This document shows, one piece after another, positions 1-64,000 of a stretch of DNA of 64,000 nt. The notes under the pieces are model-generated. The model was given only the letters and a program-made list of their open reading frames with translations, was not told the DNA's origin and searched no databases. Source of the DNA: a virus; the IMG/VR virus record IMGVR_UViG_3300020204_000009, positions 93,282 through 157,281 of that record. The stretch is one strand, 5' to 3'. The position numbers were made by a program, and so were the translations under genes. Position 1 is the stretch's first letter, and every line of letters starts with the position of its first letter.

Positions 1-570
1 TAATTTCCCGTCATCGCTCCCATATAACTGATTTTGAGAATACCCACCAACACTCTCGAAGAATTCTCGATCAATCAAGAATAACGGCCCCGCTGTGTGC
101 CGATTGTAATATATCTCATCGACTATGTGATAGAATATTTTCTGGTTATGCATCACCAGATCACTCTTCTGTGTAATGAACCATTCGCCATACTTGTTCA
201 TGATAACAGGAGCGAGAATTCCGAATGGAACTGCTATTTTCTTTCTGGCCGCATAGAGTCTGGGCAGCCAATTCGGGTATACCTCAATATCGGCGTCAAT
301 CGAAATAAAGTAATCAGATGATGTGGACTGCATGATTTGTGGATACCATCTCATTACACCGATACCTTTCCCCACGTTTGTTTCATTTCGATAAATAGTG
401 ACTTTTGGGTGGGACTCGTATTTGTCGAGAAATGCGTCAAGTCCTCCATGCGAATTATCGATAATAGATAGATGGAAAGGTACAGCGGTGTTGTTGAGGA
501 CGGATTGTACTGATCGCTCGAAATCGTTCGGACGGAAGTACGATATCATAATTATTTGCACAGCATCCAT
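1..570 (-). CDS. Family 2 (GT-A) glycosyltransferase, C-terminus cut by window edge
   Basis: The reverse strand is open from an ATG at 570 to the window edge (190 codons, no stop), with an in-frame TAA two codons upstream fixing the start. The N-terminus has the GT-A Rossmann beginning (VQIIMISYFRPNDF), then NETNVGKGIG, then the metal-binding DxD-type motif SIDADIE near residue 95, and later a GPLFLIDREFF segment typical of GT2 acceptor regions. Predicted to transfer a nucleotide sugar to a virion or host glycan. It is divergent from the macro-domain gene, with starts only 15 bases apart, so the two probably share a promoter region. The family call is strong; donor and acceptor are unknown. 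Confidence 0.8.
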   Translation of the reverse strand, partial: MDAVQIIMISYFRPNDFERSVQSVLNNTAVPFHLSIIDNSHGGLDAFLDKYESHPKVTIYRNETNVGKGIGVMRWYPQIMQSTSSDYFISIDADIEVYPNWLPRLYAARKKIAVPFGILAPVIMNKYGEWFITQKSDLVMHNQKIFYHIVDEIYYNRHTAGPLFLIDREFFESVGGYSQNQLYGSDDGKL

Positions 571-585
571 ACATTATGGTACGTC

Positions 586-1065
586 ATGATTGAGCAAAAA
601 GGCGATATTTGGGAGTTTTACTACGAAGTTCGATGGCTCGTAATAACGACGAACATTGGATGGAAGAAAGACGGAACTAACCCAATGGGCGCAGGGATTG
701 CGAAACAAGCTGCCGATATGTTCCCAGACATGCCTGAATGGTATGGGGCAAGATGTAAAAAATTCGGAGCGAATACCGCTGTTGCTCCCTATGATCCGGC
801 ACGATTTTTTCTGTTTCCAACCAAGCCTCTCGATGAGGATAAACCGTGGATGTCTTGGCAGAACATGTCCACGGTTGCATTAATAACTCGGTCGGCTAAA
901 CAATTATCTGCTTTGGTTGATATATTATCGAAGAGGAAAAATCACTTCTTCACTAAAATCGGCTTACCTATGGTCGGATGTGAGAACGGGGGCTTACGCC
1001 CCCGTGATGTGTTGCCGATTTTACACGAGCTTCTTGATGATAGGTTCGTGCTATTTCAGAAATGA
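586..1065 (+). CDS. Macro-domain (ADP-ribose-binding) protein
   Basis: 159 residues from the ATG at 586; an upstream in-frame ATG at 556 lies inside the divergent glycosyltransferase and is less likely. Visible macro-domain features are an N-terminal TTNIGWK strand, the ADP-ribose loop NPMGAGIAKQAA, and a second glycine-rich loop LPMVGCENGGL near the C-terminus. Macro domains bind or hydrolyse ADP-ribose derivatives such as ADP-ribose-1-phosphate or protein-linked ADP-ribose. In a phage this could reverse host ADP-ribosylation or recycle by-products of NAD use; the window also encodes an NAD-dependent ligase. The fold call is moderately confident; the reaction is not resolved. It ends flush against the convergent small gene at 1066. 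Confidence 0.65.
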   Translation: MIEQKGDIWEFYYEVRWLVITTNIGWKKDGTNPMGAGIAKQAADMFPDMPEWYGARCKKFGANTAVAPYDPARFFLFPTKPLDEDKPWMSWQNMSTVALITRSAKQLSALVDILSKRKNHFFTKIGLPMVGCENGGLRPRDVLPILHELLDDRFVLFQK

Positions 1066-1296
1066 CTATCTGACGACGTAGGTAAGTAGACCGAGATGAC
1101 GCAACTGCTCAAGCTGCCCTTGGTCCAGGCGACGGCTCTCGATGGAGAATTCGGCTCCTGGAGCAATCGGCATCTGGGATGCTGTCGCAGATGGGATATC
1201 AGACCCACTGGCAGCATTGGCAGTTGGGATGCTGTTAACGAGAATGGGGACAACTTGCTTCGAAACATTCGTAATTGTCGTCAGGCTGGTTGCCAT
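1066..1296 (-). CDS. Small hypothetical protein, distant paralogue of the 16649 product
   Basis: 76 residues on the reverse strand. A strong ribosome site (AGGAG, about 7 bases upstream of ATG 1296) supports it, as does the lack of a competing gene in that interval. The C-terminal half (PGAEF, then L-x3-QLEQLRHLGLL) resembles the end of the 82-residue protein at 16649-16897 (PGADF, L-RRDQIENLQKRGM). The two probably belong to one small family, and the second copy lies just before the tail sheath. The function is unknown; the context of the second copy hints at a virion role. Confidence 0.6.
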   Translation of the reverse strand: MATSLTTITNVSKQVVPILVNSIPTANAASGSDIPSATASQMPIAPGAEFSIESRRLDQGQLEQLRHLGLLTYVVR

Positions 1297-1333
1297 CGTA
1301 TTTCTCCTGAGTATTTATTGTAATTGGGCCGCT

Positions 1334-2188
1334 ATGCCAGAAATCTCGATCATAACCTGCATTTCTCGACCAGACGTTTATAATAAATGTTTGCTTGATT
1401 CTATCAACAAAAATCGAAAAAACCACGACATTGAAATAATTCCAATTATCAACAATGATAATAAGTATTCTGCTAGCAACGCATTAAATATTGGAATCGA
1501 TGTGGCGAGGTCGAATATTCTCGTTTTTGCCCATCAAGATGTTCGACTTCTCCATGGCTGGTTTGACAGACTCGTAGACGCCTTGTCTAAGTTAGATGAT
1601 AATTGGGGTGTTATCGGGTCTGCTGGAATCGCGTTGCAGTATGGAAGAAATGACATCGGGCGGTGGGGCGGGTCCGTAGATGTCCAAACAGTTGCTGTGG
1701 GATCGGTGTGGGATACCGATGAAAACCTGACACAACCACCATATTGGGATGGAATCAAAGAAATCACTCCGGTTCACTGTATCGACGAATGCGTCTTTGT
1801 ACTAAATCGTCGAACCGGTCTCCGCTTCGATTCAATGTTTACCGGGTTCCATTTCTATGGCGTGGATATGTGTTTGCAAGCACGTGCCGCCGCATATTCG
1901 GTTTATGGCACACACTTACCAATGATCCATTATGGACAATATTCCGCCAGCTTCACTGGCGATAGGAAATATTGGGTATATTTTCGATTCCTGCATCATA
2001 AATGGTCTAGGCGGTTCCCGGAACTGCTCGGTACGCACATGCATTGGGCACCGGGAGAGTTGACGAGTTACATATCGATAGGTCTCGAAGACGATGAATC
2101 TGGAACGACGGTCCAACTGAAAGCCATGGGAATAGATAAATCCAGATTCCGCAATGATAAAGACAGAGGGTTTATAGATGAGGTGTAA
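1334..2188 (+). CDS. Glycosyltransferase-like protein (GT2 family)
   Basis: 284 residues from ATG 1334; the open frame extends upstream, but that part overlaps the reverse-strand gene and its ribosome site. It starts with the GT-A signature PEISIITCISRPD and has a DxD-like ILVFAHQDVRLL near residue 75. Further on are CIDECVFVLNRR and FTGFHFYGVDMCLQARA, typical of GT2 enzymes in surface-polysaccharide clusters. No good Shine-Dalgarno sequence is visible before 1334. It is followed two bases later by another possible transferase. The acceptor is unknown; virion or host envelope glycosylation is inferred from context. Confidence 0.65.
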   Translation: MPEISIITCISRPDVYNKCLLDSINKNRKNHDIEIIPIINNDNKYSASNALNIGIDVARSNILVFAHQDVRLLHGWFDRLVDALSKLDDNWGVIGSAGIALQYGRNDIGRWGGSVDVQTVAVGSVWDTDENLTQPPYWDGIKEITPVHCIDECVFVLNRRTGLRFDSMFTGFHFYGVDMCLQARAAAYSVYGTHLPMIHYGQYSASFTGDRKYWVYFRFLHHKWSRRFPELLGTHMHWAPGELTSYISIGLEDDESGTTVQLKAMGIDKSRFRNDKDRGFIDEV

Positions 2189-2190
2189 TC

Positions 2191-3078
2191 TTGATTAAAG
2201 CTATAATCCTGTGCCATCCACAATCTAAAGACCTACTGTCCAAAAAGGCTTTCCACAGTTCTCTTGTGACGCCCATTCGTATTGCGTGCGGGACTACCAA
2301 ACCAAAGGGTGTTGATTACTATGAATCAAATGACTTCTTTCCAACATATGCGTCATGGAATTCCGCGCTGTTCGAAACTTCGGTTATCTTAACAACGTGG
2401 GAACATGCGGATCAATTAATCGGCGACGATCACGTTGCGATCATGCATACTGATGTCACTCTTCACTTTAGAGCGGGAGAGACTTGGAAGAGATTGCACA
2501 AATCTTTAGAATCAGAACCAGACAGACCGATAGGGTTAACTGTTGCTTCTGCGTACCAAAACATGTGGGATGAATGGATGGTGCCAGACAATGCACCATT
2601 TACTCCAAAATTCGATCCACAGAAAATACACGCATTTGATAATGAGATTTTTGTCTGGGATTTTATCAAGAAATATGATCAAGATATTCACGATTGGGCG
2701 ATGGATACTAACCCCAAGTTAATCTATTCACATCAATTTGCGTGCACTAGGCCGATGTTCGATCAATTGGGCAACCGGCTTTATGCGGTTGCCCATCGGT
2801 TACGTCTGTCCGATATTGGCTTTTGGACGCCACACATGTTCGAGAGATTGATTGCTCTTTATTTGGCTAAACTTGGTAAGCCGATTTTGACAACGGCTTT
2901 TTGGCATTATTCATCATCAGGTACGTTCGGACCCGGTGAATTTAGTCTTTATGGTCCACGAGCATTTCGATATTATCGGGTATACACGCGATGGAATGAG
3001 CAGAAACTGCTAGGTTCTACGGCAGACAGCCTTGAATTAGTGCCAGAAATGCCGCCTCAACCGATTCAAAGAATGTAG
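2191..3078 (+). CDS. Hypothetical protein, possible glycosyltransferase
   Basis: 295 residues starting with TTG at 2191; a GAGGTG site 6-10 bases upstream supports this unusual start. Sequence features are an N-terminal IKAIILCHP strand, an AIMHTDVTL segment that could be a diverged DxD-type metal site, and a C-terminal ERLIALYLAKLGKP helix like those at the end of DUF4422-type glycosyltransferases. The similarity is from motif inspection only. It follows the GT2 gene by two bases, so the two are probably co-translated. Its 3' end overlaps the convergent gene at 3017-3340 by about 60 bases. Confidence 0.6.
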   Translation: MIKAIILCHPQSKDLLSKKAFHSSLVTPIRIACGTTKPKGVDYYESNDFFPTYASWNSALFETSVILTTWEHADQLIGDDHVAIMHTDVTLHFRAGETWKRLHKSLESEPDRPIGLTVASAYQNMWDEWMVPDNAPFTPKFDPQKIHAFDNEIFVWDFIKKYDQDIHDWAMDTNPKLIYSHQFACTRPMFDQLGNRLYAVAHRLRLSDIGFWTPHMFERLIALYLAKLGKPILTTAFWHYSSSGTFGPGEFSLYGPRAFRYYRVYTRWNEQKLLGSTADSLELVPEMPPQPIQRM

Positions 3079-3340
3079 GGTCAAGATCGTCGATTGATTC
3101 GATGCCAACATTGATATTTAATGGAATATTGATGCTGATGGTTTTCGAGACCCAATCCAGTTCGCATGGATCTAATCTAACGTCTGTCCCCCATTTGACC
3201 CCAGGAAGGTCCTTTCCGGGTTTCCGTTTGACTATTGCATAGATATACGCATCAAAGTGGTCCACGACCGGTGGTAGTGCTTGTAAAAAGGGTGTTGTGA
3301 CTCTTCTTACGATTCTGATTTCTTTGGTATTACGATCCAT
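3017..3340 (-). CDS. Hypothetical protein (107 residues)
   Basis: Reverse-strand frame with plausible protein composition (alternating charged and hydrophobic segments such as KEIRIVRRVTTPF and SKTISINIPLNINV). It fills the interval left by the plus-strand genes. ATG 3340 is chosen; a GTG at 3370 would add ten residues but overlap the next gene's start. No clear ribosome site is visible. It overlaps the end of the upstream plus gene by 62 bases, which lowers confidence. No domain recognised. Confidence 0.5.
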   Translation of the reverse strand: MDRNTKEIRIVRRVTTPFLQALPPVVDHFDAYIYAIVKRKPGKDLPGVKWGTDVRLDPCELDWVSKTISINIPLNINVGIESIDDLDPTFFESVEAAFLALIQGCLP

Positions 3341-3363
3341 ATGGTTATGTACTGGGAGATCCA

Positions 3364-3702
3364 ATGACACAACTTGATCCGCAATTGGTAGCAGCAGAAG
3401 CTCTTCAACTCCAAAAAGCCATTAATGGCCTTTTGGCTGATTTGGAAGAGAAAAAGACTCAATTACGAACTATCGCAGACGGTAATCCGCTCAAAATAGT
3501 TGTGCCGGGATCTGGAGAAGTGAGCGTGTCTCGCCCTCGAAAGGGTGGAGAGAAAACAGGTACGAGAATCAAGCTGGTCGTGGATCGTCTTAATCTTGTG
3601 CCGGAACTTAAGAATCGTCTTCTTGAAAAAGGCGTTCTTGTTGAGGAAGATACGATCTCTACACCCGCTGCTGCATCGGTCGCGATTAAACCGAACGTCT
3701 AA
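3364..3702 (+). CDS. Small coiled-coil hypothetical protein
   Basis: 112 residues with a good ribosome site (GGGAGA, 7 bases before ATG). The N-terminal half is helical with heptad-like leucines (roughly residues 8-40), followed by a basic Gly/Arg segment and a second helix rich in Leu, Glu and Lys. No domain recognised. It lies directly upstream of the structured RNA region at 3838-4012. Confidence 0.7.
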   Translation: MTQLDPQLVAAEALQLQKAINGLLADLEEKKTQLRTIADGNPLKIVVPGSGEVSVSRPRKGGEKTGTRIKLVVDRLNLVPELKNRLLEKGVLVEEDTISTPAAASVAIKPNV

Positions 3703-3837
3703 GATATTCTTCGAAGGTAGTATTGATGGTTGGATTCGTGAACGATGTCCGCATGTCGAAATTGTTCATGTGCGTCTAACTCCGTCAAGTTAATAGATAA
3801 CTGATTGGAAGTGTGCGAACACTTTATTGTGTCGTAC

Positions 3838-3955
3838 CCGGTGTAGCTCAGCCCGAAAGGGGGCTAACTGTTTGTGGTAAACCGCTTACAGTGGTAGCCC
3901 AGAGCGGACCTCTAACGGAGGTAAGGTCGCGGGTGCAAATCCTAGCCATCGGCCA
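3838..3955 (+). ncRNA. tRNA-like structured RNA with a hairpin-expanded D loop
   Basis: The element has a tRNA outline. A six-pair acceptor-like helix joins 3838-3843 with 3947-3952, followed by CCA at 3953-3955. A perfect D stem pairs GCTC (3846-3849) with GAGC (3902-3905). An anticodon-like arm spans 3907-3923 with loop CTAACGG (U33 present, putative anticodon AAC), then an AGGTC variable loop and a T-loop-like TGCAAAT (3934-3940). It departs from a normal tRNA because the T stem has only two Watson-Crick pairs plus one wobble. The D loop is about 52 nt and holds a long hairpin (GGGCTA 3861-3866 and ACTGT pairing with ACAGT and TAGCCC 3895-3900). It may be a decayed tRNA or a tRNA-mimicking RNA. 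It lies in a 336-base gap with no protein gene. Confidence 0.4.
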
Positions 3956-3956
3956 G

Positions 3957-4012
3957 GCTTGAGAGCCGTAAGGTGAGAATGGTAAACCATTCGATCCCCA
4001 AGGCTCTCAAGC
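3957..4012 (+). other. Stable stem-loop in the acyl carrier protein leader
   Basis: An 11-pair perfect stem (3957-3967 with 4002-4012) encloses a second 6-pair hairpin, GAATGG-TAAA-CCATTC (3977-3992). Its tip, GG-TAAA-CC, is identical to the tip of the D-loop hairpin of the preceding tRNA-like element (3876-3883). It ends 26 bases before the acyl carrier protein ATG and has no U-tract after it. A leader or processing element is more likely than a terminator. Confidence 0.55.
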
Positions 4013-4038
4013 GTATTTTGATTCTTCAAGGCAGAGAT

Positions 4039-4293
4039 ATGACCCGTGATCAAGTCGAAACCAAAATTGCTGAAATATTAGATCACGCACTTGGGATTGA
4101 TCGCGACGAAATAGCTTCTAATGCTTTAATCCAACGTGACCTTGGTGCCGATTCACTCGATATGTTGGAAATCAAATTCAGGCTTGGAGAGGTATTTGAT
4201 CTTAATATTCGTGAAATCGAGTTCGACAATATATCCAATATGCTTACTGTGTCTGGGTTGGTCGATTTTATAAACACGAAATTAACGAAATAA
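4039..4293 (+). CDS. acpP: Acyl carrier protein
   Basis: 84 residues from ATG 4039 (AAGGCAGAG upstream); the open frame extends back to 3973 but that part is the hairpin leader. The four-helix ACP pattern is intact: helix I (QVETKIAEILDHALG), the motif LGADSLDMLEIKFRLGE with the phosphopantetheine serine in DSL near residue 40, acidic helix II, and the C-terminal VSGLVDFINTKL. The host phosphopantetheinyl transferase would have to load it. The partner is not obvious, since no ketosynthase or acyltransferase is in the window. It could redirect acyl groups or interact with host ACP-binding enzymes. The family call is secure. Confidence 0.85.
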   Translation: MTRDQVETKIAEILDHALGIDRDEIASNALIQRDLGADSLDMLEIKFRLGEVFDLNIREIEFDNISNMLTVSGLVDFINTKLTK

Positions 4294-4337
4294 GAATTCG
4301 TTGACACAGTGATATAGAATGTATTTTGATCCACCAG

Positions 4338-6443
4338 ATGAGATCCTTCATGAAAACGATTCAGAAAATGCGTGATCGTGGCTTTGCTGAAGCCGCTAAC
4401 AATTTGACACTTGCTCAACTGTCCGATCTGCTTGACAAAGCAGATATTCGATATTACCGTCCCGGCCTACAGCCAATCATGGCTGATTCTGAGTACGATC
4501 TTCTCAAGCAGAAATTGCAAGAGATTGATCCGGAAAATGAACGTCTGACTCGCGTCGGGTCTCCATACTCAATTGACGATCTCCGGACGAAAGTGACCCA
4601 CAATATCCCCATGGGGTCGCTGGACAATACCGACGAAGGCATCCTTGGATTACAGGACTGGATCGACACGCTTCAAAAGAAATTGAATCATATTCCCGCG
4701 ATTTTCGCATCGTTGAAAATCGATGGTGGTAGTATCTGTGCGACGTACCAAAATGGCGAGCTGGTGCGTGTGGCTACACGAGGGAATGGCGAAGTCGGGG
4801 ATGACATTACTGCCAATGGTGTGAACTTTATAGATCTGCCGACGCAGCTTCCAGAACCTCTTAATCTCGATGTTCGTGGAGAGGCTATTCTGTACAAAGC
4901 CGATTTTGACGAAATTTGCGACCGCGATCAGATCCCGGTCGCAGATCGCAGTAACCCACGGAACGTTGGTAACGGAATTTTAGGCCGCGACGACGGTCAA
5001 GACAGTGACCGATTGCGTTTTATCGCTTTCAATATGGAGGGCGAGTCGGTTCCAACCGAAATGGCGAAAATGGAGAGATTGAAGGCTCTCGGATTTCAGC
5101 CGGTTCCACACAAGCTCTGCCAAGGTCTCGACACATTCACGGCGTTCTACGATGGAGTTATTGGTAAGCGTGACCAACTGCCGTTTGAAATCGATGGTAT
5201 CGTTGTTGTGGTCAACGAGATTGCTCAACAGCAACCATTTATCACCAAGGATATCAAGACCCGCCTGCGACCGAAATATGCTCGTGCGGTCAAATTCCCG
5301 CATAAATCAAACACGACCGAACTGATCGATGTGCTGTTGACTGTCGGACACACCAGAGCCATCATCCCAACTGCCGTGCTAAAGGAAGTCCGCATTGGCG
5401 GTGTCAATGTCTCACACGCATTGCTCAACAATTGGGACGAAATTGCTCGCCTCAACATTGCTATTGGTGACGAAGTTGAAGTCGTCTTGGCTGGTGATAT
5501 CATTCCGAAGGTCATCAGAAGGGTAAAGGTCGGGACGAATCGAAAACCAATTGCAGAACCACATCGTTGCCCGGCGTGCGGGGACGTGGCAAGCCGTGAA
5601 TATCGTGGGAAGAAAGGTGCGAACACATACTGTGCTAACCCCACCTGCCATGCGGCTGCTCTGGCGAAGGTCAGTCATTGGATTGGAACATCCAAAAAAG
5701 GTGTTGGTATCCTTGGGATCGGCGATACGATTTTAAAAGTATTGTGGGATATGAACCTGATCCAAAATCCGTCTGATTTGTATACTCTAACTGTAGAGCA
5801 AATTCAGGATATGAAATTGGATGGTGATGTGCGAATTGGCAAATCGCGAGCGACCCAAATCATTGCCAATATCAACGGGAAAAAGAGACTCCCGTTGCAT
5901 ACGTTCCTTGGCTCGCTTGGGATTGACCTATTAGGCAGGCGGCGAGTGAAGATTCTTGCTGATGCATCTGGTGGTAGGTTGACCAAACTGAAACATTGGC
6001 TTGATCGTGAACTCTTGACCACGATCGAATTGCCGGGGTTCGGTGATACAATTCGTGACGCAATCGTCGATGGTATTGACGAGAATCGTGCACTGATTGA
6101 AAAGCTGCTATCGGTCGGGGTTGAGATTGAAGGTGAAGGAAGTAACACTGAAGCCGCCCCCGTTGAAAATGGGAACGAGCCGAGTGCTGATAGGCTTTTT
6201 GTTGGTTATTCATTTTGTTTGACCGGTACTCGTGCTTATCAGGACGATATCGTGCGTCTCGGTGGGGAGTTGAAAAGCGGTGTATCTAAGGGTCTGACGT
6301 TTTTGGTTCAAGCAGATCCGCTCAGCACTTCGAACAAGACGAAAAAAGCTGAGGAATACGGAACAGCGATAATTTCTCTTGAGTATTTAAAGCAAGCCAT
6401 TGATGGGCTTGTTGTGCTTGAACCTATGAACGCACCCGTATGA
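4338..6443 (+). CDS. ligA: NAD-dependent DNA ligase, full-length bacterial type
   Basis: About 700 residues, the length of cellular LigA rather than the short phage versions. In order: Ia-like N-terminus with YYRPG and DSEYD; adenylation domain with the nucleophilic lysine in LKIDG (codon 4716-4718), RGNGEVGDDIT, VRGEA, RSNPRN and FEIDGIVV; OB fold (AVKFP, GDEVEVVLAGDIIPKV); four-Cys zinc finger (CPACG...YCANPTC); helix-hairpin-helix repeats; C-terminal BRCT from GYSFCLTG. The residue two before the catalytic lysine is Ser where cellular enzymes usually have Glu. The start is ambiguous (TTG 4326, ATG 4338 or 4350; no clear ribosome site). It seals nicks in phage replication. The stop overlaps the next ATG. 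Confidence 0.95.
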   Translation: MRSFMKTIQKMRDRGFAEAANNLTLAQLSDLLDKADIRYYRPGLQPIMADSEYDLLKQKLQEIDPENERLTRVGSPYSIDDLRTKVTHNIPMGSLDNTDEGILGLQDWIDTLQKKLNHIPAIFASLKIDGGSICATYQNGELVRVATRGNGEVGDDITANGVNFIDLPTQLPEPLNLDVRGEAILYKADFDEICDRDQIPVADRSNPRNVGNGILGRDDGQDSDRLRFIAFNMEGESVPTEMAKMERLKALGFQPVPHKLCQGLDTFTAFYDGVIGKRDQLPFEIDGIVVVVNEIAQQQPFITKDIKTRLRPKYARAVKFPHKSNTTELIDVLLTVGHTRAIIPTAVLKEVRIGGVNVSHALLNNWDEIARLNIAIGDEVEVVLAGDIIPKVIRRVKVGTNRKPIAEPHRCPACGDVASREYRGKKGANTYCANPTCHAAALAKVSHWIGTSKKGVGILGIGDTILKVLWDMNLIQNPSDLYTLTVEQIQDMKLDGDVRIGKSRATQIIANINGKKRLPLHTFLGSLGIDLLGRRRVKILADASGGRLTKLKHWLDRELLTTIELPGFGDTIRDAIVDGIDENRALIEKLLSVGVEIEGEGSNTEAAPVENGNEPSADRLFVGYSFCLTGTRAYQDDIVRLGGELKSGVSKGLTFLVQADPLSTSNKTKKAEEYGTAIISLEYLKQAIDGLVVLEPMNAPV

Positions 6444-7288
6444 ACGATTGGTTTCAGCCACGAAGGGTTATTGAAAAAGCAATAAATGGGGCATTGAAAT
6501 CGTCAATCAATGCCCATGGCCCTATAAATCTCGATAATATATCTAGTGCCTCGAAGCGGGTATATTCAACGCTTCGGGGTATTCGTAAATCTTCAAGCCA
6601 ACCAGTTGAGCGAGCGGTTCGGATTGAACTTCAATTATCGCGTGGAGCGGTATGTTCATTTACTGTTCAGCTTAAATTCTTGTATGCTCCACAGACACAC
6701 GATTTTCTTGTGTTTGAATCTAACGCACAAATTACTACAAAAATCTCACATATCTGCCATTATTTCAAGCAATCTGGGAATCTTATTCTAACAGAACCAA
6801 TAATATGTGAATCGTATGACGGGTTACTGTTAGCTCTTGATTGGTTTAAAGCGAATTTTATGCTGACTGATATTAAGTCAGACGACAATCCACAATCCTA
6901 TTACATATTCTATAGATCTCTTTTACAGTTATTGAAGCGATCTAAGGAGGTTGATCCGCGTATTAATTTAGATCCTACAGCGATAAAGATATTCGCTGAA
7001 TCATGTCGAGCTATTCTCTTAGCTGAAATTGGTGGTGGTAGTGACGACATTACTAATTTTAATCCTGCCATTGAGGATTTACATAGATTAATATTATTTA
7101 AAAAGTTAGAGGAACCCGATGGGGTTAGAATGCTTCTGGTTGTTAAGGAATGGGAACAGCGATTCAATCAGACTGGCAAATTACAATGGACCGCATCGCT
7201 CCAACAATGTCAGCAAGCCGCACGGTTGGTGTTCGGGAAGATAAGATCAATTCCGACTCATGAGTTACCAGATTTCGGAGATGGGTAA
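6440..7288 (+). CDS. Hypothetical protein (282 residues)
   Basis: Translationally coupled to ligA (ATGA overlap) and to the next gene (TAATG). The sequence mixes helices and a central beta-rich segment, with no signal peptide or membrane span. No motif was recognised. The tight coupling between a DNA ligase and a dihydroorotase-like gene says only that it belongs to the same transcription unit. Confidence 0.8.
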   Translation: MNDWFQPRRVIEKAINGALKSSINAHGPINLDNISSASKRVYSTLRGIRKSSSQPVERAVRIELQLSRGAVCSFTVQLKFLYAPQTHDFLVFESNAQITTKISHICHYFKQSGNLILTEPIICESYDGLLLALDWFKANFMLTDIKSDDNPQSYYIFYRSLLQLLKRSKEVDPRINLDPTAIKIFAESCRAILLAEIGGGSDDITNFNPAIEDLHRLILFKKLEEPDGVRMLLVVKEWEQRFNQTGKLQWTASLQQCQQAARLVFGKIRSIPTHELPDFGDG

Positions 7289-8529
7289 TGACTGTGATAT
7301 ATGGCACAATTGTAGATGATGCTGTTTATAAAGGAGTCATTGAATTTGGTACAAAAATCACCAAAACATATCCATGTGAATCTTCGCCTCCACATGCTCG
7401 TGTCTATTCCGATGATTATCTGATTTTCCCAGGATTTATTGACATCAATACCCATTGTCGAGAGGATACTAGCGGAGTCGAGACCCACAAAGAATGTTAT
7501 CAGACCGCTGGCATGGCGGCATTAAATGGCGGCGTGACTTATATTGCCGATATGCCAGATAATCACATCCCTACAGTTGATGCTGAAACATATGCGGCAA
7601 AACAGGAATTAGCGAAAAAATGCCCAATCGATGTGTTATTATATGCCGGAATTGGACCAAAAACTTCGCCATTTTCCAAACATGTGCCATATAATGTGTA
7701 CATGGGGCCAAATGTCGGTAATTTGTTTTTCAGAGATCAACATGAATTAGATGTGGCTCTCGAACGTTATCGTAATATGTCTGTCAGTTTTCATTGTGAA
7801 TGTCCGGTCATGTTGAATCGTTGCAAGAACGAATCGAAGCATGAAGCACGCCGCCCACAGATTTGTGAAACGGACGCGATCAATTTTGCGATTGGTTTAA
7901 TAAGCAAATACCGGTTGCAAGGGAAGATTTGTCAAGTTTCCACTGTTGCTAGTTTGAATTCGATTGATAGCATTCGCAGGTCCGGTGTTCACGTATATGC
8001 TGAGATTACTCCGCATCACCTGTTTTTCAATCTTGATATGATTAAGCCAGAGAATCGGCCATTTCTTCAGACAAACCCGCCCTTGAGAACAAAAGCGGAC
8101 GCCGAAGCCCTTTTACAAGCATTGAGGCGTGGTGAGTTTGAATTCTTGGCTTCTGGTCATGCTCCGCATACCGTCGCAGAGAAGATGACAAATGTTTCCG
8201 GAATTCCACATTTAGACACATATGGTGGCTTTGTGTCTTGGCTGATTTCTGCAGGAAATGTCGATCCAATCAGGATATTCAGAATGTGTTGCATGCTGCC
8301 CGGTCAATGGATCAATCAATTTACGGGCAGGAAAATCGGTCGGATTTTGCCGGATTACGAGGCTTCAATTACAATATTGAATATGACAAAATCAGTCGCA
8401 GATAGTCGTGGATTGTATACTAGATGTAATTGGAGTCCGTTTGATTTGCGGAAACTTCCCGGTTCTGTGGAGACGGTTTATTTGAAGGGGGAGAAGGTTG
8501 TCGATGGTGCTTATATGAAAAATTTCTAG
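7288..8529 (+). CDS. Dihydroorotase-like amidohydrolase, probable pseudoenzyme
   Basis: 413 residues with the amidohydrolase framework: PGFIDI at about 48, the TPHHLF segment, NPPLRT and GHAPHT (about 290-294), all landmarks of dihydroorotase (PyrC), the third step of pyrimidine synthesis. Most metal and catalytic positions are changed. The HxH pair is N54-T-H56, the carboxylated lysine position in the YKVFMG-type motif is N136, the CHVS histidine is Q216, and the catalytic Asp of TDHAPH is G290. Only H56 and H169 remain of the usual ligands. Known non-catalytic dihydroorotases act as structural partners of aspartate transcarbamoylase; a similar scaffold or decoy role is an inference. Confidence 0.85.
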   Translation: MTVIYGTIVDDAVYKGVIEFGTKITKTYPCESSPPHARVYSDDYLIFPGFIDINTHCREDTSGVETHKECYQTAGMAALNGGVTYIADMPDNHIPTVDAETYAAKQELAKKCPIDVLLYAGIGPKTSPFSKHVPYNVYMGPNVGNLFFRDQHELDVALERYRNMSVSFHCECPVMLNRCKNESKHEARRPQICETDAINFAIGLISKYRLQGKICQVSTVASLNSIDSIRRSGVHVYAEITPHHLFFNLDMIKPENRPFLQTNPPLRTKADAEALLQALRRGEFEFLASGHAPHTVAEKMTNVSGIPHLDTYGGFVSWLISAGNVDPIRIFRMCCMLPGQWINQFTGRKIGRILPDYEASITILNMTKSVADSRGLYTRCNWSPFDLRKLPGSVETVYLKGEKVVDGAYMKNF

Positions 8530-9065
8530 AATTTCTTTGTCGGATCGACATTTGGGAGATCTTCTTCTGCGGCTTTGATTAAGCCTTTCCCGTTTTTTGC
8601 TGTGCCTTTAAGTAAATGTTTAGCTTGGCTATTATTTACCTCTCCTCCAAGGTTTGAGAGGGAGCTAATATATCCTTCTGGTCCTAGCGACACTTTCAAT
8701 TTGTCTCTTAGCGGTTTGCTCAGAGCAGTCTTTTGGAGAGGCGTTCCTTTGGCTTTTCTTGGGTCAACATCGTACAAGGACGCTGATACCGTTGGCGATG
8801 TGAGAGACTTTAAGAAGGCCCAATCCTTGGCTCTGGATGCCGTTTCTGGTGCAGCCCCAGCCTGTTTAATGGCACTATCGACAACCCACTTCGTTTGTTC
8901 CCATCCTCTGGCGGTTGGTTTTTGAAGGAATGCTTGCATCGCTTGTGCCTCTGCACTTTTGGGGTCGAAGCTGGTGTTGATATATTGTATGAGATCCCCG
9001 ATCGCGTTGGCGGAATCGCGGATTGGTTCGTCTGATTTTGCTTCTGCGATAGTTCTGAGTTTCAT
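8526..9065 (-). CDS. Putative packaged internal protein with capsid-targeting-like N-terminus
   Basis: 179 residues of unknown fold, rich in Lys, Ser and Ala, with no membrane span. The N-terminus MKLRTIAEA matches the form of T4 capsid-targeting sequences (MKxxxxxxAEA) and contains an I-A-E|A site fitting the gp21 protease consensus. The same start occurs in the acetyltransferase at 61033 and the Tat-signal protein at 43161-44018. By analogy with T4 internal proteins it may be enclosed in the prohead, trimmed after Glu8 and ejected with DNA. There is no clear Shine-Dalgarno sequence, as for the other two. It is convergent with the dihydroorotase-like gene (4-base overlap). Confidence 0.7.
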   Translation of the reverse strand: MKLRTIAEAKSDEPIRDSANAIGDLIQYINTSFDPKSAEAQAMQAFLQKPTARGWEQTKWVVDSAIKQAGAAPETASRAKDWAFLKSLTSPTVSASLYDVDPRKAKGTPLQKTALSKPLRDKLKVSLGPEGYISSLSNLGGEVNNSQAKHLLKGTAKNGKGLIKAAEEDLPNVDPTKKF

Positions 9066-9080
9066 ACAATAGCTTTGTCG

Positions 9081-9088
9081 AATAAATA
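9081..9088 (+). promoter_or_regulatory. Candidate T4-late-type promoter element
   Basis: AATAAATA matches the T4 late consensus TATAAATA at seven of eight positions. It lies 50 bases before the GDP-mannose dehydratase ATG in an intergenic gap, with a gp55-like sigma factor encoded in the window. In an AT-rich gap such matches can arise by chance. Confidence 0.3.
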
Positions 9089-9137
9089 TGCTTGTTATGT
9101 GTTAGCTACGTAGATACAATCATTGGAGAATGAACGA

Positions 9138-10109
9138 ATGTCATGTCAGAAACGAGCATTGATTAGCGGTATTACCGGGCAGGATGGGTCGTATCTGGCT
9201 GAATTGTTACTGTCGAAGGGATATGAAGTCCACGGTTTAGTTCGGAGGATCAGTTCACCGAATTTTGAGCGAATTCAGCCATTTATCAATTTGGTCACAT
9301 TACATCAAGCTGATATTCTTGATCAATCATCGCTCATCCGGCTCGTCTCCGAAGTTCAACCAGATGAAATTTATAATCTGGCATCTCAATCATTTGTGCC
9401 GGAAAGCTGGAAGAGTCCTCTTGCCACTTCGGAGATGACTGGTTTAGGGGTTACTCGATTTCTAGAAGCAGTGCGGTATTCTGGAAAACCGATTAAATTT
9501 TATCAGGCAAGTTCGAGTGAAATGTTCGGTAAAGTTCAGGCGATGCCACAAACTGAACAAACGCCGTACTATCCAAGAAGCCCGTACGGTGTCTCCAAAT
9601 TATATGGCCATTGGATGACTGTTAATTATCGAGAAAGTTTCGATATTTTCGCTGCATCTGGAATATTATTCAATCATGAAAGCCCACGACGTGGCTTAGA
9701 ATTTGTCACCAGAAAGATCACGAATGCTGTTGCCAGAATCAAGCTGAAGAAACAAGAAAAATTAATGCTTGGTAATCTGGAAGCGAAGCGTGATTGGGGA
9801 TTTGCGGGTGACTATGTTCGGGCTATGTGGATGATGCTCCAACAAGGTGTGCCTGATGATTACGTGATCGCTACTGGAATTGCTCATAGTGTTCGAGACT
9901 TTGTTGCAGCCGCGTTCGCTAGGGTTGATCTCGATTGGAATAAATATGTCGAGATCGATCCTAAGTTGTTTCGCCCGGCTGAAGTCCACGTATTGTGTGG
10001 AGATGCGACGAAAGCTAAGACCCAACTCGGATGGGAACCTGAAACGAGTTTAGAGCAATTAGTCGCGATGATGGTAGATCACGATTTGGTATTGGAATCC
10101 AAGTCGTAA
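9138..10109 (+). CDS. gmd: GDP-mannose 4,6-dehydratase
   Basis: 323 residues from ATG 9138 (GGAG 9 bases upstream; an in-frame TTG at 9123 is less likely). It is a short-chain dehydrogenase of the extended type. The NADP-binding [14 protein letters not shown] is at the N-terminus, SSSEMFG gives the catalytic Ser/Glu region, YGVSK holds the YxxxK pair, and NHESPRRG is the GMD-specific substrate loop. It converts GDP-mannose to GDP-4-keto-6-deoxymannose, precursor of fucose-, rhamnose- or perosamine-type sugars. No reductase for the next step is in the window. With three glycosyltransferase candidates and a cupin it suggests sugar decoration of virion or host surface. Confidence 0.9.
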
Positions 10110-10183
10110 ACCGTGTGCGGGTTGGCCATCCGCATGAGCACACTTGGTAAGTCGGCCCCTTACTTTGTTCGAGGAAAAATTTC

Positions 10184-10639
10184 ATGAAGTGCGGTCTGTT
10201 TGCTTTGGCGTTGGTCGCTACGATGCTCGTGAGCGATTCAGCAGAAGCCTGTGGTCTTGGTGGCTTGTTCGGCGGTCGATTTTCCTGCCGCGAGCGAGTG
10301 GTCGTCCGTAACGGTTGTGGGATGTTAAATCGTGGCTGTAATCAGAGCCAATCTTGCTGTCAGCCGTTTTGTGAAGCACGAGCAGTCATTCGTAAGCGAG
10401 TAGTCGTCCGTGACGGCTTTGGGATTTTAGGCCTTTGGATTCTGAATTGCAACGGCGGTCAATGCGTTCTTCCAGCCGCACCAACAGTAGTCGCACCAGC
10501 CACAACCGTGCCTGCACCTACACAGGTTCCTGCTCCGGTTGAGAAGAGTGTTCCGACTCCAGAACCAACGCCAGCCCCGGTTGGGCTGATTTATCAGAGT
10601 TTCGGCCCTGTGATCGGGTTCAATATCACTTCGAAGTGA
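10184..10639 (+). CDS. Secreted Cys-rich repeat protein, Planctomycete-like
   Basis: 151 residues. A clear signal peptide (MKCGLFALALVATMLVSDSAEA, 22 residues, cleavage after AEA) is followed by a Cys-rich region. Two copies of a VVVR(N/D)G(C/F)G block then occur, at about residues 39-46 and 73-80. After that comes a Pro/Ala/Val/Thr-rich linker (about 95-135) and a short hydrophobic end. Such VVVR plus Pro-rich designs are typical of small secreted proteins of Planctomycetes, so the gene may be host-derived. The 74-base leader holds two small hairpins (10116-10134, 10147-10163). Function unknown; likely exported and disulfide-bonded. Confidence 0.7.
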   Translation: MKCGLFALALVATMLVSDSAEACGLGGLFGGRFSCRERVVVRNGCGMLNRGCNQSQSCCQPFCEARAVIRKRVVVRDGFGILGLWILNCNGGQCVLPAAPTVVAPATTVPAPTQVPAPVEKSVPTPEPTPAPVGLIYQSFGPVIGFNITSK

Positions 10640-10800
10640 ATACGGAAGTTGCACGGCAACTACCTTTACCGCTCAGCGAGGCTAGGGTATTCGCAGAGCG
10701 TTTAACACTTAATTGCACTAGACCAACTTCACGCAAAAATAGATTGTGATAACCGAAACCTCGGTAATCAGGTAATTGGTCCCATAAGGAGGATAGTGCA

Positions 10801-11199
10801 ATGGCTGCTCAACCAGCTAACACCGAGATCAAGGTGTTCCGGACAGTTCGATCCTTCCGGCAAATGCACAGACATGAATCTGTGGCCGCTTTGATCAAGC
10901 GACTCCGGCCATTGGTCATGAGTGTGCCTGCCGAAGAGATCCTCGTCGAGGTCAAATCTCGCGACACGAATACGATGGACATGTCGCCATACATGGGCGA
11001 AGCTCGTCACAACGCCAGTCGTGGTTTTCCAATCGTCATCGGACTCAAGAGTCAGGTGTCGTTTGCGAATGCTCAGACCAATATGGCGAGTGTGGACTTC
11101 GCATTCCAGGTTGGTCACGACAAGTTCATCACCCACACCGAAGCCGGCCTCACTGGTGATCTTCACCAGGATGCTCGCGATCTGACGGCTGACCTGTAA
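10801..11199 (+). CDS. Hypothetical, probably abundant virion protein
   Basis: 132 residues, preceded by one of the best ribosome sites in the window (AAGGAGGA) and followed by a strong terminator hairpin. It is thus set up as a single highly expressed gene. Its 160-base leader contains small hairpins (AGTTGC-ACG-GCAACT near 10649; ACCGA/TCGGT near 10755). The sequence is mixed alpha/beta without signal or membrane segment, and no domain was recognised. Expression signals and position before virion genes suggest a decoration or other structural protein. Confidence 0.75.
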   Translation: MAAQPANTEIKVFRTVRSFRQMHRHESVAALIKRLRPLVMSVPAEEILVEVKSRDTNTMDMSPYMGEARHNASRGFPIVIGLKSQVSFANAQTNMASVDFAFQVGHDKFITHTEAGLTGDLHQDARDLTADL

Positions 11200-11227
11200 T
11201 CAGTCGTTTAACACCCTCGGATGTTCT

Positions 11228-11261
11228 ACACTGGCCCGGTGATACCTCACCGGGCCAGTGT
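11228..11261 (+). terminator. Strong bidirectional-type hairpin terminator
   Basis: A perfect 15-pair GC-rich stem (11228-11242 with 11247-11261) with a 4-base loop TACC, 29 bases after the stop at 11199. The core GGCCCGGT/ACCGGGCC is the same as in the terminator after the major capsid gene. A U-tract is lacking, so termination efficiency is uncertain. Confidence 0.65.
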
Positions 11262-11310
11262 CGTATACAAAGATAATATGTCTATTTTAGGCAATATTGG
11301 AGATAAATAA

Positions 11311-11859
11311 ATGCCCGCAACAGTTGTAATATACCGGTGGACGGGATCTTCGGGATCTCCAACTAAGACGGCTATTCAGAGCGCGAACACTGTTGCAAAC
11401 GCGACTGACACTCACCAAGCAACAGCCGCTGGTAGCTCGAACCCAATCAGAATTCCCGCTGCTGGTACTAAATACAGCTTCTGGGTAGTCACTCGATTGA
11501 ATGCCACGGTTACACCTTCCGGCACAATCGACAATATTGGCTGGCACACCGATGGTACCAACAACTTTGGTACCGGCGTTACATGCTCTGGTAATTCGGC
11601 CACATCATATGTGCAGGCAACCGGAACAGCCGGTGACACGGGGAACCAATTAACCACTGGTAACTATGCAACAGTGACAACGCCTGTTAGCGTCTTCACC
11701 TTTACATCCGGTTCTCCGAAAGCTGTTACCGGCTCGCTCACGAATCCGTCAACCGGCGACTTCGGTGACTTTTTCGTCTATCAGATCGAAGTTGGAACAT
11801 CAGCATCGCCCGGCGTGACTGCACAAGAAACATTTACTTGGCTCTTTGACGAAACCTAA
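11311..11859 (+). CDS. Putative virion surface or decoration protein
   Basis: 182 residues, very rich in Thr, Ser, Gly and Ala with almost no Lys, composition typical of beta-sandwich phage surface or fibre proteins. GGAGA lies about 10 bases before the ATG. Conserved-looking elements include an N-terminal ATVVIYRWTG strand and a C-terminal FFVYQIEVGTSASPG segment. No named domain could be assigned. It begins a run of small plus-strand genes leading into the neck and tail module. Confidence 0.65.
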   Translation: MPATVVIYRWTGSSGSPTKTAIQSANTVANATDTHQATAAGSSNPIRIPAAGTKYSFWVVTRLNATVTPSGTIDNIGWHTDGTNNFGTGVTCSGNSATSYVQATGTAGDTGNQLTTGNYATVTTPVSVFTFTSGSPKAVTGSLTNPSTGDFGDFFVYQIEVGTSASPGVTAQETFTWLFDET

Positions 11860-11868
11860 GAGGATGTC

Positions 11869-12165
11869 ATGACACAAGCAGATTCAATCAATAAAGGTGA
11901 TAAATTCTGGTGCATCCACCGGCGTCTGCCAAAGGCGATGCTCGGTACTGTCATCGTCATGACTGATGAACCCGGAAAGCTCGTTGGAATGGAATTCGAA
12001 GACTGCTTCGGAGGACATTCATGCGATGGTCGCGGGAAAGATGGTCATTGCTTATGGGTAGGCCCAGAGTATATGTTGACCGAAGATGAATATGCCAGCG
12101 AACAAGCTGCGAAGCAAGAAGTATCAGCTTACTCGGAATTACCAAAGGTCGTGCTGAAGTCCTAA
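11869..12165 (+). CDS. Hypothetical protein (98 residues)
   Basis: Follows the preceding gene by 9 bases with an AGAGGATG-type site. It has an N-terminal beta-rich domain (KGDKFWCIHRR, MLGTVIVM) and two Cys in CFGGHSCDG that could bind metal or form a disulfide, but no recognised motif. Probably part of the minor virion-protein operon. Confidence 0.7.
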   Translation: MTQADSINKGDKFWCIHRRLPKAMLGTVIVMTDEPGKLVGMEFEDCFGGHSCDGRGKDGHCLWVGPEYMLTEDEYASEQAAKQEVSAYSELPKVVLKS

Positions 12166-12190
12166 CGGTATATAAGACCGGGGGATTTCA

Positions 12191-12679
12191 ATGTCTACTG
12201 CACCAAATGCACCGCGATGGCTCGATGATCCATCGGCACCAGCCACACCGCCAGCGGCTACGACCGAAGGCTACGATTATAAGCTCACATGGGCGGTCAA
12301 GTATCGAGATGGGGTCACGTTTGCTCAACGTACCAGTGAGCTAGACAATTCATCTGAATTGATCGATCACAAACGTCTCTGGATACTGCAGCTTCGGGAT
12401 AAATCCGGTAAAGTCGTAATAGCACAAGAATATCGCAAAGGCCAGATGCCGTTCTATCGCCGCCGCACAGCATTGCGTATAGGCGAAAACATCATCGAAG
12501 TGATTCACATTTTTGGATGGCGTTCCTTATCTGGTGACACCCACGTCGTTTTTGTGTATGAAAGCGATCTCCGCATTGAGATGGGTGATTTCCGGAAAGA
12601 GGGCGAGGTGACGACTCGCAACGAGGAATGGCAATATCCAATCAATTTCCGTGATATTGATGGAGTTATAGTAGAGTGA
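12191..12679 (+). CDS. Hypothetical beta-rich protein (162 residues)
   Basis: Proline/alanine-rich N-terminus (about residues 1-28), then a beta-rich domain with aromatic strands (YKLTWAVKYRDG, LWILQLRDKSG, HVVFVYESDLRIEMG). Preceded by GGGGG about 9 bases before ATG, with TATATAAG further upstream. No family recognised; neighbours suggest a structural role. Confidence 0.7.
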   Translation: MSTAPNAPRWLDDPSAPATPPAATTEGYDYKLTWAVKYRDGVTFAQRTSELDNSSELIDHKRLWILQLRDKSGKVVIAQEYRKGQMPFYRRRTALRIGENIIEVIHIFGWRSLSGDTHVVFVYESDLRIEMGDFRKEGEVTTRNEEWQYPINFRDIDGVIVE

Positions 12680-12715
12680 TCCATCTAGCAAAAATATGCT
12701 AGGAGGACAACCGCC

Positions 12716-13249
12716 ATGAAATGGGTTCCATTCACCGTCCATATTAAGATCATTCCTGCAAATCCGAACAAGCGATTTGCTCACGTGCGAGATATGCAGA
12801 AAATCGCACATCTCGCCTACGAGGGCTTGGAAACGCTCGTACCCGACACTATTAATATTGCTCAGCCCGGTGGTGGACAGCACCGTTCTTTCGGAGGCAC
12901 CGATCGCGGAGGGAACAGCGGGCTGGTCCATGGTTGTGCTGTGAAGCCACAATTTGGTGAAACCCCAGCACAATTACAGATCACTGGGTTTTATAATTCT
13001 AGTGCCCAAAATATTCAACCATATCCAGAACTCGAAAGAATTCACGCTGGTGAAGTTCTAAATGGTCCGAGTGCACATTCTTGGGATTCAGTCCCAGTGA
13101 CGACTGTTGTGAACGAGGTCAAGGCCCTTAAGACCGCATTGGAGGGAGCCATCACAACTACTCTGCCGGGCGGCGTCACATTCAACATTTTCCGCCTCGA
13201 ATATTCTGGTGTGATGTATGGGGATCGTGGTTATCATTTCCCGATATAA
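12716..13249 (+). CDS. Hypothetical protein (177 residues)
   Basis: Excellent ribosome site (AGGAGGA) before ATG 12716. It contains a His/Gly-rich central loop (GGGQHRSFGGTDRGG) and ends in an aromatic beta segment. No signal peptide or membrane helix and no family recognised. It lies between small virion-operon genes and the neck candidates. Confidence 0.7.
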   Translation: MKWVPFTVHIKIIPANPNKRFAHVRDMQKIAHLAYEGLETLVPDTINIAQPGGGQHRSFGGTDRGGNSGLVHGCAVKPQFGETPAQLQITGFYNSSAQNIQPYPELERIHAGEVLNGPSAHSWDSVPVTTVVNEVKALKTALEGAITTTLPGGVTFNIFRLEYSGVMYGDRGYHFPI

Positions 13250-13258
13250 GAGGTCAAT

Positions 13259-13477
13259 ATGCGAATGGCACGAGAAGACGTATTACATATTCGTCAAATC
13301 GCTGCCTCTCACGGTCGTGAATTGACCCCCGATGAAGTAATAAATCTCATCAGGCTTATAAGACCAAACATAGAAATAGATAACGACCCTGGTTTGATTA
13401 CATTATTGAGGCAATCGAGGCATAACGATGGCGATATTGGCCCCAGCGGATCTTCCGGCAGTTCTCAAGGTTCGTAG
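13259..13477 (+). CDS. Small hypothetical protein overlapping the next gene
   Basis: 72 residues with GAGGTC six bases upstream. A helical N-terminal region (DVLHIRQIAASHGRELTPDEVINLIRLI) is followed by a Gly/Ser-rich tail whose codons overlap the next gene by 50 bases. The tail composition is probably a by-product of the overlap. Function unknown. Confidence 0.55.
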   Translation: MRMAREDVLHIRQIAASHGRELTPDEVINLIRLIRPNIEIDNDPGLITLLRQSRHNDGDIGPSGSSGSSQGS

Positions 13478-14210
13478 CGAACCTATGAAGAAATTCGTCT
13501 TGTCGAAGATGGGCCATCCAATAACCGAAGTTGAAATCGCCGAAGATCAATGGGAAACAATTTTCAAGGTATCGGGCGATTTTATCGCCGGATATTTCCC
13601 AAGAGAGCAAAAGCTCGGCGTATTTTATACTACTCCACTTAGATCGACATATCCTCTACCGCAAGACGCATATTGGGTTCAATCTGTAAATTGGGACCCA
13701 GTAACGACCCGCATTGATGATGTCTTTGGTGCGGGAAGTTTCTTATTCAATATTGGCAACATTTCTGGTGCCCAAAATGTTCTGTCTGACTATCATTTAC
13801 TACAGTCATATCGCAAATTTAGCCAGAAGATTTTGGGGACTGAAGGGCATTGGGAAGTAATCGGAGAAGGCACAAGCAACGTCACAGACGATCAATTGTC
13901 GGCAAAAGATCAATTGATCCGATTATACCCAACTCCAAAAGGTGCATTCCCGGTTGTTGTGTTGTACATTCCGGTCGTGAATCATTTTCGCAGTCCACAG
14001 GCCAGAGCTATCTGTTATGATATGATGCTGGCAGAAGCTAAGATTGCTGTTGGTAGTGCAAGAAGAAAAGTAGCCGGTATGCCGACACCAGATGGTGGCT
14101 CGATTAATTATGATGGATCGGATCTGGTTCAAGAAGGCGAAAAAATGAAAGAAGAAATCGTCAAACGAGCCATCGAATTAGGTGAACCATTAGGTCCACA
14201 TATGTGGTGA
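13428..14210 (+). CDS. Putative neck / head-completion protein (T4 gp13 position)
   Basis: 260 residues: N-terminal helical segment, a central beta region (GVFYTTP, YWVQSVNWDP), then LIRLYPTP and a C-terminal helical part (AICYDMMLAEAKIAVGSARRK) ending in EPLGPHMW. The architecture and place just ahead of terminator- and sheath-like genes fit a T4 gp13-type neck protein. I infer this from position and general pattern, not a diagnostic motif. Overlaps the preceding small gene by 50 bases. Confidence 0.5.
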   Translation: MAILAPADLPAVLKVRSEPMKKFVLSKMGHPITEVEIAEDQWETIFKVSGDFIAGYFPREQKLGVFYTTPLRSTYPLPQDAYWVQSVNWDPVTTRIDDVFGAGSFLFNIGNISGAQNVLSDYHLLQSYRKFSQKILGTEGHWEVIGEGTSNVTDDQLSAKDQLIRLYPTPKGAFPVVVLYIPVVNHFRSPQARAICYDMMLAEAKIAVGSARRKVAGMPTPDGGSINYDGSDLVQEGEKMKEEIVKRAIELGEPLGPHMW

Positions 14211-14214
14211 TCAC

Positions 14215-14706
14215 ATGGGTGCGGGTACACACCAATATCAATTAGAAATTCGCGGAAGCAACAAAGTTTTGGTTCCGGGATGCGAACCTTCATCCGCGTT
14301 GTCGTCGCGAACGTTATCCGCATACATGGCATCTAGACAAGGCTGCAAAAACGCATTAGTCGATTTAGATGATGCGTTGGCTGCTATTCCCGGTTCATCT
14401 GTTAAGATCGGATTCAATTTCAACAAAGGCGTGCGGCAGAAGTGGTTCGTGCTGCCTCCAATAGACCCAACATGCCCATGTGTACCGTATCCTGATTATT
14501 ATAATATATTGCGTAATATTCCTGGATCTGAATTGCCTGTGGAATCAGAATTCGATAGATGCGATTTAATAGGCATGGGCTACTGCCCATCTCCAGATTT
14601 CATGGACGTTGAACCACCACCGCAAGACCCATATCAAGAAGAAGGGTCATTTCCTGCTGCTGGCGGTGTATTACCACCGGTACCACCATGGGCTGAGAAG
14701 ACATGA
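14215..14706 (+). CDS. Hypothetical virion-operon protein (163 residues)
   Basis: Begins four bases after the previous stop. Mixed N-terminal domain, a CPCVPYPDYY segment, and a Pro-rich tail (about residues 130-163). The last codons overlap a 30-codon frame (ATGA). No domain recognised. Confidence 0.65.
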   Translation: MGAGTHQYQLEIRGSNKVLVPGCEPSSALSSRTLSAYMASRQGCKNALVDLDDALAAIPGSSVKIGFNFNKGVRQKWFVLPPIDPTCPCVPYPDYYNILRNIPGSELPVESEFDRCDLIGMGYCPSPDFMDVEPPPQDPYQEEGSFPAAGGVLPPVPPWAEKT

Positions 14707-14795
14707 ATCCAGAAGAAATCGCTAGATTAATAACTGAAGACCCTGATTTGAATGTGGATATACGCGATAACAATTGGTGGGTAATAACAGTATAA
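14703..14795 (+). CDS. Thirty-residue peptide gene
   Basis: ATG at 14703 overlaps the previous stop (ATGA) and the frame runs 30 codons to TAA at 14793-14795, reading MNPEEIARLITEDP then a beta-like DLNVDIRDNNWWVITV. The coupling and protein-like composition favour a real micro-protein filling the 133-base gap. No homologue recognised. Confidence 0.5.
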   Translation: MNPEEIARLITEDPDLNVDIRDNNWWVITV

Positions 14796-14839
14796 TCGGT
14801 TGGCTTGCCTTATCACAAACATATCGTAGAGGACACGGT

Positions 14840-15460
14840 ATGATTCATAGATTTGGAATTTCACAAGGCGTTGGCGACGAGGCTTTCGACTCAGTACACG
14901 AAAGCTTTCGCTCTGATGTTGACCAACGACATACTCCTATAGCATTACATGATCCCGAATCTGCTGACATCAAATTGGCTCGGCGATTAGCCGACGAAAT
15001 GATAAATGTTAGTGGGGCGGAGGTTAAGGTATATGTTCGTACTGAGAACAGTGATTATGATACGGTTTGGGATGAAGATGCGGACCCGACCTATTGGGCA
15101 CCGATGCTGACTAAGGGATTCTTTAAGCCCAAACCGATCGAGATGGAATTGAAGCGTTGGGGTGTCGATACTACCAACAAAACGGAAATTGTCTTCAGTC
15201 ACCGACAGATTTATAACTTGCTTGGTGAGCGTATGCTTAGAGCCGGTGATGTTATTCAATTGCCGTTCAATGCTGTGCCAATAAGCCCAAAAAATTACCG
15301 CATCTTGAATGCGACACCCAGTGGTAATTTTAGATATATCTGGTTATATTTCACATGCCAGATAGAATTGCTCACTGCCGATGTCACCGTTCGTCCCGAG
15401 GCTGATATGCCGGATGAAGAACAGATTCAATCTGGTGGTCAATATAGGGAATCGTTATGA
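14840..15460 (+). CDS. Putative neck protein (T4 gp14 position)
   Basis: 206 residues from ATG 14840, which has a GAGGACAC site; the frame opens at 14774 but that part overlaps the micro-protein. It contains EVKVYVRTEN, a glycine-poor central domain with IEMELKRWGVD, and a beta-rich end (FRYIWLYFTCQIELL). Placement between gp13-like and terminator-like genes suggests a head-tail connector. Sequence support is weak. Confidence 0.5.
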   Translation: MIHRFGISQGVGDEAFDSVHESFRSDVDQRHTPIALHDPESADIKLARRLADEMINVSGAEVKVYVRTENSDYDTVWDEDADPTYWAPMLTKGFFKPKPIEMELKRWGVDTTNKTEIVFSHRQIYNLLGERMLRAGDVIQLPFNAVPISPKNYRILNATPSGNFRYIWLYFTCQIELLTADVTVRPEADMPDEEQIQSGGQYRESL

Positions 15461-15750
15461 ACAAGACTAAATCACAATTGCAGATGGCTGACGAAGGATT
15501 TCGAGTATCAAACCATCGCTTTATGAATATGATTGCATCAGGGATCTCTGCATTGATCGCAGAAACTGTTCCTGGTCTTAAGCTGCAATATACCGGAAAA
15601 TCTATTCGAGGTGACTCGATATCGGCTGTGCTTATTGGAAAAATTCAGCTTGCTGATAAGGAGGAGCTTGATAGCACATCCGACAAAGTGCGAATAACGA
15701 TGCAAGGGTTAAAAAACCCATCAAACTTGCTCGCAACCATGAGAGAATAA
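15457..15750 (+). CDS. Small hypothetical protein in the neck operon
   Basis: 97 residues, coupled by ATGA to the preceding gene and ending one base before the next. It has a helical first half (FMNMIASGISALIAETVPG) and a beta-rich second half. No motif recognised. Confidence 0.65.
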   Translation: MNKTKSQLQMADEGFRVSNHRFMNMIASGISALIAETVPGLKLQYTGKSIRGDSISAVLIGKIQLADKEELDSTSDKVRITMQGLKNPSNLLATMRE

Positions 15751-15751
15751 G

Positions 15752-16627
15752 ATGCCGGTTTACAATTTTGATAACGATTTCTCTGTTAAAGGCTCGGCGA
15801 CGCAATCGTTGCCGTTTGGCTTAAAAGAGATACCGGCTGTACGGCAACTAAGTCATGCTGAAAGCGGACGAACCCCGCTAGACGGATCTGACCTACAGAC
15901 ATATCCAAATCATCTCGAAGAATTTCTACAGCCAGGATTTTGGTCTCTTGATTCTGCTATGAAGCAATATTGGTGTGGGATTCGGGTCCCGACCAAAGAC
16001 TCATACCGCTTTATGCGTGTAAAGGTTGCCGGTGGTGATAAGAGCCTGCTGATCTGGGCTGATGATCTGAAGGAGGGGCGTGCCCGATTGCCTTTGGCGG
16101 CGATCAGCCGTGAAGGTCACGAATTCAATCCAGAGAAATTTAGCCCTGCATATCATGCTATGACTGCTCGCTATCTGAGTCGTCGCGGCAATATGGCTGC
16201 TAAAATTTTTCGGCCTGTCCCGTTCTTGGTTGAGTATAAATTGATCATTTGGACGGAACGGAAGCGAGACGCTGAATATATCCTATATCAGATATTGACT
16301 CGTTTCAACCCTCTCGCTGAATTCAGGATGTTCGACGGGAAAATCGAGGGCAACGTGCAACTACGATATGGTGGATGTACGGATGCGAGTGATAAGGAAA
16401 CAGGATTTGACCAGCATGCAAATGTACGTTATGAAATATCAACTACGGCAGAAGCTTGGTTGCCATTGCCGGAGAAGATTGTTCCGACCGTGCTTGGTAG
16501 AGTAGCCTTACTCAAGGAAAAATTAGGTGAGGTGCTACTTGCAGGGCTTGGGAGTTCAACAAGCAGTAATCAGTGGTTTGAACCGATTCAAGATCCGAAC
16601 AAAGCACGTGAGATCGTAGCCCCATAA
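15752..16627 (+). CDS. Putative tail terminator / sheath stabiliser (T4 gp15-like)
   Basis: 291 residues. The N-terminal half contains WCGIRVPTKDSYRFMRVKV. The central part FLVEYKLIIWTERKRDAEYILYQIL followed by NPLAEFRMF and EAWLPLPEK is characteristic of proteins that cap phage tails and bridge to the neck. It lies just upstream of the sheath gene, which fits gp15. Assignment is from pattern and position; no diagnostic residue is known to me. Confidence 0.55.
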   Translation: MPVYNFDNDFSVKGSATQSLPFGLKEIPAVRQLSHAESGRTPLDGSDLQTYPNHLEEFLQPGFWSLDSAMKQYWCGIRVPTKDSYRFMRVKVAGGDKSLLIWADDLKEGRARLPLAAISREGHEFNPEKFSPAYHAMTARYLSRRGNMAAKIFRPVPFLVEYKLIIWTERKRDAEYILYQILTRFNPLAEFRMFDGKIEGNVQLRYGGCTDASDKETGFDQHANVRYEISTTAEAWLPLPEKIVPTVLGRVALLKEKLGEVLLAGLGSSTSSNQWFEPIQDPNKAREIVAP

Positions 16628-16648
16628 GACATACACGGAGACAACCTA

Positions 16649-16897
16649 ATGGCACCTAAGAAAAAATCACATGTTGTGCGAATTTACAACAATTCGCGGC
16701 AAATGATACCGCTTCAGGCTCGTGCACCCGGTGCTGACTTTTTCACAAGTGAACAACAAGTGCGACTCGATCCTGGTAAAGATGTGCTTCTCCCAAAGAG
16801 CCATCTGCGGCGGGATCAAATTGAAAACCTACAGAAGCGTGGGATGATCAAAGTCGTCTATGACAGCGAAGTTGCTGAAGAATTAGTAGCTTCCTGA
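16649..16897 (+). CDS. Small protein ahead of the sheath gene, paralogue of the 1066-1296 product
   Basis: 82 residues with a CGGAGA ribosome site. A basic N-terminus, APGADFF, then LDPGKDVLLPKSHL and DQIENLQKRGMIKVV. The PG...L...Q.E.L...G pattern recurs in the reverse-strand gene at 1066-1296. Probably a small virion component; no function established. Confidence 0.65.
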   Translation: MAPKKKSHVVRIYNNSRQMIPLQARAPGADFFTSEQQVRLDPGKDVLLPKSHLRRDQIENLQKRGMIKVVYDSEVAEELVAS

Positions 16898-16951
16898 ACG
16901 CTCCGAGAAAAAATACGTCAAAGTCGATAAACGACAGATGGAGTATGACAG

Positions 16952-19810
16952 ATGCCAGTATACTTAAGTCCGGGCGTTTTCCCGCGAGAAATCGATCTGA
17001 GCGTGTTGCCAACGGCAGTGGGTCCACTTCGGCCAGCATTCATTGGTACTGCCAAGAAAGGGGCAATGAATCAGCCGTTGTTTATATCCAATTCTCAACA
17101 AGCCCTCGAAACATTCGGCGAACCGTTCCCCGAAAGTTATTTGATGTACGCAGTGCTTGCCTTCTTGGAAGAAGGTAATCAGTGCTACGTTATGCGGGTC
17201 GGTGTTGAATGTGAAGACGGGCAACCAGATGAACTATCTGACATCTGTATCGACACCTCTGGCGGTCGTGGGAAAGGCTGGGGACGAATTCCTCTTTTCA
17301 CTGGCATTGATTACGGTCGTATCAATCTTCGCCAAATTTCTGCGGATAGCCCCGTAACGTTCCATAACGCTGACGTAGCTAATATCGAATACAACGATGT
17401 TGATGTGTCCGGCACACACGGTCCAACTAACGCCACTCTCAACACCCTTGGGACCTATACCGGCGAGATCGATGACTCTTACGTCATGATTATCGCGTCG
17501 GCACCCGACGCTTCGGCATTTGCATCAGTTCAAGGTGCCGCATTCCAAGTTATTCGAAATAGTGACGGTGAGGTTGTTGCCGAAGGCACGCTCGAAGACG
17601 GCAACGATGATGGAATCTCTGAATGGATTCCGATTGGTGATGGTTTGTCGGTTCGAGTGAACGTCACATCTGGCGTTTTGGACGAAAACGACACCTTCAC
17701 TTTCACGGTGCAGCCAAATAACCGTTCGTTCTCGGTGTCCGTTGAAGGTGGTTCGGCGACTGTCTACCAGATGCCGATTGCATCGTACACCACAGTTGAC
17801 GACTTTGTTGCCGCGTTCAATGCGGTGATTGTTGCTGGTGGTGAAGATTACTTGATGGTCGAATACACGCTGGAAGACGGCGATACCGTTATCCCGCAAT
17901 TGCGAACGACCACCGCTGGCGAACGCATTCAAATTATAACTACCAGTGCGTGGGCGCAGGAAGTCGGAAGTCAACAATATGCATGGGATATTCCCCGCTC
18001 GTACTTGCTTGGTCTCGATGCTGGCCTATATGCGATCACCACGCAAAATAACCGCGTCAAGATCAATGCTATTGGCCAATCCGCAACAAAGACCATCGAA
18101 TTCAATGTGCCTGTTGGTCTGGGCCAGACTGCTGCTGCCATTGCGAATGTCATTGATCTGGCTGGTATCGTCGCAGGCGACGTTATTTGGGATTCGTTTG
18201 AATTGACCGTTCCGGGCGGCAACACCCACGTAGTGATTGTCACATCACCGGGGCATCAGTTTGATACACTCCATATGCAGGCCAGCTTCTCTAACCTCAA
18301 AACATTGCGGTTTGCGGAAGAATTGAACATTCCATATCCGTACAAGCGGGCCTACCGTGGCTTCAACGACAATCGGTTGACCTTACCAAATTCTGGCGAA
18401 GTTACCGCCGCAACGCCATTGTCCTGCGAAACTGATCCATTTGGTGCTGATTGTGCGGCTGATACAGCCTACTTCCAGAATATCGTAGGATGGCTGGTCG
18501 CTCCTAGCCCCGGAACATGGGTCGAGGGTGCCTCTGCCACCTTGGAACTGTTCACCGAAGGATTGGGTGACTCCGCTGGTCGGTACAAGCTGACCATCAA
18601 AGACGCGAACAAGCAAGTTGTTGATATTGTTGAAGACCTGTCATTCGATAAACGAATCGATCGGTACATCGCCAACGTCATCAATGCAGGAACTGAATAT
18701 GGCGGAACCAACGGTAACGCCTACATGAACTGGGAAGAACGTCCGGCGTTCTTGAACAACAACGTCAATGATCTCTCAACATTTGAAGTGCGGCAGCCGT
18801 CGCAACTCAATGAGAAAGAATACCAAGGTCAGGAAAACGGTATTCCGACCGATCCAGCATTTTCTAGCGAATTGGATGCTGCGGTGATTGGTAATCCCGC
18901 CATCAGTTCTGGAATCTACGCATTTCAGAATCCTGAAACGCTGGATATCAACCTGTTGCTCACACCCGGATTCTCAACTGGGGCTGTCATCGGAACGGCA
19001 TTGCAAATGTGCGAAAGCCGTGGTGACGTGCTTTACATCGTTGACCCACCGTTCGGCCTCCGACCGCAACAAGTTGTCGATTGGCACAACGGTATGCTCC
19101 TTTCTGATCTCCAAGCAGCGATCAACAGCAGCTACGGTGCATTGTACTGGGGCTGGATTCGGGTGTTCGATCAGTTCACTGCCGATGAACTTTGGATTCC
19201 GCCGTCTGGACACATTTCGGCGGTCTTCTCGCGAACCGCTCGCGAAGCAGAGCAATGGTTCGCTCCTGCCGGTCTTCGCCGTGGTCGATTGCTCACCGCA
19301 CTCGATGTCGAATACTCACCGACACAGGGCGAACGCGACTTGCTATACGGTTCTGGCAATTCGGTTAACCCGATTGTAAAGTTCCCGCAAGACGGAATCA
19401 CGGTCTGGGGTCAGAGAACTCTCCAAAGATCTCAGTCGGCTCTAAATCGTGTAAACGTCAGAATGCTCTTGATCTATGTGAAGAAGAATTTGGTTCGCTT
19501 GCTCAGAAACTTCATCTTTGAGCCAAACGACAGAATTCTTTGGAGACAGGTCAAGGCGACGGTTGACCCATTCCTTTCTGACATCCAAGCTCGTCGTGGT
19601 CTGACGGCTTTCAATGTCGTCGTGGACGAAACGAACAACACGCCGGAAAGAATTGACCGGAACGAGTTGTGGGTTTCGGTCTTCCTGAAGCCAACGCGAG
19701 CCGTTGAATTTATCGTGCTGAACCTTGTGGTTCTCCGAACAGGAGCGAGCTTCTCTGCTGAAGAGGTCTTGGCTGCTGGCGGCATTGTGACTTCGGCAAC
19801 AGCCGTATAA
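16952..19810 (+). CDS. Contractile tail sheath protein
   Basis: 952 residues against about 660 for T4 gp18, so it has extra inserted domains (roughly residues 100-480, beta-rich and Thr/Gly/Val-rich). The N-terminus SPGVFPREIDLS is the hallmark sheath beginning. The conserved C-terminal domain is clear: DPPFGLRPQQVVDWH, then APAGLRRGRL, WGQRTLQ, NVRMLLIYVKKNL, NDRILWRQVKATVDPFL and the terminal beta handshake strand ELWVSVFLKPTRAVEFI. GGAG lies 10-13 bases before ATG. It forms the contractile outer tube. Codon use is more GC-ending than in neighbours, consistent with high expression. Confidence 0.9.
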   Translation: MPVYLSPGVFPREIDLSVLPTAVGPLRPAFIGTAKKGAMNQPLFISNSQQALETFGEPFPESYLMYAVLAFLEEGNQCYVMRVGVECEDGQPDELSDICIDTSGGRGKGWGRIPLFTGIDYGRINLRQISADSPVTFHNADVANIEYNDVDVSGTHGPTNATLNTLGTYTGEIDDSYVMIIASAPDASAFASVQGAAFQVIRNSDGEVVAEGTLEDGNDDGISEWIPIGDGLSVRVNVTSGVLDENDTFTFTVQPNNRSFSVSVEGGSATVYQMPIASYTTVDDFVAAFNAVIVAGGEDYLMVEYTLEDGDTVIPQLRTTTAGERIQIITTSAWAQEVGSQQYAWDIPRSYLLGLDAGLYAITTQNNRVKINAIGQSATKTIEFNVPVGLGQTAAAIANVIDLAGIVAGDVIWDSFELTVPGGNTHVVIVTSPGHQFDTLHMQASFSNLKTLRFAEELNIPYPYKRAYRGFNDNRLTLPNSGEVTAATPLSCETDPFGADCAADTAYFQNIVGWLVAPSPGTWVEGASATLELFTEGLGDSAGRYKLTIKDANKQVVDIVEDLSFDKRIDRYIANVINAGTEYGGTNGNAYMNWEERPAFLNNNVNDLSTFEVRQPSQLNEKEYQGQENGIPTDPAFSSELDAAVIGNPAISSGIYAFQNPETLDINLLLTPGFSTGAVIGTALQMCESRGDVLYIVDPPFGLRPQQVVDWHNGMLLSDLQAAINSSYGALYWGWIRVFDQFTADELWIPPSGHISAVFSRTAREAEQWFAPAGLRRGRLLTALDVEYSPTQGERDLLYGSGNSVNPIVKFPQDGITVWGQRTLQRSQSALNRVNVRMLLIYVKKNLVRLLRNFIFEPNDRILWRQVKATVDPFLSDIQARRGLTAFNVVVDETNNTPERIDRNELWVSVFLKPTRAVEFIVLNLVVLRTGASFSAEEVLAAGGIVTSATAV

Positions 19811-19854
19811 TTTAACGGTCGATTGAAAGACTAAATCGAACGTAGGAGTAAAAG

Positions 19855-20442
19855 ATGCCAGGATTTAACGTTCAACCATTCGGCGGTGGTTATTCTGCCG
19901 AAGGACCGTCGAATACGGTTGAAGTGCGGCGTAAGCACCGTTGGGTTTTCGAAACCCTCGGTCGCGGTACGAGCACCTTCTCCCAAGCTGAACTGTTGGT
20001 GCTACAATCGGCGTCCCGGCCAAGCTTCAAGTTTGAAGAAACGGACATGCACCATAACCAAGAACAGGTATGGTTTGCTGGTAAGCAGAACTGGGACCCA
20101 GTTACCATGGTGTGGTACGACGTTGAACAGTCACCCGATATTTCGCGTGGTATTTACCACTGGTTAGAAACCGTGGTGAACATGCAAAGCATCGCGGTAG
20201 CACACCCGCGATTCTACAAGAGAACCGCTTCGCTTATTCTGCTCGACGGTACTGGACAAACCACGGAACAATGGCAAATGTTTGGTACGTGGCCAGTAAC
20301 GATCAACTGGCAGGAACTCGATTACACTTCGACGGACCTGATGACCTGCGAAACCACAATGCGATATGATCGTGCGGTCCGGACGTGCCTTCAGGCTCCA
20401 GGCCCGCAACCGATTTCGCCGAACTGCCCACAAGGGAGCTAA
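19855..20442 (+). CDS. Tail tube protein (gp19-like), copy 1
   Basis: 195 residues, starting MPGFNVQ, with a strong site (GTAGGAG) upstream. Tube-fold pattern: RRKHRWVFE near residue 25, SRPSFKFEET, WFAGKQNWDPVTMVWYD, and the C-terminal TWPVTINWQELDYTSTDLMTCETTMRYD. It forms hexameric rings of the inner tail tube under the sheath. The better codon use and ribosome site compared with copies 2 and 3 suggest this is the major tube protein. Confidence 0.85.
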   Translation: MPGFNVQPFGGGYSAEGPSNTVEVRRKHRWVFETLGRGTSTFSQAELLVLQSASRPSFKFEETDMHHNQEQVWFAGKQNWDPVTMVWYDVEQSPDISRGIYHWLETVVNMQSIAVAHPRFYKRTASLILLDGTGQTTEQWQMFGTWPVTINWQELDYTSTDLMTCETTMRYDRAVRTCLQAPGPQPISPNCPQGS

Positions 20443-20472
20443 GCTTCCTAATAACACGTTACGATTCTCAAT

Positions 20473-20505
20473 GGGACCTGCGATTGCATCAATGGTCCCG
20501 TTTTT
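20473..20505 (+). terminator. Possible Rho-independent terminator between tube copies 1 and 2
   Basis: GGGACC (20473-20478) pairs with GGTCCC (20494-20499), with a small inner TGC/GCA stem, followed by G and five T residues (20501-20505). It may reduce readthrough from the abundant tube gene into the downstream minor paralogues. Confidence 0.5.
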
Positions 20506-20516
20506 GTAGGTATGTT

Positions 20517-21110
20517 ATGCCGGGCTTTTTAATTCCGAATACGCAGCCATGTAATGAAGGATTTAAGGGTCAATCTGTATATGAAGGTCCTGATCCTAAC
20601 ATGGAATATGCTCGTCGGAACCGATGGATATTAGAGTTTCTCGAGCCATTTGGGGACATAAAAAACGGTATATTGCTCTATGCTCATAAATGCACGAGAC
20701 CGACACCAGAAATCGAAGAAATTGAAATTCATCATGGACAAGATGTAATATATCGGCCAGGGAAGAATCGCTGGTATCCAATAGATTTCACGTTTTATGA
20801 AAAGGCTCCCGGAACTGGTGATGGCCCACCGACTGAAGACGAAACAGCCAGACGAATTTACGACTGGTGGGCTAGATCAATGATAAACCTCACTGAATCA
20901 AGACATGGAGAACTGGATGACTATCTGAAATATGGCAACCTACAAATGCTCGATGGAAGCGGTATAGGCATTTGGGAATATCAATTATACGAATGTTGGC
21001 CGCTGAAAGTTTCTCCTTCTGATTTAGACTATGCAGATAGTAATATAGCAGAAATCACAGTAACTCTACGTTACAATAAAGCTAAAGAGTTCAATGCGCC
21101 GAAGCTATAA
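20517..21110 (+). CDS. Tail tube paralogue, copy 2
   Basis: 197 residues from ATG 20517 (TAGG upstream); the frame is open further 5' but overlaps copy 1 and the terminator. Same plan as copy 1: MPGF start, ARRNRWILEFLEP, EIEEIEIHHGQDV, the W-YPIDFTFYEKAP strand, and a C-terminal WPLKVSPSDLDYADSNIAEITVTLRYNKA. In T4 the paralogues gp19 and gp54 divide tube and tube-initiator roles, so this copy may form a baseplate or terminal tube ring. The role is inferred. Confidence 0.75.
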   Translation: MPGFLIPNTQPCNEGFKGQSVYEGPDPNMEYARRNRWILEFLEPFGDIKNGILLYAHKCTRPTPEIEEIEIHHGQDVIYRPGKNRWYPIDFTFYEKAPGTGDGPPTEDETARRIYDWWARSMINLTESRHGELDDYLKYGNLQMLDGSGIGIWEYQLYECWPLKVSPSDLDYADSNIAEITVTLRYNKAKEFNAPKL

Positions 21111-21127
21111 AGCTAGAGAGCAGTAAT

Positions 21128-21706
21128 ATGCCAGGATTTCAAGTCCAAACATTAGGCAAGCCAGTTCCATCAACAATTCAATATTATTACACATATACGT
21201 GGTCTCTGCCAACAATTTTCGGCATCGGTGCACAAAGTCCGCCATTAGTGCTATTAAAGGAAGCGACAACCCCGACATTCACCGCGAACAAAGAGAATTA
21301 CGTTGGATCAAGTCTTGAATACAAGTATGCGAAGAGCATTACTTGGGAAGATATCAAGTTAACATGGTATGATAGTGTTGGCTTGATAGATATTATCAGA
21401 GGCTGGCGGGAATCTGTTTGGACGCCGAAGGACGGATTAAAGCCAGCCACAGAATATAAACAAACCACTGAATTGGAATGCTTCTTGCCTACTGGTAAGA
21501 GAACATATGGATGGAAATTGAATGGTAGCTGGCCATCGCAAATTAGATGTGGTGATCTAACCTATACTAACAGTGATGTGAAACTCGTCGAAGTCACTGT
21601 TTCATATGATTGGGCGGAAGATATCTTCTTCCAGCCAGCAGCATCTCAACAGCCACCTCCGTACGTGAGCCCGGCATTGGACGGAGGCGGCGTGCCTCTT
21701 GGTTGA
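21128..21706 (+). CDS. Tail tube paralogue, copy 3
   Basis: 192 residues, again starting MPGF. It keeps a YTWSLP strand, ITWEDIKLTWYDSVG, and WPSQIRCGDLTYTNSDVKLVEVTVSYDWA matching the C-terminal tube signature of copies 1 and 2. A Pro-rich tail is unique to it. It is 17 bases after copy 2. Probably a specialised ring at the baseplate or neck end of the tube; the exact position cannot be told from sequence. Confidence 0.75.
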   Translation: MPGFQVQTLGKPVPSTIQYYYTYTWSLPTIFGIGAQSPPLVLLKEATTPTFTANKENYVGSSLEYKYAKSITWEDIKLTWYDSVGLIDIIRGWRESVWTPKDGLKPATEYKQTTELECFLPTGKRTYGWKLNGSWPSQIRCGDLTYTNSDVKLVEVTVSYDWAEDIFFQPAASQQPPPYVSPALDGGGVPLG

Positions 21707-21833
21707 CTGGCGAAAAGGTTGGACAGCCAGACCGTCCTGATCTTGTTTAACACGCAATTTCATTTCTTCGCGATTTCGATGTATATAGAGTCGCTGGTAC
21801 TTCTATTCTATTCCGCATGGGAAGACGAACAAA

Positions 21834-22862
21834 ATGGCCAACGAAGAAGAAATTAATCTCGATCCGATTGCCCCATCGCCCAAGCCTTCTTCTGGGGACT
21901 CTACCACTCAGGAAGAAATCAACCAGATTTACACTGCTGTTGGTGATTTATCTGGTCTAGTTGGGCCGGGTGCCACCAATGAGGAATTGCTCACACGTAT
22001 TCTTCAGGCCCCTGAAGAAAAGCTCATTCCGTGGGAAGAATGCCATCTGCCGAGTCGTGGTATTTATTATGGCTGGCCAGACGGTACGATCATGGTGAAA
22101 GCCATGGGTCAGACCGCCGAAAAGGTGTTGGCGACACAGCGGCTTGCTCAATCGGGACAATCGATTGATTATTTGTTCAGAGAATGTTGCAAATTTCCAG
22201 ACGGATTTGATGCAGCCGACCTGTTGCTTGGCGATCGTGTATTCTTGCTATACTATATTCGTGGTATCACGCACGGCAACATGTACGAATTTGCGATCAC
22301 ATGTCCGAACCCAGATTGCGGGGCCGTTTCTACTCACACTTATGATCTGAACGAACTGGCTCGCACGGTGGTGTGGGCCAATCCTGCACTTGGTACTGAA
22401 CCATTCAAGGTGAAGTTACCCTATCTCAGCAAAGCCACGAATCGCGATTTCTACGTCGGGGTCCGCTTCCTGAGAGGTGCGGATGCCAATGACATTTTGG
22501 CGAAGCGGAAAGCTCGCAAGAAGATGTTCGCTCGCCCCGGTGGTGTTCGGACAAAGGGGACACGCGGTGGAATGCCGGTTGATCCTCGACGCCAACAACA
22601 GCAAACACAACAGATCGATGACTCAGTGTCCGAAAACATGGGCAAGATCATCGTCAGTGTAATGGGAGTTACGGATCACTTCCAGATTCGGCAATTCATT
22701 GAAAGGATGCATGCGCAGGATACCGCAGCCGTCCGTGAGTGGCTACGAGATAACACCCCAGGTATTGATAATACCGTAACCGTTGAATGCCCAGAGTGTT
22801 CACAAGAATTCACGATGGAGCTTCCGATTACGGAATCCTTTTTTCGACCGTCAAAAGCCTGA
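21834..22862 (+). CDS. Baseplate-hub / tail assembly chaperone-like protein with zinc ribbon (T4 gp26-like)
   Basis: 342 residues. A disordered N-terminus precedes HLPSRGIYYGWPDG, and IMVKAMGQTAEKVL and LLLGDRVFLLYYIRGITHG follow. A CPNPDC pair (about 163-168) may be completed by CPECSQEF near the end to form a zinc ribbon. This LPSRG...iRGxTxG pattern is found in T4-type gp26/hub-assembly proteins. A Gln/Arg-rich low-complexity insert lies near 240-265. The frame ends just after a T6 run, where a second frame continues (see frameshift site). Function inferred from pattern and location. Confidence 0.55.
   Translation: MANEEEINLDPIAPSPKPSSGDSTTQEEINQIYTAVGDLSGLVGPGATNEELLTRILQAPEEKLIPWEECHLPSRGIYYGWPDGTIMVKAMGQTAEKVLATQRLAQSGQSIDYLFRECCKFPDGFDAADLLLGDRVFLLYYIRGITHGNMYEFAITCPNPDCGAVSTHTYDLNELARTVVWANPALGTEPFKVKLPYLSKATNRDFYVGVRFLRGADANDILAKRKARKKMFARPGGVRTKGTRGGMPVDPRRQQQQTQQIDDSVSENMGKIIVSVMGVTDHFQIRQFIERMHAQDTAAVREWLRDNTPGIDNTVTVECPECSQEFTMELPITESFFRPSKA
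22836..22848 (+). other. Candidate programmed +1 (or -2) ribosomal frameshift site
   Basis: TCC TTT TTT CGA occurs six codons before the stop of the zinc-ribbon protein. Reading phenylalanine codons with a one-base forward slip gives TTT-TTC-GAC and enters the downstream open frame (positions congruent with 22837). That frame has no ATG with a ribosome site near its beginning. Tail assembly chaperones of many phages are made as such fusions. Confidence 0.5.
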
Positions 22863-23103
22863 GGAATACGATAGAGCATACTATAACTTAATGGAACAAC
22901 AGTTCCAATTGAAGCACCATGGAAACCTGAGTCTATTCGAACAGGCGGCTATGGTCGCTGAAGATCGTGGATGGTGGATAAAGCGTCTTGAACGCGAATT
23001 TAAAGAGAAGGCTGAACGCGAACACAAGCAAGTTGGTTCTGCACCACGGCCTCGCATGCCTTCTAAACCTACCGTTTCTCGCCCATCAATTCCGCGTCGG
23101 TAG
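22837..23103 (+). CDS. Frameshifted C-terminal extension of the tail-chaperone-like protein
   Basis: Open frame reading FFDRQKPEEYDRAYYNLMEQ, then FQLKHHGNLSLFEQAAMVAEDRGWWIKRLEREFKEK and a basic Pro/Arg tail. This helical pattern (aromatic-rich, then SLFEQA, then R-W-KRL) is typical of C-terminal parts of tail assembly chaperones. The only nearby internal ATG (22891) has no Shine-Dalgarno sequence, and similarity-like residues begin before it, so synthesis by frameshifting from the upstream gene is preferred. Independent initiation cannot be excluded. Confidence 0.55.
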   Translation, partial: PFFDRQKPEEYDRAYYNLMEQQFQLKHHGNLSLFEQAAMVAEDRGWWIKRLEREFKEKAEREHKQVGSAPRPRMPSKPTVSRPSIPRR

Positions 23104-23171
23104 CGTTTAAATATACATTATAGTCGATTGGGTGTACCAGTACAAAAATAGGTATAACGGAGAGACCATAT

Positions 23172-24038
23172 ATGAGTTCGACACAACTTGCGAATGCGTT
23201 TCCGCGAATATCAGCACGTCGCGGACAGGTTGTGGATTTAAATGTGGACTTCCTACATGCCGGAGTGCTTGCTGATCCGTTCGCGGTCCGGCATATTGAG
23301 ATCTATAAGACGCAAGTCGTCCCGCACAATCTGGTCGCCACGATTCCGTTGATGTTGCCGACCGATCCGTTGTACCCTGCTCCGGTGATTCGAGAGTATG
23401 AGGATGCTGAAACTGGCGAGTGTTGCACAGAACCAACAGCAGACACAATTCCCATTGCTGGCAAATACCACTTACCATATCTGATTCCTACAGACTTCGG
23501 TGTGCCGGATGTTTACTTTGACGTCTGGTATTACTTTGCGGATAATCCGTGCGGTGAGTTAGGAACGTCCGGAACCGAATGTGATATCGATGATCCTCAA
23601 TATGACGAATTCTTGTTGAAATGCTGCCACCGATTCTGGATTTATCCAGACGAGTGGATGTGCGACGATAAATTACAGACCATACGATTTGGTTTTGAGC
23701 CGCTGGATCAGAAATTCCATCAGCCCGAATATCGTCCGTTAGAAATCGGGTTAATGCCGCTTCCGCTATATGACTATAATTTCAATTTAGTCAACCCGAT
23801 GATTCCGTTCTTGCAACCGACGATCACGATTGAAACACAACACAACGAGTTACTAGTTGATAATGACGTTTGCCGCATTGGTGTGCGACAGGGATCATAT
23901 CGTTCTAATCCTTGGGTAATTCAGTACGATCTCGATACTACCAGATTTTTGAAGGGAACGTATCGATACTACATTACCTTGAGATTACCTAACGGTGGCA
24001 CTCGTGTCAGCCGTAAGTTCATCTTTACGGTTGCTTAG
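23172..24038 (+). CDS. Virion structural protein of unknown role
   Basis: 288 residues with CGGAGAGA before ATG. Beta-rich, without signal peptide. The C-terminus has an immunoglobulin-like character: VCRIGVRQGSYRSNP, WVIQYDLDTTRFLKG, YRYYITLRLPNGG, RKFIFTV. Several Cys pairs occur in the middle (ECCTE, LLKCCHRFW). The upstream gap has AT-rich TTTAAATATA. A tail or baseplate accessory protein is likely from context. Confidence 0.65.
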   Translation: MSSTQLANAFPRISARRGQVVDLNVDFLHAGVLADPFAVRHIEIYKTQVVPHNLVATIPLMLPTDPLYPAPVIREYEDAETGECCTEPTADTIPIAGKYHLPYLIPTDFGVPDVYFDVWYYFADNPCGELGTSGTECDIDDPQYDEFLLKCCHRFWIYPDEWMCDDKLQTIRFGFEPLDQKFHQPEYRPLEIGLMPLPLYDYNFNLVNPMIPFLQPTITIETQHNELLVDNDVCRIGVRQGSYRSNPWVIQYDLDTTRFLKGTYRYYITLRLPNGGTRVSRKFIFTVA

Positions 24039-24049
24039 GGAGTAGATCA

Positions 24050-24571
24050 ATGTCAGATTCAGCGAGATCTCAGTCGCTTCAGATGGTTATTGGCGGGATA
24101 CAAGAAGGACGTGCTAACCTCAGGAAAATCAAAAAACTCACGGAACGTTTGGATACTGAATGCGAGATCGGCGAAGTAGGTTTAATTAATTTCTGGAATT
24201 TATCTCCGGATATGTTCGTTGTGGCATCAACGGACGGAAGATTCCTAGAGATCAATGATTCATGGACGAGTGTACTGGGGTGGACAAAGGATGAATTATT
24301 ATCAACCTCGTGGTTTGATTTTATCCATCCAAACGACGTACGTCCGACACGAGAAGTTATCGGACATATGACGACCAACACGTTACTCCGCTTTCACAAC
24401 CGGTACAGAAAGAAGTCAGGCGGATATGTCTCTTTGGAATGGAGTGCGACTCAGTGGCGTGATGGGAAATGTTACGCTGTCGCACGGCCTGTTCCATCCT
24501 TATGCCTAACCTGTCCCGAAGCGGCATCACGGTTCGGCTTTGAGGTGGAACCACATGGCGAGCACAGATAA
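24050..24571 (+). CDS. PAS-domain protein
   Basis: 173 residues: an N-terminal helix (about 1-45) with GRANLRKIKKL, then a single PAS fold (about 48-150). Visible motifs are FWNLSPDMFVVASTDGRFLEIN, SWTSVLGWTKDELLSTSW, DFIHPNDVRPT, FHNRYRKKSGGYVSLEWSATQW. A Cys-containing tail (SLCLTCPEA) follows. No kinase, GGDEF or DNA-binding output domain is attached. PAS folds sense small ligands, redox or light, or mediate protein contacts. A stand-alone PAS protein in a phage structural operon is unusual. GGGAG lies before ATG; the end overlaps the next gene by 17 bases. Confidence 0.8.
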   Translation: MSDSARSQSLQMVIGGIQEGRANLRKIKKLTERLDTECEIGEVGLINFWNLSPDMFVVASTDGRFLEINDSWTSVLGWTKDELLSTSWFDFIHPNDVRPTREVIGHMTTNTLLRFHNRYRKKSGGYVSLEWSATQWRDGKCYAVARPVPSLCLTCPEAASRFGFEVEPHGEHR

Positions 24572-24977
24572 ACCCGGTGATACGTGGGCAGAGTATCGTC
24601 GTCTGGTTCTCGCTGAATTAGAACGGCTTGATGTCGCTGTATGCAAACTCGCTGAAACCAATCTCGAACATGAAAGAGAACTGGTTGAGACTCTATCCGC
24701 ATGCAAGACCGAACTGATTGAGAGATTACAGACTCTCAAAGAAATGATCGAAGATCGGCATAGACGAATAGTCGAAGATGTCAAAGCTGAATTAGAGACG
24801 AAAGAAAAGCATGATATTGACGAATTGAAGACTCTGATCAAAGCAGTGGAGGATTCTTACCACAAAGCATCAGCCGAAATTAAGGTAATTAAGGCAAAAG
24901 CCGCACTCTTTGGCTTCTTGGCCGGACTTGCCATTGCGATAGCCTCACTTGTGGCGAAATTTGTGTGGGGCAAATAG
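24555..24977 (+). CDS. Coiled-coil protein with C-terminal membrane anchor
   Basis: 140 residues from ATG 24555 (GAGGTGG upstream; 24540 is an alternative). A long, highly charged coiled coil occupies about residues 15-110, followed by one transmembrane helix (LFGFLAGLAIAIASLVAKFV) and a short basic end. The shape resembles XhlA-type proteins that partner with holins, so a lysis or membrane-signalling role is possible. Overlap with the PAS gene suggests the two act together. No sequence proof for either idea. Confidence 0.6.
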   Translation: MASTDKPGDTWAEYRRLVLAELERLDVAVCKLAETNLEHERELVETLSACKTELIERLQTLKEMIEDRHRRIVEDVKAELETKEKHDIDELKTLIKAVEDSYHKASAEIKVIKAKAALFGFLAGLAIAIASLVAKFVWGK

Positions 24978-24992
24978 CTGTATTAAAGATGT

Positions 24993-26114
24993 ATGCGATA
25001 TGACCTCAGTCAATTTCGTTCCAATGCTGTTGGTGGTGTGTCTATTCCACCCGCGAAGATTATTGCATGGATTACGAAACACTTCCAGTTCAAGACCCGA
25101 AAGGGTGGAGCAGAATATTGTATAAATAATCCGTTCGATGACGATACTGGGTATAATTTCAATATTAATCCGGAAAAAGCACGATGCCATGATTGGCGTG
25201 GCGATGAGTGGGCTGGCCCTATAAATCCGGAAACCAATCGTCGCAATTGCTCATTTATAAAATTTGTTAGATTATACAAGAAATGCCGATATGCAGAAGC
25301 TGTCTCGGACGTTCTCGGTACCGCCGTTGACATTCGCTTCTATCTCAGGCCCGAAAACCGGCTTACCGATCAGACGGCCAAGAAAAAGATCGCCGTAGCC
25401 CTTCCTGCTGGCGTTGAACAATTAGCTTCATCGACGGACCGTCAAGCGAAGCTTTTGATCCACTGGTTAGGTACAAGAGGGTATACCAAAGACGACATCA
25501 CCAAGAATGATATACACCATCTTGGAATGGATGTTTATTGGCCATACTATGAGTTCGACACACTCGTGTACTGGCAAAGCCGGTCTCGGCTTAATAAGCG
25601 GTTCAATTTTCCATCTTTGGATGTGTACAACGAATCCGGCAAAGTCGTCGGACAGGTCGATGGGACCAAAGGAGACTTTTTGTATGGGTTTGATGATGTC
25701 GAACCGGCTAGCTATGTTATTATAACTGAAGCGATTTTTGATAAGCATACGCTTGGGGACCAAACGATAGCATCGGGTGGTGCAATTCTTACCCCGAAAC
25801 AAATCGGGAAACTGAAGATTTTGGGGCCGCGTAATGGCATTATTCTGGCTCCAGACAATGATGTCGCTGGACTGAAAAGTGTTATTTCAAATTATCAGTT
25901 GCTATCATCACACGGATTCAATACCTATTATAGCATTCCACCATCCTTAGAATACGAGCGTGATGGCGAGAAACGATATACGAAAGATTGGAATGAAATA
26001 GGACAATTTGTTACCAGCTTCGATAAGGTACGTAAACTGCATGACGATGGAATTCGGAAGATTACCGAAGAAGCCTTAGTCGAATTAGATGAACGGATCG
26101 CATGTTTAAAATAA
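24993..26114 (+). CDS. DNA primase with TOPRIM domain
   Basis: 373 residues. The N-terminal part (about 40-110) looks like a primase zinc-binding domain whose Cys ligands are largely lost: INNPFDDD, FNINPEKARCHDW, then SFIKFVRLYKK. The TOPRIM core follows with YVIITEAIFDKHTLG (catalytic Glu), a SGGAILTPKQI segment, and LAPDNDVAGLKS (DxD). A C-terminal KDWNEIGQF matches the end of T7/DnaG-type TOPRIM domains. It synthesises RNA primers for lagging-strand synthesis. No helicase domain is fused, and no separate replicative helicase is in the window. Confidence 0.8.
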   Translation: MRYDLSQFRSNAVGGVSIPPAKIIAWITKHFQFKTRKGGAEYCINNPFDDDTGYNFNINPEKARCHDWRGDEWAGPINPETNRRNCSFIKFVRLYKKCRYAEAVSDVLGTAVDIRFYLRPENRLTDQTAKKKIAVALPAGVEQLASSTDRQAKLLIHWLGTRGYTKDDITKNDIHHLGMDVYWPYYEFDTLVYWQSRSRLNKRFNFPSLDVYNESGKVVGQVDGTKGDFLYGFDDVEPASYVIITEAIFDKHTLGDQTIASGGAILTPKQIGKLKILGPRNGIILAPDNDVAGLKSVISNYQLLSSHGFNTYYSIPPSLEYERDGEKRYTKDWNEIGQFVTSFDKVRKLHDDGIRKITEEALVELDERIACLK

Positions 26115-26341
26115 TTTCTGTTACTGAACATGAAGATAATCAAACGCGATCGATAATATCTGTATGTGAAATTCCTAACCTTGGGTGCATTGTTCGCACC
26201 CAGTCACAGGCTGAGGGAAGTATCAGCGAGGCACTGGTGTTTGTCCCAAATGTTAAGCTTGGGGACAAAACATTAATATCGGTTCCGCTGATACCGGACG
26301 GGCCGATAGAAGTGGAACCGAATGCCGCATACGGGGAATGA
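26102..26341 (+). CDS. Small hypothetical protein after the primase
   Basis: 79 residues overlapping the primase end by 13 bases. Beta-rich (FKIISVTEHED, RSIISVCEIPNLGCIVR), no motif. No strong ribosome site; translational coupling to the primase is likely. The 194 bases after it up to the WGR gene contain nothing I could recognise. Confidence 0.55.
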   Translation: MFKIISVTEHEDNQTRSIISVCEIPNLGCIVRTQSQAEGSISEALVFVPNVKLGDKTLISVPLIPDGPIEVEPNAAYGE

Positions 26342-26535
26342 TGCGGCTGTTACGCAATCGATGGCTTTGAATTTTTCTCGGAATGGTGGCATCGTGCGAG
26401 TTCCGAAGTGAAGAAAAGCTGTGCTGATTGTTGGTCCTTTGGTTTTGTTAGTCCAATCTGCGGATGACAGCGATAGTGATTTAATTGCTACCTGCCATAC
26501 CTGATCTAATCACTGATTTCAATATCAGAGCCGAA

Positions 26536-27126
26536 TTAATCGCCCGACATTGAACGTCCGACAGCTTCCTCCACTTTTTCGGTGAGTTCGTATAACGGAT
26601 CTGTCTTTCTGATGGTAGAAAGATTCTGTGGGGTACGAACTTCGTAGGCTTGCTCGAGAGCGAAAAGAACGGTGAACTTGGTTCGTCCACCATATTCTTT
26701 ACGTGTTTCGATTTCAACGACCAATCCTGGATTGCAGGATGGGTCCATCAACCGGTCTTCGCTGATGGTACTGAATCCGTGAAGACCGATTCCGTGGGCG
26801 TCTTGGTGCAGTTCGACCCACTTGAAGTTGTGGCACTTGTTCTGCGTACCCACAATAGCAGCCTCGATAGCCATTCTATCGAGTGTGGCTCGATCAATGG
26901 GTTTGTATCCGTCCCGCCGCTGCCCGGAGATTTTGGTTTCGACGAATCGAGCGGCTGAATAGTCGGCGGCAAATGGTTCAGTTTTCGCTTGACCCTTCGT
27001 TCCGATCCGGCCCCATCGTCGTGTGACGGTTTTGGTTGCTAAGTCGTATACAATCGTCCAAAATTTGTTGTGGCCGGTACCTTGATGGACGAACAATTGT
27101 TCGTCTTTGTACTTGTCTCCCCACAT
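26536..27126 (-). CDS. WGR-domain protein
   Basis: 196 residues from ATG 27126, fixed by AGGAGGA ten bases upstream; the longer frame to 27147 runs over the ribosome site. The WGR signature is at about 20-55: HNKFWTIVYDLATKTVTRRWGRIGTKGQ. The rest (ATLDRMAIEAAIVGTQNKCHNFKWVEL) is unassigned. WGR domains bind nucleic acid and occur in PARPs, bacterial MolR-type regulators and some phage proteins. Together with the macro-domain gene this is a second ADP-ribose-linked family, though no catalytic PARP domain is present. It sits on the reverse strand inside a plus-strand late region. Confidence 0.8.
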   Translation of the reverse strand: MWGDKYKDEQLFVHQGTGHNKFWTIVYDLATKTVTRRWGRIGTKGQAKTEPFAADYSAARFVETKISGQRRDGYKPIDRATLDRMAIEAAIVGTQNKCHNFKWVELHQDAHGIGLHGFSTISEDRLMDPSCNPGLVVEIETRKEYGGRTKFTVLFALEQAYEVRTPQNLSTIRKTDPLYELTEKVEEAVGRSMSGD

Positions 27127-27275
27127 AGTAAATCCTCCTGGTAACATAGGATGGTAACGTCGATGTTATGTGACGATGACTTCTATATTGGTTAAATACA
27201 GTGATATGACATACTTAATTATTTTCGGAATCCATATTATTTTAGCAAGCATCCGGATCTCGAATTGATCAAGAG

Positions 27276-27557
27276 TTATATCGAGTGACGTTCGACGACA
27301 GTCAGATTTGAATTGAAAATTTCTCGGTAGCCGTTTCGGTATGCTGTTGGACAATTATCCTTGATCCATATAAGTTGTCTGTCGAGCGGCAAACTAGATA
27401 ATCTATCCTTGTTGTCGATGATCTTTTGCTTTTCTGGGTCTCCTACGGTATCTGTTACGATTCCACAAATTTTACCTTCGCGTTGGCCCAAATATAGCAA
27501 TAGTAAGTACCGTGGGGTCTTACCTTTTGCGTGATAGTTAATTCGGAGTATTTCCAT
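27276..27557 (-). CDS. Hypothetical protein divergent from the hub gene
   Basis: 93 residues from ATG 27557. Its start codon overlaps that of the plus-strand hub gene in a shared CCATGG. Protein-like sequence includes YLLLLYLGQREGKICGIVTDT and GDPEKQKIIDNKDRL. The ribosome site is weak (GGGAT). A longer frame to 27599 would overlap the hub gene more. No domain recognised. Confidence 0.55.
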   Translation of the reverse strand: MEILRINYHAKGKTPRYLLLLYLGQREGKICGIVTDTVGDPEKQKIIDNKDRLSSLPLDRQLIWIKDNCPTAYRNGYREIFNSNLTVVERHSI

Positions 27558-28854
27558 GGGTGGTATCCCAAAAGCTGAAGCCAAACCGCAAATCCGCATT
27601 AAATTTCACATGGCGGGTGGGGAGCTTGATCTTGGTAGTTACTTTTCATCGTTTGAATTCAAGGCCATGATCAATGGTGGGTATATTATTAGGGCAGAAT
27701 TGTTTGATGCACACTTCAACGTTCATGGTATGTTGATAAAAGCTGGATACTTCAAAGAGACCAGACAAGAACCGGTAGTAGTCGAATTCCAGATTAAATG
27801 GGGTCCAGAGGCAACAGCACCTGAACGTGCTACTAAAGTCCAATATGCTATAATGCTTTCTTTGAAAGCAAGGGGTGATAGTGGTGACACTGCGAATCTT
27901 GAGTTCATTGCAATGGACCCACCATCTTGGTTTCTGAATAGGGGAGATGCGGCAGGTACGGTATGGAAAGGCCGTGTTGATCAAGTTATCAGAGATGTTG
28001 TTAAGAAATATGCTCCTGCGGTGACTGTTGAAGTATCAAAAACCACTGATTCTGACCAAAATAAGTGGTGGATGATGCGTCAAGATCCGAAGACGTTCTT
28101 GTCATCGTTCGTGGATTGGTCATCATCGATTACTCAAAAGAAGACGCAGTGGTTAGTTGCATCAGACGGATATAATCTGGCTATTAAAGAGCAAGCTCAA
28201 TGGGTATCTCGTCAGAGAGCCTATTATCGATCACGATCCGATGAAGCTCGTTCGAATATTGATCAATGGGATTACTTGTCAGATAATGCATTATCAGTTG
28301 TGCAGACTAAATTACTTGCTCAAGGAGCGGCTGCATTATCGGGACACTACCTGGATAGAATCACAGACAAGCAAGAGGAAACTGTGTTCGTCAAAGACCA
28401 ACGAACATCGACAAAACAAATTGCAAGAGTTACAGACAAGCAATCGTTTACAAAACCTCCTGATGCGGGACCACCATTGGTTGGATGGTCGTCTGTTGCC
28501 AGTATTCCGGAAATTTACACTGCTGGGGATCTTGGACTTCGATATGATGAATATATTGATGGTCGCCCGCGTGGGATGTGGTTAAATCTCACCCATGGAT
28601 TATTACGGACCAAAATTGAAGTGCTTGGTCACGGTGAATGGTCTGATTGTTATGGATTAGGTGTTGACACGATATTCATACGATGGACACAAGGCCCAGG
28701 CGGACTCGATAATGATCCTCACTGGTGGATGACGGGAAATTGGATAGTATACGGATTCCATCATCACGTCACTCGAAAAGATTGGACCACCGATTTGTAC
28801 TGTGCTCGATTTGACTGGAACGCCGATGCTACAAAGGTCGGAGGAGGAAATTAA
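27556..28854 (+). CDS. Baseplate hub protein (gp27 / late control D-like)
   Basis: 432 residues with GGAG 8-11 bases before ATG. N-terminal beta domain (FHMAGGELDLGSYFSSFEFK, YIIRAELFDAHFNV) is like the first tube-like domain of phage hubs. A central FLSSFVDWSS...WLVASDGYNLAIKEQ resembles the region of gpD/VgrG-type hubs that handles the spike. The C-terminus has LLRTKIEVLGHGEW and NWIVYGFHHHVTRKDWTTDLYCARF, typical of late control D proteins. It forms the trimeric hub between tube and spike. Based on fold-level pattern only. Confidence 0.6.
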   Translation: MGGIPKAEAKPQIRIKFHMAGGELDLGSYFSSFEFKAMINGGYIIRAELFDAHFNVHGMLIKAGYFKETRQEPVVVEFQIKWGPEATAPERATKVQYAIMLSLKARGDSGDTANLEFIAMDPPSWFLNRGDAAGTVWKGRVDQVIRDVVKKYAPAVTVEVSKTTDSDQNKWWMMRQDPKTFLSSFVDWSSSITQKKTQWLVASDGYNLAIKEQAQWVSRQRAYYRSRSDEARSNIDQWDYLSDNALSVVQTKLLAQGAAALSGHYLDRITDKQEETVFVKDQRTSTKQIARVTDKQSFTKPPDAGPPLVGWSSVASIPEIYTAGDLGLRYDEYIDGRPRGMWLNLTHGLLRTKIEVLGHGEWSDCYGLGVDTIFIRWTQGPGGLDNDPHWWMTGNWIVYGFHHHVTRKDWTTDLYCARFDWNADATKVGGGN

Positions 28855-28898
28855 CCAATATATTGTAAGTTGAGACAATGTGGTGGAGGAGTATAACG

Positions 28899-29276
28899 AT
28901 GGTATTCAGACCTTATTTTAGCCCTGAAATCAACGACAACATCACTTCAGCCGAAGTAGATCAATGGTTTCGTGCGATTTTGTCGTCGAATTCACCTCAG
29001 TTGAATTACCACATCACTGATTTCAATACACGATTGGAGTTGGTACCAGGTTTCAATGTATCGCATGACAGTGTGGTGATTCGAAAAGCTATTCTATACC
29101 AGCAACGCGAATTGCAAAGGATAGCGTTGGAAGCCTCACAGACTGTTAACCCTCTCCGAGAGATCTTAGGGATAGCCGGATCTATCGCTTTGGGCGCATT
29201 CATTGGTGAAAAACTTGCCAGCGGCATGCGTGTTGGGGTTGATCTGGACGAAGTCCACCGATTGCTCGGCAAGTAA
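28899..29276 (+). CDS. Hypothetical protein with hydrophobic segment, upstream of tape measure
   Basis: 125 residues from ATG 28899, which has GGAGGAG at ideal spacing (the ATG at 28878 precedes that site). The C-terminal third has a hydrophobic stretch, LGIAGSIALGAFIGEKL, flanked by charged residues. It could insert into a membrane or pack in the tail lumen. The 163-base gap after it contains a perfect 12-base palindrome (ATAACATGTTAT near 29322) and an AT-rich CTATAAAA near 29416, a possible promoter for the tape measure gene. Confidence 0.65.
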   Translation: MVFRPYFSPEINDNITSAEVDQWFRAILSSNSPQLNYHITDFNTRLELVPGFNVSHDSVVIRKAILYQQRELQRIALEASQTVNPLREILGIAGSIALGAFIGEKLASGMRVGVDLDEVHRLLGK

Positions 29277-29439
29277 GCGATCAAGGATGTCCTGAAACTC
29301 AATTGTGGCAATGACAGCCAGATAACATGTTATATTAAAGAACGAACGCTGAATTAATTACTTTCCTCAGATATTGTAGATATGTTATTATGTGCTGAGC
29401 ACAGGAAAACATATCCTATAAAACCTTCTGAGGATTTGA

Positions 29440-32400
29440 ATGCCAGCAGTTGACCCGAACGTATACGCACTGAGTATTCAGTTACAATTAGACTCTCAAG
29501 AGGCTTTCTCCACTCTTGATCGGTTTGGGGAGTCTATTACCGCTGTCGAAGAGCAGATGGCAAAGGCCGCTGATAAAGCTCTTCATAACATCAACAATAT
29601 CGTTCAGCAGATCGAAACGTCTTTGATGCATGTGACCGATTTAATTGGTCAGATGGATATGAGTGCGGTCAAAGTAGCGTCTAGTCTAGATTCTATCAAT
29701 CGATCGACAACGGATAGCCAAAAAACAACTGAAGAAGATCTTGATAATTTATTGAAACAACGGGATCTTTGGGAAGAAGTCGTAGACTTTTACGCTGAAG
29801 TCACAGAATCGCTTGAACAACATTTGAAGTTGCATACTCGTGATGTTAAATTGCTGGATGATATTCATCAAGCGATTCTTACCAAGAATATAGGCCACAA
29901 TGATCAAAATAAGTTTATCGATGCTGGAAACAAAGGATTACAACACGGTAATAAGTTAGCTCGTGGTCAGCGAGATGCAGTCAAGGCAATAGCGGATATG
30001 TGGCATAGTGTGTCGGCTGCCCTTGCTGGTACTGTTGCATATTACGCGAAGGTTGATCAAGGCACTGAAGCGTTCGTCCAAACAAATTATCGAGCGTATG
30101 GGTCACAGCAATTATTATTGCAGTCAACCCGACAACTTTCCACTGAGCTTGGTGTTTCCGCTGAAACTGCAATTGCGACCTATAAAGCCCTTGCGGATGT
30201 TCGTACACCGCGAGAGGAAATTGAGAAGTATGCACAAGTAGTGGCGATGGCTAATCGCACTACGGGTGCGAATATCCAGACATTGGCGATTTATACGGCC
30301 AGAATGCGGGCACTTGGCTTGACTGCTGGACCATTGCAGCAGCATATCGCCAGATTGACGGAACAAATGAGAAAATTCGGCTTGACAGCCGATGATGTCA
30401 ACCGACTGATGAATAATACTTCTAGTAGTGCCGCAGACTTAAGAGACCTATTTGGTGGCAATACAGAAGAAGTTAAGAAATTCGAAGCGACATTTGCCGC
30501 TTTATCCGGCATGGCTAAACAATATGGGTGGGAGGTATCACAAATTGCCCAATTCCAAAAAAATGCGACTAACCCAGAGCGGTGGATATCATTAGGTAAT
30601 CAGACTGATATGGTGATTCAGGGTGCGGAGGATTACCAAGCTGCATTGCTGAAAATTGGTAGTCGATTAAGCACTATGCAGGCTGAGATGGATGCTGCTG
30701 GTGGTGCTGCGACAAATCAAGGCATGCAAATAAAAAACGAAATGGTAGGCTTGTTAGATGCTATTGGTGCTAATGAAGATTCGGGAAAAGCTTTAATTGA
30801 TATGTATAGACAAGCCAGCAAGGAAGCTGGTGGAGCGGCATCTTCGGCTGCCGACTTCCAGCGTGTCATGGATACTATGTCCAATAGTATGGACAATCAA
30901 TATGCAGAATCAATGGCTGCATTATATGCCGAATTTGAACGTCTAAAGAATACTTTTGGTGCTCTGTCAAGTAGTGTATTACAATTTGTTGCTGATGGAT
31001 TGATGTATCTCATATCGGCATTAAATAAAATTCTATATCCCATAAGTGTAGTTATTACCAAAGTTTTACAATTCATCAATTTACTTGAAAAAATCCCGAT
31101 ACTCGGACGATATATTACCTATTTAAAAATCATCGTAGCAGTATTGGTCGTCGCCGGTGCTGTCTTCTTGGCTGCTGCTGGTGGAATATCGATATTTGCA
31201 CTTGCGGTGGGATCGGCTAGTGGAATAGTCACTGGTGCGATTAATATAGTGACATCGATGGCTCAAGCGATGGTGTCTGTCGCTCGTGCAGTCGGTGAAT
31301 CAATTGTTATTATACTACAAAGCCTCGGTCAAGGATTGGCCGCCCTTGGGAGATCTGTCCAGCCGGTTATGCTGCCATTATTGGCACTTGGATTAGCATT
31401 AATGATGGTTGGTGCTGCGGCGTGGATGTTCGCACAAGCTGTCAAGACAATCGCTGAAGTGGGTGAGGCAGCTATTAAGGTTACCTTGGGTATGCTTGTC
31501 GCCATTGGTCTTCTAGGGCTTATGTTAGTTGGCTTGGGATACCTTGCAGGTCCTGTTGCGGGCGGTGTTTTGGCAATTGCTGGTGCAATTCTGTTGGTCG
31601 GCCTTGCTGCTATGCTGATGGGCCTTGGGATTATGTGGGCTGCACAGGGCCTGCAAATCATGGCCCAAGTTATCAGCGTCGGACTAGTGACGCAGTTGCC
31701 GACGCTGGCTCTTGGTCTGATAGCTCTCGGTTTGGCTGCATTGGTTGCCGCTCCTGGTTTGGTGCTTCTCGGCGTTGCGTTGTTGTTCGTTGGTCTTGGG
31801 CTAACGTTAATTGCATCAGCACTGGTATTACTTTCTACTGCTTTGGAGAATCTTTCAGGGGTTAAGCTTGTTCAAGTCGCTACGGGATTCTTACAAGCAT
31901 CATTAATATTTATAGCCGCTGCTGGTATTGCGATCGTTGCTGGAGTATTATTGCTTGCAGCATCAATAATACTTGTCCCAGCAGCGTTAGCACTATTGGT
32001 CGCGTCGTTAATTTTATCGCTCGCTGGTGTTATATTCTTTATAGCAGCGAGCATGATTGCTATTGGTGCTGCATTACTGGCGGTCGGTGTGTCATTGCTG
32101 TTACCGGTAGCTGCAATGGTATTCACTGCCGGGGTCATGATCGGCGTCGGTGGCTTGATGATGTTGGCTGGTATGATCGCAATGTTAGCGGCAGTTGCTC
32201 TGATGACCGGTCTATCTTTCATATTGCTGCTCGCGTCGATTGCGTTGGGCACCGCTATTGCATTGCTAGTTCCGATCGCTGGAATGGTGATGGGCGTCGG
32301 GGTACTGATGTATGTAGGCGGTTTAATGATGGTTATGGCTGGGACACTGATGGTGATGGCTGGTATGCTGTTCACCACGGGCGGATTGATGCTAATGGCG

Positions 32401-33285
32401 TCGGCGGCATACTTGTACATGGCCGGTACAATGATGATGATTGCCGGTAGTGTTCTTGTTGACGGATCGATGTTGTTAATTATAGCTTCGACATGGCTAT
32501 TTGTAGCATCGCTTGAAATGTTGAAGGCTGGTATGGCCATCCTGCCTGGATCATATATGATATATCTCGGTCTGTCATTGCTACAGATGGCTGTGTCAAG
32601 ATTTGCTAACACCATTGAACAAATTAAGATCGTTGGTGAGGGCATACTCAAATTAGCAACAGCCTTCAAGATGATTCAAGACATTCCTGCCAGCAAATTG
32701 AAAGATGTTGCCGCTGATGCATTGAATGCGTTGCCGGATATTGATGCACTCGCGACTGGTTTGGATCAGGTGTCTGGAAAGCTTGCTGAATCTACCAGAA
32801 GATTCGCTGGCCCAGCGAATGAATTGGCTGAAGTCTTAGAACGACTTGGTACTGCTATCTCTCAATTTGGAGAGGGATTATCTCTCGCTGAAGATGTAGG
32901 CCAATTGGCGAACATGTTGGATCAATACGCATCTCTCTTAGAGGGAGCGGCTGATCGTATGGAAACTGCTGTTCAAACACGAGCGATTCCTGCAATGCGT
33001 GCCGCTGAGCAGGCCGGATTACAAGAAGCAGTTCGTTCCGAAGCGATTACTACAGTACAGGTAATGACTGATTCCGAAGGTGGAGAGGACGACTCTACTG
33101 ATTTAGCTGCTATTGGTACGGCTCAGTTGGTCGCGTTATTAGCACTGCAAGAGACAGTTGCAGGATTGCAACCAAGTCGATCTGGTCCAATCCAAGATAT
33201 TGTGAGCTTATTGCAGGCATACCTGCCAGCAATGGCTAGAAAAGACACGGGCCTTTCTACAGAATTTAACGCTTGGGCGAAGTAG
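29440..33285 (+). CDS. Tail tape measure protein
   Basis: 1281 residues, the longest gene of the tail module, with GAGGA before ATG. Residues about 1-560 are helical and coiled-coil (heptads, Gln/Ala-rich). About 560-1080 form an exceptionally long chain of hydrophobic Gly/Ala/Leu/Met segments with many predicted membrane helices. The end is helical with a QAYLPAMARKD segment. It sets tail length and is thought to be ejected on infection and form a channel in the host envelope. At about 1.5 angstrom per residue the helical length suggests a tail near 190 nm, a rough estimate only. Confidence 0.85.
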   Translation: MPAVDPNVYALSIQLQLDSQEAFSTLDRFGESITAVEEQMAKAADKALHNINNIVQQIETSLMHVTDLIGQMDMSAVKVASSLDSINRSTTDSQKTTEEDLDNLLKQRDLWEEVVDFYAEVTESLEQHLKLHTRDVKLLDDIHQAILTKNIGHNDQNKFIDAGNKGLQHGNKLARGQRDAVKAIADMWHSVSAALAGTVAYYAKVDQGTEAFVQTNYRAYGSQQLLLQSTRQLSTELGVSAETAIATYKALADVRTPREEIEKYAQVVAMANRTTGANIQTLAIYTARMRALGLTAGPLQQHIARLTEQMRKFGLTADDVNRLMNNTSSSAADLRDLFGGNTEEVKKFEATFAALSGMAKQYGWEVSQIAQFQKNATNPERWISLGNQTDMVIQGAEDYQAALLKIGSRLSTMQAEMDAAGGAATNQGMQIKNEMVGLLDAIGANEDSGKALIDMYRQASKEAGGAASSAADFQRVMDTMSNSMDNQYAESMAALYAEFERLKNTFGALSSSVLQFVADGLMYLISALNKILYPISVVITKVLQFINLLEKIPILGRYITYLKIIVAVLVVAGAVFLAAAGGISIFALAVGSASGIVTGAINIVTSMAQAMVSVARAVGESIVIILQSLGQGLAALGRSVQPVMLPLLALGLALMMVGAAAWMFAQAVKTIAEVGEAAIKVTLGMLVAIGLLGLMLVGLGYLAGPVAGGVLAIAGAILLVGLAAMLMGLGIMWAAQGLQIMAQVISVGLVTQLPTLALGLIALGLAALVAAPGLVLLGVALLFVGLGLTLIASALVLLSTALENLSGVKLVQVATGFLQASLIFIAAAGIAIVAGVLLLAASIILVPAALALLVASLILSLAGVIFFIAASMIAIGAALLAVGVSLLLPVAAMVFTAGVMIGVGGLMMLAGMIAMLAAVALMTGLSFILLLASIALGTAIALLVPIAGMVMGVGVLMYVGGLMMVMAGTLMVMAGMLFTTGGLMLMASAAYLYMAGTMMMIAGSVLVDGSMLLIIASTWLFVASLEMLKAGMAILPGSYMIYLGLSLLQMAVSRFANTIEQIKIVGEGILKLATAFKMIQDIPASKLKDVAADALNALPDIDALATGLDQVSGKLAESTRRFAGPANELAEVLERLGTAISQFGEGLSLAEDVGQLANMLDQYASLLEGAADRMETAVQTRAIPAMRAAEQAGLQEAVRSEAITTVQVMTDSEGGEDDSTDLAAIGTAQLVALLALQETVAGLQPSRSGPIQDIVSLLQAYLPAMARKDTGLSTEFNAWAK

Positions 33286-33286
33286 C

Positions 33287-33838
33287 ATGCCAGCACTCCT
33301 CATCCCTGCGGACTCTAAACTAGCTTCGGCAGTCGTATTTGAATTCCCACAAAACTCAAAAGTGGAATTTCAGTTTCCACCCAAAATCACAGGTGATAAT
33401 CGAAGAGCTACGTGGAAAGAAAATACGTATGCTGGTCAAGTCGAACCAATTATGGTTTATGCATCGTCCGGGCCTCGTGAAGTAACGATGCAAATAACTT
33501 ATATATATGATGGAAATTGGGATTCTAATAAGATCAAAACACAAGTTAGATTATTGCGTGGATATTTTCAACGAGTTAAAGATCTGAAGCAGCAAAGAAA
33601 TTTGGCTATCCTATTGAAATTGTGGTCTATCGGAGGAGAATCTTCGATGTCTTTTCGAATGAAATCTTGCGATGTTAAATATAGCGAGACAATGATTTTT
33701 AAAGGAAAAGCGGAAAACGCTTATCCATTACGCACTGATATTACGTGTGATCTGGCGTCGTGGACAAAGGGAACCGCTAAAGTTGATGATCAACCGCTTG
33801 AAGGCTTGCGAAAGACATTGATTCCAGAGTGGTATTAA
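33287..33838 (+). CDS. Tail tube-baseplate adaptor-like protein
   Basis: 183 residues, one base after the tape measure stop. It has KVEFQFPPKITGDN, then PREVTMQITYIYDG and a C-terminal ITCDLASW. This pattern (FxFxPxxI, then Y.G.PR..., then beta strands) is seen in the N-terminal domain of tube-baseplate adaptors of contractile injection systems, here without the usual LysM domain. It is directly followed by the gp53-like gene, consistent with a baseplate assembly role. Moderate to low certainty. Confidence 0.5.
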   Translation: MPALLIPADSKLASAVVFEFPQNSKVEFQFPPKITGDNRRATWKENTYAGQVEPIMVYASSGPREVTMQITYIYDGNWDSNKIKTQVRLLRGYFQRVKDLKQQRNLAILLKLWSIGGESSMSFRMKSCDVKYSETMIFKGKAENAYPLRTDITCDLASWTKGTAKVDDQPLEGLRKTLIPEWY

Positions 33839-33839
33839 T

Positions 33840-34178
33840 ATGGCCGGAATATTAGACGATTTTTCGAGATTCTCGCGGACTGAAATGATCATCACTGATG
33901 GTCATGAAACATTCGGTAGGTGGAAGTCATATTCATTTTTGAAAGAACGTCCGGCAGATGAAAATATTGGAGTCTTTCGAGTCACATCTGCTGTAGAAGG
34001 TCGTCCAGACCTCATTTCTCAACAAGTATATGGTACGCCTCTCTTAGATTGGGTATTAATCGCTTTCAATAATACAATAGACAATCAATCTGCTCGAAAT
34101 GCGTTGAATTGGCCAAGAGCGGGTGACTTGGTAGAATACCCGGTTGAATCGATAGTGGTACCGGAGGTTCTTCAATAA
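33840..34178 (+). CDS. Baseplate wedge protein, gp53-like
   Basis: 112 residues. The gp53-family signature is readable: FRVTSAVEGRPDLISQQVYGTPLLDWVLIAFNN followed by ARNALNWPRAGD, i.e. RPD.IS..YG....W.l...N and then WP. In T4 gp53 bridges adjacent wedges around the hub. It is coupled tightly to its neighbours (stop of one gene next to start of the next). Confidence 0.7.
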   Translation: MAGILDDFSRFSRTEMIITDGHETFGRWKSYSFLKERPADENIGVFRVTSAVEGRPDLISQQVYGTPLLDWVLIAFNNTIDNQSARNALNWPRAGDLVEYPVESIVVPEVLQ

Positions 34179-36353
34179 ATGGACAATATCCATGTCGTAT
34201 GGTCGAAATTTTTCTCGCACCGTACCCGTGTACTGTGGGAACGGTTTCCTGGATATTATCGGGCGTTGGTTGTAGAAACCAACGATCCACTTAACATATA
34301 TCGAGTGAGATTTAAATGTCCTGATATACATGATTTCGACTTAAAGCCAGAAGATTGTCCATATGCGGTTCCAGCCCATGATCTTGGTGGATATAGAGCA
34401 GGTCGTTTCACACATCCGTGCATTGGTGATTGGATCTGGATTACGTTTGAGCGTCAACATCCATACGCTCCTGTGTGGGTCGGCTTCGCTAGTCCTACAA
34501 GACGGAAATTATACACATACCCACAAGTATTTCAGGTCACACCACTGAGTGTGAATGAAGAGGGAAGACCGGCTGACAAGCCATCAGACTACGATGAGGA
34601 GTATCTGCCCAAAGACGGGCGTCCGATGATGCATGGATGGCAAGACCGCTATGGCAGTCTTGATATTCACTCTGCTGTTGGCTTCTTTCCGAACGAACAT
34701 GATCGTCAGCCACCTCCCCCAGATCACGATGCAGTTCAAAAGGCTGACTTTGATCAGCAGCGTCGCAAGCCGGAGATTAATAATCCTGATAAGAAGTATA
34801 TGGCCAGGGTTACGAAGTATGGCCACATGCTATTACTTGGTGATCAGGGATATTATTGGAAGAAAGACGAATATGGGGAATTAGGAGAATTCGAAGGTAA
34901 ATTCAAAGAGGACGAAAAATTTGAGATAAAGCGATGGCTATACCTTCAGCGTCTGATGAACGAGGATAAGCCGCGATCCGATAGGCCATTCGGTGATCAA
35001 CGCCGAATGACTATGTTGACGCGGTATGGGCATAGAATTGAATGCCGTGATGTCGGTTGGGCACAACAAGGACCAATCCAATCGAAATCTCGTCAAGGAG
35101 AATATGGACCACGGAAGATTTTATCCAAAGAAGAAAAGAATGATTTCAGATGGATTAAGATTCGTACAAAAGGTGGAATGTTATTTCAGGCTTATGATAA
35201 GGGATTCCACCCCGACGAAGATATATTCATTAAACGCAATTTGATCGAAGAACAAGGGCATCTGAGCGAAGAAGAGCACAAATACTGGAAAAATAAAGAT
35301 GCTCGATGGATTCGGATTGTCACCCGGCATGGGTTGAAGCTAGTCCTTGATGATCGGGGCACCGACGATAAGCGTTCACATAAGAGAGAACTTCCACGTC
35401 CTAATGGGATTCTTTTTAAGGGACGCCGCACACCAGCCGCTAAAATGCGAGAAGCTCGCGGAAAGCCGCGTGGTTTCGTTTGGGAGTTCAATGAAAATGA
35501 TGCGGCTAACCACACTATGTGGGCATCGCCGCTTGGACAATCGGTAGAATTGAATGACCGCTATCAATATATGATGATGGCGGTGTCAATGGGCAAAGGC
35601 TGGGTTCGCAAATGGCAGAATCTGAAAGAGAATGAATTTAGCCGTAAACCAATGATGATCCGCAAGCCAGAGCGGACATCATATCATTTGAAATTAGACC
35701 ATGATAACGAATACTTGCGACTGAAAACGCGAGCGAACAAGGGTCCAAAGCCAGAGCGTCCAGCTAATCCATCTGGGGTCGGTAAATCTGAGATTAACCA
35801 AGGGCTTGAAGCCCGTGACGGTAAAAAGGGCGATGGACCTTGGGTCGAAATTGTGGACTGTCAACATCGCGGGATGTGGTGGTCCAAACGCTATAAACTT
35901 GGTATTTGGAGAGCCAGAAAAAAGCGTAAGATGTATATGTGGATGGATGAGAAGAAGCGTGAAATTGTGATCTTTAATCGCAATGGAAAAATTATAATAT
36001 ATTCGAGCACGGATGTTCAAGTGGTCTCAGACCGCAATATTCATATGCAGGCCGCTGGGCATATTTTCATGAAGGCTGGGCGTTCTATCCGGATGCAGGC
36101 CGGTGGTACTAAACTAACCGTCGGTAGAAATATTCTTACTAACACGACCATAAACGCTGCTCGTGTCCAAGCTTTTATCTGTGGTGTCTTTCCGGGTCCT
36201 GGTGCTGGATGTGCGAATCCATCGGGCGCACAAGTGGAACCCGTTATACCACCAGAAATTCCAGATATAATTGAACCAACGGATCGGGCTAAAACTTACA
36301 ATGAACCATTTGAAGAATGTCCGAAGGATGAAGTGGAGCATCCTGTCGAATGA
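34179..36353 (+). CDS. Baseplate central spike (gp5 / VgrG-like)
   Basis: 724 residues starting right after the gp53-like stop. The N-terminal OB fold is clear (GYYRALVVETNDP, YRVRFKCPDIH, then GDWIWITFERQHPYAPVWVG). The long middle region is Lys/Arg/Trp-rich with repeated RWIKIRTKGG / RWIRIVTRHG / VTKYGHMLLLGD blocks. The C-terminal stretch IVIFNRNGKIIIYSSTDVQVVSDRNIHMQAAGHIFMKAGRSIRMQAGG is a spike-forming triple beta-helix. No lysozyme domain like that of T4 gp5 was seen. It forms the membrane-piercing needle. Confidence 0.8.
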   Translation: MDNIHVVWSKFFSHRTRVLWERFPGYYRALVVETNDPLNIYRVRFKCPDIHDFDLKPEDCPYAVPAHDLGGYRAGRFTHPCIGDWIWITFERQHPYAPVWVGFASPTRRKLYTYPQVFQVTPLSVNEEGRPADKPSDYDEEYLPKDGRPMMHGWQDRYGSLDIHSAVGFFPNEHDRQPPPPDHDAVQKADFDQQRRKPEINNPDKKYMARVTKYGHMLLLGDQGYYWKKDEYGELGEFEGKFKEDEKFEIKRWLYLQRLMNEDKPRSDRPFGDQRRMTMLTRYGHRIECRDVGWAQQGPIQSKSRQGEYGPRKILSKEEKNDFRWIKIRTKGGMLFQAYDKGFHPDEDIFIKRNLIEEQGHLSEEEHKYWKNKDARWIRIVTRHGLKLVLDDRGTDDKRSHKRELPRPNGILFKGRRTPAAKMREARGKPRGFVWEFNENDAANHTMWASPLGQSVELNDRYQYMMMAVSMGKGWVRKWQNLKENEFSRKPMMIRKPERTSYHLKLDHDNEYLRLKTRANKGPKPERPANPSGVGKSEINQGLEARDGKKGDGPWVEIVDCQHRGMWWSKRYKLGIWRARKKRKMYMWMDEKKREIVIFNRNGKIIIYSSTDVQVVSDRNIHMQAAGHIFMKAGRSIRMQAGGTKLTVGRNILTNTTINAARVQAFICGVFPGPGAGCANPSGAQVEPVIPPEIPDIIEPTDRAKTYNEPFEECPKDEVEHPVE

Positions 36354-37102
36354 TTATAAAGTTTCCAACTGGATTATATAGTACAGCTCTTCCGTCGAAG
36401 CCGGAAGATGCTGGTAATGTTACATTCCTTATAAGTAACACTACTCCTCCACGCAGCAACCTATTGTTTCCTAAGGTACCGACTGGGATCGTTGAAAAGC
36501 GGAAACCGCCCAAAGAAGTAGTGTTGGTGAATCGTCGTAGTACATTTGGAAATTTAGTATTTTCTATATCTAAATCTACTCGTAAGGAAGAGGGAAACAA
36601 CGCTCGGCAATTTGAAATCGGTCAAGTATTAGACTTCAATGATACTTCCGGGCAAGTTGTTGATTTGATGTTGGTTGGGACCGTAACCGAAATTCGTCAT
36701 GATACGAATGTTCTCGATTATGAGCAAATGGGACTTACACCGGAGGAAGAGCAAGCAATTGCTGAGTTGTCGTTGTTGACTCAGGATCAACTTGCAAATC
36801 GTTTGAATGATTTGAAACAATTGCGTGGAGATGCCGAACAGGTCATTAACGTTCAACAGAAGTTGATTAATGATACGACCAAGACGATCACCTCTCTGAC
36901 CGTTACTCTGGAAGAGGGACCGACAACTGGCACTGCATCAACTGAGGCTTCGGTTGTCGAACAGTTGCTTGTTAAATTGAAGGCCAAACGAGATTCTGCG
37001 TTTGTGATCCGAAATCAAGCTGTTGCGGATGCTAATCGGTATGCAGAAGAGGCGACCAAAGTTCTTGACCAATTACGCACTGTTGGGACTTTGGTGAAAT
37101 AA
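36350..37102 (+). CDS. Baseplate-associated coiled-coil protein
   Basis: 250 residues, ATGA-coupled to the spike gene and TAATG-coupled to the gp25-like gene. A beta-rich N-terminal half (residues 1-120) is followed by a helical, coiled-coil half (PEEEQAIAELSLLTQDQLANRLNDL onward). Not recognised by family; the position inside the baseplate operon makes it a likely baseplate component. Confidence 0.7.
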   Translation: MIIKFPTGLYSTALPSKPEDAGNVTFLISNTTPPRSNLLFPKVPTGIVEKRKPPKEVVLVNRRSTFGNLVFSISKSTRKEEGNNARQFEIGQVLDFNDTSGQVVDLMLVGTVTEIRHDTNVLDYEQMGLTPEEEQAIAELSLLTQDQLANRLNDLKQLRGDAEQVINVQQKLINDTTKTITSLTVTLEEGPTTGTASTEASVVEQLLVKLKAKRDSAFVIRNQAVADANRYAEEATKVLDQLRTVGTLVK

Positions 37103-37506
37103 TGGCAAAATTCAGACCACGAGCAACGTTTTTCGGATTCAATCCACCATTTATTGGTGGAGCACAGAACGTTATGTCTCGGCAGGAAGACGATCGGCTC
37201 ATTAAGAATGACATCTTGCAATTGTTATTGACCATTCCAGGTGAAAGGGTCATGCGGCCCACATATGGGGTAAACCTACGCAATTTCGTGTTTGAAAATT
37301 TGGTTAGTTCCGACTTGTCAATATTACAATCGAATATCGAAGAGCAATTGAGAATATATGAGCCACGAGTAGATTTAGAATTTATTGATCTTCTTCCCGA
37401 TCCAGATAAAAATGGGCTACAAATAAAGATAGTTGTAACGCTCAAGAAAGATCCAAAGAAACAACTGTCTATCGAACAGTTCATACAAGGGATTCAAACG
37501 ACATAA
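37102..37506 (+). CDS. Baseplate wedge protein gp25-like (GPW/gp25 family)
   Basis: 134 residues with the family pattern: an I-K-NDILQLLLTIPGERVMRPTYG segment, LRNFVFENL, and the EPRVDLEFIDL motif (EPR is the family signature). In T4 gp25 stabilises the wedge core and contacts sheath initiation. Coupled on both sides by TAATG junctions, immediately before the gp6-like gene as in many contractile systems. Confidence 0.88.
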   Translation: MAKFRPRATFFGFNPPFIGGAQNVMSRQEDDRLIKNDILQLLLTIPGERVMRPTYGVNLRNFVFENLVSSDLSILQSNIEEQLRIYEPRVDLEFIDLLPDPDKNGLQIKIVVTLKKDPKKQLSIEQFIQGIQTT

Positions 37507-39128
37507 TGGCAAACGACATTCGCGAAACATTGTTCGAACTTCCACTCGTCCCAGACGAGTTTGGGGTCGTATTATCACCGCCTAATCTTCGTCGCATCGA
37601 CTTTAGCGGTTTGGATTATCCTACGGCCCGCAGAGCTATTATTGAATATATTCGAACATATTTCCCAGACGATTTTAATGATTTTATCGCCAGTAACGGT
37701 ATTATCATGTTGATCGAGATTTTGTCCAGCGTGGTGGCGAAATTGTCACTGCGTTCGGATATCTTGGCCAATGAAGGAACACTGCCAACATCGACCACCG
37801 AAGAAGCTGTAGTGAATCATTTGGCTCTGATCAATCAGAGAATGAAGCGTCAGACGCCAGCCGTCACCGACATCGAAGTCACCGTTGACCAACCAATATT
37901 CACTGATATCGAAGTTGATCCTGGTACACTATTCTCAACCAGCGGCACCGATGGGCAATCGGTGTTTTACGAAGTCTTCCGTGCCCCCGGCGATTGGACC
38001 GGTAAGATCGTTATTCCAGCAGGCAAGCGTGGCGTTATAGCTTACGGATTGGAAGGGCAGTTTGGCAATCCGACGACTGTCACAAGCAGCGGTGGTCCGA
38101 ACCAGCGGTTTACGCTCGAAGAACCGACGATGCTGGAGTCACCGATTTTTGTTTTCGTGACGGTGGGCAATACCAAAGAAGAATGGAAAGTTGTAATAGA
38201 TCCGTTGGAGCGGTATGGACCTACTGATAAAGTGGTGGAAGTAAACTTTATTGATAACCAAACAATATTCAGGTTTGGTGATGATGTTACTGGTCAGGCC
38301 CCATTATCTGGATCACTTATAGAATTTAGGTTTAGAAGTGGTGGTGGACGGCGTGGGCGTATTGGCGTCGGCCTAATCGATTCGGCTCGTCAAGTAACAC
38401 CGCTTCCTCCGGCCAACGCTGCCGTTCCCGTGCGTTTCAGAAACATCACGCCGTCCATAGGCGGTACTGACAAAGAGACCGTCGAGCAGGCCAAGAGACG
38501 TGCTCCTCGTGACTTCTCGTTACAACGTAGTATCGTGACCGCTGATGATTACGCCCAGGCTGCTATTGCGTTTGCTCATCCGGTCTTCGGCTCGATTAGC
38601 AAAGCCATTGCTACACTGCGGACAGGGTTGAACGCTAACAGAGTTGAATTGTATGTCCTGGCTGAAGGTCCGGACAAATTGCCGACAGCCCCCAATGCTG
38701 GTTTGAAAGCCGGGTTGGTTACATACTTCTCTGATCTTAATGTCTTAACTGACCATATAGTAGTGCTGGATGGTCAGATTAAGCCTGTCGATATCGAACT
38801 CAATGTGATTATCAATCGCAACGCAGATGCATCGGTGGTGCGTGAACGGGTAGAATCGGTAATCACTGAATTTTTCGATCTGACACGTTGGGACATGGGT
38901 GAAGCCTTCTATGTCTCGAATTTCATTGAAACCATTGAAGCAATTGATGGTGTGGCTTATATTGACTTACTATTCCCATATGATAATATTATTCCAACCG
39001 GTGTGCCTAAGGACCCGAATTCTGCTGGAATCGGATTCAACGAGGTAATTATAGAAGGAAAGCGAAAAACGAATTACTACTACGAAAAAGCTCCACCTCC
39101 TGGAGGCATTCGTACGGGGCGGCTATAA
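37506..39128 (+). CDS. Baseplate wedge protein gp6-like (baseplate J)
   Basis: 540 residues. The N-terminal helical domain has DFNDFIASNGIIMLIEILSSVVAKLSLRSDILANEG. A beta domain with ALINQRMKRQTPAVTDIEV follows. The J-family core has GGTDKETVEQAKRRAPRDF, ADDYAQAAIAF, VELYVLAEG and DIELNVIINRNADASVVRERV. It forms the inner wedge ring controlling baseplate expansion. It follows gp25 in the standard order. Confidence 0.88.
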   Translation: MANDIRETLFELPLVPDEFGVVLSPPNLRRIDFSGLDYPTARRAIIEYIRTYFPDDFNDFIASNGIIMLIEILSSVVAKLSLRSDILANEGTLPTSTTEEAVVNHLALINQRMKRQTPAVTDIEVTVDQPIFTDIEVDPGTLFSTSGTDGQSVFYEVFRAPGDWTGKIVIPAGKRGVIAYGLEGQFGNPTTVTSSGGPNQRFTLEEPTMLESPIFVFVTVGNTKEEWKVVIDPLERYGPTDKVVEVNFIDNQTIFRFGDDVTGQAPLSGSLIEFRFRSGGGRRGRIGVGLIDSARQVTPLPPANAAVPVRFRNITPSIGGTDKETVEQAKRRAPRDFSLQRSIVTADDYAQAAIAFAHPVFGSISKAIATLRTGLNANRVELYVLAEGPDKLPTAPNAGLKAGLVTYFSDLNVLTDHIVVLDGQIKPVDIELNVIINRNADASVVRERVESVITEFFDLTRWDMGEAFYVSNFIETIEAIDGVAYIDLLFPYDNIIPTGVPKDPNSAGIGFNEVIIEGKRKTNYYYEKAPPPGGIRTGRL

Positions 39129-39536
39129 ATGATCCAGTGGACTAACAAAGTCTGGGGCAAAACTCGTGAATTAATTGATACTCCATTCTATTCCAAACAC
39201 GAACTGCAATTAATAGCGAAAACATATTGTTCCCTTCATTATCACCAACACCGTGCTAATAAATTTTTAGTAGTCAGCGGACAAGTTGAGATAATCGAGA
39301 TGTATGGGCCGCATGTCGTTAGGACACTGCTCGGTCCAGATAATACACATGACGTGCCATCCTTAGTCACGCACATGTTCGTTGTCCACAAAGCCGGATC
39401 GATGATTGAAGAATATTATGGAGATCGCGGCGGACAAGTGCTATGCGATGATATCATTCGCATTGTTGAGGGTGGTAAGATGGATGTCTCGGACTTAAGT
39501 AAGCTTCCGTGGAATATAATTAAGAACATGATCTGA
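39129..39536 (+). CDS. Cupin-fold sugar-phosphate isomerase-like protein
   Basis: 135 residues with cupin motif 1 (HYHQHRANKFLVVSGQVEI: H-x-H...E position partly altered) and motif 2 (PSLVTHMFVVHKAG). The beginning WGKTRELIDTPFYSKHEL is typical of small stand-alone cupins related to the cupin domain of mannose-6-phosphate isomerase / mannose-1-phosphate guanylyltransferase. With GDP-mannose dehydratase encoded elsewhere in the window, a role in mannose-derived sugar supply is plausible but not shown. It starts right after the gp6-like stop. Confidence 0.75.
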   Translation: MIQWTNKVWGKTRELIDTPFYSKHELQLIAKTYCSLHYHQHRANKFLVVSGQVEIIEMYGPHVVRTLLGPDNTHDVPSLVTHMFVVHKAGSMIEEYYGDRGGQVLCDDIIRIVEGGKMDVSDLSKLPWNIIKNMI

Positions 39537-39545
39537 GGGTATATC

Positions 39546-39905
39546 GTGTTTAAGCATCACTCGATAACGATCTGGATGGTTGTCTATGACGCTGATCCGG
39601 ATCGAATCTATAGTTTTAACAAATTCGAAAATGCAGTAGCATCTATCGACGGATCAATTCGTAGTTATGTCCTTGATGAGACCCCACAGATTGAATATGT
39701 GATATCGCATTGTGTGCAGCAAATCAGCGAATTAGAAGATGCTTCATGTATCCCGATTCAATTTGGTAATTTAAAGATTGTTGTTTATAAATGGTCTCTG
39801 GATCGTACTAGTCCTATCCATGCAATTCTTAGTGAATGTTATGATAAAATCGAAGATCTAGATCTACGCAAGCGAATTCGCCAATTATTCACTAAGAATT
39901 TTTAG
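39546..39905 (+). CDS. Hypothetical protein (119 residues, GTG start)
   Basis: GTG at 39546 with GAGGG upstream; no better ATG nearby. N-terminal beta strands (HHSITIWMVVYDADP), then mostly helical with a charged C-terminal half. No motif recognised. Overlaps the convergent gene end by 4 bases. Confidence 0.65.
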   Translation: MFKHHSITIWMVVYDADPDRIYSFNKFENAVASIDGSIRSYVLDETPQIEYVISHCVQQISELEDASCIPIQFGNLKIVVYKWSLDRTSPIHAILSECYDKIEDLDLRKRIRQLFTKNF

Positions 39906-40213
39906 CGGTCTTCTGGATAATCGATCTCTGGCTCGGCATTCAGTCCAGACATCAATTCTTGCTTCAATCCACGCAATATACTTGCTAGTAGTGATGCGAC
40001 ATCGTATTGATGTCCACGAGCGAAAACGATCGGATGGCTTTCCTCTGGGTGAATTGCAATTGCGATTGCAACTGGTACTTTGTGCTCTTCACATGCTTTC
40101 CCAAATCCATTCGTAAGAGATTCGAATCGCTCGTCAAATATGGCTTGTCTTTGCTCTTCGGGTGATAGCTCTCGGTTGTGTTCAGTAGCAGAGGATGCAA
40201 GTTTGTCGGCCAT
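39902..40213 (-). CDS. Hypothetical protein (103 residues)
   Basis: Reverse-strand gene from ATG 40213, set by AAGGAG at proper spacing; the frame to 40246 crosses that site. Charged helical N-terminal half and a VPVAIAIAIHPEESHPIVFARG beta segment. No family recognised. One of several single reverse genes inserted in the plus-strand late region. Confidence 0.65.
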   Translation of the reverse strand: MADKLASSATEHNRELSPEEQRQAIFDERFESLTNGFGKACEEHKVPVAIAIAIHPEESHPIVFARGHQYDVASLLASILRGLKQELMSGLNAEPEIDYPEDR

Positions 40214-40238
40214 TTCATCTCCTTGTATTGACGGTCTT

Positions 40239-40889
40239 ATGAACACTGAAACTGTTGTCGCTGACCGTGTTATGACTGTATGGGGATGGTGTTCCGATGC
40301 CTATTTACAGCAAGGGATGCGAATTTCATTTCCTGCCAATACAGACCCGCATCGAACATATCAATGGCGATTTGCCTCATCGATCTCCAGGAAATTCAAT
40401 GAGTGGGGATTTGATGACAATACTGCTAAGCGGTTTATAACAATAGCAGTGGGGCAAGCGAAACAGCGTGGAGTATTGAGGAAGGGATTGGCGGCACTCC
40501 ATCAGTCGAACATGCTAGATATTTGTTATCAAATTCTAACTTCGCAACAAAAAGATAATGTCGATCAGATCGCATCTTTATCATCGATGAAACGTTGGTT
40601 TGATGCTCAAATCGGAAACGAAGATTCGCTCAAAACTTTGTTATGTCGACGCGAACGAAACACATTGCCCAATATTATTCTATGGTATCAAGCATCGAAA
40701 TTGTCGGATTTATTTCTCGCATTATCGAGAGCATGTGGCCGAGCGATGTCTCATTTGCACAACGAAGTCGAGTGTCGTCTACTTCCCTCAACTACTTCAC
40801 TGTATTTGCTACGTTCTGAGTTTTTATCAGAACAACATAACGTGAAGACAACTAGAACCCTGTTTGGGACTGACTGGAGAAAACCGTGA
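40239..40889 (+). CDS. Hypothetical protein coupled to ribonucleotide reductase
   Basis: 216 residues from ATG 40239; the open frame to 40080 lies antisense to the previous gene and is not used. Helix-rich with several Arg/Lys and Cys, no recognised motif. Its stop overlaps the GTG start of the reductase (GTGA), so the two are co-translated. A link to nucleotide metabolism is only contextual. Confidence 0.65.
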   Translation: MNTETVVADRVMTVWGWCSDAYLQQGMRISFPANTDPHRTYQWRFASSISRKFNEWGFDDNTAKRFITIAVGQAKQRGVLRKGLAALHQSNMLDICYQILTSQQKDNVDQIASLSSMKRWFDAQIGNEDSLKTLLCRRERNTLPNIILWYQASKLSDLFLALSRACGRAMSHLHNEVECRLLPSTTSLYLLRSEFLSEQHNVKTTRTLFGTDWRKP

Positions 40890-43141
40890 GTTTGGCAATA
40901 ATTAAAGATTCAGGTTCAAGCAAGCACGGACGTGACGCTGATACTCACGACCTTCTCGATGTGCCGAACATTTCGGCACAATACTTCGCTGGGATCAAAA
41001 ACGAAGATCCTAGTGACGCATTCAAATTGGATGATGAATTTATTTCGAATTACGAAGGTCGCCAACCGAACTTCGGATTCAACGGTCTTGGCGAGTTGGT
41101 CTTCTACCGGACATACTCGCGTCTCAAAGATGACAACCTCAAGGAAACTTTCTGCGACATGGTGCGTCGGGTCGTCGAAGGTTGCTACGAAATCCAGAGA
41201 CGGCACTGCAAACGCTTGCATATTCCGTGGGATTATACCAAGGCGTTGATGTCAGCCCATGAAATGTTCCAGCGGATTTGGGATTTCAAATTCACGCCTC
41301 CGGGTCGTGGTCTTTGGATGATGGGCACACCGTTCATGTGGGAACGTGGTAGTGCCGCGTTGAACAACTGTGGATTCGTTAGCACGCACGATCTGATCGA
41401 ATCAGACCCAGCGGAACCATTCTGCTTCTTGATGGATATGTCCATGCTTGGTGTAGGGGTCGGTTTCGACACCAAGGGAGCGGGTAAGATTCTGATTCAT
41501 CTGCCCGCCGATATGCGACGTGTGTATGTCGTCCCAGACTCTCGCGAGGGCTGGGTTGATTCAGTTCGACATTTGATTCGCTCTTATACCACCACCGCTG
41601 ATGAGGGGTCAATTGAATTTGATTATTCACAAATCAGACGAGCGGGGTCCACTATTAAGGGATTTGGTGGAAAAGCGTCTGGCCCCGGCATTTTGATGGA
41701 GCTGCACAAGATCATTCGTGCTCACCTGCACAAAAAGATCGGCAAGACACTATCGAGCGTTGATATCACTGATCTGATGAATTATATCGGTCGCTGCGTT
41801 GTGGCCGGAAATGTTCGTAGAACGGCAGAAATCGCGTTTGGAGACGCCAATGATGCCGAATATCAATCGATGAAGAATTACAAATCAACGCTTTTGCCAG
41901 AGGACATCTCGAAATTCGAGGCTGTCACTGGCCGTCTGTGGGCAGATGCTCTCAAAGTCTCAAAAGACAATGCCTGCCCACAAGGGTTGTTGCATGATTT
42001 TGACGAAACCGGTATCCCGCATGACCGTCTTGCACCGGCGATTGAGACGTGGAATGCGATGAATCATCATCGTTGGGCATCGAACAATTCGATATTCGCT
42101 CATGTTGGTATGGATTATACCAACGTTGCTGAACAAATCGCGGTCAATGGTGAGCCGGGTCTTATCTGGCTGGATAACGTTCGAGATTTCAGTCGATTGA
42201 TTGATGGGCGACAGCCGGGAATCGATGGGCGAGTTCTTGGAGCAAATCCGTGCATGGAACAAAGCTTGGAGAGCTATGAACTCTGCAATCTTGTCGAGAC
42301 GTTCCCTGCGAATCATGAAAATGCTGAAGATTACATGCGAACTCTGAAATTCGCATATCTTTACGCAAAGACCGTCACACTTCTTCCGACTCACAATCCG
42401 AGAACCAACCAAGTCACTCTGAGAAATCGTCGTATTGGCTTATCTCAAAGTGGGATCGTCCAAGCGTTTGCGAAATTTGGACGCCGGGCGGTTCTCAGAG
42501 ACTTCTGCGATACCGGATACAACGAGATCCGCCGTTGGGATTCAATTTACGCTGAATGGTTGTGTGTCCAACGTTCGATCAAGGTCACGTCCGTTAAGCC
42601 GAGTGGAACCGTGTCGCTGGTGGTAGGTGCCACTCCTGGCATTCATCATCCGGAAGCCATGACTTATTGGAGACGGGTTCGCATTGCTCGCGATAGTGTC
42701 TTGGTGAAGATTCTCCGGGACGCCGGATATCATATCGAACCGACGATTAGCGATCCGGAACGCACGGTCGTCGTGAAATTCGCTGTTGATGATCGGCGTG
42801 TTCGTCCCGTGCAAGAAGTTTCTATCTGGGAACAGATGGCAAACACTGTTGATTATCAGCGATATTGGGCTGACAATCAGGTTTCTTGTACTATCAAATT
42901 CAAAGCCAGTGAGAAACCTGACATTGCCCGCGTCCTTGAAGCTTACGAAGATCAGTTGAAGGGAATCAGCTTCCTGCCGATGGAAGACCACGGATACGCT
43001 CAAGCTCCGTATGAACCGTGTACGCCCGAAGAAGTTGAAGCGTACAACGCATCTATCAAAGAGGCAGACTACGGTGCATACATTCAGGAGGCGGCTGGAA
43101 GCTACTTCTGTGATTCTGAAAAATGCGAAATACAGAAGTAA
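40886..43141 (+). CDS. Adenosylcobalamin-dependent (class II) ribonucleoside-triphosphate reductase
   Basis: 751 residues, GTG start with GGAG upstream. It matches the monomeric Lactobacillus-type reductase throughout: PGRGLW, NNC (C162), SREGWV, GFGGKASGP, VVAGNVRR, HHRWASNNS, GEPGL, GIDGRVLGANPCMEQSL and CNLVETFP. Radical Cys C456, E458 and the redox partner C467 are present, and the C-terminal shuttle pair is CDSEKC. An insertion of about 55 residues (roughly 335-390) lies before HHRWASNN compared with the Lactobacillus enzyme. It makes dNTPs for phage DNA and needs host or imported B12, and works with or without oxygen. No intein seen. Confidence 0.92.
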   Translation: MSLAIIKDSGSSKHGRDADTHDLLDVPNISAQYFAGIKNEDPSDAFKLDDEFISNYEGRQPNFGFNGLGELVFYRTYSRLKDDNLKETFCDMVRRVVEGCYEIQRRHCKRLHIPWDYTKALMSAHEMFQRIWDFKFTPPGRGLWMMGTPFMWERGSAALNNCGFVSTHDLIESDPAEPFCFLMDMSMLGVGVGFDTKGAGKILIHLPADMRRVYVVPDSREGWVDSVRHLIRSYTTTADEGSIEFDYSQIRRAGSTIKGFGGKASGPGILMELHKIIRAHLHKKIGKTLSSVDITDLMNYIGRCVVAGNVRRTAEIAFGDANDAEYQSMKNYKSTLLPEDISKFEAVTGRLWADALKVSKDNACPQGLLHDFDETGIPHDRLAPAIETWNAMNHHRWASNNSIFAHVGMDYTNVAEQIAVNGEPGLIWLDNVRDFSRLIDGRQPGIDGRVLGANPCMEQSLESYELCNLVETFPANHENAEDYMRTLKFAYLYAKTVTLLPTHNPRTNQVTLRNRRIGLSQSGIVQAFAKFGRRAVLRDFCDTGYNEIRRWDSIYAEWLCVQRSIKVTSVKPSGTVSLVVGATPGIHHPEAMTYWRRVRIARDSVLVKILRDAGYHIEPTISDPERTVVVKFAVDDRRVRPVQEVSIWEQMANTVDYQRYWADNQVSCTIKFKASEKPDIARVLEAYEDQLKGISFLPMEDHGYAQAPYEPCTPEEVEAYNASIKEADYGAYIQEAAGSYFCDSEKCEIQK

Positions 43142-43160
43142 TGAAGTGTTAACACCGCGA

Positions 43161-44018
43161 TTAATTATGAATTTTTTGCAGTGAACGGTTGAGGCGGCGT
43201 AAGAAGCTTTCCGCCACACGGCCACCGTCGTCAGCCCATCGCATCATTTCATTGTCATGTTTAAGTTTTTCTCGTTCTCGCTGTTGTTCTCGCTCTAGTT
43301 GCTCTCGATGCTTTTGTTCATATTCTGCAAATCTTTTCTCGTGTCTAGATGTATCTAAATTGTGATTTTTGATTACTTCTTTGGCGGCTTCATCGATTTC
43401 AACATCAATATGAACACCATAATTATCCCACCATGTTTTGATCGGATCGTCACCGACCGGGCGGAGCTGGCCGGTATTGAAGTGGTGGGTTTTTGGGGCG
43501 GAACCATATTTAGGTATATTTATCCAGCCCTGCAGTTCGCCTTCTCGTGGGTGAAGTGAGAATGAATCTTCGTCATCTACTATATCATATAATTTTCCGG
43601 CGATTTTTATATCTTCACCGGCATTTGCTTTTCTTTCGATTTCAGAATATATATCAGGCAGAAGGTTGTTTACGAAAATCGCATCACCATCCCACTTATC
43701 AACTCCAAATTTTATGTCACCATATCCAATTTGTTTGGCAATGTTAGCCGCACTAGCGACAGATTTAAATTGATCTATTAAGGCTGGTTCATACCGGGTA
43801 GCATCAGTGCCAGTAAAAATTGTAAACACGCCCCAGGGAAAGCCACGGAATCGTTCCCACTGTGGAATTAACTTGTTTACAGCTTGAGCACCAATAGTAT
43901 TTTTTGCCACAGCTTGAGCTATTGGCGCATTTCCAGAAAGTGCTGCTGCCGCACCGGCCATACTTTTTAAGAAATTTCGTCTGGTGAATTCAGCTTCAAT
44001 TATCAGTGATAATTTCAT
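43161..44018 (-). CDS. Tat-signal protein with capsid-targeting-like N-terminus
   Basis: 285 residues. The start MKLSLIIEA has the same form as the starts of the genes at 8526-9065 and 61033-61518 and contains an I-I-E|A site. It is followed directly by a twin-arginine signal: TRRNFLK (residues 12-18), a hydrophobic Ala/Gly-rich core and an AQA cleavage site near residue 36. The body is soluble, with WERFRGFPWGVFTIF and GYGDIKFGVDKWDGDAIF, and ends in a highly charged coiled coil. Its own export through the Tat system, or delivery from the virion followed by export, are both possible. No known domain. An exact TATAAATA lies upstream; no clear ribosome site. Confidence 0.7.
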   Translation of the reverse strand: MKLSLIIEAEFTRRNFLKSMAGAAAALSGNAPIAQAVAKNTIGAQAVNKLIPQWERFRGFPWGVFTIFTGTDATRYEPALIDQFKSVASAANIAKQIGYGDIKFGVDKWDGDAIFVNNLLPDIYSEIERKANAGEDIKIAGKLYDIVDDEDSFSLHPREGELQGWINIPKYGSAPKTHHFNTGQLRPVGDDPIKTWWDNYGVHIDVEIDEAAKEVIKNHNLDTSRHEKRFAEYEQKHREQLEREQQREREKLKHDNEMMRWADDGGRVAESFLRRLNRSLQKIHN

Positions 44019-44066
44019 GCCATGGGTCCCATGTATAATGTTGGTTTGGTTGATGTTATATTTGCG

Positions 44067-44074
44067 TATTTATA
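44067..44074 (-). promoter_or_regulatory. Exact T4-late-type promoter element
   Basis: The reverse strand reads TATAAATA here, identical to the T4 late consensus -10 recognised by gp55. It is 48 bases upstream of the Tat-signal gene's ATG in a divergent intergenic gap. A gp55-like gene is encoded about 1.5 kb away. Confidence 0.45.
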
Positions 44075-44080
44075 TGTCTT

Positions 44081-45700
44081 ATGATAGCTTACGTTGACAA
44101 TCAATGGATTTATCTTGATCATATTACTGATCCTGAGGATCAGATAATATGGGAAGAATTTAGCGTTTGTAAGCCGAATGTCTATATCGATCCAGCAATG
44201 CGTGGTAATTGGGATGGAATCTATCGCAAATACAATCGGGCTAAAAAGCGAATGGCTCGACCTCTATTGAGCATGCTTCGAGGAGTGTGTACGAAGCACG
44301 GATTGCCGTTGATCATACAAGATCGTCGCCAGCAGTGGGCATACGAGGCTGCAAAGCCAGAAGATATAACCCCAGACTTCTTGCCAGGTATTAAGCTCGA
44401 AGATTATCAAATTCGGGCGATTCAGAAATGTTGCAAGGCTGAGTGCGGAATCATTGATATGCCCACTGGAAGTGGGAAGGGTGAAGTCATTTGTGGCATT
44501 TGCAAAGCGATTCCCTGCCCCACATTGATTCTGGCAGATCAACGAGTGGTTGTGGATCAGTTGAAAAAACGGCTTGAATTGCGTGATATCGCTGAAGAAG
44601 TTGGTTTGTTCTATGCTGGCAAGCGACCGAACGGCGAGATGGTCATAGTTGGGTTGATTCAATCATTGAATCCACCAAAAAAGCCGCCAGATGTTCCGAT
44701 ACGAAAGCTTAATGAAACAGATAATGCATTAAACAAACGGCTGCAAAAATGGGATCAATCATACAAAGCACATCAGACTAGGGTGAAGAATGTCAAATTC
44801 TTATATTCATATGTCAGAAAGGCTGAGATGATAATTGTCGATGAATGCGACAAAGCCACTTCGGAATCTTATAAATCACTGTTCAGACACTATTATAAGG
44901 GGCGAAGACGGTACGGATTTTCTGCAACGCCTATCGACCCGGATAAGCCAGTGGAAGCGATGGTGATGCAGGAGCATCTCGGATCGATTATCGTGAAGGA
45001 AACCCGCGATAATGTTCAGAAGCATGGCCGAATCATTCCATGCCATTACAAAATGATGGCATTCGGTCTAGAGGGAAACATTGATGAAGCTTCGGCTTAT
45101 GATATGGCGTATGTTGAATGGTTAATCGAAAACCAACGCTTTCATCAGCTTATTACTAGTATCTGCAAGAAATATCGGGAAGACGGAACGTTGATTCTTG
45201 TGGATCGTAAAGATCTTGGATTCGCATTGGAGAAATCAATTAACGGTCAGGGAATGGAAGCTCACTTCATCTATGGCGAGACACCAAAGCGTCGCAGAGA
45301 TGAGATACTGCGGAAGTTTGAAAAGCGAGAGTTCAACGTACTTATTGGTGGTAAAATTATCAATCGTGGACTCGATTTGGCAGGAGGCTGTGAGAATCTG
45401 ATAATTGCTGGAGGAGGTAAACTACAATCCGACTTGATACAAAAAGTCGGACGTGCCCTTCGAAGAAATCAACAAGGATATAGCAGGATTTTTGATTTTT
45501 TCTTCCGATGCAACAGATATCTCTACAGTCACTCGAAATCCAGATTGAAAGCCATGGTAAATGCCGGATTCGACGTTCAGGTAATATTCCCCGGTGGTGT
45601 CATTGATGGCCGAGAACTCGTTGAAAAGCGACGATTTAGAATCGAACGAAAGTTCTTCTCTAGAGCAACAACAGCCCAGCGAACCCTCTTCAACACCTGA
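44081..45700 (+). CDS. UvsW-like superfamily 2 DNA helicase
   Basis: 539 residues. N-terminal accessory region, then LEDYQIRAIQKC (Q-like motif), Walker A MPTGSGKG (about 127-134), Walker B/II VDECDK, SAT motif (FSATP), and motif VI QKVGRALRR. The order and size match T4 UvsW, which unwinds recombination intermediates and R-loops and promotes the switch from origin- to recombination-dependent replication. An extra segment of Pro/Lys-rich sequence sits between motifs Ia and II. The 3' end overlaps the sigma-factor gene by 95 bases. It is divergent from the Tat-signal gene. Confidence 0.85.
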   Translation: MIAYVDNQWIYLDHITDPEDQIIWEEFSVCKPNVYIDPAMRGNWDGIYRKYNRAKKRMARPLLSMLRGVCTKHGLPLIIQDRRQQWAYEAAKPEDITPDFLPGIKLEDYQIRAIQKCCKAECGIIDMPTGSGKGEVICGICKAIPCPTLILADQRVVVDQLKKRLELRDIAEEVGLFYAGKRPNGEMVIVGLIQSLNPPKKPPDVPIRKLNETDNALNKRLQKWDQSYKAHQTRVKNVKFLYSYVRKAEMIIVDECDKATSESYKSLFRHYYKGRRRYGFSATPIDPDKPVEAMVMQEHLGSIIVKETRDNVQKHGRIIPCHYKMMAFGLEGNIDEASAYDMAYVEWLIENQRFHQLITSICKKYREDGTLILVDRKDLGFALEKSINGQGMEAHFIYGETPKRRRDEILRKFEKREFNVLIGGKIINRGLDLAGGCENLIIAGGGKLQSDLIQKVGRALRRNQQGYSRIFDFFFRCNRYLYSHSKSRLKAMVNAGFDVQVIFPGGVIDGRELVEKRRFRIERKFFSRATTAQRTLFNT

Positions 45701-46589
45701 GGTTCCGCTGCGGAAACTGTATTTCATTAATGAAATAGTCGAATGGCAGCTTACTCAATATTTATGGACCGGTTGCACCCAAGTTCGATTACGCGACATG
45801 ATTATGTCGCATGCTACCGAATTGATTCGCCAGATCATTCGTAAGCAAGGCTTGCATACCATCTATCCCGGCCAGGATGAATCGTCTTTCGGTGATCTTC
45901 TTCAGACAGCATGGGTTCAAATTGAACGAACTTTGTACAAGTATCGTTCACGCCCACATTGTCGTAAGTGCTTCAATTGGGAACGTCCAGCCGAATCGTT
46001 ATTGTATCAACCGGGCGATCTCGAATATGGAATCAAGACATTAGATGAAGTAGTGGCGATGCACCGGCATTGCCCAAAGTGCGGAATCAAATTGACCACA
46101 ACCCCGATTATTGAACCGGTCCAAGGGCGATATGGTGGTTCTGAGACCATTTTGTATCGCGGGATGTCAAAAGTTTTTAATATGTGGTCTCAGATTGCCA
46201 GAACAGTGATTCTTGCCCACATCAAAAAAGAAGGTCGTGACCGAAAGAATTCTGGGTCATATGTTAGTCATCTCGGAAATAAGCAGAAGCCCGTCAGCGG
46301 AGTGATGGCTAGATTCTTATCAGAAATAAGAGAATTGAATCAGTATGACGATAATCATTTGAAAATCATTGATGCATTAGAATACTTGGTTCTGAATGAT
46401 GACCGTCCATATGATGGTCTTATTGGTAAATTGGTTGACCAGTCTGGTCTATCGCGGGTGATTGTGACGAATTTTTTGCATCTTGTGAAGCTACGTAGCT
46501 TCGAACTCTCTGATTCGATGCTGAATCGATCTATTGGCGAACCTAAGATCGACAATCGGAAATCGAATGTGGACTTTGATGAAGAGTAG
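45606..46589 (+). CDS. Late-transcription sigma factor, gp55-like, with zinc-ribbon insertion
   Basis: 327 residues from ATG 45606 (GTG codons at 45594 and 45597 are alternatives), much longer than the 185-residue T4 gp55. After a Ser/Glu/Gln-rich tail it has a sigma-70 region 2 pattern: ATELIRQIIRKQG, DESSFGDLLQTAWVQIERTLYKY. A C-x2-C...C-x2-C unit (CRKC about 119-122, CPKC about 156-159) interrupts the domain before FNMWSQIARTVILAHIKKEGR, which corresponds to the -10-contact helices. The C-terminal part resembles region 4-like helices (IGKLVDQSGLSRVIVTNF). It would direct host RNA polymerase to late promoters. Confidence 0.75.
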   Translation: MAENSLKSDDLESNESSSLEQQQPSEPSSTPEVPLRKLYFINEIVEWQLTQYLWTGCTQVRLRDMIMSHATELIRQIIRKQGLHTIYPGQDESSFGDLLQTAWVQIERTLYKYRSRPHCRKCFNWERPAESLLYQPGDLEYGIKTLDEVVAMHRHCPKCGIKLTTTPIIEPVQGRYGGSETILYRGMSKVFNMWSQIARTVILAHIKKEGRDRKNSGSYVSHLGNKQKPVSGVMARFLSEIRELNQYDDNHLKIIDALEYLVLNDDRPYDGLIGKLVDQSGLSRVIVTNFLHLVKLRSFELSDSMLNRSIGEPKIDNRKSNVDFDEE

Positions 46590-46590
46590 A

Positions 46591-46627
46591 CCTCACCAAA
46601 AATATTGTAGCTTTTTTGGAGGTGAGG
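46591..46627 (+). promoter_or_regulatory. Hairpin that hides the next gene's ribosome site
   Basis: CCTCACC (46591-46597) pairs with GGTGAGG (46621-46627), continued by an A-run/T-run pairing (46598-46602 with 46612-46617) with a three-base bulge. The right arm contains most of the GGAGGTGAGG ribosome site of the gene starting at 46631, so the hairpin could hold its translation low. Confidence 0.5.
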
Positions 46628-46630
46628 ATT

Positions 46631-47224
46631 ATGGCTACAAAGAATTGCCCAGGTTGTAATAAACGATTCGAGAAAGACGAACCTTATCCTGACGTGTCCA
46701 TGTGTGAAGTGTGTGAACGCCATGGGCCACCAAAAAATGAGTCGGATGAGTTGCTCAAGGGTATCTTGAAGAAAATCGATGAAGGTACTGTCACATGTGA
46801 CGACTTTAATCGACTTATTCAGGAAACCACTCCTGAATCTATTCGCGATCGAATTCGCAGGCGAACTGTTAAGAATGCGACGAGTTCGCATATCGACAAA
46901 GACGGGCATCAACAACTGAAATTGCCAGAATTTAAGAAGAGAATAGCCCCAAAGCGAAAACCGGAGCATCAACAGAATCACGGACGCAGTAAGATCGCAC
47001 ATGCACATAGTGCCCGAACGCAACGTCGAACAATGCCGGGCAAGTTCGATGAAGAAATCCAATTCATCGCGTATAATATTGGTAAGAATCTATCTGAATG
47101 TGATTTGTCCAATATAAACCGTCGCCAATTATTATTGGTGTCACGGAAAATGATGGCACTTCCGAACATAAATAGAGATTGGTTGTTGGATTTATGTTCA
47201 CATATCGGAGTGAAACATGGATGA
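46631..47224 (+). CDS. Zinc-finger protein between sigma factor and terminase
   Basis: 197 residues from ATG 46631, behind an extended GGAGGTGAGG site that is also part of a hairpin. The N-terminus is a four-Cys zinc finger (CPGCNK...CEVC, about residues 6-30). A charged helical part and a very basic central region (about 85-140) follow, then a helical C-terminus. DNA or RNA binding is likely from composition. Its end overlaps the small-terminase gene by 8 bases. Possible role in late transcription or packaging regulation, not established. Confidence 0.65.
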   Translation: MATKNCPGCNKRFEKDEPYPDVSMCEVCERHGPPKNESDELLKGILKKIDEGTVTCDDFNRLIQETTPESIRDRIRRRTVKNATSSHIDKDGHQQLKLPEFKKRIAPKRKPEHQQNHGRSKIAHAHSARTQRRTMPGKFDEEIQFIAYNIGKNLSECDLSNINRRQLLLVSRKMMALPNINRDWLLDLCSHIGVKHG

Positions 47225-47921
47225 TGATTTACAACATTTGTTAAATCAGTTAGATCCAGAAACTCCTGTCATTTCAAAAGCCGCTCCCAAGACTTCACCC
47301 AAAGCTTCAAAGGCTTCTTCACAACCTCCGATTGAAGAAGATGAAGAAGTGAGTGATAGTGGAGCAGCATGGATTGAAGGGGTCATTGACCCGTCTGAAT
47401 TGATATCTGTCGATCCATCTCAATCCGATTTATCCAAACCCGATGATGCCATTTTATTTCCTACGGACGTTAGAAATATAGATGATATTGGATCTGATTC
47501 GACGACTGCATTTGCAACATTGATGGATACTCCACTGGCACCGGCAGTGCCATCTATCGATCTTCAGAAGTATCTCAATCGTCTTGATGGTGTTACTGAT
47601 GAAATTCTTGGTGCTTGTCGGTCAGATCGACAGGAAGCACAAGATGTGATTCAGATGTTCAGGCAGGAGATCGAGCAGGCACTAAATCAAAGTAAAGCTC
47701 CGTCTCGCATGTTTATCGATGGATTGGTTAAGGCAGTCGAGGTCAAAGCCAATATCAATATGACGGCAGTCAAAATGATGGAAGCTAACGCGAAAATGTT
47801 GGCTTCAATGAAAGCTACTACCAGCGTCCAAGTCAATAATCAAAATGTAAGTGTGACCGGCAATGACCACGACTTGGAGCGAATTCTTGACGAACCTATG
47901 AACGCAGATGATGAGTTTTAA
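47217..47921 (+). CDS. Small terminase subunit candidate (gp16 position)
   Basis: 234 residues with GGAG before ATG and a TAATG junction to the large terminase. The N-terminal half is acidic, Pro/Ser/Lys-rich and probably disordered. The C-terminal half is helical (LQKYLNRLDGVTDEILGACRSDRQEAQDVIQMF; FIDGLVKAVEVKANINMTAVKMMEANAKMLASM). The helical core followed by an acidic tail and its position immediately before the large subunit match T4 gp16-type ring proteins that recognise DNA and stimulate the motor. Confidence 0.65.
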   Translation: MDDDLQHLLNQLDPETPVISKAAPKTSPKASKASSQPPIEEDEEVSDSGAAWIEGVIDPSELISVDPSQSDLSKPDDAILFPTDVRNIDDIGSDSTTAFATLMDTPLAPAVPSIDLQKYLNRLDGVTDEILGACRSDRQEAQDVIQMFRQEIEQALNQSKAPSRMFIDGLVKAVEVKANINMTAVKMMEANAKMLASMKATTSVQVNNQNVSVTGNDHDLERILDEPMNADDEF

Positions 47922-49897
47922 TGGCAGTAACTGCACAACATAGAGCGATCATCAAAAGATGCCAAAGTTCCGTGGTATGGTTTCTCCGTACCTACGGTAA
48001 ATTAAAGCATCCGTCTGCCGGTATTATCCCATTCACCCCATTTTCATATCAACGAAACGCGATTCGAGCGTTTAGAAAATATCGCCTCAATATTTTCCGC
48101 AAATGCCGCCAAGCTGGTGCATCTAAAATTGCTGGAGCATTCGCATTATGGTTTGCGATGTTCCACAATCATAAAACTATTCTGATAGTTTCGCGTCGTG
48201 ATGAGGACGCGATGTCGTTTTTACGAGAACATATTGTATTCCTATTCGGGCATTTGCCAGACTGGATGAAGGAATTATGGAAACCGGTGAAGCAAAATGA
48301 GCATGAAATCATGTTCCCCAATGGGTCAAGAATCCAGAGCTTGACCTCACATCCGGACGTTCTTCGTTCTAATGCATCGTCATTGAATATTATTGACGAA
48401 GCGGCGTTTATTCAGGGAATGGATTCCATGTGGGCTGGTGGTTGGCCTACTCTGCAACACGGTGGTAATGTTATAGTCATCAGCACTACGAATGGTGTTG
48501 GTAACTGGTATTGGGCAACATGCACCGAAGCGGAAAGCGGATCGAATCAGTTCAATCCCATTGTTATCAATTGGTGGGATATGGACTGGGTTATCGAATA
48601 TTTCGATCCAATCTCGAAAGAACACAAACGAATCGCTCCGCGTGATGGCTTGCGGAAATGCACGACTAAAGAAGAGATTGTCAAATACGGACAATACTGG
48701 TCTCCATGGTTGGAGGAACAGTACCGAGCATTGCAAGCTCGTGGCGAGTCGTGGAAGTTTGAACAGGAAATTCTCGCATCGTTTATCGGATCTGGTAATA
48801 CGGTACTTCCAAAAGAAGTATTGGCACATCTTGCTACAACAGTTCGTGAGCCGGTTCAGCGTGTCAGAGGGATGCAGACATACGTGCATCCGGTGACGGG
48901 TAATGTTGAAGAACTCAGCTTCGACTTTAATGAACCTGATGAAGGATTATGGATTTGGGCCAAACCGGTGGTGGCTCGCCCTGAAAAACGTCGCGGCAAT
49001 GAGATTATTGAGCATAGTTCACCTGCACATCCATATGTGATGGGTGTCGATACCGCAACTGGCAAAGGGAAGGACTATCATGCTATAGAAATCTTCGATG
49101 TTTATACTCGTGAACAAGTGGCTGAGTTTATGGCCCGATGTTTGCCACGAGAATTGATTAAGTATATCGATCGAATTGGAAGATGGTATAATTGTGCATT
49201 GGCGGTCGTCGAGCGTAATAATGGTGGTGATATTATCATCGACGAACTGCGATATACTGTAATGTATCCACGGTTGTGGCGACGCAAAGAAATTAATGAT
49301 AAGCCGCAACCTCAAGGTCGTGGTAGGAGGCGTGCACGCCCGTTGAAAGTCAGCCCATATGGGTTTTCAACATCGCAGGCAAGTAAACCAACGTTGAATC
49401 AGTTTCTATTAAACTGCATTCGTGATAATAACGAAGATGGATATACAATTTATAGCAAGAGATTACTGAAGGAATTTAACACGTATGTTAGAAAGCGTGA
49501 TAGATTAGGTCACGATACTTCTAAGACAGAAGCTGAAGAAGGTGCAGGAAACTTCGATGACTTGGTAATCGCTACTGCATTGGCTCTGTTAGGTACATCG
49601 GATGCATTTGTAGTTGATGCGGGCAATCTGACTCCGTTTGGTGGTAATTCTACATTTAAGAGTCAAACTGGCCCGACCATTCTGTCGGATGAACAATCTG
49701 CACATGTGCAAGAAGATTGGGCGGGGAAAGGCGGGGCTGCGTTATTAATGCCTATGGCTTTAGCTCCGACAGACTTCCCAGAAATTGTAGCACAGCGACA
49801 CCTCGATTCTTATACGCTTCAACTTGGCGGCATTCCCATCAGCCAGGGTCGCCCGCTTGTCACGCCGCCTAAATATTTCTACGAGCGTAAAGGTTGA
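47921..49897 (+). CDS. Large terminase subunit (gp17-like)
   Basis: 658 residues. ATPase domain: FSYQRNAIRAF, the P-loop segment FRKCRQAGASKIAG (about 59-72), Walker B SLNIIDEAAF (about 154-163) and STTNG coupling motif. Nuclease domain: YVMGVDTATGKGKDYHA with the first acidic site, VVERNNGG, and FDDLVIATALAL with the last catalytic Asp. The GKT lysine of the classical P-loop is replaced (GAS), but basic residues precede it, as in many phage RQ-x-G-x-S terminases. It pumps DNA into the prohead and cuts concatemers. Confidence 0.92.
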   Translation: MAVTAQHRAIIKRCQSSVVWFLRTYGKLKHPSAGIIPFTPFSYQRNAIRAFRKYRLNIFRKCRQAGASKIAGAFALWFAMFHNHKTILIVSRRDEDAMSFLREHIVFLFGHLPDWMKELWKPVKQNEHEIMFPNGSRIQSLTSHPDVLRSNASSLNIIDEAAFIQGMDSMWAGGWPTLQHGGNVIVISTTNGVGNWYWATCTEAESGSNQFNPIVINWWDMDWVIEYFDPISKEHKRIAPRDGLRKCTTKEEIVKYGQYWSPWLEEQYRALQARGESWKFEQEILASFIGSGNTVLPKEVLAHLATTVREPVQRVRGMQTYVHPVTGNVEELSFDFNEPDEGLWIWAKPVVARPEKRRGNEIIEHSSPAHPYVMGVDTATGKGKDYHAIEIFDVYTREQVAEFMARCLPRELIKYIDRIGRWYNCALAVVERNNGGDIIIDELRYTVMYPRLWRRKEINDKPQPQGRGRRRARPLKVSPYGFSTSQASKPTLNQFLLNCIRDNNEDGYTIYSKRLLKEFNTYVRKRDRLGHDTSKTEAEEGAGNFDDLVIATALALLGTSDAFVVDAGNLTPFGGNSTFKSQTGPTILSDEQSAHVQEDWAGKGGAALLMPMALAPTDFPEIVAQRHLDSYTLQLGGIPISQGRPLVTPPKYFYERKG

Positions 49898-49917
49898 TGT
49901 ATCAACGGTGGTGGTAG

Positions 49918-50442
49918 CTATTCTTCCGTACCATAGAGCGGTTCTGGTTCGTGGCTTACGGATTTAGTGAAAACCAACTGTCGGCTTAATGATGTTACAA
50001 AGACTGCACACCAATAACGCCCAACTTTCGCGAACCCACAATTTTTATATTTTCTGGCTAGAATGTGTCTACGATGTCCGGAAGATGACATCCAACCTTG
50101 CATGACTGACGTGACTGTGCTATAACCACGTGCGATATTCTCTCCCATTGCTTGTGGACGATGTCCTTCATCCCTGATTCTGCTAGCAACGTTCGAACCA
50201 CGTGATCCTCTGTGCGACAACAATTCGTTATCGGCCATCCATTTTGCATGCTTCTCTGCGGCTGTAACTAACTTACTATCGAGAGTTAATATACTTACAC
50301 CCGCTTTTGTACGTTCATTGTTGTGAGCGACTAACAATTCTCCAGCAACGGACGTTGGTGTAGGTGGTGGCAATGGGGGTTGTGGCGGAGTAGGTCGGTT
50401 TCGTCTAAATATGTCTCGGAGCCAGTACCAAAAATCGCTCAT
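49918..50442 (-). CDS. CAP-domain (YkwD/SCP-like) protein
   Basis: 174 residues from ATG 50442 (GAGGG upstream; a longer frame to 50502 lacks one). A short amphipathic N-terminus and a Pro-rich linker (about 15-32) are followed by a complete CAP fold. Its landmarks are LLVAHNNERTKAGV, AAEKHAKWMADNELLSHRGS, ENIARGYSTVTSVMQGWMSSSGHRRHILARKYKNCGFAKVG and a final beta strand with Cys. The two His and Glu of the CAP cavity are present. CAP proteins of bacteria are usually secreted, but no signal peptide is seen. It sits on the reverse strand between terminase and portal. Confidence 0.85.
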   Translation of the reverse strand: MSDFWYWLRDIFRRNRPTPPQPPLPPPTPTSVAGELLVAHNNERTKAGVSILTLDSKLVTAAEKHAKWMADNELLSHRGSRGSNVASRIRDEGHRPQAMGENIARGYSTVTSVMQGWMSSSGHRRHILARKYKNCGFAKVGRYWCAVFVTSLSRQLVFTKSVSHEPEPLYGTEE

Positions 50443-50470
50443 TGTTTTTACCCTCAATGGCACCAATTTC

Positions 50471-50478
50471 AGTAAATA
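50471..50478 (+). promoter_or_regulatory. Candidate late promoter before the portal gene
   Basis: AGTAAATA matches TATAAATA at six of eight positions, 25 bases before the portal ATG in a gap between divergent genes. This is the logical position for a head-gene promoter. Weak sequence evidence alone. Confidence 0.25.
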
Positions 50479-50502
50479 TAGAATAGATTTTGAGGACCAC
50501 AT

Positions 50503-52482
50503 ATGCCGAGTAACTGGCTAGTTTTCGACAGAATACGTGCACTTACCCGGCAGCACCGTATTTATCAAGCAGAACGAGTATATCAAGATCAAGCACATCT
50601 TGATCGTTTAACTGCTGGCGGCGAATTTCTTGACTTTAATCAACAAGCCGCTATCCTCGATCAGACCAATCTACAGATTAATAGATTGGAGAGGTATAAA
50701 GATTATGAACAAATGGATCAGACTGGCGAAATCAGCCTTGGTTTAGATTTATATGCCGATGAAGCTAGTTTAGTCGATCCTGAACGAAAACACACATTGA
50801 TTATTCGAGCACGCAATCGGCGGCTGAAGCACGAGCTTGAAGATTTATTCTTCAATACGCTTCGTTGGGACACATTCTGCCGTCCCACAGTCCGATACCT
50901 ATGCAAATATGGTGATTCTCCGTTCGAGGTAATTCTGGACGCTAATCGTTCCGGCGTCTCTGCTCTTAAATTCATGAACGTCTACAATTTCACCAGAATT
51001 GAAACACGATATGGTGATCTTGTTGGATTCTTTTATATGGATGCAATTTGGCCGCGTCCAATGTTTCTTCATCCGTGGCAAGTAATGCATTTGCGGTTGA
51101 CCAGCTTTGAAAACATCTACCATCCATATGGTCGTTCAGTGTTAGATGGCGGACGCAAGGCATTCAAACAATTGCGGCTGATGGAAGATGCTGCGTTGAT
51201 TTACAGAATTACTCGTGCACCGGAGAAACGTAAATTCACTATTCCTGTCGGCATGATTCCGCCAAAAGAAGTGCCGGAATATATGCAGATGATCGCACGG
51301 AATTTCAAACGCCAGCGATTCTATAATCCAACTACCGGCACGTTCGACGAGCGATATTCTCCACTTATTCAAGAAGATGACTTCTTCTTGCCGCGTCGTC
51401 CAGACGGAACTGGTCCGGATGTTGACGTTTTGCCGGGTGCTGAGAACCTCGACCAAATTAAGGATATCGAATATTTCAAGAAGAAAATGGTGTCTCCAAT
51501 GAAAATCCCGTTCGCACGGGTTGGAATTGGGGAGGGGGCTGGCGAAGCCAGTGAAAAATCGCTCTCACAATCACACTCGGAATTTTCGAAAGCTGTTCAA
51601 TGGATACAACGTGAAGTTGCCACCGGATTAACCAAAATTGCTATCATTCACCTCGCGTTACGTGGATATCGTGTCGAAGATCTGCGTGGATTTGAAGTTG
51701 CTCTTACTGCAACTTCTGCGATGGAAGAATTGTATAGAATCGAAACATGGCAAACTCGCGTAGCTGTGATGGCCGATCTCAAGGATTTGGGATGGTTTCC
51801 GAAAGAATGGATTGTGACTCACTTTACCGACTTGTCTCCCGATGAAATTCAAGAATTGAAGGATATGGAGCAGACTGCTACGCAAAGTGGCAGCAGTGGT
51901 GGTGGCTTGGATCTTGGAGTTGGTGATGAAGCACCAACCCCACCAACTGATGCGGCTGATATTCCCACGGATGCGGCTGGTGGTGCTCTAGAAGACGCAG
52001 CGGGTGCTCTGGGGGCTGAAGCTGGTGGAGACACTCCTCCGCCAATTGAAGGATTCGATTATGCTGCTGAGAAACGCTTGATACTTGAACTCCGTAAACA
52101 AGGTCGCATGAATGAAGCCAAAGTTATCGTGGAGCGATGGGCGGCTCGGATAGGTCGATCAGCAGAAAAACCTCTGATTGAACATAGTAGCGGCTACGAT
52201 TACATTTTGGCTTCCAAAGAACTCGATGGGTTATCGGGATCTCCTCCTACCCTTCGTCATGAAGGTAATGGGAAATCACCCTCTACGATTTTGGAAGAAA
52301 TTTACAACCCAAACAAAGATAAAGAGTTACTCGTCGAATGGTCTGTTGACGAAGACACTCGCAATGACGCAATCAAAGAGATTTACGACGTTCTGATGGA
52401 TGGATCGCTAGTAGAATCCGAAGAGGAAGTAACTGAAGTTACCGAAAGCGATCTTCCGTCAGTTGCCGTTAGTGGCCTTTAG
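50503..52482 (+). CDS. Portal protein (gp20-like)
   Basis: 659 residues with TGAGGA before ATG. The N-terminal and wing regions contain GEISLGLDLYADEASLVDPERKH, then FFNTLRWDTFCRPTVRYLCKYGDSPFEV, HPYGRSVLDGGRKAFKQLRLMEDAALIYRITRAPEKRKFTIPVG and KKMVSPMKIPFARVG, the recognisable T4-type portal core. The C-terminal third (about 460-659) is an Ala/Gly/Asp-rich extension not found in T4. It forms the 12-subunit vertex for packaging and neck attachment, and starts the head operon. Confidence 0.88.
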   Translation: MPSNWLVFDRIRALTRQHRIYQAERVYQDQAHLDRLTAGGEFLDFNQQAAILDQTNLQINRLERYKDYEQMDQTGEISLGLDLYADEASLVDPERKHTLIIRARNRRLKHELEDLFFNTLRWDTFCRPTVRYLCKYGDSPFEVILDANRSGVSALKFMNVYNFTRIETRYGDLVGFFYMDAIWPRPMFLHPWQVMHLRLTSFENIYHPYGRSVLDGGRKAFKQLRLMEDAALIYRITRAPEKRKFTIPVGMIPPKEVPEYMQMIARNFKRQRFYNPTTGTFDERYSPLIQEDDFFLPRRPDGTGPDVDVLPGAENLDQIKDIEYFKKKMVSPMKIPFARVGIGEGAGEASEKSLSQSHSEFSKAVQWIQREVATGLTKIAIIHLALRGYRVEDLRGFEVALTATSAMEELYRIETWQTRVAVMADLKDLGWFPKEWIVTHFTDLSPDEIQELKDMEQTATQSGSSGGGLDLGVGDEAPTPPTDAADIPTDAAGGALEDAAGALGAEAGGDTPPPIEGFDYAAEKRLILELRKQGRMNEAKVIVERWAARIGRSAEKPLIEHSSGYDYILASKELDGLSGSPPTLRHEGNGKSPSTILEEIYNPNKDKELLVEWSVDEDTRNDAIKEIYDVLMDGSLVESEEEVTEVTESDLPSVAVSGL

Positions 52483-52604
52483 GATTAAGACTAGCCCACA
52501 CGCATTTGGTCAAAATTAGTAATAGTTAAGCAAGAAACGCTGCTGAACCAGTAGAATCAAAATCTACTATATTAAGGCAACGTGCTGATCTAGGAGCGAA
52601 TTAG

Positions 52605-55600
52605 ATGACATCGAATACAACCGGCCCGGTACGAATTGACAGTCGCAAATTCCTTGGTGCATTGAACGATTCTGCTCAGGCAAAAGTTGCCGTTTTCGAA
52701 GAGCGGATCGAACAAATGGGCCGCTCTGCTGGTAAACAGTGGAGACTAGCTGCTCTTCACGCCAAGCAACTTTATATTGAAGATGTGAATGCGCAACAAT
52801 TCTTCATTGCAGAACACGTCCGCGAGGCCCATGGCAAGGTCACAATCACTAATATTAGACCTCTCGAAATTGTTGAAGAAGAAAAGCAAGGTCTGTTTGC
52901 TGAAACCTGCGAGAAATTGGTTTCGGCAATTGAAGAAAACGACCAAAAGGGCATGCAGGTTTCATTTGACCGCATGAAAGCCCAGCGATTCTCAGGTCGG
53001 GCTGTTCCTTACTCTGGTGCTGTTCGATGCCGAGATGGTGTTCTGCGACGCATCAGTATTCAACCGAACAATGTCAGTCTCGAAAACAATGTGCGGTCAA
53101 AACTGGTCGCTGTGATTGTCGAGAATCTGCGAGATCGCGTTCTTGTCGAGAACGGAACAGTCGTCTCCGGTTCATTCGGCGATGGAGAACCGATCTCGTT
53201 GCCTGTCACGAAATGGGCGGCACGAAAGCTGGTCGCTCGACGGATGATGGAAGCCGCCAAGAATGCATACTGGTCCGAAGGATTCCAAAACCGCGTCTAT
53301 CACGCTGCCAGATTGGTGTCTGAAGCGAAAATCGACGACGCTGTTCAGGCTGTGACACCATTCTTAGAATCGATGGAGGAATTCACACTCCTCAATCGTG
53401 CTCAATTCCAGACATTGGTTGAGAACGCATTGGCTTCGAAAGCGATTTTCAACCAGCAACTGTGTGATGACACCGCTACGCTCTTCTTCAGAACCAATAT
53501 GAAGCTGAGCCGCCGTAAGATTATCGATGAATGGAGAAATATTGCCAAGAAGTCGGAACATCCGGCGTTGATGGAAAATGTGCGGATTCTCGAAGAATCG
53601 AAGAATTTCGAGAGTGCATACCAGAAATTCTTGGCATTGATTTTCGAAACAATTTCAAACCGAGAAGTCGCCGCCGAAGCTTTGGCCACGACTTTGGATG
53701 TCTTGCGAAACAAGACTCCGAAAATTCGGGAGTCGCACGAATTGTCGAGCAAGTTGAGCAGCTTGATCACGCGGTTGAAGGACAAAAACTTCGACGATGC
53801 TGCGATCTATGAAGCCGAGGATTTGATCGCGACAATTCAAGAAGAGCTTGCTGCCGCCGACACACTTCAGGGATTCGATCAAATGCCACCTGGAGGTGGT
53901 CCGGCTGGAAGTGATGCTCTCGATCTTAGTGGCGATCTTGGGGGCGGCGGTGGTGCTCCTGTCATCAATATCAACTCTCCGCTGATTCAAATTGGTGGTC
54001 AGAGTTCTGGCGGTGGTGCCGGTAAACCGGGTGCTGGAGCCGCTGGAGAAGTCCCTCCGCCTTCGCCAGCCGGTGGTGACGAAGATCTGGATGCCCTGTT
54101 GGGTGCTGGCGGTGGTGCTCCTCCGGCTCCGGCCCCTGCTGCTGCTCCTGCTGCTCCTGCTGCTCCTGCTCCGGGTGCTCCTCCGGCTCCGGGCGGTGCT
54201 CCGCCGATGGAAGGCAAGTACAAGAAGAAAAAACCACTATCAGAATCCCGTCCTGTTCATTATGAGATGAAGAAGGACGAAGATGACGATATGCCGTGCG
54301 ATGACGATGAGATTGAGGAAGGCTTAGATCCATATGCTATTCGGCGTGATGAAGGAATCGATCTCTCAGAAGGTGTTCATATCACTGATTACGGCACGCC
54401 GGTAATCACTGATGAAGGAGACCTCGAAAAGATCATCAGAATCATGCAGCGTTTGGCGACCGAAAATCGTCTGTCTGGTAAGCTTCTCGAACAAAGCCTT
54501 CCCAGCATGGCGAAAGCCTCGTTGAAAGCCTTGGGAATGCGAATCCCAGAAGGCAAGATGTCGAGAGCACTGGAACAGGTTGTAACGTGCTTTTTGGAAA
54601 GTGACGACGATAAGGGTGGTCCATTCCCTGGTGCCGCTCCGCCGTTCAAGAAGAGTGGTTCGGACGATTTTGTTTGTGATGATTCTGGCGATTCCGGCGA
54701 TTCCGAGAAGCCATGGGAATCAGATGATTCGGACGATGAGGGTGTGGCCGAAGATCAGTACCGAAGCCCACGAATTACTCCACGCGGATATGGCCGTGCC
54801 AGCGTTGGGAAGACGACCAAGGAAAGCCGCATTAGATGGGGACAGGCACAGAAAGATGCTGTTCTTGGTGAATATGCGGGAGTTCGATTCATCTTCGACC
54901 ATGGTGGCTCTGATGAATCTCTCACTCCTGTCATCTTGAGTGAAGACGGATCGGTTGAAATTCCAATTCCGAAAGCACTTTATGAAAGCGCGTTTGCCGC
55001 TGCGAAGATGAGCTACGGCGATCCGCGTGCATTCACCAAATGGATCAGTGAATCGATTGAGCAATTGCGTCCAATTGATGACGGTGAAGACAATGCCTTA
55101 AACGAGGCCATGGCGAAAATCACGACCGGTCCGGATGGAACGATATCCGTCGAAGTCTCTGATGATATCGATGTTGGAAAACTTGGAGCCGGTGGTGAAG
55201 GCGGCGATGATGGTATGATCGCCGACATGGGCGACTCCATGGATGATATGGGCGATGCCGGTGATGATACTTCCGGAATGTCGCCGGTCGATTCTATCAA
55301 TGCTCCCGGAGATGATGCTGGAGACATGGGTGGCGATGATGATGCCATGCCAGACTTCGAAAATGGCGAAGATTCGATGGATGGAGAAGTCGCTGGTCCA
55401 CCAGAAATGGGAGACGAGGAGGACGAGGAGGAAGAGGAGGAAGTGGAGGAAGAGGACGAAACCGAAGGAATGGTCGAAGATCAGGATGTGACCAGTCCAT
55501 CGAATGCCAAATATACCAAGCACGTAAAGGATAATTTACGTGATATGCCAACTCCGAAGTTGCCGAAGGCCACTGACGACGAGTTAGAGGACATTGGTCC

Positions 55601-55661
55601 GACCGTCAAGAAGGATGATGGCACCGGAACCAAGCCGCCAACGGCGAAAAAGGGAGATTAG
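52605..55661 (+). CDS. Giant prohead core-like protein (gp67/gp68 position)
   Basis: 1018 residues with TAGGAG before ATG. The first ~410 residues are helical (EERIEQMGRSAGKQWRLAALHAKQLY; LARKLVARRM-type helices). About 420-540 is a Gly/Pro/Ala tract. The rest alternates acidic low-complexity stretches (Asp/Glu runs near 930-960) with short helical islands such as LEKIIRIMQRLATENRLSGKLLEQSLPSMAK. The position between portal and protease is that of T4 gp67/gp68, which are small acidic prohead-core proteins. This would be a greatly enlarged counterpart, probably digested by the protease at its many (L/I)xE sites. Inference from position and composition. Confidence 0.6.
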   Translation: MTSNTTGPVRIDSRKFLGALNDSAQAKVAVFEERIEQMGRSAGKQWRLAALHAKQLYIEDVNAQQFFIAEHVREAHGKVTITNIRPLEIVEEEKQGLFAETCEKLVSAIEENDQKGMQVSFDRMKAQRFSGRAVPYSGAVRCRDGVLRRISIQPNNVSLENNVRSKLVAVIVENLRDRVLVENGTVVSGSFGDGEPISLPVTKWAARKLVARRMMEAAKNAYWSEGFQNRVYHAARLVSEAKIDDAVQAVTPFLESMEEFTLLNRAQFQTLVENALASKAIFNQQLCDDTATLFFRTNMKLSRRKIIDEWRNIAKKSEHPALMENVRILEESKNFESAYQKFLALIFETISNREVAAEALATTLDVLRNKTPKIRESHELSSKLSSLITRLKDKNFDDAAIYEAEDLIATIQEELAAADTLQGFDQMPPGGGPAGSDALDLSGDLGGGGGAPVININSPLIQIGGQSSGGGAGKPGAGAAGEVPPPSPAGGDEDLDALLGAGGGAPPAPAPAAAPAAPAAPAPGAPPAPGGAPPMEGKYKKKKPLSESRPVHYEMKKDEDDDMPCDDDEIEEGLDPYAIRRDEGIDLSEGVHITDYGTPVITDEGDLEKIIRIMQRLATENRLSGKLLEQSLPSMAKASLKALGMRIPEGKMSRALEQVVTCFLESDDDKGGPFPGAAPPFKKSGSDDFVCDDSGDSGDSEKPWESDDSDDEGVAEDQYRSPRITPRGYGRASVGKTTKESRIRWGQAQKDAVLGEYAGVRFIFDHGGSDESLTPVILSEDGSVEIPIPKALYESAFAAAKMSYGDPRAFTKWISESIEQLRPIDDGEDNALNEAMAKITTGPDGTISVEVSDDIDVGKLGAGGEGGDDGMIADMGDSMDDMGDAGDDTSGMSPVDSINAPGDDAGDMGGDDDAMPDFENGEDSMDGEVAGPPEMGDEEDEEEEEEVEEEDETEGMVEDQDVTSPSNAKYTKHVKDNLRDMPTPKLPKATDDELEDIGPTVKKDDGTGTKPPTAKKGD

Positions 55662-55664
55662 TGA

Positions 55665-56447
55665 ATGTTGCCTAGCCGTCGATCATATGCCACGCTTATG
55701 GAAGAGCGTGGTTTCCCTGCCATCAATCGGGGATTAATCGCTGAAACTGGTGTTATTCCTACCGGTATGCAGCTTATCCGTGATGTTTTCCCATTCGAAA
55801 TTATTGATCGGAAAGAAACAGTAACGGAAGACGTTAACGGCAAAGAAGTTCCAGTGATGCGAGTCACTGGGCTTTTCCAAATGGGCGACAAAGAGAACGC
55901 CAATCAACGCTTCTATCCAAGCAATGATGTTCTTGCTCCTGCTGTTCGGGGAATTCAAGAAGACGTTTCTCATCGAGCCGTGATGGGTGAATTTGACCAC
56001 CCAGCCGATGCCAAAATCCATCTCGACCGCGTAAGCCATCTGATCACGAAAGTGTGGATGGATGGGAAGAAGGTATTCGGTGAAGCTGAAGTGCTTCACA
56101 AACTGCCTTGCGGTTCATACCTTCGCGGGTTGTTTGAACATAAAGTTCGAGTTGGTATTTCATCCCGTGGTGTGGGTGATATGGAAGTCGCGGAACACCA
56201 TGGACATCAGATTTATCGCGTGATGCCTGGATATTCATTTGTGACGTGGGACGCTGTGGCGGAACCGTCAGTGAATGGGGCAATTCTGCAAATCCAAGAA
56301 AGCCTGAGTCGGCGGTTGAAACCAATTAAGGAATCCCGCAATCGATTCAGTCCGCAAGCATACCAAAATCTCTTGGTTCAAGAGATTGAAAGTTACTTCG
56401 GTTTGGACAAGCGTGGACCAAAGATTCCGAGCCGGTCTCGGAGATAA
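55665..56447 (+). CDS. Prohead maturation protease (gp21-like, peptidase S80)
   Basis: 260 residues with GGGAG before ATG. Catalytic motifs of the family are present: GEFDHP with His112 and VGISSRG with the nucleophile Ser (about 166-167), separated by the expected beta segment LITKVWMDGKKVFGEAEVL. A GLIAE|TG sequence at residues 23-29 fits self-cleavage at the (L/I)xE consensus. It degrades scaffold and trims capsid and internal proteins, which makes it the probable processor of the MKL-type N-termini found elsewhere in the window. Confidence 0.88.
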   Translation: MLPSRRSYATLMEERGFPAINRGLIAETGVIPTGMQLIRDVFPFEIIDRKETVTEDVNGKEVPVMRVTGLFQMGDKENANQRFYPSNDVLAPAVRGIQEDVSHRAVMGEFDHPADAKIHLDRVSHLITKVWMDGKKVFGEAEVLHKLPCGSYLRGLFEHKVRVGISSRGVGDMEVAEHHGHQIYRVMPGYSFVTWDAVAEPSVNGAILQIQESLSRRLKPIKESRNRFSPQAYQNLLVQEIESYFGLDKRGPKIPSRSRR

Positions 56448-56509
56448 CACTAAGTTTTCTATATTCGAGCAAAAATAACTTTCAGCAAGCTCGTGAGGAG
56501 TAGATTGTT

Positions 56510-57229
56510 ATGAACAAGATCAAGACACTCTTGGAAAAGGCAGGTTGCAACCAGGACTTGGTTGGCAGCATCTGCGAGGCCCTTGAGGACTACAAGACAA
56601 CTCTTCGTGAGCAATACGATTCTGACTACCAGAATCGTATCGAGCAGGCTAAGAAAGTCTGCATCGAAGAGACGGAAGCACACAAGAGAGAACTCGCTCG
56701 TCGAGTTCAGATCTTCTGTGAGACGAAAGCTGCTGCGATTGAGGCACAGCTTGCTAAGCAGTCGGCCCTTAGTGAGTCCGAGGCTGTTACCAGGCTTAAG
56801 AACGTTATGTCCCTCCTTGAGGGCATCGAGCCGAATGGTGAGCCAAATGGACAAGCTACAGCCGCGTTGGACAAGGCAAAGCTCAAGATCCAGCAGGTCA
56901 ACGAGGAACGCACTCGTGCAGTCGAAGTTGCCAATCGCCAAGTAGCGATCTCCGAGAAAGCTCTCAAGGAGAATCGACGGTTGGCCGCAGAGAACGCACA
57001 ACTCAAGCAACGCTTGGGTACGGTCTCTGAGTCACGCCAAACACAAGGCGGACGAAAGAGAATTGACGTAAGCCGTACTGCCACTCACCCGGTAACGACT
57101 CGTCAGACGCTCCTCGAAAATCAGGACCGACGCCAGCCACAACGCAAGGCTTCGCCTGTTCAAACCCAACCACAACGTGGGTTTAACATTGGTGACATTG
57201 CCGAGGGTATGGACGAAGACCTGATCTAA
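56510..57229 (+). CDS. Major prohead scaffold protein (gp22-like)
   Basis: 239 residues, GAGGAG site. Almost entirely helical, Glu/Lys/Ala/Gln-rich with coiled-coil heptads, and several (L/I)xE candidate cleavage sites (TLLE, SLLE, TLLE). The C-terminus is basic and ends in a short hydrophobic-acidic tail (FNIGDIAEGMDEDLI) of the type that binds capsid protein. Position between protease and major capsid gene is as in T4. Codon use is like that of the capsid gene, suggesting high expression. Confidence 0.8.
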   Translation: MNKIKTLLEKAGCNQDLVGSICEALEDYKTTLREQYDSDYQNRIEQAKKVCIEETEAHKRELARRVQIFCETKAAAIEAQLAKQSALSESEAVTRLKNVMSLLEGIEPNGEPNGQATAALDKAKLKIQQVNEERTRAVEVANRQVAISEKALKENRRLAAENAQLKQRLGTVSESRQTQGGRKRIDVSRTATHPVTTRQTLLENQDRRQPQRKASPVQTQPQRGFNIGDIAEGMDEDLI

Positions 57230-57272
57230 CCTGTACCTGAATCGAATACTAACCAATAAGGAGTTTTAGCAT

Positions 57273-58892
57273 ATGTTACCAACGCGAAGCAGCCGTACTG
57301 CGGTGTCTGGCAACGCTCGTCGCCGTCATCTGGTTGAAGGTGCGGGAGCCGGTCGCCGTCCAATTACGGAAGAAACCGATTTGCACAAGGCATCAGTTTT
57401 TCACGAGTCCAAGAAGAATGCACTCGTCAAGAAGTGGTCCCCGGTGCTCAGCAAGTGCCGTGAAGTCACGCCGCAGAAATTCGGCTTGATGGCGGCAATT
57501 CTCGAAAACCAGTACAAGCACAACAATCCGGAAAATCGCTCGGTCATCTTCGAAGACCAGACGACAACCGCGAACATCGCCGATTTTACTCGGTTCGCTC
57601 TTCCGCTCATCCGGAAGTCCTATCCGAAGTTGATTGCTGACAATCTCGTCGGCGTTCAACCGATGAGCCAGCCAGCCAGCTTGATCTTCTACATCCGATA
57701 TCGTTACGCTCTCACGAAGGGACAGACGGTTGCCGGAACGCAGATCATGCGTCAGAACACCGCTCAAGGCTCTGCCCGTCAGAACGGTTGGGCACTTGAC
57801 CCGTATTACTCTTCGCAAGAAGTTCGTGGCGAAGACGCGACGATTGTCGGTGGCACAGTGATTTCAGCGACTCTGGCCCATCGCCCGGTTCTCGCTGGAA
57901 CGGTCGTGGTCGAAGCATTCGCCAGCGAAGCCGATGCAGGCCCGAACTGCGATGACGCAGTGCCTTGCTTGCGAGTTACCTTCGATGCGGACGGCAGTCC
58001 CGATACCGTGTTGGTTGGTGACTGCACTGAGTTCACCGCTAACATCTCTGTTGATACGGTTACTGCTGGTGCGACAACCTTCAACCACACAACCGGTGCA
58101 GTTCAGATCACTCTGAGTGCCGGTGTTTTCCCGGGTGGAGCTGTCGCACGGGTGAACTACGAGTACGATCTCGAAGCCAACCCGTTCCAGCCGGAAGTTA
58201 CGTTGAGCATCGACAGCGATTCGGTCGCTGCTATCACCCGCAAGCTGAAGACCTCTTGGTCGCTGGAAGCCGCTCAAGACCTGAAGTCGGTGCACAACAT
58301 CGATGCCGAGAGCACCTTGACGGACTTGATGGCCGACGAAATGGTCGCCGAAATCGACCGCGAAATCATCAACGACTTGATCATTTCCGCCTCGATTCGT
58401 GCTGATCACAACTTCGCGACGGCAGCCGGTGCATCGGTCAACTTCACAGACCGCAACATCGCGTTGATGTACAAGACGCTCGAAGTCGCCAACATCATCC
58501 ACCGCACCACTCTCCGTGGTCCGGCGAACTGGATGGTGATGAGTGCTGACATCTGCTCGAAGTTCGAGCAGTTGAATGACTTCCGTGCATCGGACGCCTT
58601 CACTACAGAAGGTGTGGATGTCGGCATCATGAACGTCGGCACGATCCAAGGCAAGATGCGGATTTACAAAGATCCGCTCTTCCCGAATTGCAAGATCCTG
58701 CTCGGATTTAAGGGCAGCAGCGTTCTGGATGCGGGCTACTTCTACGCCCCATACATTCCGTTGCTCAGCACGCCGACCGTTCTCGATCCAAACAGCTTCA
58801 CGCCGAACAAGGGTATCATGACCCGATACGGCAAGAAGCTCATCGAAGACGGTGGTCTGTACTACGCAACCATCACGGTCTCTAACCTCTAA
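57273..58892 (+). CDS. Major capsid protein (gp23-like)
   Basis: 539 residues with AAGGAG upstream and a strong terminator after. T4 gp23-type features: an N-terminal scaffold-binding segment of about 30 residues with possible protease sites (HLVE|G, PITE|E), then TTANIADFTRFALPLIRKSYPKLIADNLVGVQPMSQPASLIFYIRYRY, the core signature of this HK97-fold family. An inserted beta domain lies about 190-310 (TVVVEAF, LRVTFDADG, TVTAGATTF). Then WSLEAAQDLKSVHNIDAESTLTDLMADEMVAEIDREIINDL and a conserved C-terminus (ANWMVMSADICSKFE, YGKKLIEDGGLYYATI). The GC-ending codons fit maximal expression. Confidence 0.93.
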   Translation: MLPTRSSRTAVSGNARRRHLVEGAGAGRRPITEETDLHKASVFHESKKNALVKKWSPVLSKCREVTPQKFGLMAAILENQYKHNNPENRSVIFEDQTTTANIADFTRFALPLIRKSYPKLIADNLVGVQPMSQPASLIFYIRYRYALTKGQTVAGTQIMRQNTAQGSARQNGWALDPYYSSQEVRGEDATIVGGTVISATLAHRPVLAGTVVVEAFASEADAGPNCDDAVPCLRVTFDADGSPDTVLVGDCTEFTANISVDTVTAGATTFNHTTGAVQITLSAGVFPGGAVARVNYEYDLEANPFQPEVTLSIDSDSVAAITRKLKTSWSLEAAQDLKSVHNIDAESTLTDLMADEMVAEIDREIINDLIISASIRADHNFATAAGASVNFTDRNIALMYKTLEVANIIHRTTLRGPANWMVMSADICSKFEQLNDFRASDAFTTEGVDVGIMNVGTIQGKMRIYKDPLFPNCKILLGFKGSSVLDAGYFYAPYIPLLSTPTVLDPNSFTPNKGIMTRYGKKLIEDGGLYYATITVSNL

Positions 58893-58920
58893 TCGAGACC
58901 ATTCGATCCGCATCAATTCG

Positions 58921-58950
58921 AGTGGCCCGGTTGACAACAACCGGGCCACT
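58921..58950 (+). terminator. Terminator after the major capsid gene
   Basis: A 13-pair perfect stem (58921-58933 with 58938-58950), loop ACAA, followed by TTCGTTT. The core GGCCCGGT/ACCGGGCC is shared with the hairpin at 11228-11261. The stop codon is 29 bases upstream of the stem. Confidence 0.75.
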
Positions 58951-59069
58951 TTCGTTTATATGTATTGAAAAGCGAGGGGCAATTCCCTTGAGAATTATTC
59001 ACGCAAATTTATCTTGGATGTTGCGTGACATCCTGAAAATACGACCTGTTACCCGTATGGAGATGATGC

Positions 59070-59432
59070 ATGAAGAATTGGCTTGTAGCACTGTTAGCCC
59101 TAGTGGGCTGTGCTAGCCTTGCGGGTATTGCAACCGCGAGCGACGTTCAGTTTGTGACCGGTGGGTGCACTTCACCAGTTGTTGTGCAGCAGCAATTTGT
59201 GGCAAGCCCGTTTGTGATGCGATCATTCGTGTCACAGGTATTCGTTGCTGCTCCGGTGGTTCAACAGCAATATCTCGCGGCTCCGATGGTCCAGCATAAA
59301 ATCGTCGCGGCTCCGGTTTTCGTTCAACAGCGATTCGTCGCGGCTCCGGTTTTCGTTCAACAGCGATTCGTCGCGGCTCCGGTGGTTACACGGCGAGTCA
59401 TTCGCCAACGATCGGTCATCAGAGGCTTTTAA
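59070..59432 (+). CDS. Secreted Gln/Val/Phe repeat protein, Planctomycete-like
   Basis: 120 residues with GGAGATGATGC before ATG. A signal peptide (MKNWLVALLALVGCASLAGI..., about 23 residues) is followed almost entirely by repeats of the type (A/S)APVxVQQRFV, ending in basic VTRRVIRQRSVIRG. A 33-base unit is perfectly repeated, so the array has expanded recently. A Cys in the signal region (VGCAS) could mark a lipoprotein. The design resembles secreted repeat proteins of Planctomycetes; the role in the phage is unknown. Confidence 0.75.
   Translation: MKNWLVALLALVGCASLAGIATASDVQFVTGGCTSPVVVQQQFVASPFVMRSFVSQVFVAAPVVQQQYLAAPMVQHKIVAAPVFVQQRFVAAPVFVQQRFVAAPVVTRRVIRQRSVIRGF
59307..59372 (+). repeat. 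Perfect tandem 33-base coding repeat
   Basis: Two identical 33-base units (59307-59339, 59340-59372), each encoding AAPVFVQQRFV. A diverged half unit follows and two older, diverged copies precede. Perfect identity indicates recent duplication or conversion. Confidence 0.9.
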
Positions 59433-59469
59433 GCCTTCGTCCGACGTGAAGAGTGACAGCACTGACGTG

Positions 59470-59494
59470 AGACCCGGCCTAAAATGCCGGGTCT
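59470..59494 (+). terminator. Terminator after the secreted repeat gene
   Basis: AGACCCGGC pairs perfectly with GCCGGGTCT (9 pairs) around a 7-base loop CTAAAAT, followed by TACTGTATTT. It separates the repeat gene from the nuclease operon. Confidence 0.65.
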
Positions 59495-59568
59495 TACTGT
59501 ATTTAGGCATCGTTTGGAAGTATTTAAAATCATGCGAGAGTCCAATCGAGTGCCACACGGATCAAGTT

Positions 59569-60066
59569 ATGATAACAGTATCTGCCGGATATAAGCAAGA
59601 ACGTGAAGCATATGTAGTAGGATTTGGTCTTTCTGAAGACAATCTTGTTGAATTGCGGAAATCCCGCCCCATCGCTGTTGCTAATGACCGTGTTAAACTT
59701 CCCCCACCTGGGTGTGATTTCGTCATTCTCGCTGTGAAAGATCGAGAAGCAATTCAGAATGAATTAGACACAATACTATCACGTGTCCCTGTTATGACGG
59801 ATGCATCTGTTCCAGTCATGTACATTGATAATAGTTTCTATGTCGCTGTTTTGAGTAAATCTGATGGGCGGATTCTGTATGTAATCATACTCGATGATAT
59901 ATCTTACCAAAAGCTTCGAGATAAGGTATTTCTCACTTTTCGATCACGTTCCGTTGAGGGTAGTACGACTTCTATTGAAGTCATTATCTTCTGGGGACTA
60001 ACCGAAGCTGAGATGAAACAGAAATTCGAAGAACGTGGGCTGATCTTCGACCCGAATATGAATTGA
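59569..60066 (+). CDS. Hypothetical protein (165 residues)
   Basis: Start ATG 59569 chosen because the frame further upstream is antisense-like repeat sequence and crosses the terminator. Only a weak CGGAT site. Alpha/beta protein with GFGLSEDNLVELRKSRPIAV, a PPPGCDFVILAVKDREAI segment and a C-terminal LTEAEMKQKFEERGLI helix. No family recognised. Followed 13 bases later by the nuclease gene. Confidence 0.65.
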   Translation: MITVSAGYKQEREAYVVGFGLSEDNLVELRKSRPIAVANDRVKLPPPGCDFVILAVKDREAIQNELDTILSRVPVMTDASVPVMYIDNSFYVAVLSKSDGRILYVIILDDISYQKLRDKVFLTFRSRSVEGSTTSIEVIIFWGLTEAEMKQKFEERGLIFDPNMN

Positions 60067-60079
60067 TATATAAGGTACT

Positions 60080-60979
60080 ATGGCTACCAATTTTGATGAT
60101 ATTACGTTCGACGCACAATCGCATACCTATAGGCTTGGTAATCAGGCTCTGATTCCTGTTACGTCCATTGTGAAATGGTTGACTCCAGAATTCCGTAGTG
60201 ACGAAATGTTGGAAACAAAAGCCGCCACATCTGGAAGATCGAAAGCGGATATCCAAGCCGAATGGGATTCGAAGCGTGATATTGGATTAGACAAAGGTAC
60301 GCGGGTCCACAATTATATCGAGAATGTTCTTGAAGGACGTGATCCGCGTTTATTGCTTTCTGTCAACGACCATTTACATGAAATGAAACAATTTGACATC
60401 GCCTGGGGGCGTATGTGCTCCAGATTGTCAGCGAAATTTGATCGTAAGGAGTGGACTGTTGGTGATGCTGAATTAGGTGTTGCTGGGCGAGTGGATGCTA
60501 TTTTACGGATCGTTATTGAATCCGAAGAAAAGCGATGCTTGTTCGACTGGAAGACTGGGAAATTCATGGTTCGGAAGTATGCTCGTGAAACGATGCTTCC
60601 GCCATTTGATGATCTTCCATGTTGTGAAGAAATTAAATATAGTATTCAGTTGAGCCTATATCGCTTGATTATCGAACGAAATACCGATGAGCGATTATTC
60701 AATGGATTTATTCTACATCTCCCTGCCGAATATCAACACAATCTTTACAATGTAATCGATTTGCGAGAACGTCTTGAAACGTGGCTGCTTAAAATGCGGG
60801 CAGAAGGGCGTCTAGGCGATCCAGAGGGCGACAAGAAAGCCTTGCGAGTGGCTAAATCTCTGGATCAATTCGATGATGATATTCTTCGAATTCTGTCGCC
60901 GCAATCTCGCAAAAAATTGTTATTGAAAGCGGCGAAGTTGTTAAAGCGTGGCCAGCAATATTTTAATGAGCCGACATAG
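60080..60979 (+). CDS. PD-(D/E)XK nuclease of the RecB/Cas4-like family
   Basis: 299 residues with AAGG before ATG. Motifs in order: GTRVHNYIE (family His), GVAGRVDAIL (catalytic Asp), FDWKTGK (D-x-K with basic residue) and YSIQLSLYRLII (Q-x3-Y). These define the RecB-type exonuclease fold. Probably degrades or processes DNA ends in phage recombination or host DNA breakdown. The last seven codons and the stop form the left arm of a 29-base perfect inverted repeat. Confidence 0.85.
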   Translation: MATNFDDITFDAQSHTYRLGNQALIPVTSIVKWLTPEFRSDEMLETKAATSGRSKADIQAEWDSKRDIGLDKGTRVHNYIENVLEGRDPRLLLSVNDHLHEMKQFDIAWGRMCSRLSAKFDRKEWTVGDAELGVAGRVDAILRIVIESEEKRCLFDWKTGKFMVRKYARETMLPPFDDLPCCEEIKYSIQLSLYRLIIERNTDERLFNGFILHLPAEYQHNLYNVIDLRERLETWLLKMRAEGRLGDPEGDKKALRVAKSLDQFDDDILRILSPQSRKKLLLKAAKLLKRGQQYFNEPT

Positions 60980-61027
60980 AAGAAGGCCGCTTTCACGACC
61001 TTCTTCTATGTCGGCTCATTAAAATAT
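60958..61027. repeat. 29-base-pair perfect inverted repeat
   Basis: Left arm 60958-60986 is the exact reverse complement of right arm 60999-61027, with a 12-base spacer CCGCTTTCACGA. The left arm contains the end of the nuclease gene including its stop; the right arm ends 5 bases before the acetyltransferase ATG. No U-tract follows, so it is not a standard terminator. RNA folding would bring the acetyltransferase start next to a very stable stem. Confidence 0.95.
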
Positions 61028-61032
61028 AGTGC

Positions 61033-61518
61033 ATGAAACTTCGCACTATACTCGAATTCGTAGAACCTGAGATTAATGCGGCAGATCCCGAAGATTGGGA
61101 GGCTGCTGATCAGGCAGACCGTATTGCTAGCAATTCGGGAATTAGAATATCTCGGAATAAAGAGTTAACACTAGTCGCACAAGTAGGTGGCGAAGTTGTC
61201 GGGGCGGTTTGGTCAGCGTTCGAACGTGACGATGAAGCAAGTCAAGAATACGGAGAGGATGTATACCGCTTCGATTTTGACGTTGCAGTTGATCCAAAAT
61301 CGCGAGCGATGGGCATGGCGTCTGCTCGGATTGGGCCAAAACTTATTGATGCTGCTTTAGACCACTACCGCTCACTGAAATCTGAATTTGGAAATGCCTA
61401 CATCCGTGTGTATGTTGTGAATCCGAAATTAGCCGGTTATCTGGAACGACGTTACGGATTTGAACCGGAAGGACGTGGATGGTCTCAAGATAGTTTACAT
61501 ATGATTTATCACGGATAA
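61033..61518 (+). CDS. GNAT acetyltransferase with capsid-targeting-like N-terminus
   Basis: 161 residues. The GNAT fold is visible: LTLVAQVGGEVVGAVWSAFERDD, motif A VDPKSRAMGMASARIGPKLI (R-x-x-G-x-A, acetyl-CoA binding, about 86-105) and AYIRVYVVNPKLAGYLERRYGFEPEG (motif B). The N-terminus MKLRTILEF precedes the fold and matches the putative packaging/cleavage signal of two other genes (I-L-E|F). No ribosome site is seen; the 29-pair hairpin ends 5 bases upstream. Substrate unknown; modification of a host protein after ejection is a possible role. Confidence 0.85.
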   Translation: MKLRTILEFVEPEINAADPEDWEAADQADRIASNSGIRISRNKELTLVAQVGGEVVGAVWSAFERDDEASQEYGEDVYRFDFDVAVDPKSRAMGMASARIGPKLIDAALDHYRSLKSEFGNAYIRVYVVNPKLAGYLERRYGFEPEGRGWSQDSLHMIYHG

Positions 61519-62544
61519 TCCGGGCGTTTGTGTATTTCGAGCGATCTTGTCTTTGTCGATTCTCAGATTTGTGATAATATTTGTCATTCGTTCAATCATA
61601 AATCCCAATAATACTGCCGCGTCTGGAAAAACGATCCTTTCGGCACTTGAATGGCTGATATCTAGCTCGTTCCACAGTTCAATATTCTGCATTACTGTGG
61701 TTTGATATCCTCTAATTACTCTGGCTAGACCACAAATATTCTCACATTGTATAGGATTTCGCTTGTGCGGCATGCTGGATGATCCGACTTGGTTTTCTTC
61801 AAATCCTTCTGCCATTTCTTCTATTCCGCTTTGTGATAATAGCCGAATATCGGTTGCAATTTTCGCGATTGCACTTGCCAATAATGCCCATTCATTCATG
61901 CGTTCTGCATAGATGCCACGGTGGATGATCTGCCCATCATACAAGCCTTCGACGAGATTCAGTTTAGACAGCGTGTTTATAACGACAGCACGATTGACAT
62001 ACTTTAGTGATCCTACACTATCCGCCAATCGTCCGTAATAAGCACATTTGAATGTTCCGTACCTGAGAATTGTGTGCAAATATGTATCGAACTTTTGGCT
62101 GAGTGGCATTAGTTCTGCGGCCTGCCCATGAGTTCGTCCCACGATCATAATTCCATCACACTCAGAGATTTTCTGCTTGAGTATAGATACGAGTGCTCGC
62201 AAGAGATCAGTGATAACTTCATTGCTGGCACGGATCATCATAGAAAAAGCGGTGTCAACAATGTCCGATGAAGTCAAACCATAATGCACGAATCGGCTGA
62301 ATAATGGATCAGTTTCGTGTACTTTCGATTCGAGCCACTCAACGAATGCGACTACATCGTGTTTCGTTTGCATTTCTCTCGATTGGATGTCATCGATCCA
62401 CGATGACTCGAAATGATCAGGGGCGAGAATGGAGACGGCTTTTAGTTCTGACAGAAATGATAATTCAATTTGCGTCCATACAAGGTATTTATTGCCAATG
62501 GACCAAATTTCTGAGATTTTTGGGTGATCGTATCGTGGTAACAT
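61495..62544 (-). CDS. purB: Adenylosuccinate lyase lacking the C-terminal domain
   Basis: 349 residues against about 430 in bacteria; GGAGAAG site before ATG 62544. Domain 1 and the long helical domain 2 are intact: TKHDVVAFVEWLE (active-site His), HYGLTSSDIVDTA, GRTHGQAAELMPLSQKF (second His) and the signature loop GSSSMPHKRNP with catalytic Ser. ARVIRGYQTTVMQN and DISHSSAERIVFPDA also match bacterial PurB closely. The chain stops where domain 3 would begin. It would make AMP or AICAR from succinyl precursors. Convergent with the acetyltransferase (24-base overlap). Confidence 0.9.
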   Translation of the reverse strand: MLPRYDHPKISEIWSIGNKYLVWTQIELSFLSELKAVSILAPDHFESSWIDDIQSREMQTKHDVVAFVEWLESKVHETDPLFSRFVHYGLTSSDIVDTAFSMMIRASNEVITDLLRALVSILKQKISECDGIMIVGRTHGQAAELMPLSQKFDTYLHTILRYGTFKCAYYGRLADSVGSLKYVNRAVVINTLSKLNLVEGLYDGQIIHRGIYAERMNEWALLASAIAKIATDIRLLSQSGIEEMAEGFEENQVGSSSMPHKRNPIQCENICGLARVIRGYQTTVMQNIELWNELDISHSSAERIVFPDAAVLLGFMIERMTNIITNLRIDKDKIARNTQTPGLSVINHM

Positions 62545-62596
62545 TTTCTTCTCCGATAACTTTTTCTAGCTTTAAAACTTTGGAGAGGTCAGTTGA

Positions 62597-62788
62597 ATGT
62601 ATGTAATTTTTGATAATCTAACCGGGAAATATTATACCGGTAATGGTTGGAATGCTGCATTGAAGCTAGCTCTTCAGCAAACTAAACTTCGTGCTGAAGA
62701 ATTAGCTGAATCGATGAATATGCATGTTGCTCGTGGATGGATCAAAGGCGAATTCGTGTTGATTGACTACGATTCAATAGATAATTGA
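62597..62788 (+). CDS. Small hypothetical protein (63 residues)
   Basis: Good GGAGAGG site before ATG. The sequence begins MYVIFDNLTGKYYTG, then a helix (ALKLALQQTKLRAEELAESM), then GEFVLIDYD. It looks like a small alpha/beta protein. TGATG coupling to the methyltransferase-like gene. No function recognised. Confidence 0.7.
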   Translation: MYVIFDNLTGKYYTGNGWNAALKLALQQTKLRAEELAESMNMHVARGWIKGEFVLIDYDSIDN

Positions 62789-63501
62789 TGCTCCAACACA
62801 AACGAAACGAACGATGGGAACCGTCTGCCGACCAACTCAGGCAATCGATCAAGGAGCGGACATTACAGATACTTGGCGGTAGCTTAGAATTTCCTACTGA
62901 TCATCGTCTTCGATATCTCCTTGATAATATTGAATGCAATCAATTAACTGCTGTTGAATTCGGATCATGGCATGGTTGGCATACCGCCACGCTATCCAGA
63001 AAGTTTCGGCATGTGATTGCCGTCGATGCCCGCCCCACCAATGTCGCATTTGCCCTATTGAGGCTAAAATTGTTGGGCATTAATAATGTTGATGTAGTTT
63101 TATCCGATGTTCAATCATTTGAATTTAACTGTGACGTTCTAGTTCATATCGGGGTTTTATATCATTTGTCATTCCCGATCAAGCATTTATACCATGTGTT
63201 GCCAAAATGTCATACTATCTGCCTCGATACCCATATTGGCGACGAGGACCGTCCTCATTTGACGCCATCATATGAAGTGTACAATGATGAGATATATTAT
63301 GGCAAAAATTTCCCTGATGGTGACTGGGATGATGCGTTGAGTGGAGTTTGTGGTACTAGTTTTTGGCCTAATTTGGCTGAGATTCATCGTGTTCTTAATA
63401 ATTTGCGATTCAAGATTTTACACGAACATCGGCATATGGTTGATCCTGGCCCGCGTGTGACTATTGTCGCTTCGAAACGATGCGGCAGGATTCTCATGTG
63501 A
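62788..63501 (+). CDS. SAM-dependent methyltransferase-like protein
   Basis: 237 residues from ATG 62788, overlapping the previous stop. Class I Rossmann pattern: LTAVEFGSWHGWHTATLSRKF (motif I, with a changed ExGxxxG as EFGSWHG), VIAVDARPTNV (motif II acidic residue), VVLSDVQSFEF and DVLVHIGVLYHLSFP (motif IV region). The rest resembles class I small-molecule or sugar methyltransferases of phages and surface-polysaccharide clusters. Substrate unknown; a sugar or tail-fibre target fits the glycosylation genes. Confidence 0.75.
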   Translation: MLQHKRNERWEPSADQLRQSIKERTLQILGGSLEFPTDHRLRYLLDNIECNQLTAVEFGSWHGWHTATLSRKFRHVIAVDARPTNVAFALLRLKLLGINNVDVVLSDVQSFEFNCDVLVHIGVLYHLSFPIKHLYHVLPKCHTICLDTHIGDEDRPHLTPSYEVYNDEIYYGKNFPDGDWDDALSGVCGTSFWPNLAEIHRVLNNLRFKILHEHRHMVDPGPRVTIVASKRCGRILM

Positions 63502-63528
63502 GTATGTGCCCTAAAAATGGTGACAAGG

Positions 63529-63867
63529 TCAAGTGAAATGTGTCACATAAAATCTCCAAATTTGCGCATAGCAAACGCCCCAGCTTGCGCGATGCGCTTC
63601 AACCGCTACGCCGTTAAGCTCTTGATCGAGTGCGTGCGCGTACTCGTGGAGTAACGTGTCAATCGCAGACAATGCCGACAAGTGTGTATCTACTTCAATA
63701 ACAAAACGAATTATAGATCCATCGTTGTCGAGATATGTGATACAACTCCCACAGATTTTTTGCTTATTCAGTTTTTTACACACAATTCGCAAAGGACGTG
63801 ACAACGGAAACTCACGCCGCAACTTTCGAGCAAGTGTTTTAAAATTGTTTTGCATATTGCGTGCCAT
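63529..63867 (-). CDS. SprT-like zinc metallopeptidase domain protein
   Basis: 112 residues, AAGGAGGG site before ATG 63867. It contains the HEYAH zinc motif (about 74-78) inside DTLLHEYAHALDQ, and a later H-x3-WG (HRASWG) typical of SprT-like proteins. SprT/SPRTN proteases cut DNA-protein crosslinks or act on chromatin proteins. Short for the family and without the C-terminal zinc ribbon. Stand-alone SprT-like proteins occur in several large phages. Confidence 0.8.
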   Translation of the reverse strand: MARNMQNNFKTLARKLRREFPLSRPLRIVCKKLNKQKICGSCITYLDNDGSIIRFVIEVDTHLSALSAIDTLLHEYAHALDQELNGVAVEAHRASWGVCYAQIWRFYVTHFT

Positions 63868-63891
63868 AGTACCCTCCTTGGTATGGCTTGT

Positions 63892-64000
63892 TTAATTTCC
63901 GAGAGGTCTCCCGGTGTAACTGTTGATGTTCACCTGCATTCTTGCAATAGGTCCCTCACTGTGATCCCAAACAAAAGCCATTGCGCCTCGCTGTTGCCAG
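63892..64000 (-). CDS. C-terminal end of a gene entering from the right edge
   Basis: The reverse strand is open from the window edge to TAA at 63892-63894, encoding 35 residues that end in QVNINSYTGRPLGN. Composition is protein-like and it lies head-to-tail with the SprT-like gene (24-base gap). Too short to assign. Confidence 0.55.
   Translation of the reverse strand, partial: WQQRGAMAFVWDHSEGPIARMQVNINSYTGRPLGN

Follow-up and report, generated by a model that had tools for sequence, protein, structure and literature searches.

Genes with a common start and their surroundings

The window analysed here, a stretch of 64,000 nucleotides from an uncultured T4-like phage (positions 93,282 to 157,281 of IMG/VR record IMGVR_UViG_3300020204_000009), contains three unlinked genes with intact open reading frames (ORFs) whose products begin MKLRTIAEA, MKLSLIIEA and MKLRTILEF (Table 1). 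A preliminary description of this DNA had likened these starts to the capsid-targeting sequences (CTSs) of the T4 internal proteins, and had recognised a GNAT acetyltransferase among the three, an assignment that PF00583 bears out for P0003 (24.9 bits against a cut-off of 20.7). The Tat signal of P0002 scores 22.5 bits with PF10518, just missing the curated cut-off of 22.7. P0001 is predicted to be all-helical (AlphaFold2 mean pLDDT 76.8, with residues 1-10 below 50), and a fold search of its model against PDB and BFVD gave no match at E 0.001 or better; P0002 folded alone reached a pLDDT of 42.5, and this model was left unused. A sequence search of solved structures returned a single match for P0002, at E 0.55, and none for P0003, and tblastn of all three proteins against a phage collection gave no match. 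The same window holds a run of head genes, among them the gp21-like protease with an LIAE site of its own to which attention had already been drawn; the scaffold gene, identified by gene order, has no PHROG match.

Table 1. Positions of the genes and features discussed, numbered within the window (↓, predicted or presumed cut; SD, Shine-Dalgarno sequence)
Feature	Position	Strand	Remarks
P0001	8526..9065	-	179 aa, function unknown; starts MKLRTIAE↓A
P0001 proposed CTS	9042..9065	-	residues 1-8; predicted cut after Glu8
P0001 element CAAAGCTA	9070..9077	-	4 nt between its end and ATG; detected by weight matrix, missed by plain AAANATA search
P0002	43161..44018	-	285 aa; tag MKLSLIIE↓A, then Tat-type (twin-arginine) signal
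P0002 proposed CTS	43995..44018	-	tag residues
P0002 Tat-type signal FTRRNFLKSMAGAAAAL	43938..43988	-	starts at residue 3 past predicted cut
Portal element TAAATATA	50473-50480	+	promoter-like
Portal	50503..52482	+	promoter-like element upstream
Element AAAATCTA of 1018-aa core-slot gene		+	begins 46 nt upstream
1018-aa protein	52605..55661	+	gp67/gp68 slot
gp21-like prohead protease	55665..56447	+	phrog_207, E 1.5e-38; own site LIAE↓T
Scaffold element CAAAAATA	56470..56477	+	begins 40 nt upstream; SD in between (by eye)
Scaffold (gp22 position)	56510..57229	+	MNKIKTLLE start
Major capsid protein	57273..58892	+	phrog_138, E 2.4e-81; predicted maturation site VIFE94↓D
P0003 element AAAATATA	61021..61028	+	ends 4 nt before ATG
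P0003	61033..61518	+	GNAT acetyltransferase; tag MKLRTILE↓F
P0003 proposed CTS	61033..61056	+	tag residues

Frequency and conservation of the tag

The motif MK[LI]xx[IL]xE stands on five of the 203 called ORFs of the 157-kb record, the three known and two more, where 0.42 would be expected after shuffling of residues and 0.21 on the basis of internal methionines. Further starts of the MKL(R/S)xIxE kind, for which a search had been proposed, occur in relatives as well: across six records taken whole the motif is carried by 30 of 1,101 ORFs, with a summed shuffle expectation of 1.5, and is matched by 8 of 4,691 internal methionines; even the least favourable shuffle control, that of G010, gives 1.29 expected for 6 observed. 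At the DNA level a pattern for MK[L/F]xx[I/L]xE matches 51 times in 21 records of the clade (3.6 Mb) and 6 times in the reversed control, four of the 51 being common to G011 and G012 and only part of the 51 having been checked as gene starts; six of the 21 records, one of them 178 kb long, have no match. In nine outgroup records (2.36 Mb) a looser pattern, MK-any at the 8-residue spacing, gave 33 matches against 19 in the control, of which by our count 8 are of the MKL/MKF type, 3 of these with an internal stop. In distant T4-like phages the T4 spacing of the tag gave 42 matches against 19 in the control; T4 itself is among the 42, as is MKNFKQFLSE of cyanophage S-SKS1 (translated from the listed DNA).

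Carriers of the tag in the clade are unrelated proteins (GNAT, NUDIX, ADP-ribosyltransferase-like and unknowns), and codon choice differs among the copies, so that the tag is not a DNA repeat. That the short N-termini are alike through chance or gene duplication is in our estimation very improbable. Some tagged genes are indeed paralogues, to judge from their near-identical starts (three in G004, two in G003), but the excess over expectation both in the record (5 against 0.2-0.4) and in the clade (51 against 6) argues against such an origin, as does the finding that the bodies of P0001, P0002 and P0003, described from the outset as unrelated, have no Pfam or PHROG family in common. Two ORFs of this genome are weak cases: one, of 78 aa, shares 4 nt with the gene upstream of it, and the other (31307-32647 in record numbering) has the upstream element described below and starts MKLHTIHTDS but does not reach an [IL]xE before residue 24. 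The idea that tagged genes are solitary was set aside as weak. They lie opposite to both neighbours in 7 of 26 cases, against 103 of 969 other genes (p=0.018), but have a codirectional upstream gene within 40 nt about as often as the others (15/26 against 479/969, p=0.43); genes with the element at its 4-nt spacing lie opposite to both neighbours in 6 of 24 cases (p=0.022).

Homologues lacking the N-terminus, which the preliminary description had named as evidence against its reading, did not turn up for P0001 or P0003 in homology searches of 44 records picked from 80 loci. P0001 has relatives in G006, G005 and G017, all three with the tag, and M1, K2, L3, I6 and E8 are five of the eight invariant columns of the family; later columns could not score because one member is a 75-aa stub. 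The relatives of P0003 in G012, G018 and G021 likewise keep an [IL]xE start in all three matching records, two of which share one sequence, the starts being MKLSILHE and, with a lengthened tag, MRLREIHICE. No distant homologue of P0002 was found in the 44 records. Among bacterial sequences, 196 stretches fit a peptide pattern for the GNAT protein and none was confirmed as a homologue.

Agreement with the presumed protease site

The proposed cut had been likened to the phage's own processing site, and the head genes of the clade bear out this likeness. At the capsid-protein position homologous to the T4 maturation site, which we take as the site here, [IL]xE is present in all 61 distinct aligned rows, so that the last residues of the tag coincide with what is presumed to be the protease site of the clade itself. 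The corresponding T4 sequences, read directly, are FLTE↓A at E65 of the capsid protein, MKTYQEFIAE↓A in IPII and IPIII, and MLKEQLIAE↓A in gp22. Among 175 ranked for [IL]xE enrichment, the 1018-aa protein in the core slot comes first (24 against 10.8 when shuffled) and the scaffold second. The tag also looks like the beginning of the scaffold protein of this phage (KLRTILE against KIKTLLE), a resemblance that is loose across the clade: in 52 distinct scaffold N-termini [IL]xE falls within the first 16 residues in 37, and by our count at position 9-10 in only 25 of these.

Such sites could also belong to structural or prohead-core proteins of the usual sort, which would be packaged and cleaved and never be active in the host. 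T4 gp22, gp24 and gp21 have [IL]xE near their starts too, P0001 is predicted to be all-helical with no fold match, and 23 of 25 tagged proteins examined stay below every Pfam cut-off. This alternative nevertheless seems unlikely to us, given the enzyme domains on some of the proteins and the patchy repertoire, relatives of P0001, P0003 and P0002 being found in 3, 3 and 0 of the 44 records. GNAT (24.9 bits) and NUDIX (67.7 bits) exceed their cut-offs; ART-PolyVal (25.8, cut-off 31.2) and RNase_T (21.2, cut-off 24) fall short, and none of the 25 has a second domain over the cut-off. The suggestion of an effector set is backed by domains in part, and since only two of 25 pass a cut-off the label 'effector' rests on few.

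A promoter-like element at fixed spacing

An 8-mer of consensus CAAAnATA ends 4 nt before the ATG of two of the three genes and of many tagged genes in relatives, and occurs 30-46 nt upstream of the scaffold, portal and sheath genes; P0002 has no recognisable promoter-like element upstream. This element, which accompanies the missing SD, does not figure in the preliminary description. A first weight matrix had been trained on tagged genes and was circular for the association, so a plain regular expression and a held-out matrix were used. Plain AAANATA ends 4 nt before the ATG in 24 of 1,030 genes, whereas at 49 other spacings the mean is 2.4 genes and the maximum 8. Of these 24 spacing-4 genes, 17 have [IL]xE with its Glu at residues 6-16 (138 of the 1,006 others do) and seven do not. 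The held-out matrix ranks 9 of the 26 motif genes in the top 5% (43 of 1,004 for comparison, p=1.7e-6) and leaves the other 17 outside it. An earlier, looser expression fitted by eye to tagged genes (18/30 motif genes against 34/1,071 others) was not relied on.

The absence of a clear SD had been thought unusual. For a single gene it is not, since by a crude regular expression only 61 of 149 ORFs of at least 100 aa in this record have one; for the motif genes as a set the observation stands (2/26, against 357 of 1,006 genes that lack the element at spacing 4), and none of the 24 spacing-4 genes has an SD. The missing SD is largely explained by the element, whose end 4 nt before the ATG predicts leaderless late mRNAs; phage transcripts are often leaderless, according to a remark in PMC5312081. 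Nothing was found that might read CAAAnATA, the T4 gp55 family phrog_234, the one family sought, being absent from all 21 records, none of which is known to be complete; when 59 mid-size ORFs of the record were compared with PHROG, no late sigma factor appeared among the families listed (25 of 30 in one part). Translation driven by bS21, an idea taken from PMC9723584, was rejected, PF01165 occurring in 0 of 21 records.

The tag might instead serve translation initiation in genes that are leaderless or have no SD, as an AUG-AAA-rich start followed by a hydrophobic ramp, and be no capsid address. It does co-occur with the SD-less spacing-4 element, and the pattern used sets K2 as AAA or AAG. The codons of L3, I6 and E8, however, vary synonymously, so that selection seems to act on the residues, and I6 and E8 fit the capsid-protein consensus. 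Moreover, when genes with MK[LI]..[IL].E are removed, [IL]xE at 6-16 is still kept in 8 of 15 spacing-4 genes (for example MTVDPNKIAKMITE↓D) against 121 of 989 (p=0.0002), and motif genes outside the element set retain the tag. We give this explanation little credence.

Comparison with known systems

As on the T4 internal proteins and Alt, a short N-terminal tag ending in [IL]xE is found here on unrelated proteins, in a phage that also has a gp21-type protease and a gp23-type capsid protein. According to PMC3012670 the T4 internal proteins are a diverse set of defence proteins in which the CTS alone is conserved, and the T4 CTS of about 10 aa reportedly can package almost any protein (PMC7697877). 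The likeness in shape that had been claimed extends to the [IL]xE end and not to length and sequence, the T4 tag having 10 residues (MKTYQEFIAE) and the present one 8 (MKLxx[IL]xE); the repertoire of tagged proteins also differs, and T4 ipII and ipIII have by eye an AAAGGA stretch before the start, unlike the SD-poor tagged genes. A further parallel is offered by the ejection proteins of phiKZ-like giant phages (SPN3US), in which a head-maturation protease cleaves proteins of the inner head after Glu, but the motif is AxE and several propeptides exceed 100 residues (PMC5694885). Polyvalent proteins, proposed to be co-injected with DNA, have ART, GNAT and metallopeptidase domains (PMC5512222) and combine several per chain, whereas here at most one recognised domain accompanies the common tag. 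The late promoters of T4 and cyanophages, TATAAATA and NATAAATA, are like the present element AT-rich, 8 bp long and located ahead of genes for the head and tail (PMC2984593). The element departs from the T4 consensus in sequence (CAAAnATA) and, on many tagged genes, in its place 4 nt from the ATG; of 17 TATAAATA sites in a 50-kb stretch of T4, 14 have a downstream ORF and none of these 14 starts less than 21 nt from the ATG. A search of the open-licence literature brought up neither an 8-residue CTS nor leaderless genes for packaged proteins in this clade.

Proposed mechanism and outlook

The interpretation offered in the preliminary description is supported overall, most of its sequence-level predictions that were tested having come out in favour. 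We hold with good confidence that the common N-terminus is a shortened, lineage-specific CTS of the T4 kind, MK[LI]xx[IL]xE↓, often combined with a leaderless promoter, on proteins that would be packaged, cut and injected. The genes would be switched on late from the short promoter-like element; in many of the genes only 4 nt separate its end from the ATG, and an mRNA without a leader would not need an SD. The tag, similar to the start of the scaffold protein, may draw the protein into the prohead core. There the gp21-type protease would cleave behind Glu8, as presumed for the capsid protein. The released protein would be packed with the DNA and enter the next host at injection, and the varied proteins (acetyltransferase, NUDIX, ART-like, Tat-type) may act there early. 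On this view the tagged proteins probably travel in the particle and are passed into the next host.

A bolder proposal, advanced tentatively and with somewhat less than even expectation, is that an 8-bp element, 4 nt and a 24-nt start-plus-tag form a composite cassette of about 36 bp that is at once transcription start, leaderless translation start, prohead address and protease release site. Any ORF placed behind it might become a late, packaged, injected effector without a ribosome-binding site, and in P0002 the cut might also expose the Tat signal, giving a protein that is packaged, injected and exported to the periplasm by the host's Tat system.

Injected effectors of uncultured phages are normally indistinguishable from other hypothetical genes. 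The tag together with the fixed spacing of the element offers a rule by which candidates can be listed from the DNA by itself. By the matrix trained on tagged genes, six records contain 39 genes whose element sits at the leaderless spacing or no more than 1 nt away from it, and an early [IL]xE is present in 25 of the 39. Should the interpretation hold, the proteins with which this clade takes over its hosts early and counters their defences could be tested directly.

An N-terminal tag in unrelated genes

Judged from its sequence, this uncultured phage (full record 157,281 bases, the window being bases 93,282-157,281) is a distant T4 relative, and PHROG models recognise its terminase, portal, gp21-type protease and gp23-type capsid protein. 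Searching IMG/VR with the capsid protein gave 143 relatives, of which 80 loci were retained, several lying on contigs of 100-408 kb. A PF00188 CAP-superfamily gene (1.1e-19) is wedged in reverse between the terminase and portal genes.

The three genes P0001, P0002 and P0003 are intact and start where the preliminary description had placed them, and a search of the rest of the genome, which it had suggested, yielded two further starts of the same form and a doubtful sixth (see table). The motif opens 5 of 203 called ORFs of the record, where shuffling predicts 0.42 and internal methionines 0.21. Over six whole records it opens 30 of 1,101 ORFs, against 1.5 by shuffling, and 8 of 4,691 internal methionines match it. 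Across 21 clade records (3.6 Mb) the DNA pattern encoding MK[L/F]xx[I/L]xE gave 51 matches, four of them common to records G011 and G012 and part of them checked to be gene starts, against 6 for the reversed control, and 15 of the 21 records held at least one.

Coordinates of the tagged genes and other features
Feature	Position	Strand	Remark
P0001	window 8526-9065	-	tag MKLRTIAE
P0002	window 43161-44018	-	tag MKLSLIIE
P0003	window 61033-61518	+	tag MKLRTILE
Tagged ORF	record 17,885-18,364	+	motif start
Tagged ORF	record 74,303-74,539	-	motif start
Doubtful sixth tagged ORF	record 47,697-48,440	-	start MKLRNIHSYIPE
Scaffold-like protein, 239 aa			between protease and capsid gene; identity by gene order
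1018-aa protein	window 52605-55661	+	gp67/gp68 slot; identity by gene order
CAP-superfamily gene	window 49918-50502	-	PF00188
Window ORF with GSSSMPHKRNP	61495-62544	-	by eye
Tagged paralogues (three)	L135:10496-15177		conserved WCT stretch
MT[VI]DP[NK][KQ]IAKMITEDPDEINPLD starts	G003 132301-133959; 154648-155088	-; +	L145, L146
446-aa ORF	G000 31307-32647 (L006:12307-13647)	+	start MKLHTIHTDS

The capsid-targeting-like start proposed for these proteins is retained in the homologues of two of them. Three of 44 records contain relatives of P0001 (E 5e-8 to 6e-17), and all three relatives keep MKLxxIxE despite 27-32% overall identity; M1, K2, L3, I6 and E8 make up five of the eight invariant columns, one relative being cut by a contig end so that columns further along could not score. 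For P0003, too, 3 of the 44 records contain relatives, beginning MKLSILHE/S (the slash marking the predicted cut; 40-43% identity) or MRLREIHICE/F (53% identity, the same sequence in two records), and in the latter CAAAGATA ends five bases before the ATG. P0002 had no detectable relative in the 44 records. In another clade record, L029, a protein start, MKLSAIIEVDSRRDFLKK, combines the tag with a twin-arginine motif recognised by eye; CAAATATA ends 4 nt before its ATG, and 68 residues are encoded before the contig ends.

From 58 distinct tagged starts, 25 proteins were scanned against Pfam and two passed a curated cut-off. P0003 is a GNAT, and in one tagged protein a NUDIX domain (1.3e-18) begins at residue 11, directly after the tag; ART-PolyVal (2.1e-5) and RNase_T (4.6e-4) fell under their cut-offs. 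By eye, HExxH occurs in two tagged proteins and a conserved WCT stretch marks one family. The WCT stretch is present in a row of three tagged paralogues at L135 and in L183 and L092 (by eye); an L135 copy and the scanned L183 protein had no Pfam match. A structure model predicts P0001 to be all-helical, with no structural match in a fold search; its residues 1-10 are of low confidence and the helical body is better predicted, which is compatible with a removable tag. The ORF at 61495-62544 carries a GSSSMPHKRNP stretch, presumably resembling the fumarase/adenylosuccinate lyase superfamily.

Agreement with the presumed head protease site

In the T4 record IPII and IPIII begin MKTYQEFIAE/A, gp22 MLKEQLIAE/A and gp24 MAKINELLRE/S, and the gp23 site is FLTE/A at residue 65, the cuts being where we take them to fall; IPI begins MKTFKEFTST and has its first [IL]xE only at residue 19. 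At the clade capsid position corresponding to the gp23 site, all 61 distinct aligned rows read [IL][LFM]E[DEN]; the tag therefore closes with what is presumably the consensus of this phage's protease. Among 175 proteins, [IL]xE excess ranks the 1018-aa protein first (24 against 10.8) and the scaffold second (10 against 3.5), as would be expected of core proteins shredded by the protease; the former is probably an unusually large core protein. The scaffold start, MNKIKTLLE, is close to MKLRTILE, and of 52 distinct scaffold N-termini from relatives (three rows without a usable start set aside) 37 carry [IL]xE among residues 1-16; in 25 of the 37 it is at position 9-10 by manual count. We suggest, tentatively, that the tag mimics the scaffold N-terminus.

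A promoter-like element at fixed spacing

When the upstream stretches of 56 of the 58 tagged starts are aligned, positions -12 to -5 tend towards C-A-A-A-n-A-T-A. The scaffold, portal, sheath and 1018-aa genes have a similar element, beginning 30-46 nt before the gene; 6 of 12 genes examined reach the threshold, with capsid, terminase and protease below. As a plain pattern, untrained on tagged genes, AAANATA stands exactly 4 nt before the ATG in 24 of 1,030 genes (other spacings: mean 2.4, maximum 8), and none of the 24 has a Shine-Dalgarno sequence by regular expression. Of the 86 genes that have AAANATA at 15-40 nt before the start, 52 possess one, compared with 305 of the 920 genes lacking the pattern there (p 9e-7). 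In reverse complement the pattern precedes 30 genes at 15-40 nt, 7 with a Shine-Dalgarno sequence, and none at spacing 4; all 14 usable TATAAATA sites in a T4 stretch lie 21 nt or more away. The element therefore acts as a promoter would, and its presence at spacing 4 predicts a transcript starting at or adjoining the ATG. The T4 gp55 family phrog_234 was found in none of 21 records.

The missing Shine-Dalgarno sequence, earlier remarked for all three genes, is accompanied by the spacing-4 element in P0003 (plain search) and P0001 (CAAAGCTA, by weight matrix only); the element is absent from P0002. Coupling of tag and element is common, not universal, since a held-out matrix places 9 of 26 motif genes within its top 5%, against 43 of 1,004 others. 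Two G003 genes with the spacing-4 element have a longer common start, MT[VI]DP[NK][KQ]IAKMITEDPDEINPLD, possibly a second tag class. The 446-aa ORF of this phage also has the element, with its first [IL]xE not before residue 24.

Known systems and proposed function

The clade tag would work like the T4 capsid-targeting sequence (PMC3012670, PMC7697877), but the two tags are distinct, with 8 residues here and 10 in T4. The phiKZ-type system (PMC5694885) uses AxE and several long propeptides, unlike the short [IL]xE-ended tag, and polyvalent proteins differ from the tagged proteins, in which no second domain was seen. Leaderless phage transcripts as such are already described (PMC5312081). Within the open-licence literature searched, the short form of the tag, its spread across a patchy protein set in phages not yet cultured, and the way it is coupled to a leaderless promoter-like element appear to be new.

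The sequences themselves show the tag, the element spacing, the conservation and the agreement with the presumed protease site; beyond these we infer the following course. Tagged genes would be transcribed late, often as leaderless mRNA. Through its tag the protein would dock to the prohead core; cleavage by the protease after Glu8 would follow, and DNA would be packed around the mature protein, which may then be delivered along with the DNA to putative host targets.
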